The notes beneath the pieces were generated by a model. It ran no database searches. It was not told the DNA's origin and saw only the letters and a list, made by a program, of their open reading frames with translations. This document shows, piece by piece, positions 1 through 64,000 of a stretch of 64,000 nucleotides of DNA. Location of the stretch: positions 7,316,001-7,380,000 of the forward strand of contig BTRK01000003.1 in assembly GCA_036245805.1 (NCBI GenBank). The letters are read 5' to 3'. Source of the DNA: Pristionchus mayeri (taxonomy: Eukaryota > Nematoda > Chromadorea > Rhabditida > Neodiplogasteridae). The first letter of the stretch is position 1; each line of letters begins with the position of its first letter. The translations under genes and the position numbers were made by a program.

Positions 1-3000
1 TTCAACACAATTTTGGGATCTGATGATGCCCTTAATCATTGCCTCCTCTTACAAATGCTGATTCCCTCTTAGTGTCGTACCCAACTAGAATGGACGCCTG
101 GGAGTACAATTTCCAGATATGTTAGACAATTTTGGACATTTTGTTGTCACCCATACAATTGAGCTCACCTAACGTTCATCCCTAAATTGAGATCTAAACT
201 TATCAGTTCTGAAATAAGTCATCCCCATATGACCAATCCCGGTTAAGGAAAGGGTAACACGAACGAATGCTATGGAGTCCCACCACGAAGATATGGCGCT
301 CACAATGGGGAACAGTAGTGAATTTGCCCCAATTAAGGGTCGAAAATAAGTGAAGGGATTGAAACATAATTGAGCCGGCCACGACCCTGCGCTTTCAATG
401 AACTTTGCGCGTATGTTAATAAAGTACTCGTATAGCGAAAAATAAGACAGTTCTAGGCGGAAGCTTGTCTAAGTCACGTAGAAAGGGCAACACAACAAAT
501 ACATCCAAAGTTATTGCGAAAAAGCGCGGGGGACACTCACAATCAAAACGACCAAAAGCACAACTCAACACCTAGCTGGAGGATCTAAACAGTGTGAGAT
601 AGAGTAGCGCATACTGGCAAAAATGAAACATCTAACAGGTTGCTAGACCACCTCCCCAGCCTAGGGCGTTGAGTTGTGCTTTTGGTCGTGTTGCTTTTCT
701 CCGCCTTCCCAAAAAAAAAAGAAAACATGAGCATGAAGCGGAAACACACTAGAGAAAGGACGATTGCACTCAGTTCGCGGCGCGGCTGATCGATTGAGAG
801 GGATGGTGAAGAAAAGAAGAATGAGGGAAGGAAAGAGGAGAACGACATGTGCGCCGGCTCTTTTTATAGAGAGGAGGGCAAGCGCGAGGGAAAGAACGGA
901 GATGAGAAAGGGAGAAAGGGAAAAGAATACGTAGAGTGGGCGGAGGGGAGGAAACGTGGTGAACCTTGCAGTTTAGCGCGTCTTGTAAATTGTCAGATGC
1001 GTCATATAAGGAGAGATTGACAGAGCAAAATTCGTTCTGCACGAAACATCAACATACTTTGTGGACAGCTACTGTTATTCACGTGTTATCACATTTAGGC
1101 ACTTTTAAAAATTGTTTATCATTTTAAAATTCCGAGAAATCGGCAATATGCATATCCAACAAATACTGGTCAAGGCAAAATTATATCTTTATCATTTTTT
1201 TGCACAATGTTGTTTTCGTCTCGTGAGGTGGACGAGCTAGGATCGGCGTTCTGTGTGCTGGTGTATCCGTACAGCTCGACACAAGACTGTCACTGCAAAA
1301 TACTAGTCATGTTATTGTTTAGTGAGGTCTACAATGTGGACACAAACATACAAATATGCTTACTTTACTGTCATTATCATCCACGATTCATATTGAACGT
1401 TTGTAGGTTTAAGGAATGCTGCAATTCGAAAATGTTTGCACTCACTCATCTCCATAATACTCTCTTCGTTTTCAATGTCCGACTAGAGTGGAAATATACC
1501 CGTAGAGAGTGTGAAAAAAGATTCGAATTCGCACTTACAAATAATTGTTGGAGAAGAACACTGTAGTTGCTCGAAGGAAGCGGTGGTAGCACTAACCATA
1601 AGTCGAGTGGAGGTAGGCCACTGCAAGCAAGCAAGGACATTTGGAATTTGAAAGTTACAGTGGCGCTTTGGGCATGTTCGATTTCTCGGCACAAGGAGGC
1701 AAACAAACTTGAAATCATACAAAAAATATATTGAACTCAGTTCAAGTTGCACAAAGTGACGAGATTACGCCTCAGATATTGGTTTCGCGTAAATACAGCT
1801 CATTCTGGTTAGGGAAACAACTTCCTACAAATCCGTCAGATACGATAGCACACCACATATAGGCAAAGTAATAGCTCTAAAATATAAAAGGGTCGAGACA
1901 CGCAATTTCTCTCCATTCGCGGCACGACGGATCGATCGCAAGAGGGCGCGGATGAGAAGAGGGAAAAGGGGATATATATATGAGAGAGAATGGATGAGAG
2001 ACTCCCTTTCTCTGCTCTGTGCGAGCCAGACACGAGTGAACAGAGCCAGACACGATGCGAAGCGGAGCTCACAGATGTGGGGAGAGAGAGAGGACCGAGG
2101 ACCGAAAGACAAACGAGTGCGCGAGAGGGTGGAAAGTGACAGGCGAAGCTAGGAAAATGCAAATTGAGACAGATAGAGGGCGAAAACATGGATGCTCGTG
2201 GATTGCTCATTGATAATTCTTATCTTCTTTCCTCCGCATTCTTCCTTAATTGTACTGATAATAACTTTCGTTGAGCTGTGGAGATCATTTTTTCTATTGA
2301 AAATATTTCTGACATAAATATTAGCAGTGATTCAAGAACACTGGTCGTTCTCCGTACATGGAGTTAATTGAATATCGAATTTTACTTCTTCACCAAATCC
2401 ACGACAAATAATTATGAATTGTCTGTACGAAATGATAGCTGTGATTGTGGACGAGACCCGCTGTTTTCGGGCTAAATATTCGTAAGTTTGCTGCAGCCGT
2501 GCTGCAAAAACAGGGTCTAAAATTTAGAACTCGGCTTCTAGGCAAGCTAGGCAAAGACCCGTTGAAAGCATCAAAATGATCGTCATCATGAATCCAGATG
2601 ATCCTGAGAATATGACAGCGATATCTCAAAATTTGCCCTCAGGGCATGAAAAATGCAAACAACGGACATGTACGGAGGACCGATTGAGGAACCAACAATG
2701 GTAGTGAAAGAAGAGCAATGAGAAGACGAGGCGTAGAGGGTTTGAGTATATCTCTCCCTCTCTCCTTCTCCTGCTTTCCGCCTCTCTCATTGTTGCTCCC
2801 CTCCCAACCTCCCCCAAGGAGGAAGGAAGCTATACAGCGCCGAATCCATCAAGAAACCATTCAGGAAGAAGAAAACGCATGCGACGGAAACAAGGGGCGG
2901 ACGAAGGAGGGAAGAGTGGAAGGGGAAAAAGTCGATGCCTAAACTTAGATGTGGGAACGAAAATAATGCACCGATAAATATGCAACAACCATTTGATTGA

Positions 3001-6000
3001 TGAGCATGCGACATCTACAACAAAATTTTATTTTTTTGTTATCATCTTTATCGCGTTTGATATATAATAATATGGCGGTGGAGGGTGGGACGACGTAATT
3101 ATCTTTTTTTTATTTCTCATGTGATTTGAAAAACCGATTTGTTTCCTCTTGGTGTCATTCGTCCAAACCTGCAAAGATAATGATCTAGGCTACTGACATG
3201 AGATAACTAAAATATGCAATTAGAAAATTAATAACTGTATTCCACACTTGCACGTATGAATGTTGTATTGTTTTATTTATTTGAAAATATTTTCTGAAAC
3301 CAGGTATTTAGTGAGATTTATATTATTTTTACTCAAAAATATGAATATTTACCTTATGCTGTCCATCCATTCTTTGCTACCTCGTACAAACCCATCGGAA
3401 GCTTCCGGATGTCAATCTGAAAAAAAACGATCCGTTTTGCTGTGTGTTACACTACACCAGATACGTGTGCATGAAACTTGCTCACACTTCGGCCAGCCTA
3501 GAGAGTGGCTAAAATGAATGGGATGGTTCACCCGTGGTGGGTGAAGGTGGGACAAACTTCGAATTCTACTGACTCACCTCCTGGTCTTGTCGAATAGCGC
3601 ATGGTAGCATTCTCGTAGACGTCTAGCTAATCCCATATAATTTCTGAAAATATACTGTTGCTATTGCTCAAAAATTTAAAAAGGTCAAACGTACTGATAA
3701 TTGTGATTGGTTGTTGATGGGCTATACGTATACCATGTTTTGTAGGAATTCCCTTGGTTTTGAATTGAATTGAGTGAGAGTAGGTCACTAAAAATATAAT
3801 TTAATATTAAATTATTTATCAATTCTGCGTTACATCAGCATAACTCAACAGATGGCAAGTGAGGTACAATAAAAGTGAGCTAAACAAAACGAAGACTCAC
3901 AAAACGAGGTAGACTACAATAAAATATTTACAAAACTATCGGAAGTGTTTTTTTTTACATAATAATAGCGAATAGCAGCATACAATGGTCATTTGTTGTA
4001 GCAATTTCTTTTAAAAAATGTGAAAAAATCAAAGACTGCGAAATGCGTGGAAACCACTCGGTTCGCGGCGCCGAAAATCGATAACAAGGGTTGGCAAATG
4101 GAGGGGAAAATAGGAAGACGAGAGACAGGCGCTCCCTCTCTATCTTCATTCCGGGTGAAAGGGTTGAGGCAACTGGCAGGAGAGGGGGGAGGGAGAGAAG
4201 TAGAGTCGACGGAGAGATGAGAGGGTACCGAGTGGTTGGAGAGGGTGATGAGGGGGGACGAATCAAAGCAGGTCACTCGACAATTGTGTATGGGATAGAA
4301 GGAGCGATTTACATTGTATAACGTCATTGTATAACGTAATTGCATGATGGATGTAACAGATTCATTTTTTTCTCGATTACTCGCTGGATCGCTTCTGGTC
4401 TGTGATAAGCTCGCCCACTCGAATAGTAGCAGTAACGCATAATACAGGTAAATACATGATTTATCAGACTGCATTACTTCAGTTCTGTCACTTTCACATC
4501 TTTATGAATTTTCGTACAATATAGGATGGTGAGCCGGTGATGGTACAGGGCCGAGTAGCGAACCAATCGCCTGAAAGAGTTCGTAATAAATTAATGGTTT
4601 CTTTATTTCCACACAATCTCGTCATTCAAGCGGTCTCGAATGTATGTGATATGATTAGATTTAAAATCACCTGTGATTTCTCCTTAGAAATCTTGAAGTA
4701 GTTCGAAGATCCTTGCGTATATCGAAGATCATGCATTACCTTCAATAGTAATAATACTATTAGGTAATATGCCACGGCGGTTGGGCGATCTCCGTTCGAT
4801 GATACCATAATGTGCAAATCCTAAAAAAAATATTTGTCCTCATCCGGGATTTATTAATTATATATTAGTGTTTTCGGATAACCGTTTCTTCATTTACCAC
4901 ACTCTCTTTGCTACTCAAAGGAATGCTCCGGGTAATGAAAGTTAGGGGTTCCCAAAACGAAAATTCTGCGCTCTCAGTTGGATCCTGTAGCGAATTGAAC
5001 CCGAGAAAGAGGCGACTGTGAAGTACAGCCAGTGAAACATAAATGAATCAATCGCGACCCTGCGCTTTCAATGAACTTGCATGTACATAGCCTCGTAGGC
5101 GTCTGTGGTGCTTCGTACAACGTGATTTCTGATCGGGTGAGTGAGCACTACAACATCCACTGGGTCACTACGATTGGCCAAATATTCTCCGGATCACCAC
5201 TTCAACCGGTCTAATTTTTTTGTAAATGAAGATACGGTTTCCCGAATAGCGAAATCGTGTGACTAATCTTGATAAGAGAGAGAGAGAGAAAATGGGGCAA
5301 CGAGGACAGGAATTACTTGTAATTGAGCTCCATATAATTTGTAGAAGATGGAAGGCGCTGCCGACTACCAATTGTATGAAGTTATAATTGTCCGATGGAT
5401 GATGCACATTTACATATTTCATTGTTTCGTGGAAAGCTGCACTATACACTACTGTAAAGTGGTGATGTTGTTGGGCTGTGCAAACAATTCTTAATCTCTC
5501 ATTGCAATGGTCTCTAGTCGGTCAGATACAGCGATACAACTCTGAGAAACGGCCGATAAATAGTTTGCACAGCCCAGGTTCGATGTTGACTTTGTTGAAT
5601 TCGAAACAGTTGAACGTACCATGCTAATCTGTCCTCACTCGATTCATGCCTCGAGTCTTCAGACTGTTGGGATGATGAATTCTTCTGCAGGGATCGAAGT
5701 TCAGGAAATTATGTCTTCACTGTCACTAGCTTTAGATACATGAAATCACAGTCTATTCATTTTACAAATTCGCTCATCAATCGATCGGTCGAGAGAGTAT
5801 GGGAAATGAGGATGGGGCGACCCTAATTATGTACTCTGTTTCCCACACTCTCTTGACCGTTCGAACGACCAGAGAGAGGACACATAATGAAGTGGTCGTG
5901 GTGAAAACAAGGAGATTTGCAAAATTCAGCACCTCATTTGAAGATCAGATACAGCTTGGCGGAACGGAAGCCATGAAGACCGTGAATAAGGATCTAAAAC

Positions 6001-6240
6001 GTGATAGAGTTGGTAGGTTGAAGAGACGGACAGCCCACTGTTTTAGGAGATAACGTATAATCAACTAACTCCGATATGAAGTCCTTGGATAAGGCAATGG
6101 ATTCGAAAGTGTAGTCGCTTTAAATCATTGATTACCGGTGTAGAATGTGCTACCAGATGCAAGGATTGAAGATTTATTGTAGATAAACTGTTGAGTGAGA
6201 GTATGCCACTGAAAGTGAAGAATGGGTAATATGCGATAAA
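1..6240. other. Gene-poor stretch, no supported gene
   Basis: I find no chain of exons with matching phases, no protein motif and no RNA gene here; the open frames are short and low-complexity (GA/CT-rich). What is recognisable is repetitive. A block with the core CGACCCTGCGCTTTCAATGA lies at 382-405 and again at 5054-5077, and a minus-strand relic of the TTCAGTGG module lies near 3767-3790. A (GA)n run sits near 5274-5293. GA-rich purine tracts at about 800-950, 1950-2130 and 2700-2930 may be promoter-like, but nothing ties them to a gene. Confidence 0.6.
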
Positions 6241-6270
6241 AACGAGAAAAGTGAGGATTATATTTTTGTT

Positions 6271-6550
6271 TTAAGGAAGGAGTAACACGAACAATATTTA
6301 GTATGAGCAACTGTTAAGTATTTTTTCTGTCCGACATGAATCACGTATCCAAAGTTTCCCAGTTGGCTATGAGGCTATTTACATACGCGCAAAGTTCATT
6401 GACAGCGCAGTGTTACAGCTGGTTGGTTTTTGCGGTTTTACTATCGGTACATAATTTTTAACCCTCTTTGGGGTGAATTCGCTACAGTCTCCCATTGCGA
6501 GCGCAATATCTTCGTGGTTCCTAGCACCTATTCGTGTTACCCTCCTTTAA
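6271..6550. mobile_element. MITE-like element, AAGGAGTAACACGAA termini
   Basis: The left end reads TTAAGGAAGGAGTAACACGA and the right end is its near inverse, TCGTGTTACCCTCCTTTAA, giving about 280 bp with terminal inverted repeats and no coding capacity. The interior holds the inverse of the TTCAATGAACTTTGCGCGTA core seen elsewhere. A TTAA at each edge could be a piggyBac-like target site or part of the termini; I cannot separate these. Confidence 0.6.
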
Positions 6551-8760
6551 ATCGAATTAAGCATCGAATTTGGACAATTTCGACACGAAGGACTATTCAT
6601 AGTGCAAATATGACTATTAGATGATGAACATATAAAGTCGCAAATATTGCTAGGGGAAAGTTAAAATATTGCTAGGGGAAAGTTAAACTGATAAAATCTG
6701 GAAAACCGGATAGATGATACGCTAGAAATAGGTGCAAAATGAACGAGACTGCTCTCTTCGCAGCATGCAAGATCAATAGCGAGGGAACGCGGTGTGTAAG
6801 AGGGAGAAAGATAGGAGAAATGGAGGAAAAGAGGATAGAGAGAGAGATAGGGGGGGGGCGAGATTAGGGCACGAGTTTATCTCTCGCTCGTTTCAGGCTT
6901 GAGAGAAGAAGAGGGGAAAATAATCAAAGAGGCGACGGAGAGAGGATAGATAGACACGAATGATAACATAAAATGAAGGGAGGACGAGGAAGTCACATGA
7001 ACATTGCTGAAGTACGGGAGAGAGAGACAGAAAGGAATAGTTAACAAAGAGTCAATGTCATTTACAAATACCTGGTTTTGGTCCAATTCGAATGTGTTGC
7101 TATCGCAGGTTTATAGTGGGTTCTGCTTTCAATCTGTGCATTCATCTATCATTTGTGGATTATGTGTGATTTTTTATAAGTTCGAATTTGTTATCACAAA
7201 TTTATCATTTGAGTACAATAGAGGGTGGTTTGTTGCGGTCTCGGCGTCACTAGGAAGAATTGAAGAAATTTCGAGGTGCCCATCTGAAATTATAAGTCTT
7301 CTTCCTTGCAAAACAATCGATTTTCGTGTGAAATTTATTGAAAATCTCGAAGGAAATTCGTCTAAACTCACGTCTAGTAACGGGCCACCTTGGGGTTTTT
7401 ATGGAATTTTTCACACTTTCTCGTCTACCTGATTGGTGAGAGAGAAGTGAAGGGAGATAATTCGGCACTAGGTCGGATGAGAACTATGACGTAATATTGT
7501 CTTGGACATATCAAAGTCGTCTTAGTTATCATCCGACGGCACTTCTTGGATTATTGCCCCCCCCCTTCCTCCTCTACCACTCATTTCTAGGTTTAATTCC
7601 TCTGATTTTCGGCCGCACAACCCCTTTGTGATGGTGAGGGAATGAGAAATGATAAGAGAGGGGAGGATAGTGGTGGGTCAAATATCCAAGAAGTGCCCAT
7701 CCAACATCGTTGCATGAATTCCTATGAAGGCATTCGTCTCTCATCACCTTCGAAAGGGTAATTCGAGCAGTCGTTGACACTTATGAGAAGTCGTTGAGTT
7801 GCAGTTCGTTTCTGCAAGGGAAAGTGAGGATGACTTCGAAATGAGTGATTGAATGGCTGACGAATGAAATGAATGATTATCTTCATGAAATGTCCTCGTG
7901 ACAGTCTGGACAATGTGACAGCACTCATCATAAAGATGAATGTGGTTGGTTGTATTTCTACTAATGATACCAATGACTCACTTTTCCTTCTGGATGCGAA
8001 TGAAATCCTCGTTGATGTCGAATTTGCAAATTTCTGAAATTCATTTTTTACGGGAACTATTTCACCAAGAGGGAAGCTAATGGTCTCATTTCTAGCTTTG
8101 ACATTGACCATGGAAAACTGACTCCGAACATGAAACGTTCTTGTACGGTTCTCAAACACTTACTCACAATGAATGATGTGTGGGCAATGCCATATTGTAT
8201 GTATCCGATAAATTTGAGTGAGTTTAGGTCACTGAAAATAGTGTTAATATTCGAAACCACTGTGAAGGGGCATTGTGTCGGGAATAGTATAGTACAACAC
8301 GGGAATGCCTCAGCATGGTATATCTTCACAAGCAATTTGATTTCGAATACATCAATGCGTTCTATACACATGAACATGCATAATAACCCCAAAGTCAAAC
8401 ACGAATATGTGAGAAGGTTGGTTAGGTAGCGGAAACGGAAACGAAGGGCTTCATTTTCAATTTGAACGGATTGGAAATAGTGCTTCCCAATCAGCGTGAT
8501 TTATTTCAGCGTTTCTTTCTCACATATCGCTTTCCCAGTGTGGCGAAAGAGTTGAAATGCGGCGCAATTTCGCTAAGTGCTCCATCGAATTTCCGGGAAG
8601 ACGATTTGCCAGAACAAAGTGGAAAGGAGTGCTAAATTAGGCCCGAAAGGAATAGGAATTGAGATAGTTGGCAGCAAGCCTCAAGCCATATTCCGCAGCC
8701 ATTTTGAATCGATTGAGGGAGAGGGAAGGACGAGAAGGAGGAACGAGAGATATTTCAGTC
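6551..8760. other. No supported gene; repeats
   Basis: The longest frame (7004-7432) has no recognisable motif, splice partners or repeat support. A 24-bp direct repeat (ATATTGCTAGGGGAAAGTTA) lies near 6645-6685. Minus-strand relics of the TTCAGTGG module are near 8214-8240 and, just upstream, 6185-6205. A partial inverted repeat using ACTTCTTGGAT spans 7540-7700. Confidence 0.5.
7464..7536. mobile_element. Truncated MITE of the GGCACTAGG family
   Basis: It starts GGCACTAGGTCGGATGA like the complete copies at 20856, 37725 and 43643, and ends in the inner TTATCATCCGACGG motif without the outer right terminus. It is therefore probably a truncated copy. Confidence 0.6.
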
Positions 8761-8815
8761 TATTCCCTTCCCTCAGTCTATTCCCTTCCCTCACATTCTA
8801 TTCCCTTCCCTCATA
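8761..8815 (+). repeat. Short tandem repeat TCTATTCCCTTCCCTCA
   Basis: Three imperfect copies of a unit ending TATTCCCTTCCCTCA lie just 5' of the LINE ORF1. They may be the 5' end of that element or a simple pyrimidine tract beside it. Confidence 0.6.
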
Positions 8816-8956
8816 GAGAGAGGTGACTCTTACCTCTCTCTCCGCACTCTCTCACTTCCGCACACTCTCTCGCCACCTCCCTTCCCATCCCTTCCTAGGG
8901 ATTTCGCCGGCATAGCGTACCGACTGTGCATACTCCTTGATTCGGTACCCTCAACG

Positions 8957-10025
8957 GTGAGCCCATCGACCGGATCCTTCCCCGCCTGCCCCTCCTCTTT
9001 CTCAGACATGACGTCCGCTCCCTCGCCCGTCGGACCATCTACGAAGAAACGGAAAGCGACCCAGTACACAGTCTCGGCGACAGTCGAAGATCTCTTCCGT
9101 TTCTGTCTCCGTCTCAACACCCAGTTCGAGCAGCAAGCCGAATACACTCGCGGACTCGAGGAGCGAATTCGTGAGTTGGAGACCCGTCCTGACCCTCCTC
9201 CCGAGTCTAGCGTAGTGACCATTGATGAGGATGAAGAGATGGATTCTTCCCTTCGTACTGCCATTCCCCGCAATGATCCGTCCTCCCCTCCCTCCTCCTC
9301 CACCCACGAGTCTGACCTCGAACGGAGCGTAGTGATCGCCCGTCTACCTACTGACCCTTCCTTGAGCCCTGAAGCGCAAGTCCGCCGAGACTACAACCAA
9401 GTGATATCTCTCACTGCACTCACGGGCTATCCCTGTCTCCCCATTACCGTGTACAGAATGCCACCTGCAGATGTCGACAGTCCCCATTCCCGACTTACCA
9501 AAGTTGTTCTTCCGACCCGAAAACACGCGAAACTCTTTGTGAAGAATGCGAATCGCGTCTCTCGCGATCCCTTCTTCAGAGATGTTTACATTCGTCCTTC
9601 CTATGCGGATCGAGACGACGCCCGACGAAAGATCCCTGGTAAGGGTTGTGGAAGGAATGGACCTGAGCCTCCTTCAGCCCCCACTCACTCGTCCTCCCCC
9701 CGCAATCAGACCCAGACCCGCCCTCAACTTAACGATGACACCTATCGGAACAGGACCAGAAGTCGCAGTCTTCTCCAACAATCGTGGTCCTGGCCATCCG
9801 AATGAGCGACCGCAGATCCCCCGCACGAGCCGCCCTCCTCTGATCCATTCCCGGAACCTCATGCACAAGATGAATGGATATGGAGCACCTCCTCCCTCCC
9901 TCTTCAATACACAGATGCCAATGAACCCTTTCCCCATTCCGTATCCCCACCATAACCCCTTCATGGCTCACATTTCTCAGTTCGGTGCCCCACCCAATTT
10001 CGGAGCCCAGGGAAACTGGTACTGA
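8957..10025 (+). pseudogene. LINE ORF1 (frameshifted)
   Basis: The first frame starts at an ATG at 8957 and gives about 230 meaningful residues: a Ser/Pro-rich start, a basic KKRK patch, a predicted coiled coil (residues about 35-75, including LEERIRELE) and a conserved-looking block ending near 9640. The C-terminal proline-rich part (RPPP, PQIPRTSRPP, then Met/Pro/His-rich to a TGA at 10023-10025) continues in the +1 frame. A frameshift therefore lies at about 9640-9750. ORF1 proteins of this type bind the element's RNA; that role is family knowledge and is not visible here. Confidence 0.75.
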
Positions 10026-12716
10026 TTCACCGGCCCAAAAATAATCACTCAGCCCGAAACTCACTTTCATTCTCCGCCATTATAGCCAACTGCCGCTCTG
10101 TCCAAAACAAACTACAGTATCTTTCGCAAACCCTTTCTAAAAAGTATGCTATGATTTGCCTCACTGAGACATGGCTCTCTCCATCCTTTCCTACCTCACT
10201 TCTCCTAGGTGACCAAAATCAGTACTACAATGTATTCAGAAGAGATAGGAACTCTAGAGGCGGTGGTGTAGCGGTCATCCTACACTCGTCCATAAGTGCA
10301 GCACAGATTGCTGATGAAACCGAACCTGGATCCCACGAATTATTGGCAGTCGATGTTGACATAAATGGTGACCTAATTAGGATTGTGTGCGCTTACCGTA
10401 ATCCCAAAGCAAGTACGATACAAACTGCCTCTCTTACTAAGTCAATTCTTGACCTTTGCTCATGCCCTCAACCAACAATAGTTACTGGCGACTTTAATCT
10501 TCCCGATATCGACTGGTCAATCCTCCCCACTCCACAGCAAAAAGCAGTTACCCCTCCTTCACAATCATTCCTCGACCTCTGTAACTCAGCAAAACTAGCC
10601 CAATTTGTCCAAGAACCTACCAGAAAGGAAAATATCCTTGATTTAGTACTGTGCAACCATCCCGTCCTCATCTCCCAAACTGAAATTGGTCCCCCTTTCG
10701 AAATGTCTGACCATTCAACGGTCGAATTCAAATTCTCAATGATTCATTCGTCACCCGCTTTCACTCTTAGGCGTGACTACAGAAATGCTGACTACGACCT
10801 CATTAATTCACAATTAGCAAACATCGATTGGACCAGCGCATTTTCTAAAATAGCAAATGTGGATCTCATGTACGACCTCTTGATTAGTGTCATTCAAAAA
10901 TCAATAGACACCCATGTTCCTTGGACCAAAGTGGGCCTCTCTCATGGGAAACTCCCCCCTCATATTGAACGACTATTAGGAAAACGTTTTCAAGCCTGGC
11001 ACAAATCGATTAATAGCAACGACCCAAACGATGAACGTAATTTCGAGGTTCTGAACAAAAAATTCCGCAAAGAGTTACAACGGTATCACAAAACCATTGA
11101 GAAAAAGATAATAGAAAGCGACGATAAGAATAAGTTCTTCCGTTTTATGAAACGTTGTGCCAATAAATCCAAGGGAGTAGAAGGATTAAAAAGAGTTGAT
11201 GGTACACTAGTCATGGATGACCTAGGCAAAGTTAACTTACTTGCTGAGACTTTCGTAAGCGTATTCACCATCGATGACGGAAAACTGCCCAATACTGGAG
11301 CCCTACCTCAGCTTGGTACTTACGAAGAACCCCAATTCCTTAGACACGAAATCTGCGCCCTTATTGAGAAATGGAAACGCTCCTCCTGTAAAACCCCTGA
11401 GAACATTGACCTTACATTCATAAAACGAATTGCCGTGCCCATTTCCGAAGCCCTAGAAATCATTTTTAGGAATTCTTACCAATCTGGAATGGTTCCCTCC
11501 CATTGGAGGCATTCCATAGTAACCCCCGTTAAGAAATCACCCCCCTTTTCAAATCCCCTAAATTACAGGCATATCTCAATTACATCCTTCTTCTGCCGAG
11601 TTTTTGAGCGAATTTTGTGCAAATCCATTATTTCCCATTGTGAGCAATTACAAATTTTCCCTGATGAGCAGTATGGATTCCGAAAGAAAAGATCTCGTGA
11701 ACTCCAAATGCTCGAAGTCATCGAACACTGGACATCCTCTATTAGTGATGGGAAGCCAGTTGACGTGATCTACTTTGATTTCGCAAAAGCTTTTGACAGA
11801 GTATCCCACCCCAAGCTAAAACTCAAGCTTAGCACTATAGGTCTGTCCGATAATACAATAAAATGGATAACAGGATAGATATCTCACACATAGATCATTC
11901 CAAGTGAGATTAAAAGATGCGCTTTCTACCTCAATGCCTGTGACTAGCGGCGTCCCACAGGGCTCAGTCTTAGGACCTTTGCTCTTCCTAATTTACACCT
12001 CGGAAATCCCTACTCTAGTGCAAAATCATGGCGTTGTCGCAAGAATGTATGCCGATGATATAAACGTATATCGATCCTTTAGGAAGGGAAACTCACCTGC
12101 CCCTCTCCAATCAGCAATTAATATAATCGCAAAATGGTCAGAAGAGTGGCAACTCCCTCTTGCTGCGCATAAATGTAACTCATTGCACCTTGGCAGAGCA
12201 AATATAAAACGAACATATTCTATAGGCACCACAACTTTAGAGCAAAAAGAAAAAGTGAAAGACCTAGGTTTTGTTATCCAGAAAAACCTCTCATTTTCCG
12301 ACCATTCCGCTTCCGTATCCATTAAAGCCAAAACTGCCTGCCACACTATACTCAGAGCCTTACGAACCACAAATATAGAAGTACTCCTAAAAGCGTACTC
12401 AATGTACATTAGACCGATTTTAGAAAGCTCTTCATCCGTATTCAGCCCTTACCAAAACAAAGATAAAAAGGAATTGGAAAAGGTACAGAACTACTTCACA
12501 CGACGTTTATTTATGCGCTGTTTAAATCATACATGGGAAAACATACCCTCCGCTTTCGATCGCAACAGGAAACTAGGCATTGATTCCCTAGAGAAGCGTA
12601 GAATAGCGATTGATATGAGAGTAGCCACAAATCTCATCCGAGGCAAATATAGTATTTCCAACCGAAAGCCACATTATTTCAAAATTTACTACACTCGAAA
12701 CGGCATGAACTTATAA
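10026..12716 (+). pseudogene. LINE ORF2: endonuclease plus reverse transcriptase, 4-bp frameshift
   Basis: The frame is open across the ORF1 stop; the first ATG is at 10151, but the endonuclease begins earlier with NCRSVQNK at about 10088. The endonuclease shows LTETWL, YRNPK, GDFNLPDIDW and SDHSTVEF, so all usual catalytic positions are present (to about 10735). The RT shows NYRHISITSFF, DEQYGFRKK, DFAKAFDRVSH, then SGVPQGSVLGPLLF and the catalytic MYADD at about 12047. The frame is broken at 11876-11878 (TAG) because GATA is tandemly duplicated at 11874-11881. The correct frame resumes immediately and runs to TAA at 12714-12716. Confidence 0.92.
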
Positions 12717-12945
12717 TCCTGGATCGAACCACAACTACAGACACAATAGTTTCTTTCCAAGAGCGGCAATGCTTTTAGTAAATTCCGAGAATCAGACTAG
12801 TTCCCCTGAGTAGATCCCCCCCCCCTGACCCCATTGTCCCGTTATTCATTCGTCATTTAATCGTCATTAATTTCCTGTTCTATTACAGTTTTCTCACACG
12901 TTATTTCGAACGAAATAGCATAAATATATATATATATATATATTT

Positions 12946-13778
12946 CGCATGAAGAGAAGTGAGACGAGAACGAGGGAAAAGGCGCACAAGACTATCGACT
13001 TCTGCCCCTCGCCTCTCTCCTCTATGTCCCCTAGGGAGAAATCTCCTACTCTGGAGCGCCGAGGTGGAGTTCATCCGGGAGGAATTGGAAGCTAACCGTG
13101 AATAGAGCTCCCTAATCTCTCACTCTTGGCTGTTTGTAGGAAGAGAACATGAATTGCTGATTGCGATTTCGTTCCCGGAGTAAGAACATCGTGCCGTTCA
13201 CTATGTAAATCTAACCCCCCTCTTACTCTTTCTCCTCGCTCCATAACATTCATTCGTATCACGCTCACTTGATCTCCCTCTGTGCTTTCACTCGGCACAC
13301 AATTATTGTATGCTCCTGATTTGTCACACCCCTCTCATTCTCCCTCTCCCAGAATCTCCAACGAACACTCAGGCGCATAGTCACGTCTCGTCCCCCCTAA
13401 TTTACATCCCTTACATATATTTCCATCTCTTCCCTTATCTTCCATTTTATGAATATCACTGCTGACCTTCGAATCCTCGTACTCATATACGTTCCTCTCA
13501 CCGATGCCCCATGCGCCAATGATGGGTGTAGTAGATGTTTTCACGATTTTCTTCAAAATAAGTATCTTGTTTTACGCAGAGTGAAATCATCTGGACTTTC
13601 AGTGATCTACTCTCACTCTCACATTTTGGATTGATGATAAATCGACAATTTACACGCATAATCGGCAGCTAAAATATTAGCAGCATATGCCAGGTATTTA
13701 TTGAAAATGGGCGGGGCTTGAGCTCTCCCACTTTACAGTTTGTAGTAGTAGTTGTACTCTGAACTCTAATCAATAATA
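12946..13778. other. No supported gene
   Basis: C/T-rich intergenic sequence with a copy of the TTCAGTG-TCTACTC-CACTC module near 13598-13620. No exon chain is visible. Confidence 0.5.
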
Positions 13779-15573
13779 TTAGGTTGGTAAGAAAGTTCTG
13801 TCGCGTAATATTTTTCCATTTTTTCTTGACTGAATAAATTGTCTGGAAATTCAATTTAACATAAGTTGAAGTGATGTAAGTAGTATACATCAACAGGTTT
13901 AAGTCGATTATATTTCGCTTATAAAGCGAGTAAATAAATACAATCTCAAAAATTCGGAAAATGACGATTTTATGGGGTTATTTGTTGAACTCAGCCGTTT
14001 GAATAAGAGCTACCAATTGCTTCTACTACTTTGAAGGGTGATAACATCAGAGTTGTACATCCATAATATCACATAACATCCGGCATTCGATATGCGTGTT
14101 AAGCTGCAGATTGAAAAACAGGCTGATTTCAAACAACAATTTTCGGTTTCATCCTTTGAAAAAGTGTAGCTCACGAACAGTTTGGTGCACCACTGCCCAA
14201 TTTAAGGTAAACAGTAATCATGCCGAGTACTTCACTACTCACTACAATTGAGCTTACTGTATCAATCGCTAAATCTTCAGGGATGAGAAATGCTTATCAA
14301 CAAAATTCAATTCAGTTAAATTTTCAGAATTAGCGCTGATCCCAAGTTGGCATAATGGGGCGTTATTATTATTAGGTTGTCTCAAAAGTTTCTGACTATT
14401 TATTTTTTCAAGTTTGCTCTTGTCACCATCGGATGCTTCAATTTTCCTTTTAGCCCGAGTTAGGGTCTTTGTAGTGTAATACTACCATGCATTGAAATCT
14501 AAACTCTGATGCGTGGTATGAGAGAAATGAATTATTTTTGCCGAAAGGTCGAAATATGCATATTTTTGGCGCATTTTGCTGATGATGAATTCTCGAATAG
14601 GATTGCCCTGTTGATTCCGCCTGGCAAATGAGGGATAGGTCAAGGACTAATTGTTCAGATAACCTCGTAAAAATACGGAAATCAATGCTTGCTTGGAACG
14701 GGAGATTGTGAAAATGGCATATTTTAATGCTTGAGATTCGACTTCCACATTTCGATACGCTAAACTCAGTAACGGATCGTTCAAATATCTACTAATTCTA
14801 GTCATATATTTATTGGGGAAAGTACTTCACAAATCACCGCAAATGAGCTATCTCGGGTCCTCAACACAAATCCATGATCTATTGATGCTGCTTCGTGAAT
14901 TACCAGCATGTGTAGTTTTCAGATTGTGCGCACCCTATATACGTGGATATAACAGCACATCTATCAAATGTGACTCGTTAATAACATGTTGGGAGCACTT
15001 CACAGAAGTGTATTAAATTTGCACCTCACACGGTTTTCCGAAGAATTTTGAACCTTTGAAAAAGGTTAGTCCCTTTGCCATCTCGTTGAATTTAAGAGTT
15101 AATGGCGAGAATCTTACGAGCTCTTTAGGACTGATGTTATGTGCGCTAGATAGAGAACCCAAGCCTATATATGGTCGAAAACCAAAAGCAAATCGGTCAC
15201 CATCCAAGGACAGGACAGGTGAAAACATGAAAAAATGAAAATAGTCAGAAACTTTTGAGACAACCTAATATTATGCAATAAAAAACATGCCCTCTTGTTG
15301 TACTTTACAATAGCATGTTAGTTATGTCCATATCACATTTCTTCTTTCAACCATGAACAAATAAAAATATGGTTGTTAATCAATTTCGCTGAATTTGGCA
15401 GTCGACTATGTCAGAATTCGTAATTGGAGAATATTGTGATAACGTTTCCTCGAAAGATTAACCAAGCACTATTAGACGACTGAAGATCGTATGAAGATTG
15501 ATCAACTTTGAAGGGCAGGATAAACCAAAATGAAAAATACGAGAAACGCGACAGAACTTTCTTACCAACCTAA
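13779..15573. mobile_element. Mariner-type non-autonomous element (outer)
   Basis: Perfect 27-bp terminal inverted repeats begin TTAGGTTGGTAAGAAAGTTC and are flanked by TA at 13777-13778 and 15574-15575, the Tc1/mariner signature. No transposase frame or D,D34D motif is readable. It is interrupted by a second element at 14372-15268; without that insert it is about 0.9 kb. Confidence 0.9.
14372..15268. mobile_element. Mariner-type non-autonomous element (inner, nested)
   Basis: Perfect 30-bp terminal inverted repeats begin TTAGGTTGTCTCAAAAGTTT, with TA at 14370-14371 and 15269-15270. Its 897 bp have no transposase motif. The first bases of its termini match the outer element (TTAGGTTG), so the two are related subfamilies. 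It inserted after the outer element. Confidence 0.9.
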
Positions 15574-17962
15574 TATCTTTGAATATGCATTTTATTTATT
15601 TTTAAATTTGAATGCAAACAATTCAAATTAAGTGCAAACGGGTACTCCAAGGATGACTCCAATGAAAACAGTGACGCCGGAAAACATCAGTCGGGGTTTT
15701 TTTTTCCACGAACACATTCAAAAGGCGATATCAAACAAATTATTTTAAAATTATAACGACATGACTGCTGATAAATTAGTATAGTAGACGGGGCATTTCC
15801 GTCAACACATTCAATAGGGGATATTGGAGAAGCCTTAGCATGACGGTTCCCGTCCACATAAGAACCTCTCATGAACACCTCCACACATCTCCTTCCTCTC
15901 TCGTATTCATTTCGTACGAATAGATTTTACATTACATCTAACTAGGCTTTTATTTCGCCGACTGTATTTTATTCTGGTCAAATGCTGTTTCATTACAGGG
16001 TCCGTCATGGAAGTAAACTGCCCAGTTTTGAGTCAAGTTGTACAGGCCCTATGGAGAGCGAAGATTGGAGATGCAATGGTGAGAAGTTCAGTTCGAAATT
16101 CGGGTCAATATGACTTTCTGACGTTGTAAATTTTGGTATTAAATTTGTACATTTTCTAATTTTGTTGTAAATTATGTACTTTCGCTGAGGAGAAGGGTAT
16201 GAGAATCTAGAGCAATTTAAATTGTAGTTTACTCATTTCTTTTACTACAGGGCGCTGTTTCGTAGGCGTTTAATGGCTCCCGGAGGAGCATGAGAGATCG
16301 TGGGAACCATTAAGCAACATCAGAGTTAGTTAAGAATGATTATCTGCGCTTAATAAATGTTTAGAAAGGCGACCCGAACCAAAAATCGCAACCTAAAATA
16401 AGACACGTGAATATGAGCCCAATACTGAAAAAAGGAGCTCCGTAAAAAGCATGGCATTGATGTAGAAACGTGAGTTTCCCGCCCGGAGTAACACCAACGT
16501 TCAAATTCAGGCTCTGAGTCTCCTCCTCTTATTCTCCTCCTCGTCCTTCCCTCCTTATCCATTTCGATTCTTCTTCTCACTCCACGTCATATTGTATAGA
16601 TGTTCGATAATAATAATAATATAAGAGAGGCCGTCCGAGAGAATTTGCCATAGGCCGTACAGTGAAAAATGAAATTCCTCCTAGAATTGTCCCAAGGGGT
16701 AACTATTCACGTAGAGTTCGAAAATCGACCTTATAAAGCCGTACCTCCAACCGCTCATTTTCTTTGTCGCACTGCTGATGGGCGGTCGGTTTTTGTACTC
16801 GAACGGCGTCTCCAAACCCCATAATTATATAGATATTCTAAAAGATCTCGACGAGATAAGCATTTTTACTGTTGGCAGTGACAGGCTAGCTCATTTGTGA
16901 AAAATGTTCGTTTGAATGGTTCAAAAAATCGTCCTAAATCTGTATGCCATACTTATACGCTTTTTTTATTGTTTCATTCGATTCCTCGTGGAAAAGTACC
17001 CCTAGGGTATTTTTTTGAAGGGAAATTTCGTTCCTGATGGGGGTCGGCCAAGTTATGAATGGGTAAAGTAGAAAAAGAAAATGGGAAAAGACGGAATGGG
17101 AAAACATTATCGTCTCTCTCTATCTTTTCTCTCTCCCATGACATGCCTTCCATAACGCTCACAACAGGAAAGATAAAGGTGGAAGGGTGAGGATAAGTTA
17201 TTGTGTGAATTAAGTAGTGTAAAGATGGATCAAATACCACTACATACCATGATTTAACAACACCTGGAGAAATGTAATCGAAATGCTCATTTAAACTCGG
17301 AAGTGTCCAGTCTTTCTCACTTGTACAGTGCGGTCTTTTCCAATTTTGGATAAAAATATTAATGATGTTTTCTAGACACATTACATTACTGCTCTCACAT
17401 TGTTAATCGTTAAATATTATTGTAAAGTTATTATAAATAGTATTAGCGATAAAGTAATTGTAATTTTTAGCCAATGATGTACAATGGGACGAATATTTAT
17501 GAAACAGATGTGATTATAGTGTGTTAAATGAGTAAGAAATAATTTGTATATGTCATTTTGACTTTCTTCCCTCGTTCAGTTCCTAGCCCTGACGTGAACT
17601 CGATTGCGTCTCCTCGGTCGAGGCGTCGTCTGAAGAGAAGTAATTGATACGGAATTTCGAATATTTGCAGCAAGTACAAGTGTCCTAATTAGTTTTCACG
17701 GTTTAAATAAATCATTTGGAAAGGGGGAGTCAGTAGCGGCATGTGCGTATCAAATATGGTAGCGGTATGAAATCTTCGTAAGGAATCGTTTGAATTATGC
17801 TAGTGTAAACTGAATCTTCTAAATTTCGATTTCAGTCGTTAGAGTTTATTAGCCCACGCTTGGTAATATCACTTTCATCGAAAAGTGGCTCCAAGTTTGG
17901 ACTGCTGATCATAACGATGTATTTCTAGTGTGAGCATAAATGTGAATCTCTTAGGTACAATC
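15574..17962. other. No supported gene; contains a diverged foldback arm
   Basis: Apart from the repeat at about 16620-17060, I see no gene. GA/CT-rich patches and short frames only. Confidence 0.5.
16620..17060 (+). repeat. Diverged single arm of the 23.4-kb foldback family
   Basis: Shares, in the same order, GGCCGTACAG, CACGTAGAGTTCGAAAAT, AAAGCCGTA, CTCGACGAGATA, GCATTTTTACTGTT and GCTAGCTCA with the left arm of the inverted repeat at 23389-25417. Only one arm is present, and it is visibly more diverged than those two arms are from each other. Confidence 0.75.
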
Positions 17963-18057
17963 GAGCAATTGCCTGACTCCCTTCAGTTTGTACGCTCTCT
18001 CGTATCTCTATCCGATGAGAGAGAGTGTGCGCTTTTGAGAGAGTAAGACCATTGTGC
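17963..18057. mobile_element. MITE, GAGCAAT family, 8-bp target duplication
   Basis: Imperfect hairpin with GAGCAATTGCCTGACTC at the left and its inverse at the right. Flanks are GTACAATC (17955-17962) and ATACAATC (18058-18065), a 7/8 match. It lies about 370 bp beyond the 3' end of the EEP gene. Confidence 0.7.
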
Positions 18058-18430
18058 ATACAATCTAAGTTCGCACCTCACCACCACGTTCCTCTTCGAA
18101 TCCATGGATTATCTCAGCCTCGCAATGAGGATATGGGATTCGGAGGATATCACGACCATGTCTCTGAAAGTATTTTTAATTAGCTAAAGTGATCCCAGAA
18201 GAATGAGCACGCAAATTTATTGCGTGCCTTCTCATAAATAAGTAATAAATGATACTGTTAGATGCATTTTTTTGTTTTTTTCTTCCTTTCGACAAATTTA
18301 CGAACATTTATGTAGACAGGATCAACTGGTTTTGTTCGCACAGCGCCCTCAGTAGAAGTCGGCAGATCCTTTAAAGAGAAGATAATTTTGTCTATGTTGT
18401 CTGATCTTTTAAAATCAGACTTTTAATATC

Positions 18431-21400
18431 TTAAAAGAATGCTTGTACATTGTATTTTGAATTTTTTGAACACATTTTAAAGTTTATCAAACTTGCCTCA
18501 AACTCGGTGATGAATGCATAGTGATCGCTCGGCCATTCATTGTCCCACTGATGCGGAATAGGCGTGAGCGGAGAGGTGCCGGCGTAAGGAAAGGAGGATG
18601 AGGGTCTGAAAATAATTAGTTTATCATATGTTGCATATTTTATTGTACCATATCATATGCAAATGTGCATTCAATTAGTGGGCGAATTATATTCAACATT
18701 TACAATCATACGCAACAATATACGCTGCATACCTGAGAGGTCCTCGATAGAAGATGAAATCGATTCGATCTTCAGGTTCAGGGATGGTGTAGTCCCACTC
18801 CTTTTGGAACTTGTTGACCGTCGACCACGTTATACCTGATCAGATGTATTTGTGCCTGTTAATTTCGAAATGTTGATTGGTACTATTTCGCTCCCTAGTA
18901 CCGTTCGCTGCGCGAAAATCGATATAATACTGAAGTATGATTTGGGTACCCGGATTCTATACTGGATTAGATGTCTAAATGCGGCTAGGATATCGCATAT
19001 GCCTTTATCTTCGGATATGATTGATACGTTACATTTCGCGTGGAAACTGACCCGGATTAGCTACAGGATCAGGATATAGCTCTCGGAATGAGTCCTTCAT
19101 CCCGGCTGCGTCTCGAAGAATCTTCGTAGCAGGCCACTCGAATGCCCATCCACCGTGTTGAGCTCTGAATAATTTCGATTCTCCGACATTTCCCAGTCCT
19201 AAGAATGCAAAATCGCGTATGTTTGAAAACGTGTACTCTAACTCGTTTTTGACTAGTTTCTCGAGAGTGAATTAAGGACAATGGCTCGTAGACCGGAGCT
19301 AACAATTTGAAACATACTTGTTCTCTTCTGTCCAGTCCTCGTCCGACGGCACGTTGAAATCTCCCGCGACAATGATAGGGACGATGTTCGACTTTCTTAT
19401 CTGAGCGTTTCAAAGATTATCGGCTAAAATGCACCTTCATAATTATATCGCTCTCTTGTTCGAGAGTTCGCAATTCGGGCAACTGTCTAATAATTTACTA
19501 CACTTTCTCTACCGGTCGACTGGTAAGAGAGTGTGATAAAACAAGATATTCGAATTGCAAACTCTACCGTCTCGTTAACCTGATTGGTGAAGTTCTCGTT
19601 CGTAACCAGCTGCACCATATTCTGCACCCGCCCTGAATAATATTATCATTATCATCGACGTTATTTGTCCACAGTCAAGGTCTGGGCCTGATAGATCATG
19701 ATTTTTTCCGGGGTCTCTTCTATCTGAATTACACATACCGGCACTGCCAGGAAAAAAACGTGTGTGATTTCGGAATATGTTTTTTCCGATATCTTCGCGA
19801 AAACAGTAGGCCGATTGTCATCATTTGGCCAATTAAAATAGTTGGATGCAAATCGCAATTTCGCATCATTTTTGCACACTTTTGCGGTGAGGGGTGGTCA
19901 TTGAACTATCCCGGGTAATGTCCATTCGTCGAAATGTTTTCTCGAATACCCGGTCGGATCAGAATTACTCGCCCTGAATTACAAAACTCTACTATCGAAT
20001 ACTTACCAGTACAAGTCGTAGGCATCTCTCCAGCCAAGATCTAAATATTAAACCATTACAGATAATCGATAATATATTTCAATTTTCAGATAATTTAGGC
20101 TGATTTTCGGGCATGTTTCACAAGAGCGAATTAGCTCATACGTTAATGAGTAATGTAGCAACATGAGCCTGAAATTCAATCTCAATTACCTGAAAATTGC
20201 AACACTAATCGATGAAGTTAATGACCTGCTTCTCGCTGTTTACTAGCTTATTGTAGCAGGCGTAGGGCCCATAGCTACGGTAGTCGAGATGCATCGACCA
20301 GAATGAGACCTGTAATGTGTTTGATATCGAAAGCATTGAAAGGATTAGTCGCTATATGCGGCGCACATTATCAGTTACGATTTGTTGGGTTCAAAATATA
20401 GAATGACAAGTAATTCTGTACATCACGCGAACCTGTCGTTTCGTATCTTCCAGTTGAATCTTTACGTGCATACCATAATCGACATGCACGTACGTGCCCG
20501 GGATGATCTGCAAAAATAACCGATTATAAACAGTTCACAAAAACAAAAAAAGTGCTCTAGGTACTATTGTTGGTTACCATCGTACGATGATTAGCCCACA
20601 AACCTTATGTCGAGTGATGATGCCGGTGTCGGGATAGGTCGAGTTGCAATGATGTACACCATACCAGCCTGCTCCTAGAATCTCTGTGATGTTGGTGATT
20701 ACATCCGGCGCCTCGACCTCCTAAAATATGTATGTTAAGTTACAGCTAAAATGGTGATCTTTCTCATCCTCAACGACTCAGGAGTGACCCCTCACTTGCA
20801 ATCATTAATTGTTTTCGTCACACGTCGAGCGTAGATTTAGTATAAGTGCGTAGTTGGCACTAGGTCGGTTGATCACCGCCGGATGATAACCTTCCGTTTG
20901 ATCACCAACAAATGGGCCCTTCTGCATAACTTTCTCAGAAGCATTGTTGACACTATGGGAACCTATTGGGAGAATACTGCGAAATGGTAAAATTGTTCGT
21001 TATCATCCGACGGTGATCATCCGACCTAGTGCCGCGTAATTACCTGAAGAGCGACGATATCTGGATTGACTTCGCGGATTTGCTTGGCAATTTTCTCGAT
21101 TCCGTCCTTCACCTGTAATGTTTAGTTATCATGTCCGATTGTAATTATATTCACATATGAGGTATGTAAAGAACCACACAATTTGCAGTTTGTATTGAAC
21201 TATCAGGATTATACTAGTCTGAAGATCCCCACGGAGTGAATGCTACTGACATTTCGGACGATACTGATTCCTTCCCTTATCCCTGCGAGCCGCTGACTCA
21301 CTTCTATCAATCCTTTTCCGATCAACATTATTACATGATGTTTCTTCTAATCCCTCGCCAACTAACCCGCACGTTGCTTAAAAAATCTAGTAAAGAATGA

Positions 21401-21461
21401 TGGATACCTCAGCACCGCTCAACCAGATGTTGAACGTCATCACTTTGAGAGCGCTTGACAT
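18431..21461 (-). CDS. Endonuclease/exonuclease/phosphatase (EEP) family protein, 11 exons
   Basis: Exons (minus strand): 21408-21461, 21044-21112, 20604-20720, 20433-20507, 20226-20309, 20007-20040, 19580-19632, 19318-19400, 19052-19164, 18733-18835, 18431-18605. All phases agree and give about 319 residues. Motifs in order: MTFNIW near residue 8, VALQEVE near 38, HLDYRSYG, VAGDFNVPSDEDW, TWSTVNK, EDRIDFIF and a final WPSDHYAF. These are the metal-binding and catalytic residues of the DNase I/AP-endonuclease/Mg-phosphodiesterase fold. No signal peptide or membrane segment is seen. The substrate cannot be told from sequence. Weak points: the exon 5 donor is GTCATT, and the last exon could instead splice at a GC donor (GAG/GCAAGT), which would change the C-terminus. 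A MITE sits in intron 2. No clear TATA box is seen upstream. Confidence 0.9.
20856..21033. mobile_element. MITE, GGCACTAGG family, in intron 2 of the EEP gene
   Basis: 178 bp with termini GGCACTAGGTCGG and CCGACCTAGTGCC; target duplication GCGTAGTT (20848-20855) / GCGTAATT (21034-21041), 7/8. The right copy of the duplication abuts the GT of the intron donor (21042-21043). Confidence 0.85.
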
Positions 21462-21901
21462 GTTGATAAGAACAAGGAAATATGGTATCCATCGAATCAT
21501 TCCTGGGCATACGATGGTTTGCTCTGCATGAATAAGTTAAATAAGGCGTGCTTGGGAAAAAATATAGTTTCACGCGGCTGGAATGCATGTTCAAACACTA
21601 CTCACGCGGACCAGTTAAATAATGGGTAATCATAATGAATGACTGAAAGTGTCACAACGAATATATTGAGATTGCAATGGAACCTGTAGCTAATGTATTA
21701 GAATATCATGCCAAGAGAACAAGGCACGACCCTGCGCTGTCAATGGACGTATTGGCGTAGGTAATCGCGAAATGGAACACCAAGAACACGAATTGGCGCA
21801 GTGAAGGGAGAAAGGAAAGCATCAGCTTGTCTTTCCGACCCCATCACATTCATCTCTACTTTAGTGTAATAGGTGGTCGTTCATGGGGGGGGGCGGTCTT
21901 G

Positions 21902-21994
21902 GAGCAATCGTCTGGCTCTCTTCAGTTTGCACGCTCCCTCGTATCTCTGACCTGCGAGAGAACGTGCAAACTGAAGCGAGTCAGGCCATTGCTC
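21902..21994. mobile_element. MITE, GAGCAAT family
   Basis: Hairpin with GAGCAATCGTCTGGCTCTC and its inverse. Flanking octamers CGGTCTTG and GGGTCATG match 6/8. It lies about 440 bp upstream of the EEP start codon. Confidence 0.65.
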
Positions 21995-22002
21995 GGGTCA
22001 TG

Positions 22003-23388
22003 GCAAAGACACCTTCTCGAGAGAGCAGAGAGATTTTACGAAATCGAAACTCCGATTTTCGAATCAGTTCCCTTTCAGTAACAATATGAATCACAAACAA
22101 TTTAAATGGCCAGAATACAACGTCGTTGCAAAGAGTTTGCGGAGAAAGGAAATGAGGGGCGAATTGTTTCATGATTCACATTCAATGCTGTTCTCTATCT
22201 CTCCAAAATTTGTTTTGTCTATATCAAATGCCATTTCATTCCCTGAAATGGAAATGAATACGAGAAAGTAATGCCAAATATAGTCCACGACGAAGAGTTA
22301 CGCTATGGTCTTGAAAGTCATTGAGCATGATAAGAGGCGCGAATATCAGCGAACATCAGAATTGGGAAATACAGTCTGAACAGACCTGTTCGTCGCGCGA
22401 GTTCGGAATGATTAGGAATGACAAAAAAAATTGCTTTCTGGGACTCTGAGAGTCCCCAATTTGAAATGCGCGTCAAGCTTAACAATGCGATGGAACAATA
22501 TTCAAAGTTCGGACACTCGGCGTCTGAGAGTCTCATGCAGTTCGTATCATTCGGAGTCTCATATTATTCGTATCATGATGTGTATCAATCGGGCTATCAA
22601 TCTGCTACTCAAACAGGAGACAGTGTGTTACACATCTTGATAAGTGAATTGCTAGAACGCGATAAATCATGGGAGAATGAAAAGCGCAGGAACACAGATG
22701 ATGAGAATAGGAAGAACAGGATGAGTGAAAGAGAGGGCCGCCAATGCGAAATACATGCGGTAAGTGCACATCCAGACCACTGGTCCTCACTCTCTTCCCC
22801 TCCCATCGCTCACACTCAGTGTAATACACACTATCATCGTTCCTCTCGAATCTATCTTATCTTTATTCACTACTGACATCTTCCCTTCGTTCTTTCTCTC
22901 CGATGTGTTGATAAATGAGTACGTTTTGAGTTTTTCGTTCAGAAATTTCGCAGTCTTCCTATTTTCTACTCTGGCAGCTCCCTCCCCATATTCAATATTT
23001 TTTCCCTCCCTCTCAGTCTGTCGATACAGCAGCTGCACCTAGCAATTTAGCAGCAGCTAATTATCTATCCTGAGTAGTCTTACAGACTTCAGTTCACGTT
23101 CATGAAATGACACTAACAGTTTGTTATTGTTTGTTATGATTATTCGCATCAGAATAAGTTTCACGTCATCCTAAAGTGATTGTCGAACATGGTGTGATCG
23201 ATAAGTCATCCATTGCTATCGCTCGTAAACTAAATCGACTTGTAAATCGAAAATTACAGTTTGATTCTATTACATCTCAACGATTTGCTGATTACCTTTC
23301 ACATTTATAGATTGTTTCAACCTAACATTTTATCAGTGGTCTACTCTCACTCGAATATTAACGTGATGTCAATACGAAATTCTATGGT
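22003..23388. other. No supported gene
   Basis: Short frames on both strands without motifs or splice partners. A copy of the TTCAGTGG module is at about 23334-23355, directly left of the next foldback. Confidence 0.5.
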
Positions 23389-25417
23389 GATATGAGTGAC
23401 TATCTGAGAGAACCGAGCAATTTCACCTATAGGCCGTACAGCGAAAAATAAAGTACTGATTTTAAGATCTCCCTAGGATTAACTTTTCACGTAGAGTTCG
23501 AAAATAAACCTTAGAAAGCCGTATCTCTGACCCATAATTTCGTGTGATGCGCTGATTTTGGGTGGTTGGTTTTTCTATCTTTCGAACGGCTCATCCAAAA
23601 CCCATAAATTAATAGTAGTTCTGAAAGAGCTCGACGAGATACGCATTTTTACTGTTAGAAGTGAAACGCTAGCTCACCTGGGAAAAAACTTATCGCCATT
23701 TAAATTATCAAATTGGTCGTCGTAAAAGTGTTACATGCCAGACGTACGTACTTTTAAGTATGTTCATTAAATTTCTCGTGAAAAGTTATCCCTGAATGCA
23801 AATTTTCGAGCCAAAAAAGCCGCATACGAGGGGTCTGCCAAATAGAGGAAAAGGGACCAATTGTTAGGAATTTCAGGTTTTTCGCTTCTATCGTCTCCAT
23901 TTTCACTATTTCGAAGCAGAGATGACGAAAAAATACGCTTCAAGATTGGGGAATGTGAATTATCATCGAAAAATCCGTTTTTGAATCGTTCGAAAAATAT
24001 CGGTTTTCGAATTCTCGATTTTGCTCAAATTTGGGCATCTGAAAGTGCCGATTTTTGAATATATGAAGATGCGCTTTCTGCACGAAGTAAATAATACTTC
24101 CACGTAAATAAGAAAATGCACATATAAGCTTCTGTGCACACTTCTAGATTCGGGTTTTTGACATTCAACATTGCAAAATTGGTACTATCGACAAACATTT
24201 TATGATTGAAATCGACTGAAATCAAGTCAATTTGGTGATTTTAAACCACAATGCAATTTATAGTGCAAAAATTATGCAACAAATTCGGCTCAGTACGTAA
24301 ATACACAATCAATTATTTTGACAAATCTAGATTTTGACTAAATTGGATCCAAAATATCTTTGAAAGTGGAGCAGATGTCGAACTTATTTTTATTCAATGA
24401 TACTAATCTACTACTCTATTATAGCTCAGTATAAATTGCGATAGATTTCAGAGCGAATTGGCTAAAATTTCGGCGGGTGAACTTTGGGAAAATCGAGAAT
24501 TTGAGTCATTGTTTTTCCGAAATAAGATATCCGCAATTTTTACTGCTTACTTTTTGCACTATAAATTGCATTGTGGTTTGAAATCATCAAATTGACTTGA
24601 TTTCAGTCGATTTCAATCATAAAATGTTTGTCGATAGTACCAATTTTGCAATGTTGAATGTCAAAAACCCGAATCTAGAAGTGTGCACTTAAATGTGCAT
24701 TTTCTTATTTACGTGGAAGTATTATTTACTTCGTGCAGAAATCGCATCTTCATATATTCAAAAATCGACACTTTCAGATGCCCAAATTTGAGCAAAATCG
24801 AGAATTCGAAAACCAATATTTTTCGAACCATTCAAAAACGGATTTTTCGATGATAATTCACATTCCCCAATCTTGAAGCGTATTTTTTCGTCATCTCTGC
24901 TTCGAAATAGTGAAAATGGAGACGATAGAAGCGAAAAACCTGAAATTCCTAACAATTGGTCCCTTTTCCTCTATTTGGCAGACCCCTCGTATGCGGCTTT
25001 TTTGGCTCGAAAATTTGCATTCAGGGATAACTTTTCACGAGAAATTTAATGAACATACTTAAAAGTACGTACGTCTGGCATGTAACACTTTTACGACGAC
25101 CAATTTGATAATTTAAATGGCGATAAGTTTTTTCCCAGGTGAGCTAGCGTTTCACTTCTAACAGTAAAAATGCTTATCTCATCGAGCTCTTTCAGAACTA
25201 CTATTAATTTATGGGTTTTGGATGAGCCGTTCGAAAGATAGAAAAACCAACCACCCAAAATCAGCGCATCACACGAAATGATGGGTCAGAGATACGGCTT
25301 TCTAAGGTTTATTTTCGAACTCTACGTGAAAAGTTAATCCTAGGGAGATCTTAAAATCAGTACTTTATTTTTCGCTGTACGGCCAATGGTGAATTCTCTC
25401 AGATAGTCACTCATATC
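23389..25417. mobile_element. Long inverted-repeat (foldback) element, family 1
   Basis: Left arm 23389-24271 and right arm 24551-25417 are near-identical inverted copies with a 279-bp unique spacer. The outer ends read GATATGAGTGACTATCTGAG. No transposase is visible. A 65-codon frame occurs in both arms (23861-24058 and 24758-24955), but arm identity explains this. A diverged arm exists at 16620. The target duplication is unclear. Confidence 0.9.
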
Positions 25418-26505
25418 GAACCAATAATCCATTTTTTTTCGGTACAATTGCTTCATACGAACTGTAAGAAGGGGAGGGTGACAAAACGTAAACCGACAAA
25501 AATTCATTAGGCCAGCTTTCTAAACCCTATTGTGTTGACTTAAAATTCCGCAACGAACAACGCGATTTTTCCAGTGAATGTTTCCAGATGTTCGCGATGT
25601 TTCCAGAGATATCGATTGGGCTTCATTTGTTCTCGCGAGAAGGAGAGAATTGAGTCAAATTCAACATTAGCTCTCATTTTCCCTCTCATCGGATCAACCC
25701 TAGTTTCCACTTGCGCCACAATTGATGTAATAAAATGGTTGTTACGGGTTCAAACGTTGCGGCATTTGTGAATTTCAATTCAGTACGATATTTCTGTTAA
25801 CGTCGCCTGACTCTCACCTATCCACAGTCTCCCTCCCTTTCCCTTACCTACGATATACGGCTAATCGAGGGAGAGTCAGACCATTTGTCGCAAAACCTAA
25901 TGTAGATCAATAAAGTTCGCAAGCACTCCGGAAACTGATGAGGGAAGATTGTGATAAGCCGTCGTAAAAATGCGAGAACATAGTACCAGAAGAGGGCCTA
26001 GGGTGAGGGGAGAGAGCGGCGAGAGAAACTAAACTGTGGGAGGGAGCGATTCGATTAGAGGGAGGATTAGTGCGGAAAATCGAGGGAGGAGGGAGGGTAC
26101 AAATATCTCGAATTACATCCTTAAACCCTACTGTTTAGGATGTGGGTAGAGAGCGGCTTGAGAACGCAGCAATTTGTGAGTGTGCGATTTTTCTCACGAC
26201 GCCCTCTCTCCGGGCCCTAATCAATTACTAGCGAAGGATATATGGCAGAAAAAAAAGAGATCACGGGGACCCAAAGGAACCAGGAACTACTCTGGTGGGC
26301 GCGCACAAGCTGAACGGCCCGATGAGAGAGAAACAAGTATAGAACAAGCATGTGGACAAGCCTGGGGTAAAGAAAAACGAAACCGTGCACGAAGTGTAAA
26401 ATTTGATGAAGAAAGAATGAGTTCAGTGGTACTCATTCCTCATTTTGAAAACCTTGGATCACTGCTTCTTGTGTGGAGTTTTTTTTCAAATCAATAAGAG
26501 AGACT
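25418..26505. other. No supported gene
   Basis: A weak hairpin with CCTGACTCTC and its inverse GAGAGTCAGACC at about 25805-25892 may be a diverged GAGCAAT-type MITE. A GA-rich stretch follows (25980-26100). The frame at 26180-26497 has no recognisable motif. Confidence 0.45.
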
Positions 26506-27802
26506 ATCTCAGCCACTGAACATATGCTTGGCAAAGTGGAAAAATCGAATTCCTCCATAATGTGTGTACGGATAGTACTCGGTGAGCAGAGCACGGAGGT
26601 CACTTATTTAGTCATACAGATCGCGCATTCTTTGATGGGAAAGGCTAATGTAGGCATTTCGCAATTTTTCGAAATTTTTTCTTTCGCAACCATTTCGAAT
26701 GAGTCATGTCCTAAAAAATACACAAAATTGAGATGATCATACTCACAAAATCTTGGTATCTTTTAAATTCCTCGAAAAAAATCAAAATGTCGACATTTTT
26801 ATAGAATCATGAAATTCCAGCTCTTTCAGATGGGTGGGTATGAGCAATTTTTATTTCACATTTGTAAAGTTCATCCCTATACCAACCTTCATAAAAATTT
26901 TGAAAGAGAAAAAAAGGTCGTTTTTTGAGAAATTTACAAAAATGTACAACACATTTATATGACGAGTCAATGAAGGTGTGCGGAAAGCAATTCTAAAAGA
27001 CGAAAACGGAATCTATGATACAGAAAACTTTGTTTCAAGATAGATACACAAGATGGCGCAGAGAAATTGAAAGATTAACTAATTCTGAGAAATCGATTTT
27101 TTCCACTTAATGAAAACTCTTGTTGAATTCTCTCGAATTGGCATTATAGAAAGGATCAAAATTGAACTAAATTTGATTTTAACGAAATTATTGTGAACAT
27201 TGCAATATATTGAGTACCGAAAATCTTGGTTTGTTCAGAGTGATCAGAAAACTTATACAAAATATCGTATGACTCATGAATTTAAAAATGTAAAAAAAGT
27301 GATTTTTGAAATTTTTAATTTTCGATATTTCAGTAACCATTACAATGATAAACATTTTGGCGATTTTTTGGCAGAAATATTCAAATTGAAATTTTCTTCA
27401 CTCAATAGTTATCAAGGTTCACAATAATTTCGTTAAAATCAAATTTAGTTCAATTTTGATCCTTTCGATAATGCGATTTCGAGAGAATTCAACAAGAGTT
27501 TTCATTATTCGAGAACCTTCACTTATCGATTTTCTCATAGACACGACTGACTTGTTTAACCTTTACTACAACTTAGTCAGATTATGGGTAAACGTTTTCA
27601 GTTTATAGCATCCAAACTTGGCCTAAATCGAGGTGGAAAAAAATCGATTTCTCAGAATTAGTTAATCTTTCATTTTCTCTGCGCCATCTTGTGTATCTAT
27701 CTTGAAACAAAGTTTTCTGTATCATAGATTCCGTTTTCGTCTTTTAGAATTGCTTCCCGCACACCTTCATTGACTCGTCATATAAAAGTGTTGTACATTT
27801 TT

Positions 27803-29499
27803 TTTTCATTCTCCATTCTCCATTCTCCATTCTCCATTCGAGCGCGGCTGAGGGGTGGTCGGTCTCGACTTTCCTCTCTGTCTGTTCTCGTTTGGGAGTC
27901 CCCCGACGTCGACTTGGACAACCGTCGGTGGTATCTGTCTGCAACATGCCCGTCGCCAACCTACGCATCGGGACCATCAACTGTCGAACGCTCAAGAAGG
28001 ACGACCGGGTGGCTGAGATAGAAGATGCTGTGAGTAGATGCCCTTTTGACGTCATTGCTCTTCAAGAAATAAGACGCAAAGGCCAAACTTGCCTTACCCT
28101 AGCCCACTCACAACACCTGCTAGTGGCATATGGCGCTCAATCAGCCCATGGCACTAGCTTCCTTGTTAGCAATCGATGGGCAAACTCCTGCATCTTCCAC
28201 CCAGTTAACGAACGAATCTCGTTCCTCGATCTACCAACAATTGGGTTGCGCATAATCAATGCCTACGCACCCACTTCAGCCTATCCTGATCATGTCTTCG
28301 ACCGAATGATTTAAGTTCCCTAATTGCCACCTCTGCCCGTCGTGTTCGCCGACCGGGGGGTGGAAAGGGGCATTTAGTGGTACTCGAAGTTTTTAACTCG
28401 AAGATCGGTTCCCGCGAAGAGAACACTGAAAAGTTCATAGGAGTGCACGGATATGGCGAACGCAATGAAAGAGGACAAACCCTAGTCGACTTTTGCAACG
28501 AAGTTAAGCTGTACGTTCAAAATACACGCTTTCAGAAAAGAGAAACCCGCAAATGGACCTGGCTTAGTCCGAACATGAGAACTCGTAATGCAATTGATTA
28601 TGTGATGAGCCTAAATCCCAGCATAGTTCAAGATGTGACTGTAATCGGAAGCTTCGATCTATCAACTGACCACAGGCTGCTAATGGCCAAAGTCCGAATA
28701 CAATCGAAAGTGAAGCAAATTTATCATGCGCCGAAGCCAGTTCATACTGTCGATCAGGCAAAATTTGCTGCTGCAATACTCTCGTTACAAAGGAAAGATA
28801 CAACCAGTTATGAAAGTCTTGCTTCCGCTATGAGATCAGTAGCCAATGACTCCATGAAAGTGGTAGTAAAAGAAGATCAAGATGAATTGATTTACGTGAA
28901 CAGTTTCATTTACCTTGGTGTCCGCTTATCATTCGACAATATTCTTCTGCTAGAAATAAACAGGAGGATCGGAAGCGGTTGGAAAGCGTTTAACCGTTTT
29001 CACGATTTTCTTACAAACAAATGCGTTGCAATGGGGCTAAAAGCAAGAGTCTATCGAATGTGTATTGAACCTGCGCTCTTGTACGGCTGTGAAGTATGGA
29101 GCACTACGAAGAAAATAAAATCAAGGTTGATAGTAGCTCAACGCTCGATGATGAGAAAAATGGCAAACGTAACGAGGATGGACAGAAAAACCAATGACTG
29201 GCTCTCAAACAAAGTGCCCCTTCAAGATGTTCGAGTAAGAGCAATGCAGAGGAAATGGAAATGGGCGAGAAGGATAGCTTTGTTTAATGATGAAAGATGG
29301 ACGCAGCGATTAGCTCAATGGACACCTTGGGACAGAGAAAGACTGATCGGAAAGCCCAAAATGAGGTGGCGAGACGAACTTGTGCGCCACTTGGGAGTTA
29401 ACTGGGCCGACAAAAGCAGAAGATACCCCGATAAGTGGAACGATTGCATGATTCAACAGGCCCGTGACCTGATGCTTGAATAAATTTGATTTGATTTGA
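27803..29499 (+). mobile_element. RTE-like non-LTR retrotransposon, internally deleted
   Basis: 1,697 bp flanked by a perfect 12-bp target duplication TTGTACATTTTT at 27791-27802 and 29500-29511. The uninterrupted left arm of the host foldback (about 26945) shows the empty site. The 5' end has four CATTCTC-type repeats and the 3' end a short ATTTG repeat tail, as in RTE elements. Confidence 0.93.
27892..29483 (+). pseudogene. RTE ORF: partial endonuclease joined to C-terminal domain, RT core missing
   Basis: The endonuclease starts RIGTINCRTLKKDDRVAEIE at about 27966 and continues FDVIALQEIR and IINAYAPTS. A one-base frameshift at about 28305-28312 gives TAA; the frame resumes through 28377. 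The expected GDFN metal-binding motif reads EVFN at about 28385, so the catalytic Asp is lost. The endonuclease ends with AIDYVM and STDHRLLMAK. Near 28860 the frame jumps from pre-RT sequence (SLASAMRSVANDSM) directly to post-RT sequence (YVNSFIYLGVRL), so the palm with its YADD box is deleted. The tail includes PALLYGCEVWS, then WKWARRIA and KPKMRWRDELV to TAA at 29483. Confidence 0.92.
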
Positions 29500-30159
29500 T
29501 TGTACATTTTTGTAAATTTCTCAAAAAAACGACCTTTTTTTCTCTTTCAAAATTTTTATGAAGGTTGGTATAGGGATGAACTTTACAAATGTGAAATAAA
29601 AATTGCTCATACCCACCCATCTGAAAGAGCTGGAATTTCTAGATTCTATAAAAATGTCGAAATTTTGATTTTTTTCGAGGAATTTAAAAGGTATCAAGAT
29701 GAAAGTTTGTGAGTATGATCATCTCATTTTTGTGTATTTTTTAAGACATGACTCATTCGAAATGATTGCGAAAGAAAAAATTTCGAAAAATTGCGAAATG
29801 CCTACATTAGCCTTTCCCATCAAAGAATGCGCGATCTGTATGACTAAATAAGTGACCTCCGTGTTATGCTCATCGAGTACTATCCGTACGCACATTATGG
29901 AGGAATTCGATTTTTCCACTTTGCCTAGTGTCTTCACAAATATGTTCACTCACTCAGATAGTCTCTCATAAATATTCGATCCCATCTGAATTTTCACTAG
30001 TCTACTTAGGAAATTGCACATTTACCTTCATGTTTTCAACGTAACATTTGATGCGTGGACTCCGTAAATCTAGATTACCAAAATTGAAAAAAAATACGAT
30101 AACGACTAGAAGATACCATTTTGCAGAGCCTCTTCACCGAAGGGGAATTGATTGTGAGA

Positions 30160-30540
30160 CTCTCAACATTTCCGAACACCGGAAGCTGAGGGATGTGGGC
30201 GGCGATGGGAGAGGTGAGGTAGCAGAGGAGAAGGCCAGGTCGGAGAAACGAGGGCCATCGCCCTACCTTCTTTCACCAACCGTGCGTGGCCCCCGTTCCT
30301 GCTAATCGACGCCAGAGTCCACGCCCGCAGCCTTCAAATCCACCTCCTGCCACCACCCAACTCCCCCCTCAGCTTCCTCAGCCTCACCGAACCTCCCCCA
30401 GGCGTCCCCTACCACCACCGGACCATCCTCTTCGGTGCCTCCACTTAGGCTGACGAGAAGAAACACCCCAGCACCGCCCCCAGAGTCGCATTCTTCCCCG
30501 TCCCCTTCTCCCAAGAGCAAGCGTTGCATCGTTATTATAA
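30160..30540 (+). repeat. GC-rich proline-coding island, possible LINE ORF1 relic
   Basis: Locally high GC. One forward frame gives dense Pro/Ser/Arg text (SNPPPATTQLPPQLPQPH, later RRNTPAPPPES and SPSPKSKR) interrupted by stops. The composition resembles the ORF1 of the LINE at 9 kb more than its AT-rich surroundings. I see no second domain, so this is a guess. Confidence 0.35.
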
Positions 30541-33500
30541 TTTCTCTCTTATTATCTCTAGGTTGCATTCCTCAAAACCGTGGATATGCAAATTGAGGAA
30601 TACAATTACAATGTACGAACTAATGGTAGCACTGAAATGGTTTGCAGATAGAATAGTGATAACATTCGCACAGTCTCGGAACACCATGAGCTGGAAGAAA
30701 TTGTAGGGATTGAAATGAGTGCAATAGTGTTGCCAGCCGGCTCTCCTAATTCAGAGTGCTATCAACGATCAGCCAGAGCTACAGCGCGCGTGGAACGAGG
30801 AACTCAGTCACTTCTTATTTGCCAACTCAGTACCATTTCCCGAGGAGGCATATATGCATGGAATGGCCATAACTAATACTTCGCTAATTAGTTGAGGCAA
30901 TGTTTATACTGGTCTACGTACTGATATGTTTTGCGTTTTCTCTGTCTCACTCAAAAACACTTTTACTTATCTCATTCTCTTCCACAATTATTCACTGTTT
31001 TACACTGTGATATAATATAATATTTGTTTTAGTGGCCTACTCCCACTTGCATATTGGTGCAAATTGTTCAAACTTCAACATTTGGGGGGGGGGATAATTA
31101 TTTTATTCGATCGATGATTCGTTTTATCACGTTGTCAATCGCCTAACAAAGGATAGACGATTGAACCATTCGCCTAGTTATTGCATTATCCGATCCGTCA
31201 ATCCCCAGGCGGTCTCTAGCAATTACTCATAATGTTAAAGAAGGAGTAACACAAACAATTAATTCAGGCTGCCGTCCATGGAAGTGATAGAAATCAGCAA
31301 TCCAATTCTGAATCATTTTATCCAAAGTTCTATGGACGACTCTCAGACTGTTTACGTACGCGCAAACTTCATTGAACGTCTTTAACGTGATTTTTACCAG
31401 TTTGCTTAAATTTTTGGCAAACTTCCTTTGAATCAAACAGTAAAGCTCCAAATCCAAGGTCGCGTCCTCGACAAAAAAAAAATCCAAGGTCGCGTCCTCG
31501 TTTTGCTTCCATAATCCTCGGCCAAATTTCGGAACTCGTAAAATACGTGCGCCGTCTCCTTCCGTACAGCGATAAATATCTCCCGCGTCAGAAGTCGAGA
31601 GACAATTGCTTATTTGTTGAGCTGTGTTGTAAATTTCACATTCACAATGTAACTGTCTTTATCTTTGCTCGAGATTTTTCAGAAGATTCCCATAACATAT
31701 GTGATATTAGCCAACTGTGAATACATGTTGAATATTTAAATATGCGTCAACTACAATTAAATTGAATACAATTAAATTAGTAACGTTTCCTTACACACCC
31801 TACAAATCGATATTTATTGAGATATATACATCGCACCTGGAGGGTTCGGGTATATTAAGTGATATTCCACGGTCCTTTCTCACACTAGATTTATATGGTA
31901 AGCACGCTTCTTTAGATCATGTTGTTGCAATGAATATTTTTAAGGACTGTCAAGGTGGAATGGACGGTGATAATGCGAGTACGACATCATATCAATGGAT
32001 TTTATGGACTGTTCACCATTCGCCTTTGTTCGAATTATTATTATTTTTTTTTAAAAATTGTGATAAAGTGATCGTGTTTCCGTTATTTTATAGCATGTCG
32101 TGTAATACTAGTATCTGTTGAAAGAATATGCTTCTCATTAAATTACACTACTGGGGTGCTCCGGGGAATGTTTAGTCACCCATAGTGACAGTGTGGATAT
32201 TTTAGAGGCAATTCACCAGATCAGAAATCACTTTGTTCGAACTTCCAAAGGCGTTTCTGAGGCTACTTACATACGCGCAAAGTTCACTGAAAGGTCAGGG
32301 ACGTGACTGTTTCAGTTATGTTTCACTCGCTCAGCATAATAATCGCATCTTTCTAGTGGTAAATTCGGTGCAGTTTCCCACTGAGAGCGCAGAATTTTCG
32401 TGGAGGGACTCCCTAGTATTTATTTCCCGGAGCACTCCTTTAAGTATGCGTTTTTTTCACTCGCGAACGCCAAAAGCAGATAATCGCTTCTTCGTTTCTT
32501 CCTTAGCGCGAAATGGTAAAATCGGCGCTCTTTTTCGTAAATTTAGTTTCATCCAAAAAATATGAGTATACAGAGAAAAAAACTGGAAGAAATAAAAATA
32601 TCGGAGTGTCTGATCTCTAATTCTTGGTTTTTGGGAGCTGAAGTGTCTGCGTCCTCTATGCGTGCCCTTCCCTTCGACTCAATTCAATTTTTCGTTCTTC
32701 ATTACATCTCCCTGTCTTCACTCTCTATCCCCTCACACTCTCTATCTCGCGCCGGATCTTGCCACTGCGTCTCGTCCACCCAGTGTAAGCAATTCATCTT
32801 TCCCATCGCCTTTACTTTTCCTCCACCCTGGAGAGGGAGACGATGAAGAGAGAGGGAAAAGGGCATTCGCGTCTAACGATTTAAAAAAAAAACAAATCCC
32901 TTCTTAAGCGCAATTTATTCACGACACCAGCTCCATTGGCAATTTGTCCTTCTCGCCTCTTCCCTTTTCTTCTCCAAAACGCCTATTTCTTCGCCTCCTC
33001 CCTCTCGCTTTCTCTTTATCTCGCTATATCTATATTTCTTACTCTCTCTCCACAGCAATGTATTCGCCCCCCTTCTTCCCCTCCATATCGATCAAGCAAC
33101 TAGTGGTTCTGGCAATGTTTCGCACACTTTGTTTTTACGTGTACGCTTTCTTATACGTTCTTTTACGCTTCCGTGTTCGCGATATCTTGAATATCTTCCA
33201 CTAAAAAAATTGTTCGTTATTTTACACTGAGAGTCGCCAGTATTTCTTTCAGTGGACTACTCCCACTCGTCTTGGTCGAGGTCAATTCGCAATAAACGGA
33301 TATACAAAAGTGGTATGATGTATTGCAAGCTCTCGGACATTTAGCAAAATTGACCGTTTTTAACGGCTCCAAATCATTATCTCCAAATAATTTGGAGCGA
33401 TCAATTAAAAAAGAAATTGGTAAATAATACATTTCTTCGATATCGCTCAGAAGCTCCCTTTACAAAGCCGGGAAAGTACGATCATCTCGACGAACACAAC

Positions 33501-34924
33501 AATTTATAAATGATTGTCTGAATGGCATGGCAAAGTGTTAACTTTAAAAAAATGCGTCAAGTAGATCCGATTAAATTGGTCACGATACTTTGCACAAGGG
33601 GCAAATCAATAATGCACATTATTAAGATTCCTATGTACCGCTCCTGGCGGGTTCGGGAGCTACGATGAAGATAGATACGCCCGCGGACTATCTCAACACG
33701 CGAGTAATGAGTGCGCTTTCACTTACTTCTTTCTTGTTAGCCGTCTCGCATTCTAATGCTCTATGATAGAAGGGAATCTCATAATTATTGTTTTATAATT
33801 AAATTTATATTTTTAGGATTTCTCTGATGGGATGACGAGGAGCATGCCATGATGACGATGGACTGATGACCATTTATTGCACGAATTGTAATAAGATACA
33901 TTTATTGCTTGTTTCTCTCACGTATTTATTTCTTCTTCATACGTTACACAAACATTTATATCTCGCATGATAGGAGACATTTTCGAGAGATTTTCGGAGT
34001 GATGCTAAAGATTTGAGGATGCGGAAGAACTAGAAAAAATACATATGACAATGGTAGATTCTTGACGTCGGAAATAGGCTCGCTGACAGACTGAGCCTGT
34101 CAACTTTGAAGAAATGTGATCAAGTGTTTACGAATCTATGCAATATATTATCTTAGCACAAGTACATATTTTGAGATGCCCCCCTCGTTATTTGTTTTCC
34201 AGATCATCCCGCTCCCTTATTTATTATTGATCCTATTCCTTATTTCTTGTCTTCGCCCGTTCTTCTCTCTCCCCTACCATCCGATCATCAATCGAATAGA
34301 GTTCGTAATTCGACCAACCGTATCTACATTTTACACACTCTATCAAACTTTTAGGGTGCGAGATAGTGATTGAGAATATCGCCGTTTCCAAACTTTTATC
34401 TGTGCACCTTCACTGTAACTTATTTTACTTTTGCAACTATTCCAAATCTATAACACATTTATCAATTCGGCAAAATATAAGCGGATCTTTGGTATTCATG
34501 GATGCCAGAGCAGTTGGACCGTTGGGAAGTGATTGTATCTAAAATCATGCACTTCGTGATTTTAATACTCCTCCAAAATTCGTATTTCGAGCCGCCGTTT
34601 CACCATTTCTCACACTCTCTCGACCAAGATCAGGCCCATAATTAAGGGACCGTGACATTTTTTTTTTGTTTCTCGAGCTTCACCATCTTCTCAATAGCAA
34701 TTATGTTCGTGAAATTTACAAAGCGGACAATTTCGAGCAAGTCATATTTTTAAATGAATTAAAATTATATAATCGTAACCTTGTTTGCATCATGTAATTT
34801 GAGTCGCAATGACGATTTGCACAGTCGTCGATCCCAGCTTCAGTCATCATCAGCACCATCTTCAGCATACTCAGTTTGACTTTGATCGTAGTGACTGAAA
34901 GGGAATCATGAAGATCAATAATGG
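30541..34924. other. No supported gene; dispersed repeat copies
   Basis: Contains TTCAGTGG-module copies at about 31027-31050 and 33248-33270, and copies of the TTCANTGAACTTTGCGCGTA core in inverse orientation near 31355 and 32271. A tandem of TCCAAGGTCGCGTCCTCG lies at 31466-31500. A possible TIR pair spans about 32150-32445 (GTGCTCCGGGGAA / GGAGCACTCC). C/T-rich sequence at 32640-33060 resembles the upstream part of the repeats at 52 and 59 kb. Confidence 0.5.
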
Positions 34925-35876
34925 ATATGAGCCCGATTCTCTAAGAGTCGAACAATGTCCTACAGGACGTGGCACAGTGTTTTACCAAAATTGACGAAAA
35001 TGGGTTTTCGAGGGTGCTGAGCACAACGGTGAACATCATTTTGCGTCAACTCGACCGGTTGAGCCAGGCTGCATGTAGGCTGCATCTACATTTCATTCAA
35101 TAACTCAGCAACCGAGTAATGAAATGACTTCAAACTTGCAAAGTGGTAGAATAAGTTCACAATGATTCCATTGAAATCAAATTAACATATTTTAAGACAT
35201 CGTAAATGTGTATAATTTCAGTTCTCGAATATAAGGCAAAAATTGAAAACACGAAAAACATCGGTAAATGCACCTTGCTCTAGCAATCATTATTCGGATG
35301 CAGGGTATATGGTTTGACCCCCGCTCCTTTAATTTACATGTATTTTCAAGGAATATTTTTGCCCTTTTGCTGCTCAAATAGCGCCAGAGTGTGAGAAATG
35401 AAATATCTTTTATTTTCATTGCTTGCTCTATGAGCCTATCCGCATGGAAATAGAGCAACATCAACGCACAAAATGGGGCGCAACAAACGGGGATCAAACC
35501 TCATACTCTGCATACGAAAAATGATCGCCAGAGTAAGGCGCATCTACTGGTGTAACTCGTGTTTTCAATTTTTGCCTTATGTTCGAGAACTGAAATTATA
35601 CATATTTTCCACAATTTAAAAATATGCTAATTTCAATGAAGTCATTCTAATCTTATTGTACCACTATGCAAGTTTGAAGTCATTTGGTTAATCGGTTGTT
35701 GAGATATGGAAAGATATGTAGATGAAGCATACATGCAGCATGGCTCAACCGGCCGAGTTGACGCAAAATGAAGTTTACCATTGTGTTCAGCACCGTCGAA
35801 AAACCCCTTTTCTCATTTTTTTTCGTAAAAGCACTGTGCCAAACTGTGTTCGACTCTTAGAGAACCGGGCTCATAT
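34925..35876. mobile_element. Foldback element whose arms carry tRNA-like sequence
   Basis: Arms about 34925-35335 and 35475-35876 are inverted copies, starting ATATGAGCCCG-TTCTCTAAGAG and ending with its inverse. Each arm includes a tRNA-like segment (35252-35325 plus; 35475-35558 minus). No transposase is readable. Target duplication not clear. Confidence 0.8.
35475..35558 (-). ncRNA. tRNA-derived pseudogene segment in foldback arm
   Basis: Reading the minus strand, GATGCGCC is followed by a perfect 6-bp stem ACTCTG/CAGAGT around an 18-nt loop (anticodon arm plus intron-like insert), then GAGGTTTGATCCCC, a good T-arm/B-box. The 5' half and acceptor stem are not convincing, so it is tRNA-derived, not an active tRNA. 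The plus-strand counterpart at 35252-35325 is more diverged (GGTTTGACCCCC). Confidence 0.5.
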
Positions 35877-37724
35877 TAGGTTACGTAAATTGGCCAGGCT
35901 ATACTGAATAACGTTTTAACGTTTAAAGCAGCCGCATTTGAAGTGAAGAAGATGTGAAATAGTAAGTAGTCAATATAGTTCATTATTCGAGTCACCGATT
36001 CTTCATTTCACGAACTCTTATGGCAAGTTGACACTGGTCAGAGATTGTAAGTGAGGAAGTGAGTTACGAACTCTAGAGTTAACCATTCTCAGAATCTCAG
36101 AAAACAGAAAGCAGAGAAAAGCAAATGGAAAATTTCCAACATGTATCATTGAATGTAGCAAACTTACTGCAAAATGAGTTCACTGTTCCAGCACATATTG
36201 AAAGCAATGACTCCGAGTGAAATTATGTCACTGCAAATATACATTGAAATAAACTAGGGAAACGTTCACAAGCAGCGGTGCAATTAAATGCACACAATAG
36301 GCGTGTTTTCTTTCTGTTTGCAAATCTAGACGACAGAAAGTGAAATGTGCAAGGCAGGGAAAGCAAGTGCTTCGATACTTCCATACTGCATTTAGAGTGT
36401 CAATCGATTGAGAGAGAGCGATGGGAGGGAGGGAACGAGAGTTTTGGTTAGGAAGAGACTCGAGAAGGCGAGAGAGAGAGGGATAATGATGGGGTAGGCA
36501 GAGCGTGAGGGGGAAATTATCGCCCTATTCAATCGTTTCTCTTTCCGCCAATCCTTCTATCACTCATATGCATAAACCGTCCGCTAACGAGGCCATGGAG
36601 ACATCGATATCGAGATTGAATGTGGAAGAAGAGCGACGACAGGGAGTTCAGAAAAGGGATGACTAAAAAAAATACGATCAGAGAAGGAATCAATAAAACA
36701 CGCTTGAATTCCGATACCGTAGACAACCATCGTGTATACTCGTTCGCCTATCTTCTAAAAGAACCAGTTGTGATATGATTGCAAAAAAAACAATATAATT
36801 CACTTCTGTACGTTGTCTATGAAATCACATATGTATCATTTTTTCACAAAAAAATGCAAATGGAATTGCGTCCGAGAATGTATATGGCTTCGACGAACGC
36901 CTTTGTCCTTGAATACATTCGTACGATCCAGTAGGTGATACCAGATGCTTTGTCGATCAAATAGCGGCGACTAGTTGGGAGTGGTTGATTGCAGAACGGA
37001 ATGCAATTGAATCCGAAGATACTCGAGGAATATAGGTCACTGGAAATTATTGATATTCGAGCGGCCCGCGAAATGGGATAAGAAGAGTGGGCAGAATTGT
37101 TTGAGTGATGGAATATGCGCACATCTCAAAGATTTGACACGCATTGTACAATAATGGAGAAGTAAGATGAACTACGACCGTTAGGAGAGTGTTAGGCTAA
37201 ATTCGAAGGATAGAACAATAAATTTTTGAAGAACATCGAAATAATAATATTTTGCTACCTCAATCTCGTAACCAATGAATGAGAGGATAGAAGTTATAAT
37301 TGACATGTAAACGAGAAGGGGAAGTGGAGGAGATGAAATGAAATTGACTCGAGGACACTTTTCTCTCTCTCTCTCTGGCTCGCCCTCGCCCTCTCTCTCC
37401 CTCTCTCTCCCTATCTCTCCCAATCGCCCGACTTCCAATCTCTGTGTAATCGATTCGTCAATTCCCTCTCGACCTTCTCTTTCTTCCTCAAAATCTCCTC
37501 TATGCATCTTGCATGTTTCAACGTTCTGCAGATTTCGAGTGTATCTTCTCTGTGCATATCGCTATGTGTGTCATTGTAATTTCATGTTTGCCACACCAGC
37601 TACCTCGATTACTTCTGGGAGGAGTGAGAGTGCATTAATGAGTTTTCTCCTTCTCTCTTGTCTCCTAATCCAGCGCACCCACCTTTCTCTAGAGAAAACA
37701 CTTGCGTGTTACCTTTACCTTTTC
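35877..37724. other. No supported gene
   Basis: GA-rich tract at 36400-36520 and CT-rich tract at 37360-37440; no exon chain found. A weak, diverged minus-strand trace of the TTCAGTGG module may lie near 37020-37045. Confidence 0.5.
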
Positions 37725-37917
37725 GGCACTAGGTCGGATGATCACCGTCGGATGATAACATACTGGATGATAACCAAAAAAATGAACCCTTCTGTAGAAC
37801 TTTCACAGAATCATTTTTTGGCAAATTGGGAATCTACTGAAAGTTCTACATAATGGTCCATTTTTTGGTTATCATCCAGTAGGTTACCATTCGACGGTGA
37901 TCATCCGACCTAGAGCC
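37725..37917. mobile_element. MITE, GGCACTAGG family
   Basis: 193 bp with GGCACTAGGTCGGATGATCA at the left and near-inverse TGATCATCCGACCTAGAGCC at the right. Target duplication ACCTTTTC (37717-37724) / ACTTTTTC (37918-37925), 7/8. The right flank runs directly into a TTCAGTGG module copy. Confidence 0.85.
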
Positions 37918-37925
37918 ACTTTTTC

Positions 37926-39988
37926 AGTGGTCTACTCCCACTCGAGTATACACTTGACGCCAAATTCGATCACGTACTTCAATGAAGCAACTACCACGAA
38001 CACCAGTAAGCATTGTTGTGAAACTCCCATGTCTTCATTATTTTGATCGCATTAAATTTCAAAATTGAATATTTAGTTTGGTAGGATGTGGAAACAACCA
38101 TAGAGCAATAGAATGAAAATTACAATTACGATGTAACAAAATTGTAGAATATTATATCATATTTCAGAACGAACACGATAAAATATCAAGATCGAAATCA
38201 TCCGACGGGGTGAGATATATTTTTGCCTGGTTTTTTTTGTCGAAAAAAAGTATTCTAAGACAACATATTTTGTGACATGAATTATCTTTCAAAAAGAAAA
38301 ATACAATTCAGATTGCGGCACGGCATCACACGACTACTTCAAATTGTGTATAAATGGGAAGTTCTTATGCGCGTAGATCAGCAAGCGTAGCGCCGATAAC
38401 TTCGAAGAAGTGTTCCCCCGGCGGCCGCTTACGTGCGAGCTTCTGCAAGAATATTTGATGATATTTCCATGAAAATGTACACAAATTGGATAAATTACAT
38501 TTCGATTCTACTTTCTACATTCTACAGTTCTACATGTTCGAGTTCGATTCTACATGAATTCATTTCTCGTACACACATGTAATACATGAATGGGTGAATG
38601 AAAGCTTCATTGTAATGGAATAGAGAGGCATGTGAAGGAGATGGATTGAGATTGGTTCGAGGTCATTTGTCTCACTCTACATGGGCCATTTGGGAAGCAA
38701 CAATGCACGCCATGTGGTGCTTTCTCCACCTCCGTTTCATTTCGTTCCCTAGTGTCTCAATATGAACCTTTGACGGGATATGCCATTTCAAGTGTTTCGA
38801 GTGTATTGCCAATATGTTGTTCTTTCTCCCCCACCTTCTTTCTTTCCCCTTTCTTGCATCACTCGTCTTGACAGTGATGGGTTAAAGGGGAAATAATTTC
38901 TCTCATAGTTTTTTTTTTTAATTTCAAGTCTGAATCACTTGATTCATTAGGATACCAGTTTATGGATCACCGCAGTGATTTGTGATGAGAAACGCTCTTA
39001 ATTTCGCTAAAACTTGATTCTTTCCGTAGTTATCGCGTTGCTTCGCACTTAGAGCGATAATCGATATTTTAAGTGGTATACTCTCATTCGACGTTGATGT
39101 GATATCAGTTTGGCACATTCCACATCTTCAACAAACGATTAGGTAGTGGATAGTTGCTACCATATGGTTCTCAGAGTTTTATTTTCTCTTAGAATCTAGA
39201 TCTTTCTTCCAGGTATCTTCTTTAGACTGACCAAATGAAAGTAATGGTGTGAGGGAACATTAACGAACATTAACGAACCACCAACAGCCAATGTTGATCA
39301 GGTCTTTAACTTCCGATCCCGATGATTTCTTCTCCAAAAAACGTATTTTCGAAATACGTAGCTTGTTTGTGTATTTTCGAAATACGTAGTTTTGTATGTA
39401 CGTAAAGTAAAACAAAAAGGTTTCAGCATGAATTAAATAGTAATTCATTTATGGCTAACGATAGCTGACATGATTTAGGAAAAGTAGCCGTAGGAAAACG
39501 AGGTTACGAAATCAAATGAGCGAAAAAGGTTAAGTTATTGAATGAATTCAGGCAATTATCGTCATATTGACAATCTTCCGCAACGCCACGGTCGAATTCT
39601 AAATTACGTTGACTTTCCTCTCATAAATGGCAACGGATTAACGCGAGAAGCTATTGTAAGGCTTTTTTATCATGTAGAAAATGTAAAATGCATGCAAGCG
39701 AAGGTGGAAGATGCAATTCAGGCTATTCACAACCTCGAAATATTCATCAGTTCCACTCCAGGCCAATCGAAGACCAATCACGTCGAGTTATCTAACCTGC
39801 ACCAACATATGCACATCTACGTTCCGTTATGATGGCTTCCCATTGTTGTAGTCATTATCATTATGAAGCTTATGGTTTGTATGCTAATATGTGTTATCTA
39901 ATTATGAAATATGCATATCACTCTGTAAAGGAGTAGTAAAGGCAATCCCTAGAAAAAGTGGCATTTACCCGACGTGTAAATTCTACAC
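37926..39988. other. Mostly no supported gene; one unexplained ORF
   Basis: The module copy at 37922-37944 and another at 39068-39092 are the only recognisable repeats. The only frame worth keeping is at 39542. Confidence 0.45.
39542..39832 (+). CDS. Unrecognised ORF, 96 residues
   Basis: ATG to TGA without interruption in a region where other frames are short. The text is balanced in composition (RHGRILNYVDFPLINGNG, then a helix-like stretch KVEDAIQAIHNLEIF). I do not recognise it; there is no signal peptide, membrane segment or known motif, and no splice partner. It may be a chance ORF or a decayed gene fragment. Confidence 0.2.
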   Translation: MNSGNYRHIDNLPQRHGRILNYVDFPLINGNGLTREAIVRLFYHVENVKCMQAKVEDAIQAIHNLEIFISSTPGQSKTNHVELSNLHQHMHIYVPL

Positions 39989-40235
39989 TTAAAGGAGGAG
40001 TAAACTCAAAATTCATTTTTTGAAGCTATCATATGCACGGCCTCCACAACGATAAGAAGCTCCGAAATTTTCGCATCGATATCTCAATTCCGAACAGAGT
40101 TATAGCTAGCTGGCTGGGAGCCAGATCAGGGAAAGCTCAGGTAAGGGGGCGAGATAGCACGCGACTTGAAGAGAGTGCGTCACTAGGTGAAACATATTCC
40201 AACCGGGCGCGCTTTTGCATTTACTCCTCCTTTAA
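39989..40235. mobile_element. MITE-like element, TTAAAGGAGGAGTAAA termini
   Basis: Left end TTAAAGGAGGAGTAAA and right end TTTACTCCTCCTTTAA form a perfect 16-bp inverted repeat around about 215 bp without coding capacity. The termini resemble those of the element at 6271. Confidence 0.7.
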
Positions 40236-40946
40236 ATTCAACAATTATTCGTTAAACACATCCCGATTTATCGATCGAATTCATTTTTGTTCAGAAGCAG
40301 TATGAAACCGACGATTTCCCATTCATATTCAGAGAGAAAAATGAGAGTTTCAGATTTTAATTTCTGAAAGCCGTCCTTCATAATTCCTTGTTGCACCAAA
40401 TGAAATAAATGAGTGGATTAAATGCTAGGATCGTGAGGATTTATGAAAGAAGATGATGCAGAAGAAGGGATAGTCTCTCACTCCTAATCTGTTACAGCCG
40501 GACCCAGTGTAAGCAATAAATCTGTCTTCCCTCCCAGCCTTCCCTCCTTCATCATCTTGCTTACGGGCTAAAACGACGAGTGTTTCGTGTGCATCCTGTC
40601 CCTCTATCTCGCTATGCCTTCAGCATCATGTTAAATATCGCACTAGCCTCATCATAAGGTCCAGAACATGTTGAGAAATGTAGTTCCGTATTCAATTCAT
40701 CATTTATATTTTATTTCCCATAATATCATCTTCCATTCCCTTCATCCCCCCCCACTCTCGTTTCCCGCCGATCGATCGGGTACTGCAATAATTTGGCCCC
40801 CGCTTTGACAAAATATCAATGATATCTTCAAATACGTTACATCAGAAGCTGACAATTTTCCAATTGATCGGATATAAATGTGATTACGTTTGTAATGTCA
40901 TCATTGTATTAACACGTGTATTCACTGATATCATGCCATTTTTCAG

Positions 40947-41028
40947 TGGTCTACTCCCACTCGAATATTATTTGCTTCAGATGCAAATTCAAGCGACTAC
41001 ATTCTACGAAAAATTCACGAAAAATGAG
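40947..41028 (+). repeat. Exon-like cassette copy (TGGTCTACTCCCACTCG module)
   Basis: Preceded by a consensus-quality acceptor (CCATTTTTCAG), starts TGGTCTACTCCCACTCGAAT, ends AAAAATGAG and is followed by GTAGTG. The same block with the same kind of borders occurs at 53311-53397 and 59695-59777. Confidence 0.65.
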
Positions 41029-41372
41029 GTAGTGAACCTTCGGTTCGATTGGTTTTGGAGGTCAGGGCAGTATAGATGTTCTTGTGTGAGCGGGAAACAT
41101 TGATCAAGCTGAATCGCTGTCAACGATCAATCAAAGTTGATTTCAGGTTCTATATTCATCGAGAAAATGGCCTCTTCTCCGCTCGGCGTTACTCATCTCC
41201 CTCAAGTGAGCTGTGAACATGACATTGATTTTTTTTTCAATTTCATTCTGATAGTCTATAGTTCTCGTGCACGACTTCGTTGCGCTCACAATAATTTTTT
41301 TACGCGAGATGCTGCCCGTGCATGTGATTTCTTAACCGACTAATACTTCTTAATTGCGAGGCTCGTACAGTC

Positions 41373-41462
41373 GAGCAATCGTCTGACTCTCTTCGGCTTA
41401 CACGCTCTCTCACCGGCCAGAGAGACGAGAGAGCGTGCAAACTGAAGACAGTTCCTTGCTCC
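41373..41462. mobile_element. MITE, GAGCAAT family, diverged
   Basis: GAGCAATCGTCTGACTCTC at the left with inverse GCGTGCAAACTGAAGACAGT and CTTGCTC at the right. No convincing target duplication. Confidence 0.55.
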
Positions 41463-41679
41463 GTTCTGTCAACCCTCGTGATCATCATAATTAATAACGA
41501 TAAAAAATTTATCATCAAACAATAATTTACACATTTTATTTTGAAATGTCAGTCAATCAGTCTACCAAGTGTAGGCTTCGAATTTGTGGTTGTAGAAGAG
41601 ACCGCCGTTTGCCTCGCCGAGTTTAAAGATGGTGCCTACGATATTTGACGCGCTTTGCTCGACCTGAAAATATAATCAA

Positions 41680-42597
41680 TACGTTCAATAGTACAGTACT
41701 TCCTGATACCGTATATAGCTACAGTAACCCTGATTATCGCGAACTGATTTTTTTTTTAAATTGAAAATACCGTACCCTAATTTAAAATCAAAGTACCGTA
41801 CCCAATCGATAGTACAGTACCACCAGATACCGTATCCCACTACCGTAACCCTGACTATCGCGAACTAAGTTTATTTTTAAGATGTCCTGGTAACGTGCAC
41901 AATCGACCTATTGTCGTGAACGATCGATTGTACAGTACCCAACTGACTACCGTAACCCAGTTCCTTGGGTCAGATCTAGTTCCTTGGGTCGAACATTTTT
42001 CAACAAATCCAAAATCATTTTCTAAAAATCCTAAATCGATCGAAAAATTGTTCTACAGTAATTAGCGTTACGTTAGGATACTTCAAAACAATTTTATTCT
42101 CGATTTATGATTTTTAGAAAAATGTTTGTCCCAAGGAACTAGATCTGACCGAAGGAACTGGGTTACGGTAGTCTGTTGAGTACTGTACAATCGATCGTTC
42201 ACGACACCAGACTGATTGTGCACGTTACCAGGACAACTTAAAAATAAAGTTAGTTCGCGATAGAAAGGGGTTACGGTAATGGGATACGGTATCTGGTGGT
42301 ACTGTACTATCGATTGGTTTCGGTACTTTTACTTTTTAATTAGGGTACTGTATTTTCAATTTTTGAAAAAAATCAGTTTGCGATAATCAGGGTTACGGTA
42401 GCTATATACGGTATCAGGAAGTACTGTAATATTGATTGGTACAGTACTTAACCTTGACCTACCCATGACCTACCATCGATTTTTCGACCATGACCCCCTA
42501 TAGGTCTATGCGCGCTGCCTGTCAAAAAACGTGTCAGGCAGCGCGCACCCATGAATAGGGGGTCATGGGGGTCGCCGGCGGCGTGGGCAACTATGGT
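41680..42597. mobile_element. Foldback element in exon 5 / intron 5 of SDR copy A
   Basis: Inverted arms about 41685-42070 and 42095-42445 are built of repeats such as CCGTA-CCAATCGATAGTACAG and GGTTACGGTAG. The right end (GTCATGGGGGTCGCCGGCGG to CAACTATGGT at 42597) matches the ends of the element at 58175-59080. The matching left end is absent, so this copy is truncated on that side. Confidence 0.8.
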
Positions 42598-42844
42598 CTT
42601 GACCCATCCTGGACAGATGGCCGTAGCTCGAATGCCATCCGCCTTCCACTCTGTTCCGATCGTCTTCGTGTACATGTTCAGGGCAGCCTGGAACAATATA
42701 CTAGAAATGAGACCAATTTAACTATGATAGATGTTTGAAAGAATAGACATTTGAATTCAACACGTAATATGATAGCAGTTAGCTCATATAAGACACTGAT
42801 ATAATCGACATAGGTCCAAATTTGATAAAATAAGAACTTCCTAC

Positions 42845-42985
42845 TAGGGTTCCGGAATTGGGCATCTTTTGAATCATTTTCAGATATGTTTCATGTGCTT
42901 TATATATGCATACTATATATTGCATATGAAACATATCCATAAATGATTCAAACGATGCCCAATTACGCCCAATTCGTGAACCCTA
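42845..42985. mobile_element. MITE, TAGGGTTCCGGAATTGGGC family, perfect 8-bp target duplication
   Basis: 141-bp hairpin with TAGGGTTCCGGAATTGGGC and its inverse. Perfect duplication CTTCCTAC at 42837-42844 and 42986-42993. TAGGG fits the hAT terminal consensus YARNG. It sits in intron 4 of SDR copy A, its duplication starting two bases after the donor GT. Confidence 0.88.
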
Positions 42986-43172
42986 CTTCCTACACACCTT
43001 GCTCATATTGTATGCCGTAAAGTGACGAGGCGGGACTGATCCCCAAGTGAGCGAGACCGATCCGAGTTGGGATGAGATGTTGACCACTTGAGAGTAGCCT
43101 GCCCTCCTAGCGCCCGCTTTGAGCAGCTCCTTGAACGCCTGCAATGACAACTCTCTCTCTCTCTCTCTAGAC

Positions 43173-43270
43173 TAGGGTTCCGGAATTGGGCGCAATTGGG
43201 CATCTTTTGAATCATTTTCGTCTGAAAATGGTTCAAAAGATGCCCAATTACGCCCAATTCCGGAACCCTA
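43173..43270. mobile_element. MITE, TAGGGTTCCGGAATTGGGC family
   Basis: 98-bp near-perfect hairpin, same termini as the 42845 copy. Flanks CTCTAGAC and CTGTAGAT (6/8). Lies about 35 bp upstream of exon 4 of SDR copy A, next to a (TC)n run at 43151-43168. Confidence 0.8.
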
Positions 43271-43642
43271 CTGTAGATATATTCGAACATTTCGAGTGAT
43301 CTGCAACTACACCGAATAACGAGCTGTTGAGCTGGTTTTGCCACTCTAGTGAGCTAACATTGCATTGAAAGCGACTATCGCTCTCTCTCTCATTCCCAAG
43401 CTCTCTAGGATGTCTGTCTCAGGTCATCTAAATCTCATAGAAACATCAATCCTTCAAGCACATAATTCCTTGATGAATTAACACTATAAACAAAGGTTTT
43501 TTTGCATAACATTCTCACTCTACTTACAAAGATTTTACAGAAATATTCCGATTTTGTTACAGAAAGTAAACGTGGAGTCAATCAAACGGATATTCTTGGA
43601 GATGTTGTCGCACAGGATTACATACTGATACGTACTGATTTC

Positions 43643-43729
43643 GGCACTAGGTCGGATGAGAACTACGTCATGCCGCCTTTGATATATGAAAGGCGGCATG
43701 ACTTCATAGTTCTCATCCGACCTAGTGCC
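43643..43729. mobile_element. MITE, GGCACTAGG family, short hairpin
   Basis: 87 bp, almost a perfect palindrome (GGCACTAGGTCGGATGAGAA and inverse). Target duplication CTGATTTC (43635-43642) / CTGATTCC (43730-43737), 7/8. It lies in the place where exon 3 of SDR copy A should be. A partial relative (GGCATTAGGTCGGATCAGAA) is at 43855-43910. Confidence 0.85.
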
Positions 43730-44424
43730 CTGATTCCACTATACAATTTCTGAGTTGTGATGTTATTTCCACATACTGTTTTTACTACATCCTTCTTCTT
43801 GTCAGATCAGCTTTTTCGCAACAGTGTAGTTCGTGGGACTAAGCGATACTCAGGCATTAGGTCGGATCAGAACTATGACCCCATGAAATTTTTGATAGGA
43901 TCTAGTACCGACACTCATGTCACACCTGCTGCACTGCTCTGCTTATCGATTCGTCGTCGTCGGCGTCCATCTCGACGATGACGAGACGAGGGTCGGAGAT
44001 CGAAAGGAGCTCAGCAGACTTGGACAGACTACGAGTAGTCGCGAACACATTAGCGACCTGAGAATCACAGAGTCAAGGAAAGTTATGAGGCAAATTCATC
44101 TTCATCGTATTATGCAAATTAATAGCATGCCAATTAGGAGGGTTATAGCAAAAAAATAACACCGATCTCATGCATACCTGACGATTCTTGAGCAACTCAT
44201 GCACTAGTCCCAGTCCGATGCCTCGGTTTCCTCCGGTTAGCACCACGTTCTTGGACATTGTTGATAGCTGAAAAGAACTAGCGACCGTCGGTCGCTACGT
44301 GGTTCGCGGGCTTGTGTTTTAAGGATAACAATTGGACGCGACTGGTGAGAGCCTGCTTAAAACGTTGTAAAAGGCTCGTGAGGCCTCGGGCAATTCGAAA
44401 AAGTTGGGATGGGGCTTCGCCCCA

Positions 44425-45449
44425 TGATTTTGAAGCGAGTTAGAGCCATTTGAAGAAAAAGATCAAACTACAAACTACAAAGATCAAACTTTAAAAGCGC
44501 TCGCCATGGGGTGCCAACGGTCAAGGGCCTATCCTTCTACGATTATTTTGAAGCGCGAGTTAGAGCAATTTGAAGAAAAATATCAAACTACAAACTACAA
44601 AGATCAAAGATCAAACTTTAAAAGCGCTCGCCATGGGGATGCCAACTGTCAAGGTCCTATCCTTCTACGATGATTTTGAAGCGAGTTAGAGCCATTTGAA
44701 GAAAAAGATCAAACTACAAACTACAAAGATCAAAGATCAAACTTTAAAAGCGCTCGCCATGGGATGCCAACGGTCAAGGTCCTATCCTTCTACGATGATT
44801 TTGAAGCGAGTTAGAGCCATTTGAAGAAAAAGATCAAACTACAAACTACAAAGATCAAATATCAAACTTTAAAAGCGCTCGCCATGGGGATGCCAACGGT
44901 CAAGGTCCTATCCTTCTACGATGATTTTGAAGCGAGTTAGAGCGATTTGAAGAAAAAGATCAAACTACAAACTACAAAGATCAAAAATCAAACTTTAAAA
45001 GCGCTCGACGTCGGAATACCAACGGTCAAGGTCCGACGTCACACGGACGTGTTTGAGCTAAGCTAGAGCGATTTGAAGAAAAAGATCAAAGATCAAAGAT
45101 CAAAGATCAAGTTTAAAATTTTAGAAGTGCGCATCGTGGGGATGCCAACGGTCAAGGTCGTAGCTCTGTAGGACGTGTTTGAGCAAAGCTAGAGCGATTT
45201 GAAGAAAGAGATCAAAGATCAAGTGTCAAATTTTTAAAGTGTTCATCGCGGGGATGCCAATGGTCAAGGTCCGAAGTCGCACGGATACGTTTGAGCCGAG
45301 TTAGAGTCATTTGAAGGAAAAGATAAAACTACAAACTACAAAGATCAAAGATCAAATGTTGAAAGCGCTCGTCAAGGGTTTTCATATGGTCAAGGTCTTA
45401 GGCACATAGGATGATTTTGAGGCGAATTAGAGCGATTTGAAGAAAAAGC
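44425..45449. repeat. Minisatellite, about nine units of roughly 112-128 bp
   Basis: Units begin TGATTTTGAAGCGAGTTAGA and contain GATCAAACTACAAACTACAA and GCGCTCGCCATGGGGATG. Starts are near 44429, 44541, 44670, 44796, 44920, 45045, 45170, 45285 and 45412. The first units are near-identical; the distal ones (from about 45030) are more diverged. It lies between the ATG of SDR copy A and its promoter. Confidence 0.92.
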
Positions 45450-45500
45450 GTGACAGACAGACGGACAGACAGACAGACAGACAGACGGACAGACAGACGT
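45450..45500 (+). repeat. (GACA)n / GACG microsatellite
   Basis: Uninterrupted GACAGACAGACGGACAGAC-type run directly after the minisatellite. Confidence 0.9.
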
Positions 45501-45784
45501 TATGGTATTTCTTTATACAGTAACCGGGAAAATATATGAGATGTAGCAAACAAGTCAATTGTGATGAGCTAAGTGATGAGCTAAAGTCAATTGTGATGAG
45601 CTAAAATGTGACCGGACTCCATCTTATCGGAATTATAACACGAGGAAAATATACGTTGAAAAAACAAATGAATCTCGAGTATACAGTACATAGAGATACT
45701 GGGACAGGGGGAAAGGTTCTATCAAACTGGAAGTAAAGTGATATGAAAGAAGTGGTAGCAAGGCTGAGAGAGAAGAGATAGTTC

Positions 45785-46010
45785 TTATTTCCCAAACGCG
45801 ACAGCCGAATTTATAGGCTGTTCTCGAGCGTGTGTTGATGAGTGCACAACGGTAGAGAGAGTGGAGTTGTTGACGGGAAAACGCGGGGAGAGGGACGACG
45901 AGGCGGGAGGAGAGCGCGCTCTAGGATGTGCTCTGCGTGTCTGTGGCGCGGTGGGTGCAGAACTAGCGATCGACTGCAAGCTGCTGGGAGTTTGTGTCCT
46001 TGTGAAGACG
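45785..46010 (-). promoter_or_regulatory. Putative promoter of SDR copy A, homologous to that of copy B
   Basis: A TATA-like TATAAATT lies at 45808-45815 (minus strand). The flanking text (GTTGA-GAGTG, GACGAGGCGGG, GCGCGCTCTAGGAT, TGCTGGGAGTTTG) aligns with 50760-51030 upstream of copy B. The distance to the ATG is about 1.55 kb here but about 0.3 kb in copy B, the difference being mainly the minisatellite. Confidence 0.6.
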
Positions 46011-46110
46011 TCGGTGGATATATTTTAGGAATTTCATCACACATCACAGTATAATGAACTGTATTTTGTGCCTTGTGGTTACACCAAGTGGATGCTGCAA
46101 GCGTGGTAAC

Positions 46111-47728
46111 TAGGGTTCTCTTATTGGAAAATGTTTGATTAATGTTCGGGTAAGTTTCAGTTGCGCTAAATAAATAAACGCTTGTGAACTATATATATCG
46201 CGTGTATCTCGAGCCAGTGGAGGTGTGCGGGAACATTTTCAAAATTTGCATCACGAATTTCATCCATATTATGGCAGTATAATACCCTGGAGTGATGATT
46301 TCGAAAAATATAGGTCATTGGTACCAGAGCCGGATTTTAAAAATTTTCCGGTTTTGCACCTGACCCTACAGTATATCAGCTCCCATATGAGCTAGAAAGA
46401 TGGCATTGGGCTCAAAATGTTCGGAACAATATTTCCAGAAACTTTCATGTTGACAACTTTTCTGTGAAACATGCACCTGACAAGTTATATCCAAAAAAAC
46501 AAATTCTGCAGTAAATAACAATTTTTTTCTCCATCACGGAGGAAACTTACACGGGAACATTTTTTCCATAAAATGAAAGAATAAATCCACCTGCGTCAAA
46601 GAACAATGTAAACTAAGGATTTGAAGATGGACCTCATCGCGAAATTTTTAGTAAAAGTTGGAAATGTGACCACAAAATTACAAAAATTGCTCCTGCTCGA
46701 ATTCAATTGACTGAATATGAACTACCCGTGGTTTTAGAGTTTTAGTCATTGGATGTTCACAATAGCCACTTGAAATGTGGAGTTCTAATCAATTTGAAAA
46801 CTCGATTTTCTCATTCTCGATTTTGTAGGAGTTTGCGCATAGCTAAAATCCAACTTGAATAGCTATGCCCACTAAGTCCTAGCAAATATATTAGTATACC
46901 CCGACATGTGCACAATTATGACGGAAAGGTCCACAAAAAGCTTTCGACATTCTGCTTATGTGTGCTCAAACATGCCCAAAATCAGAGAGCGTAAAATATC
47001 ATCTTCAGTCTTGCCTCCTTTAGTTCAAGATATTATTCGTATGTGAGGTGCTAAATTGTTCTTAGGAGAATATCAGTCGGAATGTTAAGTGGCTATTGTG
47101 AACATCCAATGACTAAAACTCTAAAACCACCGGTAGTTCATATTCAGTAGTCAATTGAAATCGAGCAGGAGCAATTTTTGTAATTTTGTGGTCACATTTC
47201 CAACTTTGACTAAAAATTTCGCGATGAGGTCCATTTTCAAATCCTTAGTTTACATTTTTCTTGGACGCAGGCGGACTTATTCTTTCATTTTATGGAAAAA
47301 ATGTTCCCGTGTAAGTTTCCTCCGTGATGGAGAAAAAAATTGTTATTTACTGCAGAATTTGTTTTTTTGGATATAACTTGGCAGGTGCATGTTTCACAGA
47401 AAAGTTGTCAACATGAAAGTTTCTGGAAATATTGTTCCGAACATTTTGAGCCCAATTCCATCTTTCTTGCTCATCTGGGAGCTGATATACGTTAGGGCCA
47501 GGTGCAAAACCTGAAATTTTCTAAAAACCGGCTCTGCGACCAATGACCGATATTTTTCAAAATCATCACTCCAGGGTTTTATACTACCATAATATGGATG
47601 AAACTCGTGATGCAAATTTTGAAAATGTTCCCGAGAGGCATGTTTTTCATTCACTGACTCGTGATACCCGTGATATATCCAATGACAAATGTATGAAAAG
47701 GCAAAAAAGTTCCAATAAGAGAACTCTA
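46111..47728. mobile_element. hAT-type non-autonomous element with long inverted arms, perfect 8-bp target duplication
   Basis: Termini TAGGGTTCTCTTATTGGAA and TTCCAATAAGAGAACTCTA, flanked by a perfect GTGGTAAC at 46103-46110 and 47729-47736. Inside, arms 46228-46773 and 47088-47633 are strong inverted copies around a spacer of about 314 bp. No transposase frame. Termini resemble the small MITE at 62257-62438. Confidence 0.9.
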
Positions 47729-47989
47729 GTGGTAACTGCAGAACAATCGATAATCAATCGATAAGCATGAAGTTTCGAGGAGTATGTGAAGAAGTGGAAG
47801 TCAATGGATATTCTATAAATTTCCCCCCATAAATCACAGTATTATGACATTTTTTAAGTGGATATTGAAAAACAAGTGGATTTGAGTGTGGTTGCGGCAG
47901 AACTATCGATCCTCACGAACCTTCGACTCGAGTGTGCAGTAAATTTGTATTTCCCGAGCCTTGCTCTGAGACACTCCTTCATCGAAAAC

Positions 47990-48125
47990 TAGCGTTCACG
48001 AATTGGGCGCAATTGGACATTATTTAAATAACTTTCAGATATATTTCTTGCACAATATATATATTATACGTATATAGCGCACACGTAACATATCCGGAAA
48101 TTATTCATAAAGACCCAATTACGTC
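47990..48125. mobile_element. MITE of the GGAATTGGGC family, diverged
   Basis: TAGCGTTCACGAATTGGGCG at the left and CCCAATTACGTCC at the right around an AT-rich palindrome. The right terminus is degraded. About 100 bp downstream of the stop codon of SDR copy B. Confidence 0.6.
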
Positions 48126-48228
48126 CAAAAAAAGTTGAATGAGCAGAAAAAGCGAGGAAAAAGTGAGGTCTTAATCTTTACTTCATTTCGTTATAAACGA
48201 TGGTCATTTTTCATGTTGAACGATCAGC

Positions 48229-50484
48229 CTACCAAGCGTAAAGTTCGAATTTGTAGTTGTAGAAGAGACCGCTGTTTGCTTTGCCCAGCTTGAATATGGT
48301 GCGAACGATGTTTGATGTGCTTTGCTCGACCTGCAGTTCGAATATTATTGGCAAATTACAGTAATACGGTAGGAATATCTATGATCAACTGAAATCCAAC
48401 TCACCGTAAGTGCAGAAGGATCCGCTCCCTCGTAGGTCTTGACCCATCCGGGGCAGATGGCCGTAGCTCGAATTCCATCTGCCTTCCACTCGGAGGCTAT
48501 CGTCTTCGTGTACATGTTCAAGGCAGCCGGAAAAAAATCAACAATCACCACATTCCTATCTGAATTCTCCATAAAATATATATATATATATAATTGGCGC
48601 TAACTACATGTCAGAATAAAGTCAAATTAACTGCCGAATAAGAGCAAAATACGAGGCTTTTCTGAATGGATCATGCTCTACTGACACTCTAGATACACTC
48701 TAGATTGCGCGAACTTTGCTCATATTGTAGGCGGTGAAGTGGGGAGGCTGAACGGTTTCGCTGCTGAGAGAGATCGATCCGATTACTGCGGAGATGTTGA
48801 CCACTTGAGAGTAGCCGGACTTCTTGGCGCTAGTCTTCAGAAGCTCCTTGAAGGCCTGCAACGATAGCCGGTCCGCAATGGTCTGACTCTCTTCAGTTTG
48901 TACGCTCTCTCGACGGTAAGAGATACGAGAGAGCGTGCAAACTGAAGAGAGTCGGACGATTGCTCTAGCCGGCACTTCTAATGCAAGCTTCAACACATGC
49001 ACTCTGGAGATTTTACATTTTCAAAGAAAATGTACTTCGATTTCGCAAACACTGGGATCACTGACCAACAGAGTGCGAAGAGGAAGAGTGACTTCGCGGT
49101 TTTTTGAAATCTTTGAACGGTCGTAGCAAAAAAAGAGTTGATTGCATTCGATCCATAATCTATCTAGGCTTAGTATTCCCTTTGGAGGGACCGTAAATAT
49201 TCACATTCTTCCTTCTTATTCAAAAAACAAGTCTTCCGGAAGACTGAGCGATTTTCTGACTTCTTAAGATTTTCTGATCTACTATGCTAATGAAATATTC
49301 AAATCAGGCAAACTGTGGTTCAAAATAAGTCTCTACATGACCATGATTAAATATGTCTCCAAAATATATGTTGCATAATGATTTCGTTGTAATACTCGGA
49401 ATTATGCATCTGCTAATTCTTCCTCTCCGTACTCTATGTACGCACAAAAATTAAATATATTGACCTAATGGAACGCACTCACTTGTGTTACAGCCATAGT
49501 CCCGATAGCGTTCACTTCGAAGTTCTTGATCGCTTCCTGCCTGTTGATGGGCGCGTTGATGTCGACGAGATAGAGGACGCCAGCGTTGTTGATGAGGAAG
49601 TCAATGCCTTCCGAGCCGACCCACTTGCCTATCTGGAACACAATTTATTTATTTATTTATTTATTATTTTATTTATCGTACTCCACGAGGGTGCTTCGGC
49701 ATGTGCAGAATGTGCGTGAACTGGGGGGAAGGAGGGGAGAAGAGGGGTCGATCTTCCGAATTGTGTCGTACAAGAGAGGAGAGTGTGGCCGAGAGGAGAG
49801 AATTCAATGAAAACTCACAGCATTCCATAGCCCTCGTCACATTTTTCGAGTGTTTCACGATATATACGGTATTCTCTACAACAGTCCGTTCGGGGCCTAA
49901 CAGTGTTTTTCTAAATTTACATTTTCCATCACAAATACTTGTCAAAACGTGAATTCATTCCCCTTCCAGTCCTCCTCTCACGACATTGCTTCGCGTGTTC
50001 TCTAGCCGTCTCAATTTATCTATTTATGAAAAGCAATAGTTCACTACCACAAATACCAATGGCTGTCTGGTTAGAGCTTCCACACGCATGCACTATGCCC
50101 GATGAGAACTGTGAAATATGGTCGTCATTTATAGATTACATGCGGAGTGAAGTCTTAGTTCCATCCGACTTAGCGAGACTCAGGGTGTACCTTTTGAGCT
50201 GCCTTGCGAATCGATTCGTCATTTTCGACGTCCATCTCGACGACGATGAGACGAGAATCTTTGATCGCACGGAGCTCCGGAGATTTGCTAAGATGACGAG
50301 TAGTCGCGAATACCTCGCCCACCTGAAAACATTCAATACAAACATATAAAAACATACGAATAAGAATACGAATAATGTTTCAAGAAATGTTTCAAAGATA
50401 TACCTCGCTATTCTTGAGCAACTCCTTCACCAACCCCAATCCGATGCCTCGGTTTGCTCCGGTTACGACGCAGTTCTTGGGCAT
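48229..50484 (-). CDS. Short-chain dehydrogenase/reductase paralogue B (acceptor of exon 5 damaged)
   Basis: Exons: 50404-50484, 50191-50322, 49483-49632, 48715-48855, 48405-48527, 48229-48330; phase 0 throughout, 242 residues, the usual size for a classical SDR. Cofactor loop TGANRGIGLGL at about residue 8; MDV acidic turn near 57; NNAG near 87; Ser segment VVNISAV near 140; catalytic YNMSK near 164; AICPGWVKT near 192; the C-terminus ends FELYAW. Likely a cytosolic NAD(P)-dependent oxidoreductase of the C-factor/carbonyl-reductase group; substrate unknown. Oddity: the expected AG before exon 5 reads CG (48528-48529), where copy A has CAG. An upstream in-frame AG at about 48566 would add 13 residues after the catalytic Lys. 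So the gene is either recently inactivated or uses that site. Confidence 0.82.
48873..48965. mobile_element. MITE, GAGCAAT family, in intron 3 of SDR copy B
   Basis: 93-bp hairpin; target duplication TAGCCGGT (48865-48872) / TAGCCGGC (48966-48973), 7/8. The duplication begins 9 bp from the exon 4 boundary. Confidence 0.85.
49639..49676 (+). repeat. (TTTA)n microsatellite in intron 2 of SDR copy B
   Basis: ATTTATTTATTTATTTATT run followed by TTATTTTATTTA, beside the exon 3 acceptor. Confidence 0.9.
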
Positions 50485-50780
50485 TGTTGATGCTTGAAAG
50501 AAACAACTTCAATTTCGGGTAGATGAATGAGAACTACGGCATAATTAATTGCTTATGTATTTCTTAAACAAATTATTGCTCGCGGAATGCAATAAGCAAG
50601 TCGATACTTCTGTGCTCGTACTATATTAGTGAAAACACTTGAATCTTGGTTGTACACTACAGGGAGGGGGTACTGGGTAACAGTGAGAAAGCAAGCCTCT
50701 GTAAGACTGACAATGAAGTGAGAATAGTCGCAAGGCTAGGAAGAAGTGAGGTCTCGTGTTTTGCCAACTCGCCTCTGTCG

Positions 50781-50788
50781 TATTTATA
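50781..50788 (-). promoter_or_regulatory. TATA-like box upstream of SDR copy B
   Basis: TATAAATA on the minus strand, about 300 bp before the ATG at 50484; the surrounding sequence is conserved upstream of copy A (45808-45815). Confidence 0.5.
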
Positions 50789-50830
50789 GGCACGATTGTT
50801 GACGAGTGTGCAAAACGAGGGAACACGAGG

Positions 50831-50833
<3 letters not shown>

Positions 50834-50902
<69 letters not shown>
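50834..50902 (+). repeat. (GA)n microsatellite
   Basis: About 34 uninterrupted GA dinucleotides inside the conserved upstream region of SDR copy B; copy A has only a short GA tract at the matching place. Confidence 0.95.
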
Positions 50903-50905
<3 letters not shown>

Positions 50906-51039
50906 TGTTGTCGGGTGGTAGACGGGGAGAGAGGAGACGAGGCGGGGTGGGTCACGCGCGCTAGGATATGCTTTTTTATAGGTTAGCGACAGAAATTGCG
51001 ATCAAGGAAGCTTCTAGGAGTTTGAGACGATTGCAATAT

Positions 51040-51959
51040 TTGACTAAATTCCACACACAACATGAGACGGCTACGATAAATTCATGAGACGGCTAAGATA
51101 AATTGTGTAGATCGGTGAAGGATACTACTCTTAAGACTACGTTACACTGCTTTCGATACCGATTCACCAATCCCGGGGAGACAGAGGGACAGGCCTGCCT
51201 CGGTGGGGTCATAGCAAGCGATCGATTTTTCGTCCAAGAATCCCAGCGTACACGATAAGCGCTGCTTGGCTTGTGCATAAGTCTAACGTCGTTGAGGACA
51301 TTTGCAGTGTCCGCTGTATAAAATGTGAACTGCATGTAAACCTCCTGGATAGGTTCTCGATTGAACACTCTGACCCTCTTTCGTGTTGTGTATGTGTTTT
51401 ATCTCAGTCCTTCCTGCACTCTTTTTCTCTTCCATCTCCTCTCATGTGTGTACGCGCGTATTTGCCCATCGATCACCGCGAGAGAGAGACAAGAGTGACC
51501 GGGGATGAAAGAAGAGGGAGAGAGAGGGAAAGATAGAAAGAGAGGGAGAGGGAGAGATAGAGATAGAGAGAGTGTTTGAAATAGAGGAACATTTACCGAC
51601 TTGCCAATGTCCGAGGAAACAGCCCGCTGCCTCGTCTGTTCTGCTCGAAATGCGTCGTTGCATTTTTACATTCTTGCAGGCTTGCAGGTCAGGGTTGGGA
51701 TTTTACTTTTATTATGGAATTTTACGGATTTTGGAATCGTAATTTTTACGTTTTTACGGATCCGTAAAATATATCATTTTACGGCCAACCTTAATGCTGG
51801 TTTGTACTATCTTCCGTGTAAATATTCTTAATTTTTTAAGCATATTCACACGGAAAAATTTCTAAAACATTCAATCAATTACTCATTCCGCGAGCATTTA
51901 ACAATACATTGACCATTCATCCTCCGTGCTTGCTTGCTGTTCTGACCGATGATAGAGAA
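51040..51959. other. No supported gene
   Basis: CT- and GA-rich sequence with short frames; no exon chain. Confidence 0.45.
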
Positions 51960-52529
51960 GAGACATTTATCAGTAGTCTAAGGCCAGCCCTCGGTCATTG
52001 CTCACGTTATCTCTCTGGGCTGTTGGACGGTGAGAGATAGATAGAGAAATGCAGGACCAGGCACTTCTCCAAGCCATCATCCTTATCTCTTGTTCTCTCG
52101 CTTTCTCTCTTGGTCTGAAAGCTGCTTCCAGTGTAATCAATTCGTCCCTTTTCCCAGTTCCCATCGCCATTCTCATTTTTCTGGTCAATTGAAACACAAT
52201 AGTCCAGGCTTTCAATCCCTCACTTTAATTTCACCTTTTTTTACATATTAGGGACAGGAAAATGCCGGGAGACACGGACTTTCCCTTATTGTGTATTTTA
52301 GTTGCCTATTTATTCTAGTCCAGAACATCCCTTCCCCTCTCCTCGATTTGTCAACTTCTCTATCATTCCTCTTTCTATCGATCTCGTACTTTGAGCTAGC
52401 GGACCGCAGTAATAAACGAACAGGCATACCTGAAGTCATTATCCTATGCGTCACTTCGCATTATACACATCCTTCTCTATTCATGATATACATTATTCTA
52501 GCACACAATTATACCAATTTTTACACTGA

Positions 52530-53285
52530 CAAGGGAACCGCAAAAGTATACCTTACAACCAGTGAAATTCGTTTTTACAGGATTCAAGGGACCCCTAACA
52601 AGATCCTATAACCGTGCTGAAAAGTTGCGAATATTGTTTCCTAAGACCCTAAAATGACGTAAACTTTGCTTTCACTATTCCCAGAATAGTGAATGATTTC
52701 GAGAGTAGTAAGAGAAAGTACCCCGTAGCTCAGCAGGTTGCGCGTTAGCTTTGCTTATTCCAAGTTGTCGGTTCGAACATTCTGCAGCAAGAGCTTTTAG
52801 CGGATTTTTACAAATGCTCTTTGTTTATCATATGATTAACTTCTGATCTAAGTCTCTACTTTGATCACAGTTTCAATCATAAAGCAGTTGTAAAAATCCG
52901 CAAAAAGCTCTTGCTGCAGACAGAGTTCGAACCGACAACTTGCAAAATACAAAGCTAACGCGCAACCTGCCTGGCTACCTGGCTAAGACCCTAAAATGAC
53001 GTAAAATTTGCTTTCCCAGAATAGTGAATGATTTCGAGAGTAGTACGAGAAAGTACCCCGTAGCTGGCTACTTCACCGAATTACTCTCGAAATCATTCAC
53101 TATTCTGGGAATCTGCGAAAGCAAATTTTAAGTGGTGAACACTCTATTTTTCATAACTTATTTTAGGGTCTTAGGAAACAATATTCGCAACTTTTCAGAA
53201 CGGTTGGAGGATCTTGTTAGGGGTACCTTGAAACATGCGAAAACGAATTTTAATGGTTGTAAGGTATACCTTTGCGGTTCCCTTG
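52530..53285. mobile_element. Foldback element with tRNA-derived arms, 3-bp target duplication
   Basis: Outer ends CAAGGGAACCGCAAAAGTAT and its inverse, flanked by TGA at 52527-52529 and 53286-53288. The paralogous position at about 59671 (GCACTGATCGG) lacks the element. Arms continue inward through a shared TTGCGAATATTGTTTCCTAA into tRNA-like sequence near a short central loop. No transposase. A 3-bp duplication would fit CACTA- or Harbinger-like enzymes, but the termini match neither clearly. Confidence 0.88.
52720..52785 (+). ncRNA. tRNA-derived sequence with Pol III A and B boxes
   Basis: A box TAGCTCAGCAGG at 52726-52737 matches TRGYNNARNNGG exactly; B box GGTTCGAAC at 52770-52778. Acceptor and T-stem pairing are poor, so this is tRNA-derived rather than a working tRNA. 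The inverted arm carries the partner: B box at 52925-52933 (minus), A box degraded at 52966-52979. Confidence 0.65.
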
Positions 53286-53310
53286 TGAGCGGTATTACTA
53301 TATTTTTCAG

Positions 53311-53397
53311 TGGTCTACGCCCACTGAAAAATGTCAATTCGATGTCAATTCTTGATGTCAATTCGAGCTACACGACCTTCAACGAATGAACAATGAG
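53311..53397 (+). repeat. Exon-like cassette copy
   Basis: Acceptor-like TATATTTTTCAG, block starting TGGTCTACGCCCACTG and ending AACAATGAG, then GTGAGA. Contains a small internal repeat of GATGTCAATTC. Confidence 0.6.
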
Positions 53398-54439
53398 GTG
53401 AGAACAATTTTTTTTGATTATTCATTTTGGTTTGACCTGAAAATAGTGAACGATCTAAGGGAATAATGTATTTACGTTGTGGAAAATTTCAAGAAATGAT
53501 GAAGAGAAATGATGAATAAGATAAAATTTAGATATCAAGAAATTATGAAGATAAAGCAAGGGGACTATGCAACGAGGTGCGGATTTTGGCTGTAATTCGA
53601 AATGTGAGGCTACGTCTCTTCATTTTCCACTAGTCCGGCTGCCTTCGGCGGGGGCCCCGTCCTAGCGGAGTATCTAGGTTTCGCAATCACTCGTTTCGCA
53701 ACTTGTTGACGCGATCTCTCTCCCTCCCCATTTCGTAATCGTTTCGCAACTGTTTCGCAATCCGGTCAAACGGACAGACGGACACTGCGCTTTATATATA
53801 GGTATGGATACTGTATCGACTAGTCTAGCGAACATCCGGATTTCGAAGTATATGCTATTTAACCGAATATCGGACATTTCCCGAAACGTGTCCATATATA
53901 CAAATTTCTAAAAAAATGCTCCTACAATCCAGAGTAAATTGCAGATTGATGCATGCTAAAGGGAGAACAATACACGATGCTATCGCAGCTAGTGGGGAGA
54001 ATGCGGTTATATCGATATGGAGTACCGCTACGTGGACAACCGGATGTGAGCGAGTTTTGGAAATGAAGAGGCGGATCTGTCTCTTCATTTTAAATTCAAC
54101 TCCCTATTACTGAAAAATCATAATGTTGAAGATCGGCAAGGATTGTCTCTGATTCATTCCAGACCAGAGAATCAGAGTTGCATGAGCTATAGCGTAATCG
54201 TTCGTTCTTTCGCATAGAGTTTCGTTTCTCATCCGTCATCTTTAAGCTCTTGTCCAGTGTGATAAAGCGGCGTTCCACCTGATGCAAGAGAGCCCCAACA
54301 AGGATCGAGCAAATATCGAGCAGAGTTCCACTCATCCCAATCGTAAGCATCTAAATAAATTGACTTAGTATAAGACTTTGAGTACATTTTATAAGCGGAC
54401 AAATGGGCCTCTTAATTTCGAAAACCCGATCACACTTGT

Positions 54440-54560
54440 CCAGTAAAGGTAGTGTAGGAAAAATAAATACGAATATTTGTATTATGAAATCTAAATTTGA
54501 GGATTGCATAGACGGGTCCGATGACGGCGAGAAAAAACGGCATCATAACATTGTAGTCAT
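54440..54560 (-). other. Possible exon fragment with one hydrophobic segment
   Basis: Minus strand reads MMPFFLAVIGPVYAILKF. The unit-2 counterpart at about 61980-62030 reads CQVVAVVAVIGTVYAVLK. Conservation of the hydrophobic text in both units suggests a coding remnant, but no splice partners are clear. Confidence 0.3.
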
Positions 54561-54822
54561 TGTATTTTTGTATTTTTGCTTGTATCACCTGATTGTATAT
54601 GTTTGTCCTGGATAAATTGATGTGATGTGTGATGTGAACGAAAGCAAGCCATCTTGCAAATCGCTGAATTCACGTGCTTCTTCTTATTCGAATTAATTCA
54701 TCGCTAAAACACTTGCCTGCGTATTTTTCTAGCAATTTATTTTTAACTAGAGAGTTGATAAACATACTTGTTCATTATTTATCCCAAATATTTCCCAGAA
54801 TTAATCATTCTTTCGAATAATT

Positions 54823-57410
54823 TCATATCATTTCTTCCTTGACCGATCGCCAAATCGCCGTGAAGTTGCCGACTACCTCCCAGAACATGATGTTGAGTCG
54901 GTCAGTGGTCAGACCGTAGACTGAAAACAATTTCCTTCAACTCTTCTGGAAATTGACTAGTCTTGGCATTTTAACGCTAGACTTGCATTTGTATGTATTG
55001 TTCAATATATTAACACATAGTGACGTGTAAATACAATGATGTTTCTTGATCAGAAACAAATCAAAACTCACAGTGTGCGATGCAATAGGAGAACAGGAAA
55101 CCCGTGCCGAGTCCTACTATCATATGGCCGTGCCAACCCAGGGCTGAATATTGATTACACCATTTTAATAAAACATTTCGTTGATGTATGTTAATCTCTT
55201 CATTCTTCGCGACCCCCTTAGGTTTGACTTGAGATCGTGAGAATAATCAAATTCTTGCAAACCCATGTATACTCACGAGCATAAAGGAACTCTGCATCTG
55301 ACCCGAAGCGAGCGAGGTCCTCTTCGTCTGCAATGTGTGATCCGGATTAAGTTCTTAATTCGCATTAAAAGAGGACTCCCGTGCTCTCGCACTCATTGTC
55401 TTTGCGTCAGGGTTAATGTTGAATGATTTAATTGAACCACAACTCAATTCTGAATAGAGATTTCAAAATCTCAATTTCGAAAATGAGTTACGGTTTACGA
55501 CTGGCTAGAAACTGCGTTGTCAATTTGTCATGAGTACTTTTCCTGATAGTCTCGCTATAAATATTTACAGCTCTAAACATAACCATCCTGATAATGCCAT
55601 TATTCTGCATCTATAAAAGTCTGAATGAAATGCAGTTCAGATATTGGAAGGAATTACATACTGTTAAACAAAACACCGTGAAAAAGAACGAAAAAACGAC
55701 AAAGACATTCCTCGATCAATTTCAGAAACTGATGCATTAAAAATTATCTCACTCGGGACAATCCCGTGCTCTCTGAAGTAGAACTTGAGGAGTGGATCGA
55801 GATTGTTGACATTGGTCGATCTTCCCTTCGAGCCGCCCTTTGAGGCGCTAGCGGCGGCGAAAACTGAGCAAAATTTTACATTAGGATTACGTGAACCGTT
55901 TCAATTTCTCCTAATTATGAACTCTCTTCTCAAATCATCTCATTATAATTATAAGGTGTGTTTGGTAATTGTTGGCATGGTAGAAGACATGGCGTGAATT
56001 TTCGGCTCCTCCAAGCCAATATTTTTGTTTTCGGCACTTCACGGAATCTAAGGCAGAGATAATTTGTAAAATAATAATATTGTTTTGGTACCTTCACCAC
56101 ACAACTTCGGGGAATTGAGGGGAGAATGAATGCCATCTCCCCTGTCTCTCTACCCTTCTTTCTCCTAGCAGTTGTTAGGAGGAACGCTGTGATGGAGTCC
56201 CCCCCCCTCTTCCTGAGGCGAGTGGGGAAGGATGACGACTCACTCTTCCCTTTTCTGTCCTCTTGCTAGGAGGAACAGCCCGTTTCCCTTGGAGTCCATC
56301 CCTCTCTGAAACCCGGAGAGGGAGAAAGGTGAAGACCTGAAACGACGAGACCTGAAACGACGAGACAAAATGCCACTCTCCAAGGTAATAACATGAATCA
56401 TGTAGTATTCCTTGTTGAAGCAAGCATGCGAGCAAGATGAAACCAGTTGAAACAACTCGCATTCCTCGATGTTCTTCCTCATATACTCCCTTCGCTGCTG
56501 CATTTCCTGCTCAAGTTCTTCTTCGGTAATAGTACGGTCGTACATGGGAATTGGGATTGAGAGGAGAGGATAGATAGTGTAATGGGGGATGGGCTAGCTC
56601 CGCTCTTCCTTCTATTTTTGCCGTTACCAGGAGGAACGGGCGTTTTCGCTAGCCGCCAAAGATACTCATCTCGAAGACACTTTACGCGGGCAGTTGATGA
56701 TATGAGTAATAATTTTGATTGCTAATTTCAGGAACACCACTTTCGATCTCCATTCAATTATCTTTACACCTCTGGAATTACATACAAATACCAACTGCAA
56801 AGTCGGTAAATCTGTGGGACACCCTAATTATTCCACATCTCATCCGCAATAGATGTCCCAAATCACGACTAGGCCGATGCAGATGCCTTGAAATGATTAA
56901 TTTTGATTTTTAATCGTCATTTGCAATCGTCAGCATATCAATATAAGATATCAAGTTATAGTAGGCTCATATTTCGATTAGTATTCAGACTGACCGACGA
57001 GAATATTTCGCGAAACCATTACAAGTTATAATATGATCGCAACTCACATCCCATTATGGAAACAAGTATTCCGCAGGCACAGAGCAGACCAATCGCAGCA
57101 AGGTACGGATTAACGCCCCATTCCTCGTCAACTTTAGTTCCTGGATACATATTTCGTGATAATTATTGCAATAGATACTCACCGAACATAAACACCCCAA
57201 TGAATAAGGCGACCAAGAATGGAGTCAAGTGAAGCGCGCGAGCGAAATTGGACGGTATTTGGTTTCCCCCAACTGTAAATATGATATTAACAGCAGAATT
57301 TCGAAAGAAGAGAGATAATAATCAGGTGGACTTTTCGCCAATTTTCGCGCATGATGTTTCTCGAGCTTCTCCATTACAGGCTCGTCGTCCAAAGTCATAC
57401 AGTCGGCCAT
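54823..57410 (-). CDS. Unrecognised small multi-pass membrane protein (unit-1 copy)
   Basis: Exons: first at 57410, then 57183-57272, 57048-57140, 55753-55863, 55277-55327, 55072-55143, 54823-54920, with every phase matching. The first exon ends either at 57401 (donor GTATGA, product about 174 residues) or at 57332 (donor GTCCAC). Three hydrophobic segments: LHLTPFLVALFIGVFMFG, PYLAAIGLLCACGILVSIMG continuing into the next exon, and HMIVGLGTGFLFSYCIAH. Loops are charged (TKVDEEWG, NEEDLARFGSD). The protein ends NFTAIWRSVKEEMI. I do not recognise the family, so no function is offered. Intron 3 is long (about 1.2 kb) and contains a remnant of the alternative first exon seen in unit 2. The joining of the first three exons to the rest is inferred from phase and membrane continuity. 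Confidence 0.6.
56240..56545 (-). other. Acidic ORF, possible alternative first exon
   Basis: ATG at 56545 begins TITEEELEQEMQQRREYMRK. The frame is open to 56240. A GTGGCA donor after VITLE would join in phase to the exon at 55863. It is just as possible that this is a separate or chance ORF. Confidence 0.3.
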
Positions 57411-57659
57411 GAGTCTCGAAATGACAAAACGAAAGGAAAGGGGAACAACCAAAGGTACTCTTCGTACTCCTTCTCTCACTCTCCATTTGTTGTCAGGAGA
57501 TACAGGGCGTTGTGATGTATCCCAACCCAGGAAACAAAGGGAGAAGTAATACAACTGTACATATTTCGTAATTTCTATGGAATTGGTGTTTACTACATTT
57601 CCAGCTAAATGTTGCAAAAATAATAACAATCAAGAAATGACATGGGCGATTGGGAGTAA

Positions 57660-58083
57660 GTGGAATGCATAGGATTCGAGGATAAGCAGATTAGGAAAAA
57701 CATCAATCCCTTGCATAACTTATACCTTCTCTCAACTGCATTCACTTGTACTATTGGACTTGTATTGCTCATGCAAGGTAAGAACGAAGAAACGGCATGT
57801 ATTTATATTCGGCAATTGCGGTGTGTAACCAAGTTGTCTAGTAAAGTACTCGCAGATTAACATATTAGAAAAAAAGAGTAAATTAGCACGAATCATGTGT
57901 TTCTTCTACTCGTTCATCCGGTACAGGCTCGCGTTTATCAAAGATGCATGTGATGATTCCTGTACACAGATACATTTTCAAAAAAAAGTTTACTGTAATT
58001 CCATTACCGATCACAATGCAGACCACGATACAGAGACATATGCGAATGCCCACTGCCAGAATAGCTGGATGTATGCCGGTTAA
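57660..58083 (+). other. Possible short plus-strand exons, unrecognised
   Basis: A frame from 57660 encodes a hydrophobic stretch (LLSTAFTCTIGLVLLMQ) and meets a strong donor CAAG/GTAAGA at about 57779. An acceptor-like CCGGTACAG is near 57926. No family is recognisable. The first block is copied into the element at 58175. Confidence 0.25.
57717..57807 (+). repeat. Direct repeat, source copy
   Basis: About 90 bp from AACTTATACCTTCTCTCAAC to GGCATGTATTTAT, repeated with a few mismatches at about 58255-58345 inside the neighbouring transposon. Confidence 0.88.
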
Positions 58084-58174
58084 ATCATACGTAAAGACTG
58101 AGGGCTGATTCCAACTGTGGCTCCTCCACCAGAATGAGACAAATGACGAAGAGAGTCATTTCTCGCGAGTCTCA

Positions 58175-59080
58175 ACCATAGTTGCCAACGCCGGCGGCGA
58201 CCCCCATGAACCCCTATTCATGCTGGGGCGCTTCCCCCCTCTATATGAGGGGGGAACTTATACCTTCTCTCAACTGCATTCACTAGTACTATTGGACTTG
58301 TATTGATCATGCAAGGTAAGAACGAAGAAACGGCATGCATTTATGTATATTTATGTACGGCATTTATGTACGGCATGCATTTATGGTCATGGTTAAAAAT
58401 CGATTGGTAGGTCAATATTAGGTCAAGACTAGGTACCGTACCCAATCGATAGTACAGTACCCCAAGATACCGTATACCATTACAGTAACCCACGATTATC
58501 GCAAACTAACTTTATTTTTAAAAAGTCCTGGCACCATATCCAATCGATTATACAGTACCCAACTGACTACCGTAACCAAGTTCGTTGGGTCAGATCCAGT
58601 TCCTTGGGTCAAACATTTTCTAAAAAACCTAAAACGAGGAAAATAATATTTTAAATTATCCTTCCGTATCCTTAATTACTGTAGAGTCATTATGTAATCG
58701 ATTTGGGATTTTTAGAAAAATGTTTGACTTTTTTAGAAAAATGTTTGACCCAAGGAACTGGATCTGACCCAAGGAACTGGGTTACGGTAGTCAGTAAGGT
58801 ACTGTAGAATCGATTGGGCACGGTACCAGGACTTTTTTAAAATAAAGTCAGTTTGCGATAATCGAGGGTTCCGGTAGTGGTATACGGTATCTAAGGGTAC
58901 TGAACTATCGATTGGGTACGGTACCTAGTCTTGACCTAATATTTACCTACCAATCGATTTTTGACCATGACCCCCTACACATGCTGGGGCGCTTCCCCCC
59001 TCATATCGAGGGGGGAAGCGCCCAGCATGCGAGGTTCATGGTCTGAAAATACCTCGCCGCCAGTGTTGGGCAACTATGGT
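58175..59080. mobile_element. Foldback element with ACCATAGTTG termini and a copied insert
   Basis: Ends ACCATAGTTGCC and GGCAACTATGGT, flanked by CTCA on both sides (58171-58174, 59081-59084). Arms share GGTACCGTACCCAATCGATA and CCGTAACC-type repeats with the element in SDR copy A. The right arm has a GC-rich hairpin (about 58979-59028); in the left arm half of it is replaced by about 90 bp matching 57717-57807. Confidence 0.82.
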
Positions 59081-59694
59081 CTCAACCCCACCCTGCATTC
59101 ATGGCCATTTCTCTCATTGTCTTACGGGGCTGCGGGGCTGTGAGAGGGAGAAATGAACGACTAGGCCTTTCTCAAAGCCGTCTCTTTCTTCCCCTCTCTC
59201 TCTCTCTCCCCGAAAGCTGCTCTCAGTGTAATCAATTCGTCCATTCCTTATCATTGTTTCTGTCCCCCCTCAGCATCACTCTTTTCCGGATAATTTTAAC
59301 ACTAGAGTGCATCAGCACACATCTCAATCAGCAGTTGAATTTAACTCAACTTTTAACCCTTTTAACGTATGATGGACAGTACATTTTCGTTTCGTCTTTT
59401 GCACCCCACTTCGTTTCCCAGTACAGAACATTCCATCCTCAAACCTCAATCCCCTCTCCCCCTCCCTTCCCTCCTATAGATCTCGCTCTTTGAGAATGTG
59501 GCCCGCATTCACAAATGAGAAGTTATATCTCTCCCCGAGACGTAATTCAATTTCTCTTGAGGTTATTCCACTATTCTTAAAGTTAACGGTTCGACTTCGC
59601 ATAATATGCATGATTCTATATTCGTTATACCATGATTCTAGCACACGATTAACACATTGTTTTGCACTGATCGGCCCATTATATTATTTTTCAG

Positions 59695-59777
59695 TGGTCT
59701 ACTCCTACTCGACTGCGTTCTTGATGCCAATTCGAACTGTAACACGACCATCTACGAAAATAACCGCGAACAATGAG
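59695..59777 (+). repeat. Exon-like cassette copy
   Basis: ATTATTTTTCAG acceptor-like border, block TGGTCTACTCCTACTCGACT ending AACAATGAG, then GTAATG. One frame is open through the whole block. Confidence 0.65.
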
Positions 59778-60133
59778 GTAATGGAAATTTTATGATTTTG
59801 CACTTTGGAATGATGTTAAGATAATTAACAATAGAAAGGAATAATTAATTGTTGGTCAAAATTTAACATAAATAATCAGAGTTCACCAGAAGCGAAATTT
59901 TCAAGATACAGCACAGGGACTATGCGACGAGGTGGGATTTTATAAGTAGAATTTGAAATTTGGGATCACCGTCTCTTCATTTCCCACATGATCTCGACCG
60001 CTCAAGCATTGATCCGAATTTATAACTCTATTACCGATATACCGAAGTATTTGGATGTTGCATATGTTTTAGACGAAACGTGTTCACGTGTTCATCATCC
60101 ATCAATATGAGCAAAAATGTCTTCTACAAAATA

Positions 60134-61375
60134 TTGGGGTGTCCGGAAAGTTCGTATAATTTTTTGTTTTTATTTTTTATTCAATGCTTTACAATTCTCA
60201 GTGACCAATGTATGCCCCCTTCTTTCTCACTACCTCCCTCCAGCGATTGGGCAGGGTCTCGATTCCTCTCTTCCAGAATGCGGGTTTCTTCGAGACCGCC
60301 CAGTTCACGAAAGCCCTCACAACTTCATCTCGATTCTTGAACTTCTTTCCTTTGCAGAAGTCAGAGAGAGAGCGGACGCAGTGGTAGTCGCATGGGGAGA
60401 GATCCGAGGAATACGGTGGATGGGAAATCCTCTCGATCTTCAGCTCGTCCATTTTCTTCTGGGTCATCTTCGCTCGATGTGGGCGAGCATTGTCCATCAG
60501 AAGAAGAATTTTGCCCTGGTTCAGGAGTCTGGGAGGGACTCTGATCGCGACATCTTCCATTTGTTCAGAGAAGAGGTCGGCATTGATGCTGGTGCCAGGG
60601 GCGAGGATCTCCCAGTAGATGGGTCCGAGCACTGAGAAGAAGAAGCAGAGGAGTTCCTTCTTTCCGTGCTCTTCCTTCTTCGGGACGGGCGTGGGCTTCT
60701 CATCTGCATCCACCCATTGCAGTCTCCTCACAGGGTTATCGTACGTGATCCACTTCTCATCTGTAGCGATGATGGAATTGACCCATCGAAGATTGGATCT
60801 ACGATGGAGTAATTCCCGATAGACTTAAACACGATTTTTCAGCTGTTCGGGGGAGAGGTCTTGGGGTATCACTTGTGGGAGTTTCGGCTTCTTCCCAGAT
60901 CGATGGAGGAGATCGGACACCGTTGAACTGGGAGTACCAGTATCCTTCTTCAACTCACGCACACTGGCCATGGGCTTGCGCTTCAGTGTGCGGAGAACGA
61001 GAGGCTGATCGAGGGAGGGAGGGCGTCCAGAGCGGGGTTGATCATCGAGACCAAACTCCCCTTTCCTGAAGCGGGAGAACCACTTATAGCAGAAGGGTAT
61101 GGAGGGGGCGTCAGCTCCTTCCGGCTGGGCCAGGGCAGAGTGGGCCTCCTTCACGGATCGGCCAAGACGGTAGTAATGAAGTAAAACTGCTCGGAGGTAG
61201 AGATGGGAGTCCATCACAAGAATCAATGTAGCAACTAGGAGACTGATTAAATCCTCTCACTACTCAACGTCAGAATGATGCAATACATTGTTGACAAACC
61301 GATTGCGCAATCACTGCATTTGATCGCGAACTGACGTTTTTCCGAAGCATTATACGAACTTTCCGGACACCCCAA
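60134..61375 (-). mobile_element. Mariner transposon with nearly intact transposase
   Basis: 1,242 bp with perfect 27-bp terminal inverted repeats (TTGGGGTGTCCGGAAAGTTC start) and TA at 60132-60133 and 61376-61377. Encodes a mariner transposase on the minus strand with a single stop. Absent from unit 1 of the duplication. Confidence 0.96.
60198..61226 (-). pseudogene. Mariner transposase, one in-frame TAA
   Basis: ATG at 61226, stop at 60198, 342 codons apart from one TAA at 60825-60827; the size matches mariner transposases (about 345). The N-terminal half carries the paired helix-turn-helix DNA-binding region, with WFSRFRKGEFGLDDQPRSGR at about residues 50-68. Catalytic triad: ATDEKW, LLLMDNARPH, then YSSDLSPCDYH, with exactly 34 residues between the second and third Asp (D,D34D). 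Both parts are in one frame, so the TAA between KNRV and VYRELLH is the only visible lesion. It would leave only the DNA-binding half unless read through. Confidence 0.95.
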
Positions 61376-62256
61376 TAGAATTAAATTTAGATTGGCACAT
61401 TACAAAGAAGGATGGAAAAGTATGTTGCTCTCGCGGTAAGTGAACCTGTGCCGGTATGGAGAACAGCACATTAGCAGCTAGGACCAGCTACGTCCTCTAT
61501 AGAGTACAGGTACATATCTATACATTAATGTGTAGCACGAATGGAAAATAGTGCAGTGAAAATATGGGCAAATAATTCATTCATTTTACGGAGCTGTGAT
61601 AATCGGGAAAGTTCGTAACTCAAATTCATTTAAGTATCTAGAAAGCAAAATGATTATACAGATTCCTTGGACTAATGCAACATATTTTAAAGATTGCGAG
61701 TGAGGTGCAGATGACGAAGATAATCAACATCTTCTCAATCAAGTAAGCTTATCAAACATTCGTTTTTTTCTGGTTATATTTTTTTACAATTTTCCTTATG
61801 CACTCATCGTTCGGAGGGTACAGTAGAGTTCGAAATCCATTACAAATTCATATCCCACACTCTCTCGCCAAAGGGCCAGTCGAGAGTGTGCGACCTGGAT
61901 AGACTGTGACACGAATTACGAATTGTAAATAATAAGTAAGCGGCTCGGATTAAGTATGATTTAAGAGAAACAAACAATTTTTAGGACTGCATAGACCGTT
62001 CCGATGACGGCGACAACAGCGACAACTTGACACGCATAATATTCACTTGAGAGAGCCTAAGCGCTCCTCTTCTTTATTGTACGAATCATCACCTCAGCAA
62101 ATATTTTTGCTCGTGTATTGCTTATCATAAATGTAATTGATATCACGAGAGTCACAAGTCGATAATGTCAATATGTGAAGAGTGGATATGTGAAGATCAT
62201 CAAATTTGTTATTGATTTATCCCAAATAACTGCCCAGTATGAAGGATAGCTTGAGA

Positions 62257-62438
62257 TAGGGTTCTCTTGATGGAATTGGAATTCCAATAACTATTGGAAT
62301 TCAATTAAAATAAAGATCATGTGTCGGTGAAACTCAACTGATTTGATCGATTTTTGAACAGATCGTTTAAAATGAACGGATGCAAAATCGTCCCTTATTG
62401 GAATTCCAATAAAAATCAATTCCATCAAGAGAACTCTA
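62257..62438. mobile_element. MITE, TAGGGTTCTCTTGATGG family, next to the stop codon of the unit-2 gene
   Basis: 182 bp with TAGGGTTCTCTTGATGGAAT and inverse. Flanks GCTTGAGA (62249-62256) and ATTTGAGA (62439-62446), 6/8. Ends about 8 bp beyond the TGA at 62455-62457. Confidence 0.78.
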
Positions 62439-62454
62439 ATTTGAGAAAATCGCA

Positions 62455-63786
62455 TCAATATTCGCCCATTGCCGATCGCCAAATCGCCGTAAAGTTGCCG
62501 ACTACCTCCCAGAACACGATGTTGACTCGTTCAGTGGTCAGACCGTAGACTGAAAAAAAACATCCTTCGACTCTACAGGAAACTGACTAGTTCTGGCATT
62601 TTAACGCTAACCTGCATTTGCGAGTTTTTTTCATTATGACTTTCAGGTTTCAGTGTTCAAGGTGTACAATTATATTTCACGATCAGAAAAATCAAAACTC
62701 ACAGTGTGCGATGCAATAGGAGAACAGGAAACCCGTGCCGAGTCCTACTATCATATGGCCGTGCCAACCCAGGGCTGAATATTGATTACACCATTTTAAT
62801 AAAACATTTCGTTGATGTATGCTAATATCTTCATTCTTCGTGACCCCCCTTAGGTTTGACTTGAGATCGTGAGAATAATCAAATTCTTGCAAACCCATGT
62901 ATACTCACGATGATAAAGGAACTCTGCATCTGACCCGACGCGAGCGAGGTCCTCTTCGTCTGCAATGTGTGAACCGGATTAAGTTCTTAATTCGCATTAA
63001 AGGAGGACTCCCGTGCGCTTGCACTTATTGTCTTTGCGTCAGGGTTAATGTTGAATGATTTAATTGAACCACAACTCAATTCTGAATAGAGATTTCAAAA
63101 TCTCAATTTCGAAAATGAGTTACGGTTTACGATTGGCTAGAAACTGCGTTGTCAATTTGTCATGAGTACAGTTACAGCTCTAAACATAACAATCCTGATA
63201 ATGCCATTATTCTGCATCTATAAAAGTCTGAATGAAATGCAGTTCAGATATCGGAAGGAATTACATACTGTTAAACAAAACACCGTGAAAAAGAACGAAA
63301 AAACGACAAAGACATTCCAATTTCAGAAACTGATGCATTAAAAATTATCTCACTCGGGACAATCCCGTGCTTTCTGAAGTAGAACTTGAGGAGTGGATCG
63401 AGATTGTTGACATTGGTCGATCTTCCCTTCGAGCCGCCCTTTGAGGCGCTAGCGGCGGCGAAAACTGAGTAAAATTTCACATTAGGATTACGTGAACCGT
63501 TTCAATTTCTCCTAATTATGAACTCTCTTCTCAAATCATCCCATTATAATTATAAGGTGTGTTTGGTAATTGTTGGCATGGTAGAAGACATGGCGTGAAT
63601 TTTCGGCTCCTCCAAGCCAATATTTTTGTTTTCGGCACTTCATGGAATCTAAGGAAGAGATAATTTGTAAAATAATAACATTTTATTGTTTTTGGCACCT
63701 TCATCACACAACTTCTCGATCGCCTTCTCGGTTCTCTCCACGGAAGGAGCGTCCTCGTAGCGGGAGGAATCTGTATCGTCGTCCAT
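62455..63786 (-). CDS. Unrecognised small membrane protein (unit-2 copy, alternative first exon)
   Basis: Exons: 63699-63786, 63354-63464, 62909-62959, 62703-62774, 62455-62549; phases agree, 138 residues. Starts MDDDTDSSRYEDAPSVERTE, an acidic head without a signal peptide. It then shares with the unit-1 gene a Lys/Ser-rich linker, DPLLKFYFRKHGIVP, DLARVGSDAEFL, a hydrophobic segment HMIVGLGTGFLFSYCIAH, and VGNFTAIWRS. It ends AMGEY where unit 1 ends VKEEMI. Longer upstream exons equivalent to 57048-57410 would lie beyond the window. The ATG exon has no acceptor before it, so it looks like a genuine first exon. Family and function unknown. Confidence 0.65.
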
Positions 63787-64000
63787 GAGGGATGGGGGTT
63801 GGATAGGGAGAATGAATGCCATCTCCCCTGTCTTTCTTCTCTTATTTCTCCTAGCAGTTGTTAGGAGAACGCTTTGATGGAGTCCCCCCTCTTCCTGAGG
63901 CGAGTGGGGAAGGATGACGACTCACTCTTCCCTTTTCTGTCCTCTTGCTAGGAGGAACAGTCCGTTTCCCTTGGAGTCCATCCCTCTCTTAATCCCGGAG

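Follow-up and report, generated by a model that had tools for sequence, protein, structure and literature searches.

The window, i.e., the whole stretch of 64,000 nucleotides of Pristionchus mayeri DNA analysed here, carries 13 copies of a short element, the conserved core of which (about 24 nt) consists of the acceptor TTTCAG followed by TKGYCTACNCCMACTCRA. These were the matches obtained at E<0.01 with the covariance model R1, run over the whole window with filters off, and the next-best match had E=0.047. The nine forward copies reported in the first-pass annotation and its three reverse copies (exon starts 8231, 6208 and 3787) were all recovered, together with a fourth reverse copy (exon start 1620) absent from that list. 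Since the alignment behind R1 included the copies at 23337, 37928, 40947, 59695 and 1620, these five match by construction, the other eight of the 13 being absent from it. The two weakest copies, 13603 (E=0.0007) and 39074 (E=0.003), retained all five pairs of the stem described below. The features of the window are as follows.

13592..13624, forward: hairpin element with acceptor; exon start 13603; R1 20.1 bits, E 7e-4; 5/5 stem pairs
23326..23358, forward: hairpin element with acceptor; exon start 23337; R1 34.7 bits; 5/5 stem pairs
31022..31054, forward: hairpin element with acceptor; exon start 31033; R1 29.4 bits; 5/5 stem pairs
33242..33274, forward: hairpin element with acceptor; exon start 33253; R1 24.9 bits; 5/5 stem pairs; upstream block at -472
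37917..37949, forward: hairpin element with acceptor; exon start 37928; R1 40.4 bits; 5/5 stem pairs; upstream block at -486
39063..39095, forward: hairpin element with acceptor (TTTTAAG); exon start 39074; R1 18.1 bits, E 0.003; 5/5 stem pairs, two of them G-U
40936..40968, forward: hairpin element with acceptor; exon start 40947; R1 41.6 bits; 5/5 stem pairs; 3/3 further SL1 pairs
40947..41028, forward: predicted exon, 82 nt; ends AATGAG, next GTAGTG
53300..53332, forward: hairpin element with acceptor; exon start 53311; R1 30.6 bits; 5/5 stem pairs
53311..53397, forward: predicted exon, 87 nt; ends AATGAG, next GTGAGA
59224..59241, forward: block CAGTGTAATCAATTCGTC, 471 nt upstream of exon 59695
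59684..59716, forward: hairpin element with acceptor; exon start 59695; R1 40.4 bits; 5/5 stem pairs; upstream block at -471
59695..59777, forward: predicted exon, 83 nt; ends AATGAG, next GTAATG
1599..1631, reverse: hairpin element with acceptor; exon start 1620; R1 34.8 bits; 5/5 stem pairs
3766..3798, reverse: hairpin element with acceptor; exon start 3787; R1 30.4 bits; 5/5 stem pairs, the fifth being A-T
6187..6219, reverse: hairpin element with acceptor; exon start 6208; R1 26.6 bits; 5/5 stem pairs
8210..8242, reverse: hairpin element with acceptor; exon start 8231; GTGAGT donor 64 nt in; R1 25.6 bits; 5/5 stem pairs, the fifth being A-T

The sequence TTTTACACTGA, which had been described as lying about 30 bp upstream of most copies, does accompany some of the window copies, although "most" did not hold: within 60 nt upstream it was detected at up to 2 mismatches in 4 of the 13 (13603, 31033, 33253 and 59695), and at 3 mismatches in two further copies (23337 and 40947). 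In copy 53311 it is present and displaced by a 756-bp inverted-repeat insertion (52530-53285), joining the flanks of which places it again about 30 nt upstream. In the wider set of 91 copies the region around -30 was unconserved, with less than 0.2 bits per position.

Copy number and extent of the element

In a genome-wide pattern search allowing up to 2 mismatches, 366 matches were obtained, compared with 21 for the reversed control pattern; with up to 1 mismatch allowed, the counts were 116 and 3. The copy number is far above chance. The genomic total was estimated to be about 345 copies. From 93 distinct copies, two near-duplicates were removed, and the remaining 91 were used for the conservation, pairing and wobble counts. 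The alignment A1, and hence R1, comprised 65 of these, 26 being omitted (partly look-alikes, partly poorer copies); the A1 figures are biased to good copies, and those from the 91 copies and from the search on the central pair are free of that bias.

Among the 91 copies, strong sharing was confined to about -5 to +18, and conservation was near background beyond about -5 to +19, longer sharing being limited to related subgroups or clusters, such as the window copies together with a cluster on another chromosome (C4:32.37 Mb), in which it extended to about +45. The first-pass annotation had viewed the copies as a mobile, ready-made exon bearing its own acceptor and donor, or as the core of a larger repeat. 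Many copies are indeed short exons bordered by acceptor and donor-like signals, yet the common block spans just about 24 nt, the donor lies outside it, exon length varies, and bodies and donors differ outside the related subgroups. Moreover, adjacent copies lie mostly on the same strand, like genes in an array (43/50 neighbouring pairs among the 100 matches listed of 116), and a shared body with defined ends, as in a transposable element or mobile cassette, was not found in the 93 of about 345 copies compared. We thus consider a mobile exon to be extremely unlikely. A larger repeat or transposon was likewise rejected by blastn of the copies, in which extra sharing was seen only among clustered neighbours, among related subgroups and, at a distance from the element, in unrelated dispersed repeats.

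Splice signals and exon form

A search for TTGYCTACNCCAACTCRA with the AG left out of the pattern gave 33 exact matches, 32 of which were preceded by AG. Outside the search pattern, the base before this AG was C or T in 86/91 copies, and T was found two bases further upstream in 83/91. Among 98 copies, GTRAG in the sense orientation was rare before the exon and peaked at +40 to +80 (25 sense vs 10 antisense), and TTTCAG rose again at +120 to +240 (25 sense vs 6 antisense). The exon-like character with a genuine acceptor was thereby upheld by the conserved T and pyrimidines before the AG, the donor peak and the second acceptor, and the splice signals look real at the sequence level. The splice dinucleotides being no better conserved than the rest of the repeat had been named beforehand as the outcome that would speak against exons; the opposite was observed. 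The acceptor is of the TTTCAG type expected of an exon that accepts SL1 by trans-splicing.

The AATGAG ends followed by GT that had been noted for three exons were exact in all three predicted exons listed above. A GTRAG donor could be assigned in just 45 of 101 exons, and in exon 31033 no donor-like GT was found between 40 and 130 nt in.

A conserved protein segment, with the exon translated in one frame and selected at the amino-acid level, could also account for the block. From an ATG, the frame was open to the donor in 30 of the 45 exons having a GTRAG donor, compared with 19.1 expected from base shuffles, an excess suggesting that many exons may carry a start codon. However, the counted ATGs are located past the element, the reading frame across it runs into a stop shortly afterwards (several copies, inspected by eye), and the changes within the element preserve base pairs, so that such a segment is very improbable. 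A coding exon with a conserved frame was also rejected by translated comparison downstream, which gave only local paralogue or repeat similarity.

The conserved block folds as an RNA hairpin

The block was revealed to fold as the RNA hairpin AGUNG-YCUACNC-CNACU, in which the acceptor AG lies inside a 5-bp stem. In a genome search barring U on the 5' side and A on the 3' side of the central pair, all 17 sites obtained had standard pairs (9 C-G, 6 G-C, 1 A-U and 1 G-U); these lay on four chromosomes and included some related copies. The central place was paired in 89/91 distinct copies, a value equalled by 0 of 20,000 shuffles, and in 47/49 exact matches (among the 100 matches listed of the 366 at up to 2 mismatches), leaving two unpaired central cells in each set. 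Three copies in tandem, listed there with one mismatch, have C-A at the central place.

In A1 (65 copies), 97.8% of the stem cells paired, compared with 92.0% after shuffling and at most 51.1% after sliding. Change on both sides occurred at only 1/5 pairs in A1, and 463/500 shuffles reached as much; the evidence there for both-sided change accordingly rests on the central pair. All 65/65 stem cells paired in the 13 window copies, three of which carry A-T for G-C at the fifth pair. These observations establish the block as a structured RNA element with compensatory changes, at the central pair and, in three window copies, at the fifth. Neither the hairpin nor the leader complementarity of its outer bases described below had been recognised in the first-pass annotation. 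A search with 4227 Rfam families at curated scores gave 0 matches in the window and 0 in 20 copy-bearing loci about 3 kb in length, and snoRNA or microRNA host genes were rejected on the same finding.

Alternatively, a regulatory DNA motif could have been spread by a mobile element and then co-opted. A precedent is found in Caenorhabditis, in which germline promoters derived from CERP2/CELE2 are reported to be regulated by HIM-17 and to contain m1m2 DNA motif pairs 10-30 bp apart, many of them within inverted-repeat transposons (Sci Adv 2022, PMC9757741). The two systems are alike in being a short motif at hundreds of sites on the 5' side of nematode genes, and they differ in that the present element keeps a splice-acceptor register, displays RNA covariation and occurs without transposon flanks. 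Such an origin fits the presence of hundreds of copies scattered over exon-like starts and the dyad that the motif also forms as DNA, but neither the exact register with the splice site nor the lack, among the compared copies, of common termini or a common body. In addition, G-U cells outnumbered the mirror A-C cells (19 vs 5; p=0.007; 91 copies), which is unexpected for a DNA dyad and argues that RNA rather than DNA is the acting form. A co-opted DNA motif is therefore quite improbable.

Complementarity to the SL1 leader

Directly after the hairpin the exon continues with CRA, three bases that are complementary to the 3' end of the nematode SL1 (UUGAG). A search for CAGTTGYCTACNCCAACT with the following bases left open gave 43 sites, 42 of which were used (C2:40504976 was left out, its flank being unread); pairing with G, U and U of SL1 was possible in 41, 38 and 38 of these, respectively, and in 36, 33 and 33 of the 37 sites with distinct flanks. 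Among the 64 trinucleotides, UUG of SL1 fitted best, with 117/126 pairs as compared with 101 for the runner-up. In terms of complementarity, joining SL1 would add 3 bp to the 5-bp stem, giving 8 bp in all, and the mean folding energy of the 93 copies was -9.9 kcal/mol with SL1, -5.6 kcal/mol with the GAG of SL1 changed to CAG, and -4.5 kcal/mol with the genomic upstream sequence. SL1 is invariant, and the covariation evidence concerns the five stem pairs encoded in the genome. Copy 13603, in which A-T replaces G-C at the fifth pair, forms just 1/3 of the further pairs with SL1.

The hairpin might instead work in the pre-mRNA, where a stem holding the acceptor AG would govern use of the 3' splice site in cis or trans, CRA being simply a sequence motif. 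The location of this AG within the stem and its fixed register with the hairpin agree with such a role, as does copy 53311, the sole window copy that folds better with its genomic upstream sequence than with SL1. On the other hand, the hairpin in the pre-mRNA is weak on average (-4.5 kcal/mol). Moreover, the first CRA base, which directly follows the 5-bp stem, was C at 39 and T at 2 of the 42 sites, although the genomic base opposite it, which the search pattern fixes as C, cannot pair with C. We regard action in the pre-mRNA as unlikely.

The genome contains 465 perfect copies of SL1; in 410 of these GT comes next, which is the arrangement of SL RNA genes. SL1-bearing sequences resembling retrocopies do occur elsewhere in the genome. 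The joined genomic form, with SL1 directly before the element as in a retrocopy, was not found at up to 3 mismatches, all eight matches having CAG and none GAG.

Proposed model

The hairpin covariation, the acceptor and donor signals, the copy number and the complementarity to SL1, as established from the genomic sequence, are consistent with a two-part, cap-proximal hairpin at 5' exons, with its 5' arm partly derived from SL1, that would probably serve as a protein-binding control element; we place the probability of this reading at about 55%. Each copy would mark where an early exon, probably the first, begins in a spliced transcription unit of its own; this exon would open right after TTTCAG with UNG-YCUACNC-CNACUCRA and fold with the acceptor AG. 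Trans-splicing would then attach the 22-nt SL1 (ending UUUGAG), whose UUGAG would form the outer 5' arm. The expected joined sequence would be ...AAGTTTGAG followed directly by TKGYCTAC...CACTCRA. The completed stem would have 8 bp and a 7-nt loop and lie about 18-40 nt from the cap, most of the element being encoded by the gene and the remainder brought by the leader. We infer that the conserved loop would be bound by a protein in the mature mRNA, and that the hairpin, like other cap-proximal hairpins, would thereby control how the mRNAs of several hundred clustered genes are translated or how stable they are. That about 345 units share such a bipartite cis-regulatory RNA built by trans-splicing, in which only SL1-bearing transcripts would carry the finished structure, is a tentative proposal to which we give somewhat less than an even chance.

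The reason for one leader on most nematode mRNAs, and the role of the leader sequence beyond the cap, have long been open questions. If the proposal is correct, the leader would be a functional component of gene-specific regulatory elements and would mark a regulon, not just be a neutral carrier of the cap. With many transcripts bearing hairpins completed by the last five bases of the leader, a role for its sequence could be tested directly and gene by gene, and the element would give a handle on a possibly co-regulated gene set, in which no domain has been recognised so far. All this suggests a means, so far unrecognised, by which a group of mRNAs could be marked.

Comparison with known systems

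The SL1 spliced-leader RNA has a 5' stem of its own; in the proposed hairpin SL1 would contribute the outer 5' arm, and it is the recipient exon, not an SL RNA gene, that encodes the element. The iron-responsive element is a cap-proximal, protein-bound hairpin with a bulged C and a CAGUGN loop. The present element resembles it in the short stem, the conserved loop and, if SL1 is used, the position near the cap, but is not of this class, having a YCUACNC loop and a bulge-free stem, part of which would be drawn from another RNA. In C. elegans, 5'-terminal hairpins have been described on non-trans-spliced mRNAs, which acquire the leader at most marginally, the leader being mimicked by local self-complementarity (Bernard et al. 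2023, PMC9984361). Both cases concern a hairpin at the 5' end of nematode mRNAs that is related to the spliced leader, whereas here a single common motif is found next to a splice acceptor, and its completion would depend on the leader. Searches with six sequence strings from the element gave no paper in the open-access literature searched, and no such element was described in the open-access literature searched by topic, as judged mostly from listings.

Regions flanking the element

The ORFs assembled by an exon-chaining script at 45 loci were longer than those from one shuffle per locus (mean 35 vs 22 aa), with no recognised family, and a Pfam search of 10 downstream ORFs gave no domain above the cut-off. 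In a search for motifs common to all copies, only acceptor-like and low-complexity words stood out downstream and only low-complexity runs upstream, CAGTGTAAKCAATTCGTC being confined to five window copies. Blocks resembling that at 59224..59241 were found at 32781, 37442, 40505 and 52129, and this block is possibly part of a promoter.

Distribution of the element

The first-pass annotation had reported twelve copies of a dispersed, exon-like block in the window, all of which were recovered, together with one more, by a covariance model (R1) whose matches left a gap between E=0.003 and 0.047. R1 was built from A1, an alignment of 65 of the 91 distinct copies that leans to good copies; five of the 13 window copies form part of this alignment and the other eight do not. 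As nine copies lie forward at 13.6-59.7 kb and four reverse at 1.6-8.2 kb, they form two divergent arrays. The observation was confirmed and enlarged; its proposed interpretation as a mobile, ready-made exon was not supported.

In the whole genome (291 Mb, 73 contigs, six of 40-57 Mb), the core pattern AGTNGYCTACNCCNACTCGA with at most one mismatch gave 116 matches versus 3 for the reversed control, and a looser pattern including the acceptor gave 366 versus 21, thus indicating approximately 345 element copies. Among the 100 core matches listed (of 116), 75 were clustered (two or more within 20 kb), 43 of 50 neighbouring pairs shared the same strand, neighbours were spaced at a median of 3.0 kb and a minimum of 773 bp, and one chromosome carried 42. 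The listed matches to the looser pattern include a tandem repeat of ~1743 bp (C4:35705927-35710554) in which forward and reverse copies alternate, the forward ones having C-A at the central pair of the stem described below. Neither the window nor 20 loci around copies had an Rfam match at the gathering score, and six sequence strings of the element were absent from the open-access literature searched.

Evidence for an RNA hairpin

In the predicted structure, AGUNG pairs with CNACU around a 7-nt loop, YCUACNC. Our strongest test of this hairpin concerned the central pair and employed a search excluding both the 5' U and the 3' A: all 17 sites were paired (C-G 9, G-C 6, A-U 1, G-U 1). Some of these sites are related to one another, among them a near-identical trio (C3:7703549, C4:33715674 and C4:33723223) and two pairs of copies (C4:43.90 and 43.92 Mb). 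The central position was also paired in 47 of 49 exact rows of the looser pattern, among the matches listed, and in 89/91 copies, as against a shuffled mean of 67 and a maximum of 78 in 20,000. The covariation score of A1 was 0.211, compared with 0.092 when shuffled and at most 0.095 when slid, and 13 cells were changed on both sides versus 2.4 in shuffles; only one pair had any both-sided change, which was no different from shuffles. In the window, all 13 copies retained 5/5 stem pairs, with A-T replacing G-C as the fifth pair in three. If the symmetry were merely that of a DNA dyad, no excess of G-U over mirror A-C cells would be expected, whereas the observed excess (19 versus 5, p=0.007, the p-values being optimistic owing to relatedness of copies within clusters) is that expected of RNA. 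The assignment of the element as an RNA hairpin is thus well supported by sequence comparison.

Splice signals around the hairpin

Across the 91 distinct copies, high information was confined to about -5 to +18, counted from the first exon base, with the consensus TTTC-AG followed by T K G Y C T A C N C C M A C T C R A. Positions preceding AG, which were outside the search pattern, follow the nematode acceptor consensus, with C or T directly before AG in 86/91 copies and T two bases further upstream in 83/91. Likewise, AG preceded 32 of 33 exact TTGYCTACNCCAACTCRA matches in a search that left AG out, the exception being locus L086. Related subgroups had a longer stretch in common: the copies of the window were alignable to about +45 with a cluster from another chromosome.

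Further into the exon, sense GTRAG was maximal at 40-80 nt (25 in 98 copies; antisense 10); over the 160 nt preceding the exon, each 40-nt bin held 1-2. It occurred at +35..+135 in 37% of copies versus 7-22% in four other 100-nt stretches, and a second TTTCAG was enriched 120-240 nt in (sense 25 versus antisense 6). A GTRAG donor was assignable within 160 nt in 45/101 copies, the donor in the remaining 56 being weaker or absent within that distance. An ATG was open to the donor in 30 of these 45 exons, as compared to 19.1 (sd 3.3) in base shuffles, none of 500 reaching 30. Judging from the donor, second-acceptor and ATG counts, many copies resemble genuine early exons, frequently including a start codon. 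The link of the hairpin to splice acceptors is well supported.

Proposed completion of the stem by SL1

The bases C, R and A directly follow the 5-bp stem. Opposite this C, the genome of most copies offers the C of CAG, and no pair is formed there in 90/91. Once joined, the UUGAG end of SL1, the 22-nt spliced leader, would place G, U and U against C, R and A, extending the stem to 8 bp. When CAGTTGYCTACNCCAACT was searched alone to avoid selecting for SL1 fit (43 matches, 42 with readable flank), the three following positions fitted SL1 in 41, 38 and 38 of 42 sites, and in 36, 33 and 33 of the 37 with distinct flanks. UUG ranked first of the 64 trinucleotides (117/126 pairs; next 101). The position after these showed no purine bias (28/91), and thus the match to SL1 ends where the stem ends.

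All eight pairs were present in the predicted fold with SL1 in 63/93 copies, at a mean energy of -9.9 kcal/mol over the 93; the corresponding means were -7.9 for UUGAG changed to AAGAG, -5.6 for GAG changed to CAG, -5.8 for a made-up exon end AAG and -4.5 kcal/mol for the genomic upstream sequence. Pairing with that genomic side is preferred by window copy 53311, and copy 13603 forms only one of three leader pairs; over the window, 34/39 leader pairs were formed with SL1 versus 21/39 with genomic bases. A hairpin completed by SL1 appears to explain the conserved bases best. The available portions of reports on C. elegans mRNA 5'-terminal hairpins (PMC9984361) and transposon-derived germline promoters (PMC9757741) describe no hairpin shared between leader and exon.

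Upstream region and proposed mechanism

A CAGTGTAAKCAATTCGTC-like sequence was located 442-486 nt before the exons at 33253, 37928, 40947 (4 mismatches) and 59695. In copy 53311 it lies at -1182, or about -430 without a 756-bp insertion (52530-53285). The insertion has long inverted repeats at its termini (CAAGGGAACCGCAAA...) and a TGA duplication of 3 bp, and it separates the TTTTACACTGA block from the exon. Pyrimidine runs of at least 16 numbered 23 in the 600 nt upstream (40 copies) versus 8 in 1000 nt downstream; since purine runs were likewise commoner upstream (12 versus 5), the excess reflects low complexity on both strands. A promoter and an outron may possibly precede the element exon.

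In the proposed mechanism, transcription might start several hundred bases upstream, at such a promoter, and the transcript would be spliced at TTTCAG, a step strongly supported at the sequence level, with SL1 as the putative partner on grounds of complementarity. If SL1 is used, the 8-bp hairpin would lie ~18-40 nt from the cap. To judge from other cap-proximal hairpins, the most likely use of the hairpin there would be control of translation or stability by a protein on the conserved loop.

SL1 copies and other features

The nematode leader SL1 had 465 perfect 22-nt matches, from which the genome is evidently that of a nematode. In 410 of them GT comes next, the arrangement of SL RNA genes, and many lie in tandem arrays (including C6:45699373 onward and C3:4589719-4604493, periods ~650 and 1135 bp). 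The other 55 had no GT. At seven of these (L058-L064) SL1 read directly into other sequence, some with ATG, and at L059 it was followed by an SL2-like leader and then ATG. They look like retrocopies of trans-spliced mRNAs with the leader retained.

The window also contains the following features:

9956-12716, forward strand: ORFs in two frames for the endonuclease and the reverse transcriptase of a non-LTR-type retrotransposon (Pfam)
44424-45448: 126-bp unit repeated in tandem about eight times
54843-56108 and 62472-63715: direct duplicate of ~1.3 kb, 92% identical
60198-60824, reverse strand: transposase fragment (Transposase_1, DDE_3; Pfam)

The non-LTR-type ORFs lie between the two divergent element arrays. 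The transposase fragment is mariner-like, and an ORF much like it was found downstream of the element copy in locus L018.
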